DNA of 42,820 nucleotides. It comes from Mariprofundaceae bacterium (lineage in GTDB: Bacteria > Pseudomonadota > Zetaproteobacteria > Mariprofundales > Mariprofundaceae). The notes beneath the pieces are model-generated. The model ran no database searches. It was not told the DNA's origin and saw nothing but the letters and a program-made list of their open reading frames with translations. Location: positions 1-42,820 of the forward strand of contig JAUZQZ010000094.1 in assembly GCA_030950745.1 (NCBI GenBank), given 5' to 3'. This document shows, piece after piece, positions 1 to 42,820 of this stretch (position 1 is its first letter; the number at the start of each line of letters is the position of its first letter). Position numbers and translations under genes: made by a program.

Positions 1-35
1 ATCAATGACTTGCAACGCAAATTGTTGATTTGTAA

Positions 36-65
36 GGAAAGTGAAAACCGCGCTTTTCGCTTTCC
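36..65. terminator. Inverted repeat downstream of gyrA (possible bidirectional terminator)
   Basis: GGAAAGTGAAAA-CCGCGC-TTTTCGCTTTCC, 12-bp stem with one T/G wobble. Confidence 0.45.
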
Positions 66-70
66 GTGGA

Positions 71-98
71 GTAAAAAGGCCATGGACGGCCTTTTTAC
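71..98 (-). terminator. Rho-independent-like terminator of gyrA
   Basis: GTAAAAAGGCC-ATGGAC-GGCCTTTTTAC, perfect 11-bp stem just after the gyrA stop (103). Confidence 0.75.
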
Positions 99-102
99 GA
101 CT

Positions 103-2571
103 TCATTCATCATTCGTCACAGGCTCGTCTGCCTCCTCCTCATCCGACTGGTGTTCCGCCACGCGAACCGCACCAATCACGTTCTCATCGGCTGAACAGT
201 TAATCAGTTTCACACCCTGGGTATTGCGGCCAATGACCGATACGCCATTCATGCGGATACGCACCAGCCGTCCGGTATCGGTCATCATCATGACCTGATC
301 CGTCTCACCCACCTGAAGTGCGCCAATCATGGCGCCATTGCGCCCGCCGGTCTTGAGCGTAAACACGCCCTTGCCGCCCCGCTTCTGACGTGAATATTCA
401 TCTACCGATGTTCGCTTGCCAAAACCGTTCTCGCTGACGGCCAGCAGACTGGCCCCTTCCACTACCAGCGTCATGGCAATCACCGTGTCGTCTTTTGGCA
501 TGCGCATACCGGTCACGCCGCGTGTTGCACGCCCCAGGGGACGTGCATCGGTCTCGGCAAACCTGATCGCTTTGCCACCGCTCGACGACAGCATGATTTC
601 CTGCTCGCCATTGGAAATACGCACCGCAATCAGATCATCATCTTCATCCAGCCTGATGGCGATAATACCATTGGTACGAATATGGCCGTAATCGGTCAAT
701 TTGGTTTTTTTCACAAGACCCTTTTTCGTTGCCATCACAATATAATGCCCTTCATCAAATTCCCGAACGGCAAGTGTTGCGGATATTTTCTCTCCCTTCT
801 CTACGGGCAGCAGATTGACCAATGCTTTGCCGCGCGCGGCACGCCCGGCTTGCGGCACTTCATAGACCTTCTTGCGGAACACGCGCCCACGATCTGAAAA
901 AAACAATAGAAAATCATGTGTGGAAGCGGTCATCAACTGCGTAACGAAATCCTCTTCTTTGGTAGTCATGGCTGTCTTTCCCTTGCCGCCCCGGCGCTGG
1001 GCGCGGTACAGAGAAACCGGATTGCGTTTGATATACCCCTCGTTGGAAATGGTCACCACCATGTCTTCTTCGGTAATCAGGTCTTCCACCGAGAGTTCGG
1101 CTGTTTCATCCATGATTTCCGTACGGCGGCCATCGGCATACCGTTCGCGCACCGCCTGTAATTCCTCAACAATCACCTGCATCAATAATTTTTCATCAGC
1201 AAGGATCGCCTTCAGATGTGCAATGGTGCTTTGCACTTCTTCATATTCCGCCTTGATTTTATCACGCTCCAGCCCGGTCAAACGCTGCAAACGCATCTCC
1301 AGAATCGCCTTGGCCTGTTTCTCCGACAAGCCAAAGTGCTGCATCAATCCGTCACGCGCCTCATCAGCTGTGCGGCTGGCGCGAATCAGCTTGATAACCT
1401 CGTCAATATGATCCAGCGCGATCAACAGGCCTTCAAGGATATGCGCCCGGGCTTCCGCTTTAGCCAGATCAAACAGACAACGCCGGGTCACCACCTGACG
1501 TCGGTGGTCCACAAAATAGTTCAGGAATTCACGAACACCGCATAATTTCGGCTGCCCGTCCACGAGCGCCAGCATGTTGCAACCAAAGTTGCATTGTAAT
1601 TGCGTGTGCTTGTACAAATTATTCAGCACAACTTCCGGGATTTCATTCCTTTTCAGTTCGATGGCGATACGTAGACCATCGCGGTCAGACTCGTCACGAA
1701 GATCGGAAATACCTTCAATCTTCTTGTCACGCACCAGTGCTGCAATGTTCTCAATCAGCGTGGCCTTGTTCACCTGATAGGGCAGCTCGGTAACAATCAG
1801 TGATTCCCGTTTGGTACGCGGATGAATCTCCACGATGGCACGGGCGCGCATGGTCACGGAACCACGCCCCGTCAAAAAAGCATTGCGCATGCCCTGGCGT
1901 CCATAAATAAAACCGCCAGTAGGAAAGTCCGGCCCCGGCATAATTTCCATAAGCTTTTCGTCATCAATATCGGGGGTTTCAATCAGGGCGATCGTTGCAT
2001 GAATGGTTTCACCCAGATTATGTGGCGGGATATTGGTGGCCATGCCCACAGCAATCCCCTGCGAACCATTGATCAGCAGATTGGGGAACCGCGCTGGCAA
2101 CACCTTGGGTTCCTTGAGAGACTCATCATAATTAGGTGCAAAATCAACGGTGTCTTTATCAATATCTGCCAGTAATTCACCGGAAAGACGGCTCATGCGT
2201 GCTTCGGTATAGCGCATGGCAGCCGGCGAATCCCCATCGACCGAGCCGAAATTTCCCTGCCCGTCCACCAGCACATGCCGCATGCTCCATGTTTGCGCCA
2301 TGCGCACGAGCGCGTCATAGACGGCGGAATCGCCGTGTGGATGGTATTTACCAATCGCATCACCGACCACGCGTGCGGATTTCTTATATGGTTTGTCATG
2401 GGTGCAACCGAGTTCCTGCATGGCATAGAGAATGCGCCGATGTACAGGTTTCAGGCCATCACGCGCATCAGGAAGCGCCCGCCCGATAATCACGCTCATG
2501 GCGTAATCAAGATACGAACGGCGCATCTCCTCTTCAATTTGAACCGGTATAACAGTCGTTAATTGATCCAT
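103..2571 (-). CDS. gyrA: DNA gyrase subunit A
   Basis: 822 aa; [33 protein letters not shown], and GyrA box QRRGGKG. Confidence 0.97.
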
Positions 2572-2619
2572 TGCTATGTATTCCCCTGACTTATCATTTC
2601 CCTAATCCAATGGGTATCG

Positions 2620-2696
2620 TGGTGCCCTCGACAGGAGTCGAACCTGTGGCCTGCTGCTTAGGAGGCAGCCGCTCTATCCGGCTGAGCTACGAGGGC
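2620..2696 (-). tRNA. tRNA-Arg (anticodon CCT)
   Basis: Cloverleaf GCCCTCGTAGCTCAGCCGGATAGAGCGGCTGCCTCCTAAGCAGCAGGCCACAGGTTCGACTCCTGTCGAGGGCACCA; encoded CCA. Confidence 0.95.
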
Positions 2697-2777
2697 CTTA
2701 TCCGCATGATCCATACAAGATCGGGGCCGCATGTATGCTAGCGGCTTTATGTTCTTCCCGCACCCCTCTAGCGCTGT

Positions 2778-3308
2778 TTATTCGTAAGAAATCAGGCTAT
2801 AAATCGGGACATCCTGTAAAAGCTTTCGTCCGTTCAGAAAAGCAAGCTCGACAACAAACAGGCACCCTGCCACATCTGCACCAAGTTGATGAATCAAATC
2901 AACGGTTGCACGCATCGTGCCACCAGTTGCCAACAAATCATCCACAATCACGACCTTGTGCCCGGAACTCACGGCATCGCGATGAATTTCCAGCCGATCC
3001 ACACCATATTCCAGTTCGTATTCCACACCATGCACATCCGCCGGAAGCTTGCCGGGTTTACGCACCGGGATCAGCCCCAGTCCGGTTTGCTGAGCCAATG
3101 CCGCACCAAAAATGAAACCGCGCGATTCGATACCAACAAGGGCATCGACATTGGCGGGCATCTGACAAGCCAACCCGGAAATGGAAGCCGCAAAGGCATC
3201 ACCATCCGCAAGCAAAGGAGTGATGTCTTTGAAGACAATACCCGGTTTGGGGAAATCTGGAATATCACGGATATAATCCCGTAAATTTATAGCTGTACTT
3301 GAAGTCAC
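2778..3308 (-). CDS. apt: Adenine phosphoribosyltransferase
   Basis: 176 aa; PRPP motif VVIVDDLLATGGT; N-terminal IRDIPDFPKPGIVFKDITPLL. Confidence 0.95.
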   Translation of the reverse strand: MTSSTAINLRDYIRDIPDFPKPGIVFKDITPLLADGDAFAASISGLACQMPANVDALVGIESRGFIFGAALAQQTGLGLIPVRKPGKLPADVHGVEYELEYGVDRLEIHRDAVSSGHKVVIVDDLLATGGTMRATVDLIHQLGADVAGCLFVVELAFLNGRKLLQDVPIYSLISYE

Positions 3309-4153
3309 AATACCTCCTCGGAGTGTACATCATGTTTGTGAATAATCTGACGCAACTTTTGCAGCGCACCCACCTGGATCTGGCGAATACGCTCACGCGT
3401 CACCCCCACATGACGCCCAATAGCTTCCAGCGTCCACGAATCATTGCGGGAATTCAGACCATAGCGCAAATAGACCACTTCCTGCTCTTTATCCGTCAAC
3501 TGCGCCAGCCATGAATGGAGCATGTCTGTACGAATACTCTCTTCCAGATGATCACCCGGTTGTTCGGCATGTTCATCTTCGGTGACGTCGTAAAGTGTGA
3601 AATCCCCATCTTCATGCAATAGCTCATCAGCACTTTCCGTATATTGATGCGCGCCATGCAATGCCTGAATACGTTCAGGTGTTTTTCCAAGATGTTCGGC
3701 GACTTCCTTATCGGTCGGTTCACGCTCCAGTTTCGTGCGCAAAATGTTGGCAGTACGCATGATAACATTAAATTCTTTACCAATATGCACGGGTAAACGG
3801 ATGGTTCTGGCCTGATTCATAATACCACGTTCCACCGATTGCCTGATCCACCATGTAGCATAGGTCGAAAAACGGCACCCATGCGCTTCATCAAACTTCT
3901 CCACTGCACGCATCAAGCCGATATTACCTTCTTCAACCAGGTCGGAAAGTGGCATACCACGATTCATGTAGCGTCTGGCAATCTTAACGACCAGCCGCAA
4001 ATTGGCATTGATCATATGTTGCCGGGCTTCTTCACTGCCTTTGGCGATATCCCGGGCAAGCTTAACCTCCTGTTCCGCGTTTAACAGGTCATAACGCGAT
4101 ATCTCACGCATGTATAGTGTTATAGGATCAACACTATGGCGTTTGGCCATCAT
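3305..4153 (-). CDS. rpoS: RNA polymerase sigma factor RpoS-like (start trimmed to M35 of the ORF)
   Basis: Sigma70 regions 1.2-4 (DPITLYMREI, DLVEEGNIGLMRAVEKF, TLEAIGRHVGVTRERIRQIQ); adjacent to nlpD; GGGGG ribosome-binding site before the internal ATG. Confidence 0.88.
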   Translation of the reverse strand: MMAKRHSVDPITLYMREISRYDLLNAEQEVKLARDIAKGSEEARQHMINANLRLVVKIARRYMNRGMPLSDLVEEGNIGLMRAVEKFDEAHGCRFSTYATWWIRQSVERGIMNQARTIRLPVHIGKEFNVIMRTANILRTKLEREPTDKEVAEHLGKTPERIQALHGAHQYTESADELLHEDGDFTLYDVTEDEHAEQPGDHLEESIRTDMLHSWLAQLTDKEQEVVYLRYGLNSRNDSWTLEAIGRHVGVTRERIRQIQVGALQKLRQIIHKHDVHSEEVL

Positions 4154-4278
4154 ACCCCCTTGAACAATTGCCTGAAGTTTGGGCAGATTGAAGAGAAAAA
4201 CAAGGCTGTTCTGCAAGATGATACCAACAACATGAATAAAACCATATGGCTCCATTCATGTTGTTGTCGGTAAATCAT

Positions 4279-5058
4279 TCAACGGCGCTTCCTTTGTCGT
4301 TTGGGTAAATATACCAGGGGATTCACGGGTGTGGGGCCCCGGCGAACTTCAAAATGCACATGCGGCCCCGATGCGTGGCCCGTACGCCCGGCCCGGGCAA
4401 TAATTTCGCCACGCTTCACATGCGTGCCACGACGCACCAGATTACTCTGATTATGCGCATAGGCCGTAAACATATCGTGTGTATGCCGAATAATAATCAG
4501 ATTACCGTAGCCTGTTAGCCGACGGCTGGAATACACCACATCCCCCTCAGCAGCGGCTCGCACAGGCGTTCCTTCGGGAACACTGATATCAATACCGTCG
4601 TGTGGCCTCCCATGCCTTCTACCGAACTTACTGGTAACTTTTCCCCGAACGGGCCAGGACAAACGAACCACCCGGCGATGGCGGGCCGTGGAAACTCTTT
4701 TATGCGGTCTGGGTTTCACCACGCCATGGCCAGGTCTTTTCTTCCCGTTCACACTCCTGCCACGAACAGGTTTCTTGTGCCTTTTTGGCAGGGGAATATA
4801 ACTTGGACGTGGTGCAACCCCCCGCAGGTAAAGGCGTTGGCCGGTGTAAATGGTATAGGGATAATGGAGATGATTGCGCCGGGCCAATGTGCGGTAATCC
4901 GTACCATGCCGCTTACTGACGCTGTACAGCGTATCGCCTGCCCTCACCTGGTAAATCGCCTCACTTTTGCTCACAGGCGCTTGCAGTACAACCGTTTTAT
5001 AACAGGCTGATGAAGCCAGCAAAACGAGAAGGTAAAGGAGCCTCAGCGCCATAACCAC
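4279..5058 (-). CDS. nlpD: LysM + M23 peptidase-family lipoprotein, NlpD-like
   Basis: LysM YQVRAGDTLYSVSKRHGTDYRTLARRN; M23 GRPHDGIDISVPEGTPVRAAAEGDVVY...GPHVHFEVRR; directly upstream of rpoS. Confidence 0.85.
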   Translation of the reverse strand: MVMALRLLYLLVLLASSACYKTVVLQAPVSKSEAIYQVRAGDTLYSVSKRHGTDYRTLARRNHLHYPYTIYTGQRLYLRGVAPRPSYIPLPKRHKKPVRGRSVNGKKRPGHGVVKPRPHKRVSTARHRRVVRLSWPVRGKVTSKFGRRHGRPHDGIDISVPEGTPVRAAAEGDVVYSSRRLTGYGNLIIIRHTHDMFTAYAHNQSNLVRRGTHVKRGEIIARAGRTGHASGPHVHFEVRRGPTPVNPLVYLPKRQRKRR

Positions 5059-5669
5059 AGCATCACAAAACCTGCAATAACCAGCATGGCTACGACAACC
5101 GTTAAAATCTCAAAATGCCGTTCTACCAGCATCCGTAAACGCTCACCACCCCATTGCAACAAACCACCCTCAAGAAAGAAGCGGGCGCCACGGGAAGCAC
5201 ATGTTGCTGCGATAAAACCGGGAAACGGCAATCCGAACGCGCCAGCGGCGATGGTCACTACCTTGAAGGGAATGGGTGAGAATCCGGCAATCAACACCAC
5301 CCACAAACCATACTCACGAAACAATGCCTGCACATGATTGAATTGCTCCATCGCACCATAAAAGTTGAGTAGCGGCTGAGCCACACTAGCAAATAGCAGC
5401 ATACCGATGATATACCCGATGCAGGCACCAATGACTGATCCGACAGTAGCCAGCAGAGCCAGACGCATACCCAGCTCGGGGCGTCCCAACGCCAGGGCAA
5501 TCAACAGAATATCCGGAGGAATGGGAAACACACTGGCTTCGATGATTGCGATGAAAAACAGTGCAATCCGGGCCTGAGGATGCTCAGCCCAGGATAGTGT
5601 CCAGTGGTAGCAACGCCTGAGCCACGCAGGTTTCAAAATATTGAATTTAGATGGAATATTATACTCCAT
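5043..5669 (-). CDS. DedA/YqaA-family (SNARE-associated) membrane protein
   Basis: 208 aa, multiple TM segments; EASVFPIPPDILLIALAL and AGFSPIPFKVVTIAAGAF motifs. Confidence 0.8.
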   Translation of the reverse strand: MEYNIPSKFNILKPAWLRRCYHWTLSWAEHPQARIALFFIAIIEASVFPIPPDILLIALALGRPELGMRLALLATVGSVIGACIGYIIGMLLFASVAQPLLNFYGAMEQFNHVQALFREYGLWVVLIAGFSPIPFKVVTIAAGAFGLPFPGFIAATCASRGARFFLEGGLLQWGGERLRMLVERHFEILTVVVAMLVIAGFVMLWLWR

Positions 5670-5806
5670 GGCAACATTTCAGATGCTCTGGATTTTGTTT
5701 CATGGCAAGGCACGAGACGTGCAGAATCGGTGCATATGGGTTATATGTGAGGATTCGAATATCGCAGCAACATAGCCATGGGGCAAAAGACAGAGTAGCT
5801 GAGTCA

Positions 5807-6457
5807 TTACCCATGGACAAGCGGTACAAAAGTGCATGCATCAAAATATTCTTCGGACCACGTGCCTCCAAGCTTGCGAAAACGGACGAGCACGTGCTCT
5901 CCCTGTCGTCCTACCGGCATCACCAGCACGCCTCCCTCACATAATTGATGCAGCCATGCCTCCGGCACCTTTCCACCCCCCGCAGCAACGAGAATTGCAT
6001 CAAACGGCGCATATTCATCCCAACCTTCTGTGCCATCACCGCATTTAAGCATTACATTGGCATGCCGCGCTGCGCGCAGGTTGTGGCGTGCGCGTTCATG
6101 CAACGAAGGGATGCGCTCAATACTATAAACCCGTCGGCATAACCGGGACAGAACCGCCGTCTGATAGCCGCATCCCGTACCGATTTCAAGTACCCGTTCA
6201 TGGCCTTTCAACGCCAGTAACTGGGTCATTTTTCCTACCATATAGGGCTGTGAAATGGTTTGTCCCTCGCCAATCGGCAGTGAGGAGTCCTGATAGGCGT
6301 GACTGGCCAGAGCCACATCGACAAACATGTGGCGTGGAACCGTGCTCATTGCATCGAGAACACGGGAATCTGTTATGCCGCGTGTGACAAGCTGCTCCGC
6401 CACCATGCGTCGGCGGGGGCGTTCAAAGGCAAGGCTCATGCCGTGCCGTTTCACCAC
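5807..6457 (-). CDS. pcm: Protein-L-isoaspartate O-methyltransferase
   Basis: GQTISQPYMVGKMTQLL, VLEIGTGCGYQTAVLS motifs. Confidence 0.92.
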   Translation of the reverse strand: MVKRHGMSLAFERPRRRMVAEQLVTRGITDSRVLDAMSTVPRHMFVDVALASHAYQDSSLPIGEGQTISQPYMVGKMTQLLALKGHERVLEIGTGCGYQTAVLSRLCRRVYSIERIPSLHERARHNLRAARHANVMLKCGDGTEGWDEYAPFDAILVAAGGGKVPEAWLHQLCEGGVLVMPVGRQGEHVLVRFRKLGGTWSEEYFDACTFVPLVHG

Positions 6458-6487
6458 TTGACTGATGTGGAATGAGCCTTGTGAGAA

Positions 6488-6564
6488 TGGTCGGGACGGC
6501 CGGATTTGAACCGGCGACCACCAGTCCCCCAGACTGGTGCGCTACCAAGCTGCGCTACGTCCCG
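6488..6564 (-). tRNA. tRNA-Pro (anticodon GGG)
   Basis: Cloverleaf CGGGACGTAGCGCAGCTTGGTAGCGCACCAGTCTGGGGGACTGGTGGTCGCCGGTTCAAATCCGGCCGTCCCGACCA. Confidence 0.95.
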
Positions 6565-6599
6565 TAACATGTCACTTTCAAGAACCACCGAAGGGGGGC

Positions 6600-6834
6600 T
6601 AGTCCTGACTTTTACACACAAGTCGCGCGTTTGCAGCAAGGGTTGTTCCCTTGCAAGAGCGCGCAACGCAGGCAGATGGCCGCCGGACGGCTCGCCCGAA
6701 GGGAACCCTTGCACACGGGCCGTACCTGCGTTGCAACGCTTGCCGATGGAACAACCATTATCTGCGCATCGCACCTTGGTCTGACCCGCGCGCAAGGGTT
6801 CTGTGGCATGGCTTGTGTGTAAAAGTCAGGACTA
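6600..6834. mobile_element. Palindromic element E1 (MITE-like, TA-flanked)
   Basis: Perfect 23-bp TIR TAGTCCTGACTTTTACACACAAG (6600-6622 / 6812-6834); internal hairpins; core CTCGCCCGAAGGGAACC; no credible ORF. Confidence 0.75.
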
Positions 6835-7209
6835 ATCACCCAACAATTGGTGAATGGAAGCAAGCTCCTGACGAATATGATGCAATGTGTTCTGTGCCGA
6901 ATTCTGCTCTACCAACTCATCAATGTCACCATTGATCAGGCGTTTCTTGGCACCTTTGATGGTAAAGTTGAGATCATAGAGAAGATGCTTGATCTGTAAA
7001 ATAGCATAAATATCACGTTGACGGTAAAAACGCCGGTTTCCACTTTTTTTGACTGGTTTAATATGACGAAACTCTGTTTCCCAGTAGCGCAGCACATGAG
7101 GTTCAACATCACATATTTCGCTAACCTCCCGAATGGAAAAAAACAGTTTGTCGGGTAGATCGGGAACTGTAACGCCTGCATTGCGAAGCGTTTGAACCTG
7201 AACGTTCAT
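6832..7209 (-). CDS. MerR-family transcriptional regulator
   Basis: 125 aa; KLFFSIREVSEICDVEPHVLRYWETEFRHIKPVKKSGNRRFYRQRD; lies immediately after ihfA. Confidence 0.92.
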   Translation of the reverse strand: MNVQVQTLRNAGVTVPDLPDKLFFSIREVSEICDVEPHVLRYWETEFRHIKPVKKSGNRRFYRQRDIYAILQIKHLLYDLNFTIKGAKKRLINGDIDELVEQNSAQNTLHHIRQELASIHQLLGD

Positions 7210-7490
7210 TGATTTTCACCCAGCACTTGATTTTTCAGAAGCTGGCTTGCCCGAAAAGTTACAATCCGGCGTGAAGAAATGGTAATTTCATCCCCCGTCT
7301 TGGGATTTCGGCCCCGGCGGGGACGCTTGTTGCGTACCATAAAATGCCCGAATCCGGAAAGCTTGACATCCTCACCCTGCTCCAAGGCCTTGTGAACCAC
7401 ATCCAGAACCACGTCAACAATCTGACCGGACTCTTTTTTGGAGAGGCCGACACGTTCGTGAACGACTTTAGCGATTTCGGCTTTTGTCAC
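7206..7490 (-). CDS. ihfA: Integration host factor subunit alpha
   Basis: 94 aa; MTKAEIAKVVHERVGLSKKES...LSGFGHFMVRNKRPRRGRNPKTG. Confidence 0.93.
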   Translation of the reverse strand: MTKAEIAKVVHERVGLSKKESGQIVDVVLDVVHKALEQGEDVKLSGFGHFMVRNKRPRRGRNPKTGDEITISSRRIVTFRASQLLKNQVLGENQ

Positions 7491-7668
7491 GTGCTCCCCT
7501 CTTGTTATTACGGATGGTTAACTCACATTAGCTAGAAACCACTTGCGATATTAACCGGAACTTCTTGTTATGTCAAAGCTTTTAGACTTTCACCTTGAAG
7601 GAGGTGCTGTTATCAAAAATGTAAAACCTGCCATGCCGAATATGATCAGATCAGATACTCCTTCTAAT

Positions 7669-8652
7669 CTATGTGGAAAATGTTGCACGAAAACGACTCA
7701 TAAAGGCATCCAAATCCTTTTGTGGCAAGGCATTAATGCCGGCGGCAGCTTTCCGGCCACCACCGGTCGGAAATTGCCGGCATAGCTCATCGGCACCTTC
7801 TTTCAGAACCAGTGGCGCTCGTACGCTGATGCGGTATGTACCACGATTTTCTCCATCGCTTAATTGCATGGCAACAGCATGCGCACGCGTTGGATATCTA
7901 CGCGCCAGTTCGTTGCTGAACACCCCTGAAACCCGCCGGGCCCATGCTTCATCCGGTAATAAAAACAAAGCGGTAGAGGCATCCTCAAACTCCGGGGCGG
8001 TTTCCATAACCCGGCATCGGTCGTCATCCATACCCTTTCGCAGAACCTGGAATGCATCTTCCTCTTTAATAAATGCAAACGGATCTGAAAAAGGTTCCAT
8101 CCGCCGATACAGGTCAGATGGGTGGAAATAGAGGTCATCCACTGTGATGCCATAGCCATTGTAGTTTAGGCAATCACCCAATTGACACAGCTGTTGAAGT
8201 TGGCTCTGTTCCAGGTGGAGCACCGTAGCAGCATGGTTGGCGGCATCATGAAGGTTATCGCCAAAAGCTGCCACAACGGCCCATGGCAGATATTTATCCT
8301 GCAAATAGTGACTGACCAGCAGACTCGTACATACGTCCGGGGCGGTATTGATGTGCGCTTCCAGGTTGGGATGATCGGGAATATCACCGGCAAAGTGATG
8401 GTCAAACCAGAGTACCTTTATACCTCTGTCGAGCAGGTGTAACAGTGATTGACGATTCTGATCCAGTGAGATATCCAGGACACAGACAATGTCTTCCTGT
8501 TTGGCCTTTTTCCCGTCGGACACACACCTTAACAGACCAACATCCCGTTTAACGCCTGTAATCAGTTCGGATTTAACCGGGTTAGCCAGACGCAACTGAT
8601 GCAACGCACACAGCCCATCCGCATCACCATTAAACACATCAAATTGGGCCAT
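7669..8652 (-). CDS. DHH-family phosphoesterase
   Basis: DVFNGDADGLCALHQLRLANP, WFDHHFAGD, C-terminal GGRKAAAGIN (DHHA1-like). Confidence 0.85.
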   Translation of the reverse strand: MAQFDVFNGDADGLCALHQLRLANPVKSELITGVKRDVGLLRCVSDGKKAKQEDIVCVLDISLDQNRQSLLHLLDRGIKVLWFDHHFAGDIPDHPNLEAHINTAPDVCTSLLVSHYLQDKYLPWAVVAAFGDNLHDAANHAATVLHLEQSQLQQLCQLGDCLNYNGYGITVDDLYFHPSDLYRRMEPFSDPFAFIKEEDAFQVLRKGMDDDRCRVMETAPEFEDASTALFLLPDEAWARRVSGVFSNELARRYPTRAHAVAMQLSDGENRGTYRISVRAPLVLKEGADELCRQFPTGGGRKAAAGINALPQKDLDAFMSRFRATFST

Positions 8653-8668
8653 AAATTCTTATCCTGAA

Positions 8669-10021
8669 TTATTCAGAAGAAAGCGTAGACTCAATCAAGT
8701 CGGCAAGCCCCTGCCCGACATTGAGCATCATATCCTCATCTTCAGCTTCAACCATGATGCGCAATTTGAGCTCAGTGCCAGACATGCGCACGCTCAACCG
8801 ACCCTTGCCATCCAACCGTATTTCAGCCGCTTTCATGGCCTGCTGCACCTGCGGCTGCCCTGCCACATCCATGCGCCGGGGCAATACGATATTCCATAAT
8901 TTTTGCGGATACAGTTGCATGCCGGAAGCCAGTTCCGATAATGGCTTTTCCTGATCGCGCATGGCCGCAAGCAGTTGCAGTGCGGTCAACAAGCCATCAC
9001 CAGTGGTATTGCAATCCAGCATAATGATATGACCGGATTGTTCACCACCCAGATTACATCCCTTATCGCGCATCATTTCCAGCACATAGCGATCTCCCAC
9101 ACTGGCCCGATGCATGCCAAGTCCAAGTCCGCCAAGATAATGCTCCAACCCCATATTACTCATCAGCGTGGTCACCACGGCCCCGCCTGTCAGCCGATCA
9201 TGATGCAGCAACTGCTCTGCCAGAACCGCAATCACACGATCCCCATCCACGATAACGCCGTTGGCATCACAGGCAATCAGCCGATCTGCATCCCCATCCA
9301 GCGCAAAGCCCGCGTCCGCACCCGTTTCCACAACACGCGCACACATACCCGCCGGATCGGTTGAACCGCAAGCCAGATTGATATTATGGCCATCCGGTTC
9401 CGCATGCATCACCACAACGCCGCAGCCCAGTTCATCCAGCAATCTTGGCGCCACGTCATAGGCGGCGCCATTGGCACAATCCACCACCACCTTGAACCCA
9501 TCGAGACGGAAGCCGCGTGGCAGCGACGCCTTACAGAATTCCACATAACGACCACGCGCATCATCCACGCGGAAAGCCTTGCCAATATCGGCGGCATCCG
9601 GAAGGGGTGGCAGATCATCCAGGCATCGCTCAATCTCCTGCTCAATTTCGTCGGGTAACTTGAAACCATCCGCACCAAAGAACTTGATGCCATTATCTCC
9701 GGCTGGATTGTGGGAAGCGGAAAGCATCACGCCGGCATCCGCACGCAGACTGCGCGTCAAATAAGCTACGGCAGGCGTCGGTACCGGCCCGACCAGTAGC
9801 ACATTCATCCCCTGCGCGGTAAGCCCCGCGCACAATGCCGATTCAATCATATAGCCGGAAAGACGGGTATCCTTACCAATAAGGATGTGCGGCTGATGAT
9901 CCAGATGCCTGGTCAGGACATGCCCCGCCGCCCGGCCAAGCTTCAATGAAAATTCAGCCGTCATCGGTTCCTTATTCACGGTACCCCGCACCCCGTCCGT
10001 GCCAAAATAGCGCCGCATCAT
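8669..10021 (-). CDS. glmM: Phosphoglucosamine mutase
   Basis: YFGTDGVRGTVN, active-site MLSASHNPAGDNGIKFF, ALDGDADR. Confidence 0.96.
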   Translation of the reverse strand: MMRRYFGTDGVRGTVNKEPMTAEFSLKLGRAAGHVLTRHLDHQPHILIGKDTRLSGYMIESALCAGLTAQGMNVLLVGPVPTPAVAYLTRSLRADAGVMLSASHNPAGDNGIKFFGADGFKLPDEIEQEIERCLDDLPPLPDAADIGKAFRVDDARGRYVEFCKASLPRGFRLDGFKVVVDCANGAAYDVAPRLLDELGCGVVVMHAEPDGHNINLACGSTDPAGMCARVVETGADAGFALDGDADRLIACDANGVIVDGDRVIAVLAEQLLHHDRLTGGAVVTTLMSNMGLEHYLGGLGLGMHRASVGDRYVLEMMRDKGCNLGGEQSGHIIMLDCNTTGDGLLTALQLLAAMRDQEKPLSELASGMQLYPQKLWNIVLPRRMDVAGQPQVQQAMKAAEIRLDGKGRLSVRMSGTELKLRIMVEAEDEDMMLNVGQGLADLIESTLSSE

Positions 10022-10695
10022 TTTTTTCCTCTTTGCCGTTTCAGTTTATGCAACAACTTGCCACGCACAGTAAATTTGGTATTGGAGCCGACCAGCCGAA
10101 TACCTTTTCCGGTAGGGCTCTCAACGCCGACCTTCATCTCAAACGGCCCGACTTTGGCCTCGGGAAGCACTGCTGTTGTTTTTACATCCGAAAGCGCGTC
10201 CAGCCATACTTCGGGACCGGAAAGTACGGCTACAGATGGTGTTACCTGAACATCGACAGCTTTCCATCCTTCCTGCAACTCCAGACGCGGCTTGACTGCG
10301 ATCTCCCGTTTAACCACCCGGTCTATCTGCAATTGCAGCCGGTCCGGTTGCAGTTTCTCGATGGTTAGCCCCACAGGAAGACGAATGGCCGATACTTTCA
10401 ACGCCCGTTCCACCACACCTGGACCCTTCAACCCCGAAGCATCGAGTGGTACGCGTAAATCCGCATGTTCCAGACCGCTTAGTCTCGCCTGCAGACCCGT
10501 GACTGTGATACGCACATGGTCCGGCAGGTCATTCACAATCACCATGTCGGATGGCAGCCCCTGTACCTGCAACGGCACATCCATGCTCAAAGAACCAACG
10601 CCCTGTCCATGCACCTGTATCCAGAGAACAACCGCAATCAGGATGGCCAGCAATTTCAAACCGCTGGCTCGCAGGAATTGCATCGTCTTCACCAT
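10018..10695 (-). CDS. cdaR: YbbR-domain protein, CdaR-like
   Basis: N-terminal TM then YbbR-like repeats; lies between cdaA and glmM. Confidence 0.82.
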   Translation of the reverse strand: MVKTMQFLRASGLKLLAILIAVVLWIQVHGQGVGSLSMDVPLQVQGLPSDMVIVNDLPDHVRITVTGLQARLSGLEHADLRVPLDASGLKGPGVVERALKVSAIRLPVGLTIEKLQPDRLQLQIDRVVKREIAVKPRLELQEGWKAVDVQVTPSVAVLSGPEVWLDALSDVKTTAVLPEAKVGPFEMKVGVESPTGKGIRLVGSNTKFTVRGKLLHKLKRQRGKK

Positions 10696-11478
10696 CTAGT
10701 GTCCTGAAGCCGCCGTTTGCATGCCGACCTGTAACAGCCTCCGCATCAAACGGCTTCGCAGGGCGTTCCGATCCAGTGGATCGCTCACCTTCCCTTCTTC
10801 CGCCAAACGCACATGTCCTGATTCCTCGGACACGACAACAACCAGCGCATCACTCTCTTCAGTCAAGCCGATCGCGGCCCGATGGCGGGTGCCAAACTCC
10901 CCGGCCAATGCATTAGCCTGAGCAAGAGGAAGCAAAACACGGGCTGCCATTACCCTGCCATTCACCCCCTCCTGAGGCTGCACAACCACGGCACCATCAT
11001 GCATCGGCGCCTGGGGACAAAAAAGTGCCTGAATCACGTCGCTACGTACCGGTGCACTCATTTCCACACCCGATTCAAACAAATGCTTCAACCCCGTTTC
11101 ACGCTCAACCACCACCAACCCTCCCCATCCCCGGTGGGATAGTGCGAAAGCTGATTCGACCAGTGCATCGACCATCTCGATATGTGCGCCCGCAGTGGCC
11201 AGCGGATTTACTCCGACCCGCATTAGCGCCCGGCGTATTTCATGCTGGAACAAAACCACCAGAATAATGATAAAAGCCGAGAAGAAATGACCAAACATCC
11301 ACTCCACGGTCAATAGCCCGAAAAAACGAGCCAGTTCATAGACGACCACCACCACGGCCAGTCCGATAAGCATTTGCACAGCGCGCGTGCCGCGTATAAG
11401 CCGCAGGACGAAGTAGACCACCACTGCCACCAAAGCAATGTCTACGATATCGCGGATGCCAAAATACCAATTCCCCAT
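10696..11478 (-). CDS. cdaA: Diadenylate cyclase (DisA_N / CdaA type)
   Basis: Three TM helices then DAC domain; APMHDGAVVV (DGA) and GTRHRAAIGLTEESDALVVVVSEESG (RHR) motifs. Confidence 0.93.
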   Translation of the reverse strand: MGNWYFGIRDIVDIALVAVVVYFVLRLIRGTRAVQMLIGLAVVVVVYELARFFGLLTVEWMFGHFFSAFIIILVVLFQHEIRRALMRVGVNPLATAGAHIEMVDALVESAFALSHRGWGGLVVVERETGLKHLFESGVEMSAPVRSDVIQALFCPQAPMHDGAVVVQPQEGVNGRVMAARVLLPLAQANALAGEFGTRHRAAIGLTEESDALVVVVSEESGHVRLAEEGKVSDPLDRNALRSRLMRRLLQVGMQTAASGH

Positions 11479-11483
11479 ATCAA

Positions 11484-12338
11484 TCAGGATGATACGCCCG
11501 GACTGGATTCAGGCAAACAACAGCGTATTGCCGAAGCAATTTTTACCGCCCTTGCCTGAGTTTCTACATCATGTACGCGCACAACATCAGTGCCCGCATA
11601 AATGCATGCGGCGACGGCAACCGCCGTTTCAATCTCCCTGTCATTTACCCGGGATCCCGTTAATTCTTCAAGAAAAAACTTACGTGACACGCCCATTAGC
11701 ACTGGAAACCCCAGCTTTTTGAATCGGGGAATAGCTGCAATGAGAGCCAGATTATCCTCCAGTTGCTTGCCAAAACCGATACCGGGATCCAGCAGGATGG
11801 CATCTTCCCGAACTCCCGCAGCAACACATATCTCCACGCGGGCGGCAAGAAAAGCCTCTACCTCATCCACCACATCATCATAATGAACGTGATTTTGCAT
11901 CGTTGCCGGCGCACCTCGCATATGCATCAGGCATACATCCACATCCGCTTCCGCCACTATGTCCAGCGATGATGAATCTCCCGCCAGCGCGGTTACATCA
12001 TTCACCATCGCAGCACCGGCCACGATGGCCTGCCGCATTACCTCCGCCTTGGATGTGTCAATGGATACGCATACCTGCCTGTCGCACAATGCCTCAATCA
12101 CGGGAATAACCCGCGCCAGCTCCTCGCTTTCTGGAATTGCTTCTGATCCGGGCCGGGTAGACTCACCGCCAACATCAATGATGGCTGCACCCGCCTTCCA
12201 CATCTGTTCGGCATGTCTAACGGCACCATCAAGGGTGACATACATACCGCCATCCGAAAACGAATCGGGGGTGCAATTAAGCACCCCCATCATCCATGCA
12301 TCGCCATCGACTGGTGCAAACCAGCGGGATGGATTCAA
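11484..12338 (-). CDS. folP: Dihydropteroate synthase
   Basis: MGVLNCTPDSFSDGG, IDVGGESTRPGSE, DPGIGFGK. Confidence 0.95.
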   Translation of the reverse strand: MNPSRWFAPVDGDAWMMGVLNCTPDSFSDGGMYVTLDGAVRHAEQMWKAGAAIIDVGGESTRPGSEAIPESEELARVIPVIEALCDRQVCVSIDTSKAEVMRQAIVAGAAMVNDVTALAGDSSSLDIVAEADVDVCLMHMRGAPATMQNHVHYDDVVDEVEAFLAARVEICVAAGVREDAILLDPGIGFGKQLEDNLALIAAIPRFKKLGFPVLMGVSRKFFLEELTGSRVNDREIETAVAVAACIYAGTDVVRVHDVETQARAVKIASAIRCCLPESSPGVSS

Positions 12339-14261
12339 CTAGGCTTCCTGGCCTGCCCCTTTCGACGGCACATGCCCTCCGGTTTCATGTGCGGATGCGC
12401 TTGGATGCTCCGGCGGCTTGGGCTTTTTTGCACTCTTCTTCTCGGGACGATGCAGTGTTTTACCCGCCATCACCTGATCGATCTCATCATCTTCAAGTGT
12501 TTCATACTCAATCAGCGCATTGGCCAGCAGATGCAACTGATCAATATGTTTCTCAAGAATATTCTTTGCGCGGGCATAATTTCTATCAATCAGCTTACGC
12601 ACCTCGGCATCAATATCTTGTGCGGTCTTCTCGGAAATAGTCTGAGTCCGCGTCACCTCGCGTCCGAGGAATAGCTCGGCCTCGCGTTCGCCATATACCA
12701 TCGGCCCAAGCTCCTCCGTCATGCCCCACATCGTCACCATATTGCGGGCGAGTTGCGTGGCGCGCTCGAAATCATTGGATGCACCGGTGGTCATCTGTCC
12801 CAGCACCAACTCCTCGCCAAGACGGCCACCCATCATGATGGCAATCTGATCCTCCAAAAATTTACGGTCATGGTTGTATTTATCCTCTTCCGGCAACTGC
12901 AAGGTTATGCCAAGCGCCATACCGCGGGGGATGATGCTGACTTTATGCACCGGGTCAGCATGTTCCAGATTCTTGGCCACCAGCGTATGCCCACCCTCAT
13001 GGTAGGCTGTGGTTTTCTTCTGCTCATCAGACAACAGCATGGAGCGGCGCTCGGTGCCCATCATCACCTTGTCCTTGGCACTCTCAAAATCATCCTTACC
13101 TACACTGTCCGCACCAAAACGTGCGGCATTCAGTGCTGCCTCATTCACCAGATTGGCCAGATCTGCCCCGGAAAATCCTGGCGTGCCACGCGCCAACACC
13201 TTCACATCCACATCACTGGACAATGGCACCTGCTTCATATGCACGTGCAGAATCTCCTCGCGGCCATTCAAGTCCGGACGCGGCACCACCACCTGCCGGT
13301 CAAAACGCCCCGGCCTGAGCAATGCCGGATCGAGCACATCGGGCCGGTTCGTCGCTGCAACCAGAATCACACCCTCATTGGCCTCAAAACCATCCATTTC
13401 CACCAGCAACTGATTCAGTGTCTGTTCACGCTCGTCGTTACCGCCGCCAATCCCCGCGCCCCGATGACGTCCCATGGCATCGATCTCATCCATAAATACA
13501 ATGCATGGCGCATGCTTTTTGGCCTGTTCAAACATATCCCGGACGCGCGATGCGCCAACGCCGACAAACATTTCAACAAAATCAGAACCGGAAATGGTAT
13601 AAAACGGAACCTCCGCCTCACCAGCAATCGCCTTGGCAAGCAGAGTCTTACCGGTTCCCGGCGGGCCCACCAGCAACACTCCCTTAGGGATTTTGCCGCC
13701 CAGGCGGGTGAACTTCGACGGATCGCGCAGAAACTCGATGACCTCGGTCACTTCCTGCTTGGCCTCATCGCAACCGGCCACGTCATCAAACGTGATCTTG
13801 TTCTTTTTGTCCTCGTTCAGCAGTTTGGCGCGGCTCTTACCGAACGACATGGCACCACCACGCCCTCCCATGCCGCCACCCTGCATCTGGCGCATGAAAA
13901 ACACCCATACCGCGATCAGGAGCAGCATCGGGAACCAGGAAATCAGTATGGACAGGAAAAATGGTACCTCATCCGGTTTGCTCACATCCACTTCCACATG
14001 ATGATCAATCATACGCTGGGTAAGACCGGGATCGTCCGGGATCGTCACCTGATAGGTGCGCAAATCTCCCTGCAGGTTGCGGTATTGCCCGCTGATGTCA
14101 TGTCCCTTGATTTTGGCTGTCTCCACCATGCCACCATCCACTTTCTTAACAAAAGAGGAATATGACATGCTCTCACCCTGCCGTAGCGGTGGGTTAAACA
14201 TATTAAACAGGCTGATCATGGTAATCCCGATCACCAGCCATAACAGAAGATTCTTACCCAT
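12339..14261 (-). CDS. ftsH: ATP-dependent zinc metalloprotease FtsH
   Basis: [21 protein letters not shown] region, HEGGH zinc motif. Confidence 0.97.
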
Positions 14262-14320
14262 TTACCACCAATCCTTTCATTCTAAGATATTTTCTGATGA
14301 TCCCTTTCATCTTTCATGCT

Positions 14321-14349
14321 CTATAGGGTGTCGCTGCATGTATTTCAAG
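14321..14349 (-). promoter_or_regulatory. Sigma32-like promoter upstream of ftsH
   Basis: Minus strand CTTGAA-N15-CCCTATAG (-35 at 14344-14349, -10 at 14321-14328). Confidence 0.5.
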
Positions 14350-14451
14350 CGTTACAAACAATACAATCGCCAATAGCATAGGCTTTCAATATGAAGCCAT
14401 GATGAAATTGCATCGCCTTTTTTGACCTGCATTGTTCACAAATACTACCGC

Positions 14452-15453
14452 TTACCGATACAGACTTACCTCTGCTGCGGAAAGTTGCAAGTCTTTACCC
14501 CGATGCGACAGGCGACAGCGGGTCAGGTCAATTCCTCCCCGTCCGCCTTTCCGCAACCATGATTCAGCCAGTTCGATATGACGTCGGCCCAAGACAACAC
14601 CCCCACCAAAGAGCATGGCTATCATACGCTGTAATACGCATGCCCTGACAGATACGGGCATTTCCCGCCAGATATTCCATGACATGCTGACCACGCCTTG
14701 CCTCTGCTGAATTCCCGCTGCGCTGGCCTGTCTGTTCAGGATAACCGCAAGCCGGGATGCCTGCATTTGCCAGCGGCAAAACAAATCCGACGGATCAATA
14801 CCGTTTTTCTGAATATATGGGAAAAGATGATGCCGAATATGATTCCGCATCAATGTTGTATCCCGGTTACTCGCATCCTCCAGCCACCGGACATTTGCCT
14901 GGCGCAGTGCTGCCTTTAACATGGATTTAGACACTCGCAACAATGGCCTGACTATACTCAAATGACCCAGTTCCCATACTGGTTGCATCCCCGCACAACC
15001 CGCCACACCCGCACCTTGCAACATACGCATGCAAACGGTTTCAGCCTGGTCGTCCCGATGGTGTGCCAAACAGAGCGTTCTAATTCCCTGTGCTTCCGCC
15101 CAAAGCGCAAACTGCACATGCCGGGCCTTTCTCGCTGTTGCCTCACGGTTACTTGCAGATGTGGCGTTAACACTGGCGCTGTGAAATTCAATACCCCATA
15201 TATCCATCTGCTGTCTCAGGACATCTGCCTCTCTTGCAGAATCGGCACGCCAGCCATGATCCACATGCCATGCGATAACCTCATGTCCTGCATGATGCAG
15301 AGCCAGCAGCAAAGCGGTGGAATCGGCACCGCCTGAAAACCCAACGGCCAGGCGCTCCGGTAACCGGCAATCATCTAACCATGCAACCGCTTGAGACAGA
15401 AGTGGAACAGAATCAACCGAACTGGAATTTGATAAAGCTTCAACAGCAATCAT
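14452..15453 (-). CDS. tilS: tRNA(Ile)-lysidine synthase
   Basis: LAVGFSGGADSTALLLALHHAGHEV; HHRDDQAETVCMRMLQGAG. Confidence 0.92.
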   Translation of the reverse strand: MIAVEALSNSSSVDSVPLLSQAVAWLDDCRLPERLAVGFSGGADSTALLLALHHAGHEVIAWHVDHGWRADSAREADVLRQQMDIWGIEFHSASVNATSASNREATARKARHVQFALWAEAQGIRTLCLAHHRDDQAETVCMRMLQGAGVAGCAGMQPVWELGHLSIVRPLLRVSKSMLKAALRQANVRWLEDASNRDTTLMRNHIRHHLFPYIQKNGIDPSDLFCRWQMQASRLAVILNRQASAAGIQQRQGVVSMSWNIWREMPVSVRACVLQRMIAMLFGGGVVLGRRHIELAESWLRKGGRGGIDLTRCRLSHRGKDLQLSAAEVSLYR

Positions 15454-15471
15454 ATCATAAAGCAGGGAATA

Positions 15472-17622
15472 TCAGTGATGCGCCCACTGGGATAACCCCT
15501 CTCTCGCAATCAGACGAACAGCTTCGGAAGCGGGATCAAGCACTTCATATACCTCGAGGTCAACACCGCCCAGACATGGCTTTCCAACGCGTACAATAAA
15601 CATCGGAGCTTGCTCTCCTCCTCTGGTTTCAATAACAATCAGGTCGAAAAAACCATCTGGCAGACGGAAACCCCGCAACACCCTTCGGGCACTGGCACGA
15701 TCCACATGATATTCACGCACATCAGCCTTGTGACGCATGGATGATGTTAGTTCCGTAAGTGCCGGAACAGTGACGGCAAATCCATTGTTATAGAGAAGCT
15801 GTACCCGATGGCCGGTACCCGTATCCACTGTTTCGACACGCACGCCACCCAAAGGAAGCGCGTCGGCCTTGTGATCACGGTAGGCAATCAACCGCCCCGC
15901 ACCACAATCCCTCGATACACCCGATGCTGCCTGTGTCAATCCCAGACTGAAGGCAATATGCCGGTCTCCAAATTTCTTATGCTGCTGCCGGGAAAAATGC
16001 CAATCTCCGGTCATCGCCATACACATGGACACAGCCGGCATATTATTTTCCCGCCCTGTTTCCGCCATATCCTGATACCATTCCCATAACTGTCTGCGAA
16101 GGGTAACGCCTATTTGCATAAGAAGGGCAACAGGGCCACGCAGCACACAGCCAGACGCGCTTAACTCATCCAGGAAAATGCCCTCTCCACCTTCCAGCAA
16201 ATGTAAAATACCGGTTGAAAAGGATTGCTCCAGAAAACTCTGCATCCTTGTGCCATGCATAGCACCCATGCCAGCCAGATAATCCGACCATTCAACCCGC
16301 AGACAAGCCTGTTTGCCGGAAAGTCGTTTTCCGCCATGCAGGGATTTACTGAAATCAGGCTGCAGGAAGACGATATCCCCTTCCTTGTATGCCGTTTCCA
16401 GCATACCGTCCGCCTCCTTGCCGTGTCCCTTACCTGCCAGCTCGGGCCGCTTGTCAAACCAACTGCGTTCAGCCTTGCGTCTCGCCAGCTCCACCTTTAC
16501 GTCTTCATCAAATACCCGAAATGCATTAAGCGTAATCTCATCATGTTGCCAAGGGGCCGCTTTCTTAAACTTGCGCCCACCTTCAATTTGATCCAGCAAC
16601 CATGCGGCAAAAGGATGGTCCCGCAAGGACTGCAATGGTTCGATCAGTTCCTTGCATGCTTTCCCTGGTCTGGCCAATAACTGGTCAAGGCGCTTGGCAT
16701 CCATCGCCCATTGCATCCACCCTCCCTGACCGCTCCTGCCCGCCAAATCTTTGAGTGAAAGCCGAGCCCAACTGCGCTTGAGTAAATGATCACCCATGCG
16801 ATCCTGTCCCAGCAAACCCAGTATACCTGCCTCATTTCTGGCTCCCACACGGGAACGCAGATCCCGCATGCGTGGAATAATATCCGGTTCAAGGCCATAA
16901 GCGGCAATAATATGGCGCGCATCACCCAGTAACGCATCCTCCGGCTGGCGGTGAAAAAAGGCCATGGGCGTCACCGGGATAATCATGGCTTCATAGGTTG
17001 AAATACGGGTAACCTCAAGCGCCCCTTCAACATTCTTTTTTAGAAACCCCTGTAGCGCCCAGAGATACATACCGCCGATCACACTCATGACCACATGGTC
17101 TGTCTGCTCCGCATGTTCATCCGGCAAGTGACCAATGGCGGTGCGTAACAGTTTCAGAATGAGGACGTTCACTGCCTGCACCCAGGGAGCAATATCCGCC
17201 TGATCCTGTTGCCATGACTGTTGCCACAACCCGTTCAAGGTCCGATAAAGACCGGCGCCACCCTGTTCATCCGCACCCCAATGATGCAGCAGATGTACGG
17301 GAAGATGGGGGTAGGTTTTGCGCAAGTGCTGTATCATGGCACGGGAGGTGGCATCAGGCTGCGGTAACTGGTGGGCGGATACTTTTGTCTCCTCAACCAC
17401 ATAACGGACCATGTATTCCTGTAGTTTTCGTACCGACCCGGTCAATGTCTTTACCAGACCCGAATGAATGGCATAAGGAATATATTCAGAAGCATCCTCA
17501 CCTACCATGCGTAACGGCAATCGCCTGACATCCACACGGCAACGACTGGCCGGATTTTCGCCACGATTCAGGATAGGCTTGTACCAACTCCACCGATATT
17601 GAAAATAGCCTGACGACAGCAT
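15472..17622 (-). CDS. Uncharacterised 716-aa protein; possible degenerate class III nucleotide-cyclase-like C-terminal region
   Basis: Single long ORF with a coherent protein sequence; cyclase resemblance is by-eye pattern only. Confidence 0.75.
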   Translation of the reverse strand: MLSSGYFQYRWSWYKPILNRGENPASRCRVDVRRLPLRMVGEDASEYIPYAIHSGLVKTLTGSVRKLQEYMVRYVVEETKVSAHQLPQPDATSRAMIQHLRKTYPHLPVHLLHHWGADEQGGAGLYRTLNGLWQQSWQQDQADIAPWVQAVNVLILKLLRTAIGHLPDEHAEQTDHVVMSVIGGMYLWALQGFLKKNVEGALEVTRISTYEAMIIPVTPMAFFHRQPEDALLGDARHIIAAYGLEPDIIPRMRDLRSRVGARNEAGILGLLGQDRMGDHLLKRSWARLSLKDLAGRSGQGGWMQWAMDAKRLDQLLARPGKACKELIEPLQSLRDHPFAAWLLDQIEGGRKFKKAAPWQHDEITLNAFRVFDEDVKVELARRKAERSWFDKRPELAGKGHGKEADGMLETAYKEGDIVFLQPDFSKSLHGGKRLSGKQACLRVEWSDYLAGMGAMHGTRMQSFLEQSFSTGILHLLEGGEGIFLDELSASGCVLRGPVALLMQIGVTLRRQLWEWYQDMAETGRENNMPAVSMCMAMTGDWHFSRQQHKKFGDRHIAFSLGLTQAASGVSRDCGAGRLIAYRDHKADALPLGGVRVETVDTGTGHRVQLLYNNGFAVTVPALTELTSSMRHKADVREYHVDRASARRVLRGFRLPDGFFDLIVIETRGGEQAPMFIVRVGKPCLGGVDLEVYEVLDPASEAVRLIAREGLSQWAHH

Positions 17623-17645
17623 TTATTCCCCTCCCATTGATACCC

Positions 17646-17662
17646 TACCTTTTACAAAGGTA
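17646..17662. promoter_or_regulatory. Palindrome, candidate operator in the divergent region upstream of the znuA-like gene
   Basis: TACCTTT-TAC-AAAGGTA, perfect 7-bp arms. Confidence 0.35.
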
Positions 17663-17714
17663 ATAAATCCCCTGCATTGCGGGGCGCCTGCACGTCCCAT
17701 AGCATGCGCTTTCC

Positions 17715-18581
17715 ATGAATACCCCGCCACCATTGAGCTCTGTCACTGCATACCATGGCACGCAAATAGCTTGCCATTTACGTCAAGGCAAGCGATTTTA
17801 TTATTTATTTTCAAGCCTGATGGGATTATTACTCTATGCTGCCGCAACAAACATAGCGCAGGCTGCCATTGTTACCACCCTTCCACCGCTCGCCGGGTTG
17901 GTATCCATGCTGGATACGAAAGCCGAGGTTTATTGCCTTTTACCTCCCGGTGCTGATGCTCATAATTTCCAACTTACACCTAAACAAGTGCAGCGAATCA
18001 AACATGCGAGTCTGTTACTTCGCGCCAGCCGTGATGACGGTCATTGGCCGGGCCTCAACATGGCGGCACGGCAACTTGATCTGTGGCCTAAAAAGGACCA
18101 CGCATGGCTGCTGCCGTCCGAAGTCCGGCGCATACTCCCTTTATTAGCGAAAAAATTACAGGATATTGCACCTGAGCGTCGGCAAGCCATCGTACAATCA
18201 CTAAAGCAGGCGTTACGTATCTGTGATGAACTGGAATCTGCATGGCAACAGGCTTTGGCACCGCTCCAGCAACGCGGCGTTATGATGCAACACCCCGCAT
18301 GGCGCAGGCTGTGTGAACATTTCAAGGTGCCGGTTAGGGCAGTGCTGGAACCCCGCCACCATGGCAATATTCGTCCTCGCCGACTGGAACATGCACTTGG
18401 TTTTCTTCGTACACATTCGGGTGTCATTCTGTGGGGCAGTTTGCACCACACCAATCGGGGTCTGGTATGGCTATCCAGACATAGCGACAGAAAAGGTATA
18501 TTTCGTTTCGACGCCCTGGGAAACTGTAGTATGACATGGAATCAACTGATGCGATGGAATATTCAACAGCTTCCCTCATGA
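17715..18581 (+). CDS. Zinc/manganese-type ABC transporter substrate-binding protein (ZnuA/TroA family)
   Basis: Signal-like segment; VTTLPPLAGLVSML, LPPGADAHNFQLTPKQV, HPAWRRLCEHF. Confidence 0.82.
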   Translation: MNTPPPLSSVTAYHGTQIACHLRQGKRFYYLFSSLMGLLLYAAATNIAQAAIVTTLPPLAGLVSMLDTKAEVYCLLPPGADAHNFQLTPKQVQRIKHASLLLRASRDDGHWPGLNMAARQLDLWPKKDHAWLLPSEVRRILPLLAKKLQDIAPERRQAIVQSLKQALRICDELESAWQQALAPLQQRGVMMQHPAWRRLCEHFKVPVRAVLEPRHHGNIRPRRLEHALGFLRTHSGVILWGSLHHTNRGLVWLSRHSDRKGIFRFDALGNCSMTWNQLMRWNIQQLPS

Positions 18582-19375
18582 ATACACCGTCTGTCTGTCT
18601 GAATCACATTAATGTTGGTCACCCCGAGCAACGCATTCTTAATGACATCAACCTCATCGTGGAACCCGGCCATTTCCTTGGAATTGTCGGACCAAATGGT
18701 GCAGGGAAAAGCACGCTGCTGCACACCATTGCCGGACTCATCGAACCGGACTCCGGTCATATCGACCTGTTCGGTGAGTGCCTATCCCGTTTCAATCGTC
18801 GAAAATTACTGGCACAAACAGGTTTTTTGAACCAAAAACAGGAAACACCATTCATGTTGCCAATGTGCGTACGTGATGTCGTCGCTCTGGGGCTGGCCAC
18901 ATACCCGACCCCTTTGTGGAATTTCTCCAAACGTAGAGAAAAGGTGAAACAAGCGCTGGTATTGACCGATACAGATGATCTCGCCGAGAAAGATTACAGG
19001 AGCCTGTCCGGTGGTCAGCAGCAGCGTGTACGTCTGGCCCGTGCACTGGCCACATCTCCCCGCCTGCTGTTACTGGACGAACCTGCGGCCGCTCTGGATA
19101 CGCATGCACAGGAATTACTTTACAAGCTGTTACGGCACATGTGCGATGAACAGGGTACTGCTATCATCATGGTCGAGCACGACATTGCCGCCATCAGCGG
19201 CTATGTGGATTCCGTTGCCTGCCTGAATACGCGCATTCACCATCATGCCATGCATGGGGAGACGATTCCCGAAGAAGTATGGCACGCCATGTATGGCGAT
19301 CACATGCATGTCGTAGCGCACGACTCGCATTGTATCGGATGTCAGAGTCAGCATGAAAACACGGGTGATACGTGA
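18578..19375 (+). CDS. Metal ABC transporter ATP-binding protein (ZnuC-like)
   Basis: Walker A GPNGAGKST, signature LSGGQQQRVRLARAL, Walker B LLLLDEPAAALD; ATGA overlap with the upstream gene. Confidence 0.9.
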   Translation: MNTPSVCLNHINVGHPEQRILNDINLIVEPGHFLGIVGPNGAGKSTLLHTIAGLIEPDSGHIDLFGECLSRFNRRKLLAQTGFLNQKQETPFMLPMCVRDVVALGLATYPTPLWNFSKRREKVKQALVLTDTDDLAEKDYRSLSGGQQQRVRLARALATSPRLLLLDEPAAALDTHAQELLYKLLRHMCDEQGTAIIMVEHDIAAISGYVDSVACLNTRIHHHAMHGETIPEEVWHAMYGDHMHVVAHDSHCIGCQSQHENTGDT

Positions 19376-20211
19376 GCGATTTTTTTGCCAGCGAAGTCAT
19401 GCGCGCCGCCCTGTTCCCGTCGACGCTGATTGCCATTGTTGCATCCGGCATGTCAGTGATGATTCTGGCGCACCGGCTGGCTTTCCTGGCAGTAGGCGTT
19501 TCCCATGCCACACTGGCCGGATTGGGTCTCGCCGTGGTGCTGGCTCTGCCACTTCTCCCCACAGCTGCGGCAACGGCAGTGATCGTCTCCCTGATGCTGG
19601 CGTCCATGCCACGCCATCGTGGCCTGAGTGACGATGCGGGAACAGGTGTTCTGTTTGCCGGTGCCATGGCGTTGGGCATCGTACTCCTCTCCACGGCAAG
19701 TAAATATGAAGTCGATCTGTTCGGGTTACTTTTCGGCAATATCCTTATGGTCTCGGAACATGATCAATACTGGCTGATGTGGGGAAGCGGTATGGTGATG
19801 ATTAGCCTGATATGGGCTGCACGCCCATGGTGGAGCATTGCCTTTGATGCCAAAACAGCCGCTGCATCCGGCCTGCCGGTTCACCTTTATCGATTGCTGC
19901 TGTATGCCATGGTCGGATTATCTGTCGTCATGTGCGTCAAGCTTGCCGGAATCGTGCTGACCACAGGATTACTCGTCCTGCCAGCGGCCAGCGCATGGTT
20001 TTGGGGCCGGGGACTGTTCGGTCTCTGGCTCATCAGCTTGCTTATATCCCTCACCGGCACATGGTTGGGTTTATTCCTCTCGTACATGCTGGATTGGCCG
20101 TCGGGTGCAACCGTGGTGTTGACGTTATGTGCTTTCTTTGGATTAAGCTGGGCTGGATCGTGGCTGAAGCAAGTCATCTTCAAAGGTTCGCCTCAAAGAA
20201 TATTTGACTAG
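19372..20211 (+). CDS. Metal ABC transporter permease (ZnuB-like)
   Basis: Multi-TM ABC-3 family; GTG start overlapping the ATPase stop. Confidence 0.88.
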   Translation: MSDFFASEVMRAALFPSTLIAIVASGMSVMILAHRLAFLAVGVSHATLAGLGLAVVLALPLLPTAAATAVIVSLMLASMPRHRGLSDDAGTGVLFAGAMALGIVLLSTASKYEVDLFGLLFGNILMVSEHDQYWLMWGSGMVMISLIWAARPWWSIAFDAKTAAASGLPVHLYRLLLYAMVGLSVVMCVKLAGIVLTTGLLVLPAASAWFWGRGLFGLWLISLLISLTGTWLGLFLSYMLDWPSGATVVLTLCAFFGLSWAGSWLKQVIFKGSPQRIFD

Positions 20212-20861
20212 GAATCTGTCTTGTCAGACTGCTTCAAGCCTTCCAGCGTTTCAAGAAAATGTGTCAGATTGGCAATCAGTAAGGAATATACCGCAATACC
20301 AAATGCCATGGTCAATGCTGCAATGATCCGACCCGCCTCCGTCACAGGTACAATATCGCCATAACCAACGGTCGTCAGAGTCACAAAAGCCCACCACAAC
20401 CCATCGCTGATACTGGAAAAAGATGGATTTTGATGATGCTCCAACAGATAGGTGCTGGTACCAAAAAGAAACACCATGCCGAACACAAGAGCCATTGCCA
20501 CGGGGAAACTGTCGCGTGACAATAAAATGAGTTTCAATAGCTGTACCCTGTGCTTGCGCATCAATCCGCCCAGCCGCAAGGCTGGCGCAAGCCGCGCAAA
20601 CCTGAAGGCCGTGAACAAACGCAATACCGGTGAGGCCAAAAGCACCACGAACACCAGATCAAGCCAGTTTCGGCGGATGTAACTCACCCGGTCGGAGGCA
20701 ATATGCCACCGCCACAAAAAGCAAAGGACAAACAGGGAAAGTATGGCAAGTTGCCACCAGTCCGGAGCCTCCTTCCGGAAGGACACCATAAATGCACCAA
20801 CCGTCAGCAGAAACAGCAGAACATCCAACCCTCTCCTCAACCAGACATTGGATGGCTCCAA
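20208..20861 (-). CDS. Voltage-gated-like potassium channel
   Basis: Six-TM pattern with selectivity filter LTTVGYGDIVPV. Confidence 0.88.
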   Translation of the reverse strand: MEPSNVWLRRGLDVLLFLLTVGAFMVSFRKEAPDWWQLAILSLFVLCFLWRWHIASDRVSYIRRNWLDLVFVVLLASPVLRLFTAFRFARLAPALRLGGLMRKHRVQLLKLILLSRDSFPVAMALVFGMVFLFGTSTYLLEHHQNPSFSSISDGLWWAFVTLTTVGYGDIVPVTEAGRIIAALTMAFGIAVYSLLIANLTHFLETLEGLKQSDKTDS

Positions 20862-20864
20862 GAT

Positions 20865-21132
20865 TAGTGTCCTGCCCCGAAGAAGAGCGCACCATCAGCG
20901 AGTTCTGGCGGGATGTGCGGCAAGGCGTGCAAGTGCAGGACTGGCCGTGGCCAATTCAAACGAGTGCAACGCAGCCGAACGCCCGCCAGCACTCGCCCGA
21001 AGGGAGCCATCCCATGGAGCCAATGCAGCGTTGCACCCCTTGCCAAGGGCACGCCATTGGCTGCGGGACGCGCCTTGCCTTGGTTCCATGGGATGGCTCT
21101 GATGGTATGCTCTTCTACGGGGCAGGACACTA
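20865..21132. mobile_element. Palindromic element E2 (MITE-like, TA-flanked)
   Basis: 34-bp TIR (31/34): TAGTGTCCTGCCCCG[A/T]AGAAGAGC[GC/AT]ACCATCAG; left arm 20900-20912/20982-20994; right arm 21004-21023/21080-21099 (19/20); core CTCGCCCGAAGGGAGCC. Confidence 0.8.
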
Positions 21133-21663
21133 GCCCTTGCCAGCTTTATTGGTGAAGTAGGTGGACAACGACACCAGCAGGATACCGCCACCCATGTACA
21201 GGATATTCAATGGACTATCGAAGGTAACATGCAGCACATTCTTGAAGAAGGCCACGACCAGAATCATCAGCACCACCTTGGCCAGGCGGTCCTTTAAATC
21301 ATCCAGGCTGTTAATCATCAGGATGTTGTTGGACTTTTCATCTTTATGGGCGATATCAATCTTGCTGATAAATAATTCATACAGACCAAGGCCGAAAATC
21401 AGCATCACCGTACCGAGCAGGAAATCATCAACGGCCGATATAATCTGCCCTACTGCCTCGACATGGTAATTTGGATACTCAACACCCATAAATGTTATTT
21501 CAATAAACTGCCAGGCCAGATGTAACATATTCTCCGCTGCCATCACAAACAGAAGCACCATGCCTATCAACGAGGAAAGAACTGCAAGAATGACCACGAA
21601 ACGGCTATTCCACAGGAGCCATTCAAATACTTTTTCAATCAATCCTTGCTGATTTTCTGCCAT
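21130..21663 (-). CDS. YqhA/UPF0114-family membrane protein (start trimmed to MAENQQ)
   Basis: RFVVILAVLSSLIGMVLLFVMAAENM; LGLYELFISKIDIAH. Confidence 0.8.
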   Translation of the reverse strand: MAENQQGLIEKVFEWLLWNSRFVVILAVLSSLIGMVLLFVMAAENMLHLAWQFIEITFMGVEYPNYHVEAVGQIISAVDDFLLGTVMLIFGLGLYELFISKIDIAHKDEKSNNILMINSLDDLKDRLAKVVLMILVVAFFKNVLHVTFDSPLNILYMGGGILLVSLSTYFTNKAGKG

Positions 21664-21715
21664 GTGATTACCCCTTTTTGGTTTGTTTCCAAATGCAAGC
21701 AAAAGAAGCGCCAAT

Positions 21716-21886
21716 TCAGGTAGTTTGGGCTTCTGTGTGCAAGGTCTCGCCATCCAGGGTCTCGTTATCGACCTTGCAACCAGTCTTTTGTTCGGCCAAA
21801 AGACATTGCTGTAATAATTTTACCGCTATCTCATCCGATGCTTCGATGTGCAACACGTATGTTCTCACATGGTGAGGTGGATACAT
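21716..21886 (-). CDS. Small ORF (56 aa), hypothetical
   Basis: Read manually: MYPPHHVRTYVLHIEASDEIAVKLLQQCLLAEQKTGCKVDNETLDGETLHTEAQTT*; absent from the ORF track (all listed ORFs are at least 60 aa). Confidence 0.4.
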   Translation of the reverse strand: MYPPHHVRTYVLHIEASDEIAVKLLQQCLLAEQKTGCKVDNETLDGETLHTEAQTT

Positions 21887-22096
21887 CAAACACCGAAAAC
21901 AGCTACAATATCAGTCTATCCTGCAATCACCTGGGTAGGCCCAGAAAACCTCATTATGCCAGACTGGAACATACAGAGATTTACCCGGCAAACCATCAAC
22001 AAACATACTAAAAAAGGTGCAGGTGCTGAATACGCCTATCACCATATGAAAAGAAGGTGTTTTGCATTCAAACTGATGCATCCAGTCTAGCAATAG

Positions 22097-22708
22097 TTAT
22101 GCCGGCCAGTCACCTGCCCCCTCCCGCATCAGCTCCGGGGCATCACCGCATAAGTCGATGACTGTGGTCGGCACCACGCCGCCCCAACCCGCATCAAGAA
22201 CCAGCATGTTCGATCCTTTGAGACAAGGGATAAACTCTTCAGGATCAGTCGCCGCATCCTGTTCACTGGGAAAAATCAGAGTGGTCGCCAGAAGCGGCTC
22301 TCCCAATTCCTGTAACAAATCCCTGCACACAGCATGAGATGGTATACGAATCCCCACATCATGACGTTTGCCGAAAATACGGCGTGGCAAGCCGGAATTG
22401 GCCGGAAGAATGAATGTGTACGGACCCGGCAAACAGCGTCTGAGCATACGATGTGCATCATTATTCATGCGCACATAACGGGCAGCCTGTGACAAATCCA
22501 GACACACCAGCGACCACCAGTGTTGTCTGTCCAGTTGCCGCAAGCGGCGTATCCCGGAAATCGCTCCGGAGGCATCGGGTAGCGCCATCAATGAATAAGT
22601 TGTCTCCGTCGGAATGACTGCTGCCACTCCCTGGCGCATATATTCGGCGGCGTGCCGGATAAGCCGCACTTGGGGACGCTCCGGATGCAACCTCAATCGT
22701 TCAAACAT
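22097..22708 (-). CDS. Sua5/YciO/YrdC-family protein
   Basis: GVAAVIPTETTYSLMALPDASGAISGIRRLR; LPGPYTFILPA; VGIRIPSHAVCRDLLQELGEPLLATT. Confidence 0.87.
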   Translation of the reverse strand: MFERLRLHPERPQVRLIRHAAEYMRQGVAAVIPTETTYSLMALPDASGAISGIRRLRQLDRQHWWSLVCLDLSQAARYVRMNNDAHRMLRRCLPGPYTFILPANSGLPRRIFGKRHDVGIRIPSHAVCRDLLQELGEPLLATTLIFPSEQDAATDPEEFIPCLKGSNMLVLDAGWGGVVPTTVIDLCGDAPELMREGAGDWPA

Positions 22709-22862
22709 CGGCTAACTCACACTTTTTATAAGACTGCGGATCTATGGCACCAGGCAGGCTCCATACAAGGTTTTTTTCTGCTAAAAAATCATAGACCGTT
22801 TGGATACCCGCACAGGCAGGCGCAGTAGATTTACCACAAGTCTGACAAGTTTCTTGTCTCAT
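22701..22862 (-). CDS. Small ORF (53 aa) with CxxC motif, translationally overlapping the Sua5/YciO-like gene
   Basis: Read manually: MRQETCQTCGKSTAPACAGIQTVYDFLAEKNLVWSLPGAIDPQSYKKCELADV*; its 3' end overlaps the downstream start by 8 nt. Confidence 0.45.
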   Translation of the reverse strand: MRQETCQTCGKSTAPACAGIQTVYDFLAEKNLVWSLPGAIDPQSYKKCELADV

Positions 22863-22874
22863 AAAAAATACGGG

Positions 22875-25295
22875 CTAAAATCCCGGAATCTTCAATTTCC
22901 GCAGAATCTGCTCAACCGGCTTCGCGGGAGCTTGTGATGGAGCCGGCGACGCATCCGGCGCCGGGTTCCCGGAAGCAGGACCTCCTTGTAAAACACCTTT
23001 CAGAATACCCTTCAATCCACCTTTTCCGCCCTTGAGGATGTCTTTGATATTCCCGACGTTCCCCATCAACGTTTTAATATCCATTTCTATCTTCACCCTG
23101 GGTGCATCCAGAGGCCCGATAATTCGAAGAGGAATCACCAATCCTTTTCTTGCGGTTTCAGTATCACCCTGCCCTGCCAGGCTTCCCACCAAGCGGGGTT
23201 TGACACGGTAATCCATGTTTTTTGCTACAAGGTCCACTTGTCCATAGCCGGTGAGGCGGAACAAGGGGGATGCCATGAATAAATCATCATTACTTGCCAC
23301 ACCGTTTTTAACCTTGAAACTTCCGGAAAGCTGTGAAAAATCAGTTTGTCTGGAACCGCCCTGCTGACCCGGCGCAATAACATTGCGCAACGTCCCCGCA
23401 ATATCAAAACCCTTGATCATACCATCGCGTAACAGCACATGGCCCGTTCCATTCAGGCTTTGTGTTGCTGTCTGGGGCAACAGGCCAACACCGCCCAACT
23501 TTGTATCCATCTGCATGATACCAGAAACCATATCTGTGCCCGCCAACGCTTTAAGCACCGGTTGCACCTGTACGCCGCGCACCTTTACTGACTCGGTCCA
23601 GCGGACAGGGTAGAGGCCTACATTCAAGCTGGCCTTCTCCCGGACCTGGCCGCCAGCCAGTTCAAACCGGAAAGGATTTATATTGAATGTTCCACGTTTA
23701 CCGGAAAGTGTGGCATGCAGATATGCCAGATCAAGCCCATGCAGGAACAAATGATCCACCTGCAACCCGGCTGTAACACGCCATGATTTCAGAAAGCGCA
23801 AATCCGGCTCCCTGACCGTTCCGGTATCGGCAGGCACGTTTGCGGTTTGTGGCTGGCCAATCCGTGCACCAGCGGTGTCAGTGTTCCGGCTTCCTGTTTG
23901 CTGTTGGCCGATTCTTGCACCTTCGGCATGGGCATAAGGTATAATCTTAATGCCCGGATCGTCATGAATTGCCTGAGAGACCTCGCTCTTTTCCGGCTGC
24001 GGCAACCACGGGTCTATATGCAGGCTTTTAGAGGCAATCCGTAACCGCACAACGGGGCCGGCTCCAAACCGGAAATTCCCGGAGGCCTGAACAAGCTCCT
24101 TATTCAGTATCAGTTGCAAATCACGCAATTCCACATGCTTTGCATCACCCGCAGCCAACAACCCCAGCTTAACCTGCTTCCAGGGGGCAGGGTGTGCGGC
24201 ATACAAAGCCTGCAAATCCGGCATCCATGCCGATAACTGCTCGCGGCTCAATGTTGGCGTATTAATACGCACCTGATACTGCAAGTCATGTCCAATACCG
24301 CGCACGAAACCTGTAATTTCCGCTGCCTTCTCTCCCTCCACACGCAGCACCACACGATCAAGCTTCATTCGATCCGGCTTCGGCATTTCAATCTTCCACG
24401 CCACATCCGCCTCATGTTCGCCATGCAGTGCAAGCGTGCCTGCCGTCACCCGCAAACCGTCCGGTCTCTGTTCAATTCTGACGTCCACCGCCAATGTGCC
24501 CGCACCCAGACCCGTCAGGGCCGGGATAAAAGCAGTAAATTTCGCAAGTGCAATGGATTTGGCCTGAATATCAGCCTGTAAAGGTAATTTCTCGACGTTA
24601 AATTCAGACAAATCTCCCAACGGCCCTACTTCCGCTTTTACGGAAAAATCATCGCCGGAGAGCTTCCCCGAAGCTTGTATATGCACCGGTTGATCAAGTT
24701 GTACACCATCCACCTCGATGCCAAATTCGCTCAGGGTAACGTCGCTCCCCGACCGTATATCCCGGTAATGCACCTCGCCGTTCAGCATACGCAGGGATTT
24801 CGCACTCAGGGCAACCAGAGAAGCGCCGCTTCCCGTTGGGGCAGGCACCAGCGTTCCGTTGTTCGCAGCACCCGTCGGTGTTTTCTCCTTCGCGGCAGGA
24901 AGCAGGTCTTCCCAGTTCCCGGCGCCGCTGGCATCACGTTCCAGCAACAGCTTCGGACTATCCAGCACAAAGCGTTTGATTTCGACCCGTTTACTCAACA
25001 AAGGTAACAATGCCAGACGCACATCCAGGCTTTTAACCTGCAAAAAATCCTCATTCGAAAAACCCTGGCGGTTGGTAATACGCACATCATCAAGACGCAC
25101 GCCCACCCATGGAAAGAATGAAGCATGCAATCCGCCTATCTCAACCCCGCGTCCCGTGGCCTGTTCGGCCTTCTCGATAATCAGCCCCTTATAGTGATTG
25201 ATATCGATAAAAAACGGGGCCGCAAGCAATGCCACCGCCAGCAAGACAAGAAGTATCAGACTATATTTGACGGTTTTCCTGGCGGCTTTATTCAT
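22875..25295 (-). CDS. AsmA-family protein
   Basis: N-terminal TM then DINHYKGLIIEKAEQATGRGVEIGG; C-terminal AsmA region LNGTGHVLLRDGMIKGFDIAGTLRN. Confidence 0.88.
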   Translation of the reverse strand: MNKAARKTVKYSLILLVLLAVALLAAPFFIDINHYKGLIIEKAEQATGRGVEIGGLHASFFPWVGVRLDDVRITNRQGFSNEDFLQVKSLDVRLALLPLLSKRVEIKRFVLDSPKLLLERDASGAGNWEDLLPAAKEKTPTGAANNGTLVPAPTGSGASLVALSAKSLRMLNGEVHYRDIRSGSDVTLSEFGIEVDGVQLDQPVHIQASGKLSGDDFSVKAEVGPLGDLSEFNVEKLPLQADIQAKSIALAKFTAFIPALTGLGAGTLAVDVRIEQRPDGLRVTAGTLALHGEHEADVAWKIEMPKPDRMKLDRVVLRVEGEKAAEITGFVRGIGHDLQYQVRINTPTLSREQLSAWMPDLQALYAAHPAPWKQVKLGLLAAGDAKHVELRDLQLILNKELVQASGNFRFGAGPVVRLRIASKSLHIDPWLPQPEKSEVSQAIHDDPGIKIIPYAHAEGARIGQQQTGSRNTDTAGARIGQPQTANVPADTGTVREPDLRFLKSWRVTAGLQVDHLFLHGLDLAYLHATLSGKRGTFNINPFRFELAGGQVREKASLNVGLYPVRWTESVKVRGVQVQPVLKALAGTDMVSGIMQMDTKLGGVGLLPQTATQSLNGTGHVLLRDGMIKGFDIAGTLRNVIAPGQQGGSRQTDFSQLSGSFKVKNGVASNDDLFMASPLFRLTGYGQVDLVAKNMDYRVKPRLVGSLAGQGDTETARKGLVIPLRIIGPLDAPRVKIEMDIKTLMGNVGNIKDILKGGKGGLKGILKGVLQGGPASGNPAPDASPAPSQAPAKPVEQILRKLKIPGF

Positions 25296-25975
25296 GGGGC
25301 TATCGTGGATGATGTGACCGATTGCCGCAAGGGTGGAAAGCGCACCCTCAGTTCATCAAAGCAATCCACAACACCTTCGGCTCCGGCACCCATCAGTGCA
25401 TCATGCGAACCTGCGCCAAAAGACACACCAATTGCGCGCACACCACAGGCGGTTGCCATCTGCATGTCTACGCATGCATCACCGACAACCGCAGTTTGTG
25501 CACGCTCCACGCCCATTTCCGCCATGCATTCATTCACCATTCCCGGATGCGGTTTGGACGGGCACTGATCTGCCGTCCGCCACACCATAAAAAAGCGGGA
25601 TAAATCAAACTCATCAAGCACGCGCCGTAGACCCGGCAGTGATTTCCCGGTGACAATGCCCAGGCCGTAACCCCGTTTCTGCAAGGTTATCAATGTAGAT
25701 CGAACGCCAACATGCAACCCGTGTTCGCTGGGCATATCCCGGTACAGTTTACGATAGGTGTTGGAAATTTTCCGCCGAGTTGTAATACCGGTATCCGGTA
25801 GTATTTGAGCCATTGCCGTATCCAGCGACAACCCGATTACGCCGGCAATTTTGGCATCATCAGGAACAGGTAACCCGCAGTCCGCAAAAGCATGCTGCAT
25901 CACGGCAGTGATGTGGCGATGGGAATCCACCAGTGTGCCATCACAATCGAACAGAATCAGGCGGGAATCCGTCAT
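25292..25975 (-). CDS. HAD-superfamily phosphatase (phosphoglycolate phosphatase-like)
   Basis: LILFDCDGTLVDSHRHI; GIVTGKSLPGL; VVGDACVDMQMATACGVRAIGVSFG. Confidence 0.87.
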   Translation of the reverse strand: MTDSRLILFDCDGTLVDSHRHITAVMQHAFADCGLPVPDDAKIAGVIGLSLDTAMAQILPDTGITTRRKISNTYRKLYRDMPSEHGLHVGVRSTLITLQKRGYGLGIVTGKSLPGLRRVLDEFDLSRFFMVWRTADQCPSKPHPGMVNECMAEMGVERAQTAVVGDACVDMQMATACGVRAIGVSFGAGSHDALMGAGAEGVVDCFDELRVRFPPLRQSVTSSTIAP

Positions 25976-26547
25976 GGCCTTTTTTTTGTATCCTGGCCGG
26001 TTTTTTTGGCGGGTTCACCCGTATCATGAGGCTTGGACGGTGGCGCTTTCCATGCATTTGGATTGCGCCTCACCTGCCAGACGAAGGACTTGTCCACGGC
26101 CAGCACTTCCGGCACTTGTCCGATGCGCACATACGTGGAAATCAGGTCACTTCCCTGTTTCCCCACTGTCAGGGTAAACAGCGCGGTATCTGTTTGATCC
26201 AGCAAGGTAAGTTTTGTGCCGTATTTCATTCCAAGCGTATCATCATGCGCATGCGTATGAGTGACCACGCGGACCACACGCATATTGGCTAGATTATTCA
26301 GTAAATGCCGTACCGACTCTTCATTGGCGGGTACGTCCGGCTTACCGGCCAGCATCCATTTCTCTCCCTCTTTTTTCAGATGCACAGGCGCTCTGGATGC
26401 AGGCGCAAGCTCAATGGCAGCAACCTTTGAAATATCCGGTATCTTTAAAGGCGCATACACCTGTGGTGCAAGTTCCGGCTGTGAGAACTGCCATGCGGAC
26501 CAGCCGATCAGAATCAACAATGCCACCCACAAAGCTGAACGCTTCAA
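25972..26547 (-). CDS. DUF4340-like protein of the Gld-type ABC locus
   Basis: 191 aa; N-terminal TM; last gene of the overlapping GldG/permease cluster. Confidence 0.6.
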   Translation of the reverse strand: MKRSALWVALLILIGWSAWQFSQPELAPQVYAPLKIPDISKVAAIELAPASRAPVHLKKEGEKWMLAGKPDVPANEESVRHLLNNLANMRVVRVVTHTHAHDDTLGMKYGTKLTLLDQTDTALFTLTVGKQGSDLISTYVRIGQVPEVLAVDKSFVWQVRRNPNAWKAPPSKPHDTGEPAKKTGQDTKKRP

Positions 26548-28139
26548 GCCACAGTCTCCAATGAACGAAGCTTACGCCAGCGCCACAGGCCCATAACCAC
26601 GATGAACAATGGCAAAGCAAACATCCACAGCCCCTTATACATGGAGCGTTCATTCTTGGTCAGCGTCGCCAATGGCCGCTCAATCACGCCGCGCGAGCGC
26701 AAATCAATCAACCCCTCGTTACCGGCCAGCCAATCCAGCGTATTGAGTACAAAGACCAGATTACTACCGCTCATAAACTGATCGTCCAACAGTGAACGGC
26801 TGCCCACCACAAGCACACGGGAATGCTCCGTACTCGCAATATGTTTTTTTGTGACAGATACGCCTTTTAGTGGACCGGAAAATGCAGATTTGGCCACACC
26901 CTGCTCAAACAACGCCAGATTCACTTGTCTGCGCGTCAGGCCATCGAATCGTTTGCTCATGGGCACAAGAGGATCAACATCATAGGGCGGTCCGTTCTCG
27001 ATGGACGCCATCACGGATGATGTCAGCAACACGTCGCCATGCGGACCATCTCCGGTCCATGCCAGCGGCGAAGCAAAGGGTACGGATACGACTTGCAGCC
27101 CATGCGTAATCGGATTGCTCTCATCCATACCTTCCACTTCCGCCACAAAGGGATAATCCACCACACTGTTGAACACGAGCATGCCACGCCGCTGATTAAC
27201 GTTGATGCGCGCCGCTCGCGGATCCATGACCAGCCCCGGCTCCACCGCAATACCAAAGTCCTTCAACCACGTATTGGCCTTAGCCTCCACGCTCTTCACC
27301 GTAAACCCCTGACTAAGCTGCGGATCGACATTGCCGGCAAGAATGAGCAAACCCCGGCCCGACATACGGAACTGATCCAGCGCATAGCGTTCAATTTCAG
27401 ACGGTGGCTGGTCAAACCCGGCCACGATGACCGCCCTGATATCCTTGTCGATGGCCTTCTTGTCCGGCTCGACCATGACCAGTTCGTAGTCTTCCGATAC
27501 CTTTTGCTTAAAGCTTCGCAACCGGACCAGGTCTTTAGCGCCAAACCCGGCCACCACGCCAATCTTCACACGGCCTTTACCGGTCAATCTCCTGATTTTA
27601 CCCGTTAGCAGATATTCAAACCCCTGCTCGCCGCGTACCACGGGAATGGTTTCCTTTTTATTCAGATATTCCACCACCACGGCCATGTATCCCTGCTTGA
27701 CCTGCGCCTGATCGTTTTCGACGACCTGAACCTGAACCTTGGGAATCTTTAGCGCCGCCAGTGATGCCGCCACATTGGGATCATCAGCGGGGTCAACAAT
27801 CTCAAAACCAACCTTGCCGTGCCCCGCCTCGTGATAGGAGCGCAGCATATCAGCAACAAAGCGCCTCAACTGGCCGTATGGCTGCGGTAAATCCCGTGTA
27901 ATATAGGCACGGATCATGACGGGCTCATCGAGTTTATCCAGAACGCCACGGGTGGAATCCGACAATGTGTACATCCCATTTTCAGTCATGTCCCAGCGAA
28001 GATGCAAAGCGCTCGCCGCCACGGTGATGGCGAATGCGGCCAGCAAGGCCGTCAGCAGCGTAAACCATGCCTTACGGCGGATACTTTTCCTGCGATCCGT
28101 TCCGGGCACTAATCTCCTGTCCCGGGACATTACGTCCAC
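26544..28139 (-). CDS. GldG-like ABC-type auxiliary protein
   Basis: 531 aa with TM at both ends; AASALHLRWDMTENGMYTLSDSTRGVLDKLDEPVMIRAYITRDLPQPYGQLRRFVADML. Confidence 0.85.
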   Translation of the reverse strand: MDVMSRDRRLVPGTDRRKSIRRKAWFTLLTALLAAFAITVAASALHLRWDMTENGMYTLSDSTRGVLDKLDEPVMIRAYITRDLPQPYGQLRRFVADMLRSYHEAGHGKVGFEIVDPADDPNVAASLAALKIPKVQVQVVENDQAQVKQGYMAVVVEYLNKKETIPVVRGEQGFEYLLTGKIRRLTGKGRVKIGVVAGFGAKDLVRLRSFKQKVSEDYELVMVEPDKKAIDKDIRAVIVAGFDQPPSEIERYALDQFRMSGRGLLILAGNVDPQLSQGFTVKSVEAKANTWLKDFGIAVEPGLVMDPRAARINVNQRRGMLVFNSVVDYPFVAEVEGMDESNPITHGLQVVSVPFASPLAWTGDGPHGDVLLTSSVMASIENGPPYDVDPLVPMSKRFDGLTRRQVNLALFEQGVAKSAFSGPLKGVSVTKKHIASTEHSRVLVVGSRSLLDDQFMSGSNLVFVLNTLDWLAGNEGLIDLRSRGVIERPLATLTKNERSMYKGLWMFALPLFIVVMGLWRWRKLRSLETVA

Positions 28140-28840
28140 CTTCGGCGTTCAAGCTGAAAATGTGCCGCAGCAAGAAACGCGCCGCACAGGGCCAGAAGAA
28201 ACACGACGTCTCCCAGATGCACCACGCCGCGCAGCATGCTCTGGTAACGTGAAAGCGGACTCATGATTTCCAGCATGTTCTGCACGGAGGGCGAGAACAA
28301 TGGCGCAGCCTGCGCCAGCAGAAATACAGCCAGCAACAAAGACAGCCCCAGCACATAGGCCACCACGGCATTACGGGTCAGTGAGGAGGCAAAGATACAA
28401 ACTGCCGTATAGAATGCCGCCAGGAGCAGCGCGGCCATATAGGAAGCGGCGATCTGGCCGGCATCAATATTACCCAGTGTGGCCAGACTAAGCGGGTAAA
28501 CAAGCGTAAATCCAAGCAACACAACCACTTGCAGCAAAACCGCCAGATATTTCCCCATTACAATCTGTATGGCGCTGACAGGTAAGGTGGCCAGGAGTTC
28601 AAAGGTTCCACTTCGTTTTTCCTCCGCCAGTGACCGCATGGCCATGGCGGGAATAAAAAATATCAATAAAACAGGAAAAATGGAAAAGAAGCTGCGCATT
28701 TCAGCTTGTCCCATCAAAAACAATCGATTGCCAAAGAAGAAACCTGCGGCCAGCAGAAAGGCCACCGCAATCACATAACCCAGCGGCGTATCCACTGCCG
28801 TGCGCCATTCCTTCCAGATGAGAGTGGAGATTTGGCTCAT
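28130..28840 (-). CDS. ABC-2 type permease (GldF-like); start trimmed to MSQISTLIWKEW
   Basis: Multi-TM; EEKRSGTFELLATLPVSAIQIVMGKYLA; the longer ORF start at 29038 lies inside element E3. Confidence 0.88.
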   Translation of the reverse strand: MSQISTLIWKEWRTAVDTPLGYVIAVAFLLAAGFFFGNRLFLMGQAEMRSFFSIFPVLLIFFIPAMAMRSLAEEKRSGTFELLATLPVSAIQIVMGKYLAVLLQVVVLLGFTLVYPLSLATLGNIDAGQIAASYMAALLLAAFYTAVCIFASSLTRNAVVAYVLGLSLLLAVFLLAQAAPLFSPSVQNMLEIMSPLSRYQSMLRGVVHLGDVVFLLALCGAFLAAAHFQLERRRWT

Positions 28841-28878
28841 AAAACCGGCCTCATAAAATCGGGGGTCATGGGTTCTCT

Positions 28879-29190
28879 TAGGGCCTGTTAACACTAATTG
28901 TGAGCGAGACGACGGGGTCATTTTTGTGGCTATACAAGGCATTCCGAGCGCAATGTGCCCGAGGCACATGAGCGAGACATAACGCAGCAGGGCACAAAAA
29001 TGACCCGTCCCGCAGGGCGGCGTCCCAAATAAGGCCATTCGGCGTTACTCCCCCAGGGGACTCTCTCTTGCACAAGTGCAATTCACCTTGTCGTCGTTCA
29101 TTTGGATTTACCAAACTTCTCTCCTCGCGCCTTGACTGGCCTTGTTTGGGACAGCAGCGCCTCATTCACAATGAGTGTTAACAGGCCCTA
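28879..29190. mobile_element. Palindromic element E3 (MITE-like, TA-flanked)
   Basis: 25-bp TIR TAGGGCCTGTTAACACT[A/C]ATTGTGA (24/25); left arm GGGTCATTTTTGTG 28915-28928/28993-29006; right arm GTCCCAAATAAGGCCA 29022-29037/29137-29152 (15/16); core CCCGCAGGG 29009-29017. Confidence 0.8.
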
Positions 29191-30125
29191 GTCAGACGCC
29201 GGAACACGTCTTCCAGGCTGGCCTGCTCACGCCGCATTTCAAGAATCGTACTGCCGCATTCCACGGCGGCATGAAATGCAGCTTCGGCCAACACCGTTCC
29301 TCCATCCGTATGCCGGAGCATAATCCGGCTGCCGTCCGCAGCATCCGGACCGGGCACATCCAGCACCTCGCTTTTTACATCCGGCAATTGTCCTTCCAGC
29401 GCCTTCAGCAAAGCCCGGGCGTCACCCTTGATAACCACTTCTACCCGGCTGCCGTCCTGAATGCGGCTGGCCAGTTCACTGGCGGTGCCCAGTTCCACCA
29501 ACTGTCCTTTGTCGATAATCATCACGCGATCACAAACAGCTTCCACCTCGGACAACACATGCGATGACAAAAGTACGGTCTTTTTTTTGCCCAGCTCACG
29601 AATAAGCTGGCGGATTTCCAGAATCTGGTTGGGATCAAGCCCTGTCGTCGGCTCATCCAGAATCAGGCATTCCGGATCGTGCAACATGGCCGCCGCCAGG
29701 CCTACGCGTTGTTTGAATCCCTTGGAGAGTTCACTGATGCGGCGATGCATGACCGATGGCAGTCCGCAGATACGTCCTGTTTCAGTCATGCGATCCTTCA
29801 GCGTGGCATCTGGAATACGGTGCATGCGTCCGGTAAACTGAAGATAAGATGTGACATGCATATCGCTATATGACGGCGCATTCTCCGGCAAATAGCCGAT
29901 CTTCCTGCGAATGGTCACACTATCATCATCCAGAGGAATTCCATCGATTGTAGCTGTGCCCGAACTGGGTGGAAGATAACAGGTCAACATCTTCATCGTG
30001 GTGGACTTGCCCGCCCCGTTCGGGCCTAAAAGCCCCATCACCTCGCCACGCTTCACATGAAAGCTCAAATCCCGCACCGCAGGGACGTTGCCGTAATAAC
30101 GGCTTAATGCTTCCGAATGGATCAT
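29178..30125 (-). CDS. ABC transporter ATP-binding protein (Gld/CcmA-type); start trimmed to MIHSEALSRYYG
   Basis: GLLGPNGAGKSTTMKMLTCYLPPSSG; LSKGFKQRVGLAAAML; CLILDEPTTGLDPNQ. Confidence 0.92.
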   Translation of the reverse strand: MIHSEALSRYYGNVPAVRDLSFHVKRGEVMGLLGPNGAGKSTTMKMLTCYLPPSSGTATIDGIPLDDDSVTIRRKIGYLPENAPSYSDMHVTSYLQFTGRMHRIPDATLKDRMTETGRICGLPSVMHRRISELSKGFKQRVGLAAAMLHDPECLILDEPTTGLDPNQILEIRQLIRELGKKKTVLLSSHVLSEVEAVCDRVMIIDKGQLVELGTASELASRIQDGSRVEVVIKGDARALLKALEGQLPDVKSEVLDVPGPDAADGSRIMLRHTDGGTVLAEAAFHAAVECGSTILEMRREQASLEDVFRRLTRAC

Positions 30126-30222
30126 GGCGGTGCAGTCTAAGGTGAAGCGCGTTGCGGTCAATTGTGTGGATGATGATTTTTGCATTTCAGGTGCTACAAT
30201 CCGCCGCCGCGAGAAATCGCAT

Positions 30223-30298
30223 GGGGCCGTAGCTCAGTTGGGAGAGCGTTACGTTCGCAATGTAAAGGTCGTCGGTTCGATCCCGTCCGGCTCCACCA
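30223..30298 (+). tRNA. tRNA-Ala (anticodon CGC)
   Basis: GGGGCCGTAGCTCAGTTGGGAGAGCGTTACGTTCGCAATGTAAAGGTCGTCGGTTCGATCCCGTCCGGCTCCACCA. Confidence 0.93.
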
Positions 30299-30307
30299 AT
30301 CAAGATC

Positions 30308-30332
30308 AACCCGGCCCCGCGCCGGGTTTTCT
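30308..30332 (+). terminator. Terminator after tRNA-Ala
   Basis: AACCCGGC-CCCGC-GCCGGGTT followed by TTCTT. Confidence 0.75.
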
Positions 30333-30733
30333 TATTAAGAATAAAAGGCTATGCGGTTAGCTCCTTGCCTGAAATTTATCTGGTCGGACCAAGCTAACGT
30401 ATTGATTCTTCATGATTTATGTCAAAACATACCGTATTATCAAAGTTTAGATGCACTTTTTCACTCCCCAAATGGGCACTATCAGCGCTGACCTCACGTA
30501 TTAACAGAGAACTTTGTCAGTTTCGGGGGCATTATGTCCCGGGAATTCAGGGGATTGTGGCGGGTGTGGGTAGCTGTGTTCGTTGGGCGTTGCGCTGGCT
30601 GGTGAATTGTACGCTACACGCAGATTCGGCTTACGATGTCGTAACGCATCAATAGCGTCTACAATCGGAGACAGGGGCAGGCAAAGGGATAAATAAGGAC
30701 GCGGCAGCATTTATGAATAGTCCGGGTTAGAAG

Positions 30734-31864
30734 GTGGTTATGAAAAAAGTTATTCGTTACGGACTTATTGCAGTAGGGATCGTGTTACTGATTGTTGTAG
30801 CTACTCCATTCCTGATTCCATCAAATCAAATTCGCCAGGTCGTTGAAGAGGAGGCAAGCAAAGCTGCGGGTATGCCAGTCAGAATCGGGACACTTTCCGT
30901 GAGAATCCTCCCTGTTCCATCGCTATCAATTAAAAATCTGACCGTAGAGGATGTAAAGGGAGGTACGCCAAAGCTATCTGTTGGCTCCGGCTCACTGGCG
31001 GTTGAACTTGCCCCTTTGTTTGATGGACGTGCTGAAGTTTCAGGGATTACCTTTAAAAAGGTTGCTTTAAGAGTTTCTGAAAAGGCCAAAGGCAAAAATG
31101 TTCACATGGTTCGTATCGACAGGATAACAGGTGCGATCAAGCTGGCGAATGAGACGCTAACCATGCCAAACTGGAAGGTGAAACTTTATGGTGGAACTAT
31201 TGTTCTAAATGCCAAGCTGACGCCACTGGAAGGCAAAAAGCGTACATTGACTGCAAATATCAATGCCTCGGACATTCAAATGCTGCCGCTCATGAAGGAT
31301 GCAGCAGGGAAGGATAAGGTTTCAGGAACATTCGGATCAACACTGAAAATTTCCGCCAGAGGCGCGGATGAGAAAGCGATGCAACAGTCACTGAAGGTGG
31401 ATGGCCCGGTTAATCTGACAAAAGGACAGTTTGGGGGAGTTGGCCTGTCGGGCATTGCCGCAGCTTTGGTGCATGGCAATGTTACAGGCGCCAGCGGTGC
31501 GATTCTGTTTGACACATTCAAGACACAGTTGAAGGTGCGCGGTCAGGATATTTATCTGAAAGATATTGTCCTCGATTCATCATCGTTTGATGCCAATGGA
31601 AATGTGACCATTAAAGGTACAGGCAAGCTTGACGGTCAGATCAATACCAGTGGTATGGGGGGCCTCTCCGGTGCGAAATTACTGGTGGGCGGCACCACGG
31701 ATAGTCCCAGAATCTATCCTGCGCCTTCATCCCTGATTGGTGGAACGATTGGTGCGACCCTTGGCGGTCCGGCAGGAGCGGCGGTCGGCTCCAAAATTGG
31801 TGGTGCGGCAGGGAATGCGGTTGAAAGTATCGGTAGTGGTATCAAAGGACTGTTCTCTAAATAA
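30734..31864 (+). CDS. AsmA-like protein
   Basis: N-terminal TM; IPSNQIRQVVEEEASKAAGMPVRIGTLSVRILPVPSLSIKNLTVED; Gly-rich C-terminus. Confidence 0.8.
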   Translation: MVMKKVIRYGLIAVGIVLLIVVATPFLIPSNQIRQVVEEEASKAAGMPVRIGTLSVRILPVPSLSIKNLTVEDVKGGTPKLSVGSGSLAVELAPLFDGRAEVSGITFKKVALRVSEKAKGKNVHMVRIDRITGAIKLANETLTMPNWKVKLYGGTIVLNAKLTPLEGKKRTLTANINASDIQMLPLMKDAAGKDKVSGTFGSTLKISARGADEKAMQQSLKVDGPVNLTKGQFGGVGLSGIAAALVHGNVTGASGAILFDTFKTQLKVRGQDIYLKDIVLDSSSFDANGNVTIKGTGKLDGQINTSGMGGLSGAKLLVGGTTDSPRIYPAPSSLIGGTIGATLGGPAGAAVGSKIGGAAGNAVESIGSGIKGLFSK

Positions 31865-31930
31865 GTAACGCTGCTTCCACCGGTACCGAATTTAATTACA
31901 CGGCCATGTGCCCGGCAATTCAGGAGGGAT

Positions 31931-33205
31931 TTATTTTGACATTGCCGCGACCTCGCATATCGCACGCGTCAGGCATGACAAATCATCCGGTGAAATCACA
32001 TAAGGCGGCATGATGTAAAGCAACTTGCCAAAGGGACGTATCCATACGCCCTTTTCCACGAACAGCGGCTGTACGTGCTTCATGTCCACCGGATTTTTCA
32101 ATTCGACGACGCCAATCGCACCCATCACACGCACATCCGCCACCTGCGGTAAATTCAGGCACGGTGCAAGCTCTTGCTTCAGTTGGGTTTCGATAGCGGC
32201 AACCCTTTCCTGCCAGGGGGAATCCAGCAGCAACCTGATACTGGCCAGTGCTACGGAACATGCCAGCGGATTGGCCATAAATGTTGGCCCGTGCATCAAT
32301 ATGGAACCGTTTTCATGGATACCTGCACACACCCGCGCCGTAGTCAGTACCGTTGCCAGCGTCATATAACCACCGGTCAATGCCTTACCGATGCACATGA
32401 TGTCCGGCGAAATACCTGCATGCTCGCAGGCAAACAGTTTGCCTGTACGGCCAAATCCAGTCGCAATTTCATCAACAATTAGTAAGACGTCACATTCGTC
32501 GCATAGCTTGCGCACCTGCCTCAAAAACTCCGGGGCATAGATACGCATACCGCCCGCACCCTGTACGACGGGTTCAAGGATGACCGCTGCAAGGGTGTCC
32601 TGATGTTGCTCAATTTTCTGACGGAAATCGGCGATCTGACTATCGTCCCATTCGGCATCTGTACCGTTCGCGGGAGCATCGGCAAAGATGTGCTGCGCCA
32701 GCATGTTCGAAAACAGATGGTGCATTCCTGATTCTAGATCACAAACGCTCATCGCGCCAAACGTATCGCCGTGATAACCATGGCGGATGGTCAACAGCTT
32801 TGTTTTTCCCCGCACGCCCTGCGCCTGCCAGTATTGTAGTGCCATTTTTATCGCAATTTCGACCGAAACCGAACCGGAATCGGCAAAAAATACGTTTTTT
32901 AGGCCATTTGGAGCGATTTTTAGCAGTTTTTTGGCCAGTTTAGCGGCGAGCTTATGCGTTAATCCGCCAAACATGATGTGCGCCATATCCTTGATTTGAC
33001 GCTCAATCGCCCTGTTCAATTCCGGCACATTATAGCCGTGGATCGCGCACCACCACGAGGCCATGCCATCAATCAGTTCACGCCCGTCCGCTAACCTCAG
33101 ACGCACACCGTCAGCGCCAACCACAGGCCATACTTCCGGCGCATCAGGCATGGACGCATACGGATGCCATACATGTTCGCGCTCAAAGGCCTGCCAATCG
33201 GTCAA
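31931..33205 (-). CDS. bioA: Adenosylmethionine-8-amino-7-oxononanoate aminotransferase
   Basis: HVWHPYASM; DGMASWWCAIHGYN; RHGYHGDTFGAMSVCD; GKALTGGYMTLA. Confidence 0.93.
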   Translation of the reverse strand: MTDWQAFEREHVWHPYASMPDAPEVWPVVGADGVRLRLADGRELIDGMASWWCAIHGYNVPELNRAIERQIKDMAHIMFGGLTHKLAAKLAKKLLKIAPNGLKNVFFADSGSVSVEIAIKMALQYWQAQGVRGKTKLLTIRHGYHGDTFGAMSVCDLESGMHHLFSNMLAQHIFADAPANGTDAEWDDSQIADFRQKIEQHQDTLAAVILEPVVQGAGGMRIYAPEFLRQVRKLCDECDVLLIVDEIATGFGRTGKLFACEHAGISPDIMCIGKALTGGYMTLATVLTTARVCAGIHENGSILMHGPTFMANPLACSVALASIRLLLDSPWQERVAAIETQLKQELAPCLNLPQVADVRVMGAIGVVELKNPVDMKHVQPLFVEKGVWIRPFGKLLYIMPPYVISPDDLSCLTRAICEVAAMSK

Positions 33206-33210
33206 AACAG

Positions 33211-34191
33211 TCAGCCCGGATTGAGCAGATTCAGCGTCAAACGCTCCAGCACCACATGCTTGCCCTCAACACTGGCACCTTTCAACAGCATTTCGGCCCG
33301 GCTTATCTGCCCCATCGCCTCAATCAATTCCTTGGCTTGCCACTGTTTGGCTTCCTGCGGCACACGCGTTCGAGCCTCGCCAAACAAACGGGCTTTGGAT
33401 GATGCTGAGCGGCGATCCTTTGCCTCATACCACGAATACATCAACAATTGTTGTATGCGTGTGGATAACCAGCTGAGCGCCTGAATCTCGGATACCTGTT
33501 GATCGCGCAACAGATGCCGCAATATGCCCGGTGCGGTAGCTGAACGCTCACCCACGGCATTGCAAAAAGCCGCCAGATCGCGTGGACTGCGTTCCCCCAG
33601 CAAATCGCCCACGACCTGCACATCCAGTTCCGCCCCCTCGCCATCATCGTACAGGCGCAAGCGTTCAACCGCCTGTTTTGCCGCAAGCCGCATCCCCTGC
33701 AATTGTCCACCCAGTAGCGCCATGGATTCATTGGATAATGTCAGTCCGACATCCGCTATTAAACCTTCCAACCAGTGCCGGAACTGTGTTTCATCCATAC
33801 GCGGGAACGCACACCATGCAATCTTCGGCAGTGCGATCAAACGTTTATGCAATGCTTTTTTGGATTCTATCCTCGGCGCACAAATGACCAGCCGTAAGCC
33901 TTCGGGGGGATTCCCTGCCAGCTTCTCCAGTTGATCAATCTGTTTGGGCCTCGCGCTTGCCGCGTTACGCACCATGGCATGACAGCAACTCTCCCCAAAC
34001 AGCCCCGGAGCAAGATTCTCGTACACGCGGGCCAGTTCGTCCACATCCACACGGACCAGCACCGCATGCTCTGAATCATACACCAGAAGCCTCTCGGCCA
34101 TCTCGAAAACGGCATCCTCATCATCTCCCGTCAGGTAATAAGAGGCGTGTTCAGGCGGCATGATCCGTGAAGGCGGAAGCTTGACTGGCAT
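33211..34191 (-). CDS. holA: DNA polymerase III subunit delta
   Basis: 326 aa; YYLTGDDEDAVFEMAERL; gene order leuS-lptE-holA. Confidence 0.82.
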   Translation of the reverse strand: MPVKLPPSRIMPPEHASYYLTGDDEDAVFEMAERLLVYDSEHAVLVRVDVDELARVYENLAPGLFGESCCHAMVRNAASARPKQIDQLEKLAGNPPEGLRLVICAPRIESKKALHKRLIALPKIAWCAFPRMDETQFRHWLEGLIADVGLTLSNESMALLGGQLQGMRLAAKQAVERLRLYDDGEGAELDVQVVGDLLGERSPRDLAAFCNAVGERSATAPGILRHLLRDQQVSEIQALSWLSTRIQQLLMYSWYEAKDRRSASSKARLFGEARTRVPQEAKQWQAKELIEAMGQISRAEMLLKGASVEGKHVVLERLTLNLLNPG

Positions 34192-34216
34192 GGATTAGGC
34201 TGTGTTACCCATCAGG

Positions 34217-34711
34217 TTAAAATCCGGATACCAGCTTCAACCATGCCTCACGCATCCACTGCCGATCCAGATCCCGGCGCAGCCGGGCTCTGGATGCTTC
34301 GATACTGGTTGGTCCGCCCACGGCATAGACGTCTCCCTGTACCGAAATAGCTCCGCTGCTCCATATACGTACATTTTTACGCCAGAGGCTGATGCTCCCC
34401 GAACGTGAAAGCCGGTACGTGATGGCAACCCCGGAAACATCGTAGGAAACGGGATTGAAAGATTCGCTGATCGCGCCTAAACGCAATTCCGCATCCGCAT
34501 GATCCGCACCCACCACAAATCCCTTTGCATGATCGCCCACATAACGCCGCCACGCGGGCAAAATAGTGCGTGCGGATGCATCAGTTCCGGTAACATTTAC
34601 GATGCTGACATCCTCCGGCACGACGCCACGCCCCTGACCTGCCAGATGATAACCACAGCCATTAAGCGCAAGCGTCAGACAAAGCGCAGCTGCAACAACG
34701 ATGCCCCTCAT
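34217..34711 (-). CDS. lptE: LPS-assembly lipoprotein LptE; start trimmed to MRGIVVAAAL
   Basis: Lipobox LALNGCGYHLAG; ATGA overlap with the leuS stop. Confidence 0.85.
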   Translation of the reverse strand: MRGIVVAAALCLTLALNGCGYHLAGQGRGVVPEDVSIVNVTGTDASARTILPAWRRYVGDHAKGFVVGADHADAELRLGAISESFNPVSYDVSGVAITYRLSRSGSISLWRKNVRIWSSGAISVQGDVYAVGGPTSIEASRARLRRDLDRQWMREAWLKLVSGF

Positions 34712-37167
34712 TGCGGACGCACCACGAGATTCAACAATCTTCCCCGCACCAGAATCACTTTCATAATCATCATCCCGTCCAGCCATTTTACAATCGTGGC
34801 ATCCGCCTGCGCCGCTGCCAATGCCGCATCCTGATCGGCATCCTTGGGTACAGTAATTTCACCCCGCTTCTTGCCCTGAATCTGCACCACCAGCGTCACC
34901 ACATCCGTTTCAAGCGCGGAATGATCCACCTGCGGCCATGTTGTCACCACCGCCATCTCCGGCATCCCCAAGCGTTCTCCACATTCGCAGGCAAAGTGCG
35001 GCACAAAGGGTGCGAGCATCGTCACCAGCGCCTCGACGCCTTCCAGCCGGGCTGCGACACCAGATCCGCCCTTAACCTCAAAGGCCTGCAACGTGTTCGA
35101 CAACTCCATCAGCGCGGCAATGGCCACATTGAAAGCAAAACCATGTTCAAAGGCATGCGTCACCTTGCCAATCGTACTGTGAATGGTGCGCCTCAAATCC
35201 TTCACGCTGTCATCATTGTCGCCTGTCATATCTATACTTACCTTGTCCAGCAAACGCCAGACACGGTTCAGGAATCGGTGCGCCCCTTCCACGCCTGCAT
35301 CATTCCATTCCAGATCCTTCTCGGGAGGCGCGGCAAACAGTGTGAACAGGCGAGCTGTATCCGCGCCGTACTGCTCGATAATCGTATTCGGGTCCACCGT
35401 ATTACCCTTGGACTTGCTCATCTTGGCGCCGTCTTTTAGCACCATGCCTTGCGTTAACAGATTGGTGAACGGCTCGTCGCCACCCTCCTCCGAGGTAAAC
35501 AGCCCGGCATCACGCATCAGTTTATGGTAAAAACGGGCATAAAGAAGATGCAGCACCGCATGCTCCACGCCACCGATGTACTGGTCCACCGGTAGCCAGC
35601 GGCGCATCGCAGCGGCATCAAGCATGGCCACATCGTTGCGCGGCGAGGTATAGCGATCCATATACCATGAGGATTCCATGAAGGTATCGAAGGTATCGGT
35701 TTCCCGTCTGGCGGACTTACCACAAGCCGGACAATCGACACATACAAAGGATTCGCATTCGGTCAGCGGGCTCGCGCCGCCTGTCGGCTGCAAATCTTCC
35801 GGCAGTTTTACCGGCAGCTGATCGTCGGGAACGGGTACGATGCCGCAATCCTCGCAGTGAATCACCGGAATCGGCGCACCCCAGTAGCGCTGCCGCGATA
35901 CCAGCCAGTCGCGGAGGCGGTATTGCACCCGTTCGGAACCTTTGCCATGCGCAGCTAACCATCCGGTTATCTTCCCCTTGGCTTCTTGTGAATTCAGACC
36001 ATCGAATTCACCCGAATTAATGAGTACACCCGCATCCGTAAATGCTTCCACATCAATATCCCAATCCTCATTCGCGGGACGAATCACCTGCCGAATGGAG
36101 ATGCCGTACTTATGGGCAAACTCAAAATCGCGTTCGTCATGGGCCGGAACACTCATCACCGCACCGGTTCCATAGCCCATCAACACGAAGTTGGCGACCC
36201 AGACCGGAACCTTCTCTCCACTGATCGGATGGATTGCATTCATACCCAGTGGCATCCCTTTCTTTTCCATCACCGCAATGTCTGCCTCTTTGGTCGAAAT
36301 CTGTGCGCACTCCTCAATGAAGGCAGCCAGTTCTGGATTCAATTCTGCCGCCTGTCTGGCCAGTGTATGCCCGGCTGCCACCGCCATATAAGTCACGCCC
36401 ATCAGCGTGTCGGGCCGGGTGGTGAAAATATCCAGCGTTTCATCACTGTCTTCGAGACCAAACGATACTTCCGCACCCGTAGAGCGGCCAATCCAGTTGC
36501 GCTGCATCTCCGCCACACGCTCCGGCCAGCCGGACAATGTATCCAGATCAGCCAGTAGTTCTTCGGCATAATCGGTGATTTTGATAAACCATTGCGCCAG
36601 ATTTTTTCGCACCACCGGCGTATCGCAGCGCCAGCACACACCATCCACCACCTGCTCGTTGGCCAGAACGGTATGGCAGGGCTCACACCAGTTCACCTCG
36701 GCCTCTTTGCGGTAGGCCAAACCCTTGTCCAGCAGGCGCGTAAACAACCATTGCTCCCAGCGATAATATTCTGGCCGACAGGTAGCGATTTCCCGGCTCC
36801 AGTCATAGGACAGGCCAAGGTATTTCAGCTGTTCCCGCATCTGGTCGATATTGGCATAGGTCCACTCGGCAGGCGGGCGGTTATGCTTGATGGCAGCATT
36901 CTCTGCGGGCAAACCAAAGGCATCCCAGCCGATGGGATGCAACACATTGAATCCGCACATACGCTTGTACCGGGCGACCGCATCACCCAGACAATAATTA
37001 CGTACATGGCCCATATGCAGATTACCGGACGGGTAAGGAAACATTACCAGGCAGTAATATTTCTCCCGAACATCATCAGACACCTCGGATGCAACGTCCA
37101 CACCCGATTCCGCCCATATCTGCTGCCATTTTGCCTCAATTTCCTGTGCTTTATAACGCTCTGTCAC
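34708..37167 (-). CDS. leuS: Leucyl-tRNA synthetase
   Basis: FPYPSGNLHMGHVRNY (HIGH), KMSKSKGN (KMSKS). Confidence 0.97.
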   Translation of the reverse strand: MTERYKAQEIEAKWQQIWAESGVDVASEVSDDVREKYYCLVMFPYPSGNLHMGHVRNYCLGDAVARYKRMCGFNVLHPIGWDAFGLPAENAAIKHNRPPAEWTYANIDQMREQLKYLGLSYDWSREIATCRPEYYRWEQWLFTRLLDKGLAYRKEAEVNWCEPCHTVLANEQVVDGVCWRCDTPVVRKNLAQWFIKITDYAEELLADLDTLSGWPERVAEMQRNWIGRSTGAEVSFGLEDSDETLDIFTTRPDTLMGVTYMAVAAGHTLARQAAELNPELAAFIEECAQISTKEADIAVMEKKGMPLGMNAIHPISGEKVPVWVANFVLMGYGTGAVMSVPAHDERDFEFAHKYGISIRQVIRPANEDWDIDVEAFTDAGVLINSGEFDGLNSQEAKGKITGWLAAHGKGSERVQYRLRDWLVSRQRYWGAPIPVIHCEDCGIVPVPDDQLPVKLPEDLQPTGGASPLTECESFVCVDCPACGKSARRETDTFDTFMESSWYMDRYTSPRNDVAMLDAAAMRRWLPVDQYIGGVEHAVLHLLYARFYHKLMRDAGLFTSEEGGDEPFTNLLTQGMVLKDGAKMSKSKGNTVDPNTIIEQYGADTARLFTLFAAPPEKDLEWNDAGVEGAHRFLNRVWRLLDKVSIDMTGDNDDSVKDLRRTIHSTIGKVTHAFEHGFAFNVAIAALMELSNTLQAFEVKGGSGVAARLEGVEALVTMLAPFVPHFACECGERLGMPEMAVVTTWPQVDHSALETDVVTLVVQIQGKKRGEITVPKDADQDAALAAAQADATIVKWLDGMMIMKVILVRGRLLNLVVRPQ

Positions 37168-37288
37168 CTGCTACAACTCCTCAATTAAACTGGATGCAGA
37201 TGATGCTGACAATGGGGATGAATGAAAAGGGGGAAAACATTCTTCTCCAGTGTGTAAAAAATTGTCTATAATTGCAGTGGAGGCCGAT

Positions 37289-37651
37289 ATGCTTAAACCG
37301 ATCCCGAATCTTCCCAAAAATGCATTGGGCTTTTCTGCACATGGAACCGTCACGGGCGCGGATTACGAGGATGTTCTGATCCCCGCTGTGGAAGAAAAAC
37401 TGCTCAAGTTCCCGAAAATTCGCTTTCTGTACCAGATGGGCGAGGATTTTACCGGTTATGATGCTGCGGCCATGTGGGATGATGCGAAGATAGGTTTGAA
37501 ACATCCCCTGTCATGGGAACGTTGTGCCATTGTCACAGACGTGGAATGGATTCGCATTGCAATGAAGGCCTTCGGATTTATCTTTCCCGGAGACTTTCGC
37601 CTGTTTCATAACCATGAATTTCAAGCCGCCTTCGACTGGATATGTGAATAG
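37289..37651 (+). CDS. STAS/SpoIIAA-like protein
   Basis: FSAHGTVTGADYEDVLIPAVEEKLLKFPKIRFLYQMGEDFTGYDAAAMWDDAKIGLKHPLSWERCAIVTD. Confidence 0.8.
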   Translation: MLKPIPNLPKNALGFSAHGTVTGADYEDVLIPAVEEKLLKFPKIRFLYQMGEDFTGYDAAAMWDDAKIGLKHPLSWERCAIVTDVEWIRIAMKAFGFIFPGDFRLFHNHEFQAAFDWICE

Positions 37652-37714
37652 TCCCGGTTAGGACAACCCAACCGGATTTCGATACACTGCGCGCCTCTTA
37701 AAAGTGAGGCATGC

Positions 37715-39295
37715 ATGAGTCTGAAATCTGAAATCGAGAAACGGCGCACCTTCGGTATTATTTCCCACCCCGATGCCGGTAAAACAACGTTGACGGAAAA
37801 GCTGTTGATGTTTGGCGGCGCCATTCAGATGGCGGGAGCAGTCAAGGCGCGCAAGGCCACCCGCCACGCCACCTCCGACTGGATGAAAATCGAACAGGAA
37901 CGCGGCATTTCCGTTGCATCTTCGGTAATGAAGTTCAATTACCGTGATTTCGACATTAATCTGCTCGACACGCCCGGCCATCAGGATTTCTCCGAAGACA
38001 CCTATCGCGTCCTCACAGCCGTTGATTCGGCCATGATGGTCATTGATTCAGGTAAAGGCGTGGAACCGCAAACGGAAAAACTGATGGAAATCTGCCGCAT
38101 GCGGAACACCCCTATTGTCACCTTCATCAACAAACTGGATCGTGAAGGTCTGGAACCGCTGGACATTTTGAGTGAAATCGAAGACAAACTACAGATTGAA
38201 TGCACGCCCATGTCGTGGCCCATCGGTATGGGCAAGGCATTTAAAGGCGTATACAACCTTTACAAAAAGGAACTGAACCTGTTCAGCGCCGGTGCCGAAA
38301 CCCGTGATTTCGAGACGGCGCATATTGCGAACCTGAATGATCCAGCACTGGAAACATTACTCGGATCGCAGGCAGACGAATTGCGCGAAGAGGTTGAACT
38401 GCTGGAAGGTGCAGCCAATCAGTTTGAACTAAAACACTTTCTGAAGGGGTCACAAACCCCTGTTTTTTTTGGTAGCGCCATCAATAATTTCGGTGTCAAG
38501 GAACTGTTGGATGCCTTTGTCGAATTCGCACCGGCCCCCGGCCCGCGCGAAGCGGAAGAACGGGTGGTCAATCCTGAAGAAGAAGACTTTTCGGCCTTTG
38601 CCTTTAAAATTCAGGCCAATATGGACCCGGCGCACCGTGACCGTATCGCTTTTTTCCGTATCTGTTCAGGTAAATTCAGCAAAGGCATGAGCGTCCGCCA
38701 CCACCGCATCAACAAGGATATGAAACTTGCCAATGCAACCATCTTCATGGCGCAGGACCGCACCCATATCGAGGAAGCATGGCCCGGCGACATCATCGGC
38801 ATCCATAATCACGGAACGATTAAGATCGGCGATACCCTGACCACCCGGGAACCGTTGAAGTTTACCGGTATCCCGAACTTTGCACCGGAAATGTTCCGCC
38901 GCGTGCGCCTGCGCGACCCCATGAAGCGCAAGCAGCTGCACAAGGGGCTGGTGCAATTATCCGAAGAAGGCGCGGTCCAGGTCTTCAAAACACTGCTGAG
39001 CGGAGACTATCTTCTGGGCGCTGTCGGTGTATTGCAGTTTGATGTCACCGTCGCGCGCTTAAAGGCCGAATACGGAGTGGATGCCGATTATGTGAACACA
39101 GATTTTCAGGTCGCGCGCTGGATCACTTGTGACGACACAAAGAAACTGGCGGAATTCAAACGCCTGTTTGAGGCCAATCTGGCCGAGGATGCCGACGGAT
39201 GCCTCACCTATCTGGCGCCCAACGCATGGAAACTGAATTATACCATCGAGCAATGGCCGGATATTATTTTCCACAAGACTCGCGAACATATCTAG
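37715..39295 (+). CDS. prfC: Peptide chain release factor 3
   Basis: [49 protein letters not shown]. Confidence 0.97.
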
Positions 39296-39482
39296 CAGGG
39301 CATTCTGACCCGAACGTGTATTGGGAACCAACCTGTCAACGCTAATAAAAAAACAACCGGTGGTAGCACTTAGGTATTTTCCGGATGGAAATCCACGTTT
39401 TGAACTGAACTTGAGGCAGGTCAGTAGCCTTACTAACAATAGGCTTGTTATGTAGGCATTTACTCGCTAATTTTATGTGGCT

Positions 39483-39890
39483 ATGTCCATTCAGGAAAAG
39501 GTAAAATGCGTCCACAAAAGCTATATTCGAGCTGGTGGAAAATCATTTGTCTCGGTGTTCTATGAGCGTCTCATGGAAACCAGTGAGGATATCCGTAAGA
39601 AATTTGAACATATCGACATGGAAGCCCAGGCCAAGATACTTGACCACGCTATCGTGATGTCTTTCCTGTTTGTCGATGAAACCCACCAAAGTGCCACGCA
39701 GTGTCTTAATAATATCAGGGAGTCTCATAGCCGACGTAATCTGGATATTGCTCCGGAACTCTATGATACATGGCTTGAATGTTTGGTTGAAACTGTTGGT
39801 ATCTGTGATCCGTCTGCGAACGAAGAACTGCTGGCCAACTGGCGTACCGTCATGTCAGTTGCGATCAATCATATTCGCGGGGGCTATTAA
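39483..39890 (+). CDS. Globin-like protein
   Basis: SYIRAGGKSFVSVFYERLMETSEDIRKKFEHIDMEAQAKILDHAIVMS; globin-like helical pattern with HxxxxRN. Confidence 0.7.
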   Translation: MSIQEKVKCVHKSYIRAGGKSFVSVFYERLMETSEDIRKKFEHIDMEAQAKILDHAIVMSFLFVDETHQSATQCLNNIRESHSRRNLDIAPELYDTWLECLVETVGICDPSANEELLANWRTVMSVAINHIRGGY

Positions 39891-39979
39891 ACACTCCCCC
39901 TGTTCCACTCACGCATTGGTTTAACCAAGATCATCATCATGCAATCATATCCATGAATTCCTACTCATTTGGCTAGGCT

Positions 39980-40795
39980 CTAGTTCAGTGATTCCCTGAG
40001 TTTCTTCATAGCACGCAACTCAAGTTGGCGTATCCGTTCGATGGATACCCCGAATTCCCCGGAAAGTTCTTTGAGCGTGGCAGGCTCTTCGGCCAGATGG
40101 CGACGCTCCACGATAGCTCTGTCACGTTCCGGCAGGTGATTCAGGGCAGAATACAATGCGGACTTCTGATGTTCCTCCCAGTTGGATTGAGTCACAATCT
40201 CTTCCGGTGTGGCATCCGGAGCGGGCAGAGCATGCAGCAACGTCGATCCTTCCTCTGTCTCGGCATCCAGAGACATATCACGTTGAATAAATGCAGTGGC
40301 CACTTCCTGGTATTCATGGGCCGAAAGACCGTATTCTGCACCTACTTCTTCGGCATGGAGGCCTTCCATTGCGGCAATGGCATTTTTGGCCTTTTGAAGA
40401 CCTGCAAAAATTTTACGCTGAAGCTTGGTTGTCCCCAGCTTGACGATGCTCCATGAATTCAGGATAAAATCATGAATAGCGGCTCGCACCCACCATGAGG
40501 CATAGGTCATCAGACGAAAACCACGATCCGGGTCAAAGCGTTTGACTGCTCGCATCAAACCAATAGTGCCTTCCTGAATCAGATCCATTTCCGGTAGTCC
40601 GAAGTGGCGATATTCACGTGCAATCGCAGCCACGGCATAAAGATTGGAACAAACCAGCTCCTTCGCAGCTTCACGATCCTGCTCGTCACGCCAGCGGCAG
40701 GCCAGACGGTTCTCCTCATCCCGTGAAAGGCGGGGGAAACGACGCATTTCCCTGCGGAAAAGCATCAAGCTGGACATTTCTAATGCCGGTACCAT
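39980..40795 (-). CDS. rpoH: RNA polymerase sigma-32 factor; start trimmed to MVPALEM
   Basis: DLIQEGTIGLMRAVKRFDPDRGFRLMTYASWWVRAAIHDFILNSWSIVKLGTTKLQRKIF; GGAGGTGACT upstream of the ATG; follows ftsEX. Confidence 0.92.
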   Translation of the reverse strand: MVPALEMSSLMLFRREMRRFPRLSRDEENRLACRWRDEQDREAAKELVCSNLYAVAAIAREYRHFGLPEMDLIQEGTIGLMRAVKRFDPDRGFRLMTYASWWVRAAIHDFILNSWSIVKLGTTKLQRKIFAGLQKAKNAIAAMEGLHAEEVGAEYGLSAHEYQEVATAFIQRDMSLDAETEEGSTLLHALPAPDATPEEIVTQSNWEEHQKSALYSALNHLPERDRAIVERRHLAEEPATLKELSGEFGVSIERIRQLELRAMKKLRESLN

Positions 40796-40849
40796 CAAAA
40801 AGTCACCTCCTGAACACATTCTCTCTAAAAAATCTATCCTGATAAAAGA

Positions 40850-40876
40850 CTAGCACTCTATGGACACGAGTGCTAA
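40850..40876 (-). promoter_or_regulatory. CIRCE element (HrcA operator) upstream of rpoH
   Basis: cTAGCACTC-N9-GAGTGCTAA; 17 of 18 arm positions match TTAGCACTC-N9-GAGTGCTAA. Confidence 0.92.
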
Positions 40877-40903
40877 TTATAGAAAATTTACTTTAAATGT
40901 CAA
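40876..40903 (-). promoter_or_regulatory. Consensus sigma70 promoter of rpoH
   Basis: Minus strand TTGACA-N16-TATAAT; the -10 overlaps CIRCE by one base and the -35 overlaps the ftsX stop. Confidence 0.85.
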
Positions 40904-41778
40904 GTGGTTGCAGTATTCTCATTCGACAAACACATGGTCGCAACCCATGCCCCAAGGCACCCCGCTATACCACCTCCAAGGACCATAGGCACCAGCAGGA
41001 TAAAACTGTTAAGACTGACATCCAGCGCCGCAAACCAACTTCCAGCACCGAATATGAGAGGCCAGAGCAAAAACCAGGCCAGCATTCCTGCCCCTGCTCC
41101 CAACAACATACCCTCCAGAATAAATGGCATACGCACAAACCATTCGTTTGCACCCAACAAACGCATCAGTTGTATTTCATCGGCACGGGCCAACAGAATC
41201 ATGCGCAACGTATTGGAAATAATAATAGCCATAGCCAGCACCAAAATCAAAGTCACAAACCACAACAGGCGTTTGATATTTGCCAGCCAACGCTGGACCT
41301 GAACCAGATGCATTTCACCACTATTGAGGTTGGCGCCCAGACGTCGTGCTGTGTCAGTAATATCCGAGTATAAAAATTCGTCAGCCTTGGCACCGGGAGT
41401 AATTTCTACCGTTCCGGGAAGGCTGCGCAGCAATTCATCCTCATCCACGGCGCTACTGCCCAACCAGCCATGTAACCACGTTGCCATCTCCTTCTGCGGA
41501 ACCACGCGTGCTGAGGAAACGCCCGGAAGCAATGCCAGCTGATCAGCCAGGTGTTTCAACCTGGTCTGGTTACCGCCCTCCATATAGGCGTGGAAACGAA
41601 GGTCATGCTGCCATGTTCCCATCCATTGTGATCCCGCCTGCATACCCAGCCACAGAAGGCCCAGTGCCCACAAAGCCACACAAACGATCACCAGCGCCAA
41701 CCATTGATGCACGCCAAATGGAGGCAGAGTGAACCCTCCGGGGAGCCGGGGCGTGGATCGCTCACTCGCCTGACTCAT
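40900..41778 (-). CDS. ftsX: Cell division protein FtsX
   Basis: 292 aa; PQKEMATWLHGWLG; EIQLMRLLGANEWFVRMPFILEGMLLGAGAG. Confidence 0.92.
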   Translation of the reverse strand: MSQASERSTPRLPGGFTLPPFGVHQWLALVIVCVALWALGLLWLGMQAGSQWMGTWQHDLRFHAYMEGGNQTRLKHLADQLALLPGVSSARVVPQKEMATWLHGWLGSSAVDEDELLRSLPGTVEITPGAKADEFLYSDITDTARRLGANLNSGEMHLVQVQRWLANIKRLLWFVTLILVLAMAIIISNTLRMILLARADEIQLMRLLGANEWFVRMPFILEGMLLGAGAGMLAWFLLWPLIFGAGSWFAALDVSLNSFILLVPMVLGGGIAGCLGAWVATMCLSNENTATT

Positions 41779-42500
41779 ATCCCCTCTCTGGTTGCATATT
41801 CATGTCCATCACCATGATCATGAATTGTCGGTGGTGTGTGCTGTAGTACTTCTGCCAATGTTCCGGCATGCAAACACAGGAGATCGCCGGGATGCGTTTC
41901 CATGAGTTGTAAATCATGCGTGGCCATAACCACCGTGCTGCCCTGCCGGTTCAGGTCCATAAGATAATCCATAATACGCCGGGCTGTCCCAATATCCAGA
42001 TTTCCCGTTGGCTCATCCGCCAGGATCAATGGTGGATGCGTGCTCATGGCACGGGCAATCGCCACCCGCTGCTGCTCACCACCGGACAATGCCTCGGGAA
42101 ACGACCACAAACGGTCTTCCAGCCCAACGAACTCAAGCACTTTGCGGGCACGGGCAACCAGCCGCTCCGGTTTCCACCCCTGTACACGCAGTGGCAGCGC
42201 CACATTCTCAAATACAGTACGCGAAAACAGCAGTCGATGATCCTGAAAGATAACGCCAATATTCCGCCTGAGCTTGCGCACCTGATGCTCCTGCGCCAAC
42301 CTCATATCAAGATCCTGCACGGTTAGCTGCCCCGATGTGGGACGTGCACCGCCATACAGGCAACGTAGCAGGGATGACTTGCCTGCCCCACTCTCGCCGG
42401 TCAAATAGACAAAACGTCCTTTGGGGATACTCAGGGTTACGCCTGATAGCGCGGTTTTTCCGGTAGAATAACGAAGCATGAGCTGACGTGCCTGAATCAT
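41775..42500 (-). CDS. ftsE: Cell division ATP-binding protein FtsE; start trimmed to MIQARQL
   Basis: [52 protein letters not shown]. Confidence 0.94.
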
Positions 42501-42573
42501 GCGTAAACGGTAACCAGCCCGATGGACATTGTCAGCAACCTCATGCATGAGCTTTTATACCCAACACCCGATA

Positions 42574-42820
42574 TTAGGGGGATACTCTGAGAAACTCAGA
42601 GTATCTGTGCGGGCCACGGACGGTCCGCCAAAATCGAGCACGCACCGATGATTGTCTCCGATTGCGTTTGCGCTGACTGCTGGAAAGGTTTTTCTTTGGC
42701 TTACGTTTGTCCTGCACGCACCAGTTGACCCCCATCATGCGTGCGCCACGTTTGTACTCATCACTGGTATATCCCGCAAAGCGGCGAATACTCTCAACCT
42801 CATATAGAGCATCTTCCATC
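42574..42820 (-). pseudogene. Internally deleted IS5-family transposase remnant (may extend beyond the window)
   Basis: MEDALYEVESIRRFAG (N-terminal-type IS5 motif) fused to GYTSDEYKRGARMMGVNWCVQDKRKPKKNLSSSQRKRNRRQSSVRAR (C-terminal-type motif), then unrelated residues. Confidence 0.75.
42581..42605. repeat. Perfect hairpin at the end of the IS5 remnant, upstream of ftsE
   Basis: GATACTCTGAG-AAA-CTCAGAGTATC. Confidence 0.85.

Follow-up and report, generated by a model that had tools for sequence, protein, structure and literature searches.

Three palindromic elements of a Mariprofundaceae contig as probable members of a MITE superfamily with a conserved folded core and ends from different transposases

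The window analysed here, the whole stretch of 42,820 nt from a contig of a Mariprofundaceae bacterium, carries three palindromic elements, designated as E1, E2, and E3, that the initial annotation had grouped as one architecture under selection for structure. This raises the questions of whether the three are related, what moves them, and in which form their fold would be selected. Compared with the sequence, the coordinates and TIRs first reported were correct, as were the TA ends and the CCCG[A/C]AGGG at the centre. The general plan was two inverted arms of ~89 nt about a CCCNNNGGG mini-hairpin, ~265 bp in all between TA flanks. The parts found in the window are given below, with bit scores and E-values from R1, a covariance model built from the arms of E3-type elements only, the window E3 copy being excluded.

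nt 5688-5792, plus strand: candidate solo-arm element, decayed, flanked by two genes of the minus strand (17.5 bits, E = 0.033)
nt 6600-6834, unstranded: E1, palindromic element, shortened copy, with TIRs at 6600-6622 and 6812-6834 and TA flanks
nt 6695-6703, unstranded: E1 central mini-hairpin CCCGAAGGG, from the sequence
nt 6708-6796, minus strand (the arm sense): E1 arm B, 89 nt (27.7 bits, E = 5.6e-5)
nt 6832-7209, minus strand: MerR-family gene, its TAG stop codon formed by the end of E1
nt 20865-21132, unstranded: E2, palindromic element with IS630-type ends and TIRs at 20865-20898 and 21099-21132
nt 20902-20992, plus strand: E2 arm A (26.9 bits, E = 9e-5)
nt 20996-21004, unstranded: E2 central mini-hairpin CCCGAAGGG, from the sequence
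nt 21008-21095, minus strand: E2 arm B (37.2 bits, E = 1.4e-7)
nt 21130-21753, minus strand: UPF0114 gene, its TAG stop codon formed by the end of E2
nt 28879-29190, unstranded: E3, palindromic element with IS5/IS427-type ends (TAGGGCCTGTTAACACTAATT)
nt 28916-29005, plus strand: E3 left arm, of the B type in this family (72.7 bits, E = 2.8e-17)
nt 29009-29017, unstranded: E3 central mini-hairpin CCCGCAGGG, from the sequence
nt 29022-29152, minus strand: E3 right arm, of the A type and interrupted by an insertion at ~29050-29090, assigned in part by comparison with 266-bp copies (R1 matches 29065-29152, 40.2 bits, E = 2e-8)
nt 29178-30185, minus strand: ABC-transporter ATPase gene; the E3 TIR provides its final codons, R-A-C-stop

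The E1 copy in the window was shortened and had a damaged left arm, other E1 copies measuring 267-269 bp between the TA flanks, and the E3 copy, 312 bp long, contained an extra insertion of ~41 bp in its right arm, the usual length of E3-type elements being 263-267 bp. The candidate solo arm at nt 5688-5792 resembled solo-arm copies (L311-L313) elsewhere in the genome.

The arm, a hairpin of ~89 nt (mostly 88-91 nt), possessed conserved CAAGGC, GAG, an apical hairpin, and AACGC, and arm B, when reversed, aligned to arm A. Its motif may resemble CAAGGCG..CAACGC of the Correia/NEMIS elements; an approximate Correia consensus gave no match in phages. In E3-type elements the common fold comprised an outer stem, arm A, the mini-hairpin, and arm B. 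To measure covariation, 32 such elements from several bacterial groups were oriented and aligned, and the 92 pairs present in the folds of both strands were scored. Standard pairs made up 91% of the cells versus 74% in shuffled data, double-sided changes occurred at 74 of the 92 pairs versus 45 in shuffles, and 524 cells were doubly changed versus 171 in shuffles; the signal was lost when the partner columns were shifted by 1-3 positions. Covariation was seen again in a set of 146 distinct arms (A4), the alignment of which had been fitted to the model.

Applied to the 43-kb window, R1 recognized both arms of E2 and the right arm of E1; beyond the window, it recognized both arms in other E1 and E2 copies and an arm of a fourth TIR family, E4, with the end TAATACCTTCATAAATAAA. 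The covariance search proposed in the initial annotation reached the E1 and E2 arms and copies in relatives, albeit with a model made from E3-type arms and not from E1-E3 themselves, and arm scores far above chance bore out the single layout of outer stem, arm A, mini-hairpin, and inverted arm B. That the three share almost no primary sequence proved overstated, since E1 and E2 were ~70% identical over ~115 bp and CAAGGC...AACGC was common to all arms. Two elements (L178 and L264) combined E3 ends with E1-like arms, and hybrids on Pseudomonas and Azotobacter plasmids had one arm similar to that of E3 and the other to that of E1. That three unrelated palindromes came to look alike by coincidence or convergence would agree with their TIRs, which differ and belong to different transposase families, but R1 E-values down to 1e-7 in elements with unrelated TIRs, the constant arm length of 88-91 nt, the constant spacing and total length, and the existence of the hybrids make this already disfavoured reading highly improbable.

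Whether the fold is maintained in duplex DNA or in a single strand was addressed by counting wobble pairs. Along the element strand, GU and AC were equal over whole elements (97:98; E2, 14:22), versus 13:0 in a tRNA control, from which a strand-symmetric duplex palindrome had been considered; this reading was rejected once the arms were oriented singly. When every arm was taken in arm sense, with a scoring that treats GU and AC alike and lower stems of 16 nt, GU:AC was 80:25 in E3-type arms (arm A, 22:8; arm B, 58:17). The excess was smaller with lower stems of 20 nt (78:49), because the last positions reach an internal loop. For E1, E2, and E4 arms, all outside model building, GU:AC was 53:8 (26 arms versus 2, and 17 versus 2 after relatives of >75% identity were dropped); such counts come from related sequences, so that p-values based on them are too small. 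The equality on the element strand is therefore a cancellation, because the arms are inverted. A mutation bias of genome context cannot yield the GU excess, as the context of one arm is opposite to that of the other arm in the same element. The sense strand was the more stable strand in 126 of 142 arms, although not in every arm of the window; for E1 arm B, the folding energy was -44.8 kcal/mol in the arm sense versus -31.6 kcal/mol for the opposite strand.

Quasipalindrome correction by template switching is established in bacteria and gives compensatory changes, so that these could be ordinary MITEs whose palindromes are kept perfect during replication and whose fold has no function. The 97:98 equality would suit such a process. 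However, that equality is a cancellation, GU exceeds AC in each of the two inverted arms, unlike the outcome of a duplex-symmetric process, unpaired motif residues in the arms stay conserved, and double changes appeared only after single-sided ones. Near-identical copies differed by 2.6 single-sided changes per copy pair with double changes almost absent, and the share of double changes, 0.01 at divergences under 5%, rose to about 0.5 where copies diverged by 25-35%, as expected if still-spreading lineages restore pairing. This explanation was already disfavoured and is regarded as unlikely. Strand-specific wobble indicates that the arm is maintained in a folded, single-stranded form; on these sequence comparisons, selection likely acts on such a strand, be it RNA or ssDNA. 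The selection on structure proposed initially was thus backed by both compensatory change and strand-specific wobble.

The ends of the elements point to more than one transposase family. An exact search of species genomes with the 21-bp end of E3 returned at least 117 matching stretches, and the carriers among the matches listed included Gammaproteobacteria, Zetaproteobacteria, Burkholderiales, Desulfovibrio, and Verrucomicrobiota. Among these listed matches, paired ends were mostly 263-267 bp apart, but 823-824 bp at five loci and 798 bp at one. The longer loci encoded proteins with PF13340 and PF01609 (IS5 family, NF033580), and the 823-824-bp IS5-family insertion sequences had TIRs identical to those of E3 and TA on both sides. 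Left flanks of E3-type elements were mostly YTA and right flanks mostly TAR; two-sided TA was found in 49 of 62 such elements and in 7 of 12 E2-type copies. Variant ends, of the form G[GA]GYCTGTT or related to it, all enclosed elements of ~265-275 bp. The end of E2 was an exact 18-bp match to that of an IS630-family element on a Cupriavidus plasmid, whose far end is an inverted copy of the matching one. A transposase or insertion sequence with E1 ends was sought and not found, and the 14 matches of the E1 TIR to viral contigs included none that were paired. Of the suggestion that the ends belong to TA-target transposases of the IS5 or IS630 type, both guesses were right, E3 being IS5 (IS427-type) and E2 IS630, and only E1 was left without a transposase. 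A search of the source genome for transposases, also suggested initially, detected neither a DUF4096 (IS5) nor an IS630 transposase in the assembly (88.6% complete); either the genome has no helper today, or the helper is encoded in sequence that the assembly lacks. Judged from these sequence features, E1-E3 are very likely mobile elements with borrowed ends.

Dispersed copies of all three, for which the initial annotation had proposed a search, were present in the genome and its relatives. The source assembly (1.89 Mb in 146 contigs) yielded at least eight partial or full copies of E1, eight of E2, and six of E3, counts that are lower bounds, and identities of the best of these copies were 84-86%, 81-91%, and 67-90%, respectively. 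E3-type matches occurred in 39 and E1 in 5 of 74 genomes of the same family, and E2 in 5 of 61 relatives searched. At E ≤1e-4, R1 detected the arm in 118 of 399 Pseudomonadota genomes, representing 58 of the 212 genera sampled (about a quarter); outside the source family, 64 of the 325 genomes of this set carried it. Where found in public plasmid records, e.g., of Pseudomonas and Azotobacter, such elements were unannotated.

In the source genome, E3 lies at an operon junction and separates the ATPase gene from a permease gene, whereas in at least 12 relatives the two genes overlap or lie within about 30 bp with no element between; these relatives belong to different genera, and the empty sites are thus at the level of genes and not of bases. 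With further copies and such sites found, none of the observations named beforehand as speaking against an element family was made. Among 88 elements with distinct flanks, 27 of the 47 genes reading into an element ended at its TAG, versus one third expected. When an element inserts into the stop codon of a gene, the encoded protein is not altered, and the excess may accordingly reflect selection against harm. Orientation of the element to the upstream gene was random (18:13), consistent with one sense arm per strand, which each element strand carries because the arms are inverted.

The strong covariation would also suit a merely repeated regulatory RNA or sRNA, structured and transcribed from a promoter within it. 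However, a promoter scan found no promoter-like sites in E1 and E3, no Rfam family was reached at gathering thresholds, and the TIRs, TA flanks, and random orientation speak against such an RNA, which is therefore a very doubtful candidate. Terminator and own-promoter readings were dropped in the same scan, no such sites being present, and Rfam matches below the gathering score or by E-value were rejected as generic hairpins (miRNA families, and AaHKsRNA41 on both strands).

Between RNA and ssDNA we lean slightly toward RNA; G-U or G-T is tolerated better than A-C in both, and the wobble counts fit either. Folded single-stranded DNA recognized by a protein occurs in attC sites of integrons and in the end hairpins of IS200/IS605, and by this model the arms would be hairpins of one DNA strand, recognized by a protein during replication, transfer, or transposition. 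Strand-specific wobble fits DNA too, G-T being less costly than A-C, and with DNA parameters the arm sense was more stable in 127 of 141 arms. The arms also persist across elements with unrelated TIRs, and since the core is carried by the element, selection must favour the element. Solo-arm elements also occur elsewhere in the source genome, and in the three solo arms with co-directional neighbours on both sides (L307, L312, and nt 5688-5792) the arm sense opposed the genes, which does not fit a role in mRNA, although three cases are few. Against ssDNA stand the lack of a candidate binding protein and the location at gene 3'-ends, which a DNA role would not need; in addition, transposases of IS5 and IS630 are not known to require internal hairpins. 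The ssDNA form is a serious possibility, with roughly one chance in three.

Taken together, E1-E3 probably belong to a superfamily of non-autonomous IS-derived elements (MITEs) with a conserved folded core and ends from different transposases. Transposases of the IS5/IS427 or IS630 type would act on the elements in trans, with cleavage at the TIRs and insertion at YTAR sites, often in a stop codon or just past one. The least certain steps are that the folded form would be RNA in read-through transcripts, and that this fold might make 3'-end insertion tolerable in either orientation, by processing or stability; alternatively, on the same data, an ssDNA fold could be used in transposition or replication. 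MITEs are usually regarded as neutral remnants of a single parent IS. In the present elements, an internal fold was kept over large divergence, with ends of different transposase families and with strand-specific wobble, and the recurring fold and its wobble suggest a selecting agent beyond the transposase. More speculatively, and with doubt prevailing, the ~89-nt arm might be a transmissible folded module that is itself under selection as a single-stranded structure, repeatedly joined with ends from transposases without relationship to one another (IS5, IS630, and two or more others), spreading through Pseudomonadota, and recognized by a host or element factor. The arm model allows such elements to be annotated by anyone.

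In the open-access literature searched, no description of these elements or of the folded core was found, although the elements fit the known MITE kind. The ISAba31 element, an IS427-type member of the IS5 family, has the IRs GGGTGTGTTGACACTT and AAGTGTCAACAGACCC (PMC4776018). Insertion sequences of this type, which encode a PF13340 transposase, resemble E3 and its variants in the ends (G[GA]GYCTGTT...) and the 2-bp target duplication, but the present elements are non-coding, and their inside is taken up by the two-arm core. RUP of Streptococcus pneumoniae, 107 bp long and proposed to be mobilized by IS630-Spn1 (PMC2229807), is like E2 non-autonomous, with a TA target and ends matching an IS630-family element; it differs in being confined to a single species, in its length (107 versus about 265 bp), and in that a two-arm core is unreported. 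Correia/NEMIS elements of Neisseria, from which stable hairpin transcripts and RNase III processing have been reported (PMC2649163, PMC10969869), are likewise short with TA at the ends, but are limited to one genus, and their TIR, TATAG[CT]GGATTA..., is unlike any found here when E1-E3 are compared with the patterns in PMC2649163. CIR repeats of Caulobacter and Brucella consist of two long inverted repeats, that is, two arms and a linker, with GANTC at the terminal loop (PMC2229807); the two-arm plan is alike, but GANTC occurs only in some arms here and is not conserved. Pae-1 of Pseudomonas aeruginosa is an intergenic repeat with an adjacent pair of stem-loops and structures predicted on both strands (PMC2267715), similar in its paired stem-loops but only 84 bp long, a distinction drawn from its published description. 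Thus, RUP, Correia/NEMIS, CIR, and Pae-1 are the closest reported elements and differ in ends, length, or marker motif. An inside derived from the parent IS, common in MITEs but not required, was not observed, since elements that end like two different IS families have the arm core in common. Features general to MITEs are present: the elements are short, lack a coding gene, possess TIRs, show a target-site duplication in the two-sided TA of E3- and E2-type copies, carry, for E3 (IS5) and E2 (IS630), the ends of an autonomous element by which they may be moved in trans, and are thus best compared with this kind.

Numerous short-repeat matches, from the same genome and from its relatives, were obtained to the insertion in the right arm of the window copy of E3 (about nt 29050–29090), corresponding to query positions 172–216 of the E3 searches. 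Because many short repeats elsewhere match it, this insertion looks like a separate repeat. A hairpin of about 27 bp, AAGGGCAYTTCCTTCGG, was present as an insertion inside E3-type elements, either at the centre or within an arm (loci L129, L172, L225, L237, and L253), in Thiodiazotropha and in a relative of the Mariprofundaceae source genome; it may be an even smaller repeated unit.

In the E3-type element at nt 687–949 of locus L180, the order of the two arms was altered, which suggests exchange of arms between elements. A family distinct from E1–E3, about 142 bp long with ends GTAACTGCTCAGG, possessed a solo arm with CAAGGC...AACGC, as in the arms of E1–E3-type elements. The solo arms were as follows:
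5688–5792 in the window, candidate family member
near 1501–1605 in L311–L313, elsewhere in the same genome, family members
L306 and L307, further solo arms

Near nt 1501 of L103 (G024:C9), an E2-type element had inserted at the TA that closes one end of an E3-type element, a nested arrangement that fits TA targeting. In the relative G005, many contigs (C2, C26, C46, C47, C76, and C96) ended about 90 bp into an E2 element; these breaks point to many recent, near-identical E2 copies in this genome.

Elements with E3 ends and a different interior, lacking arms, were observed in Desulfovibrio (L171, nt 1784–2009; L216, nt 4007–4371). Thus, E3 ends are found with other cargo too.
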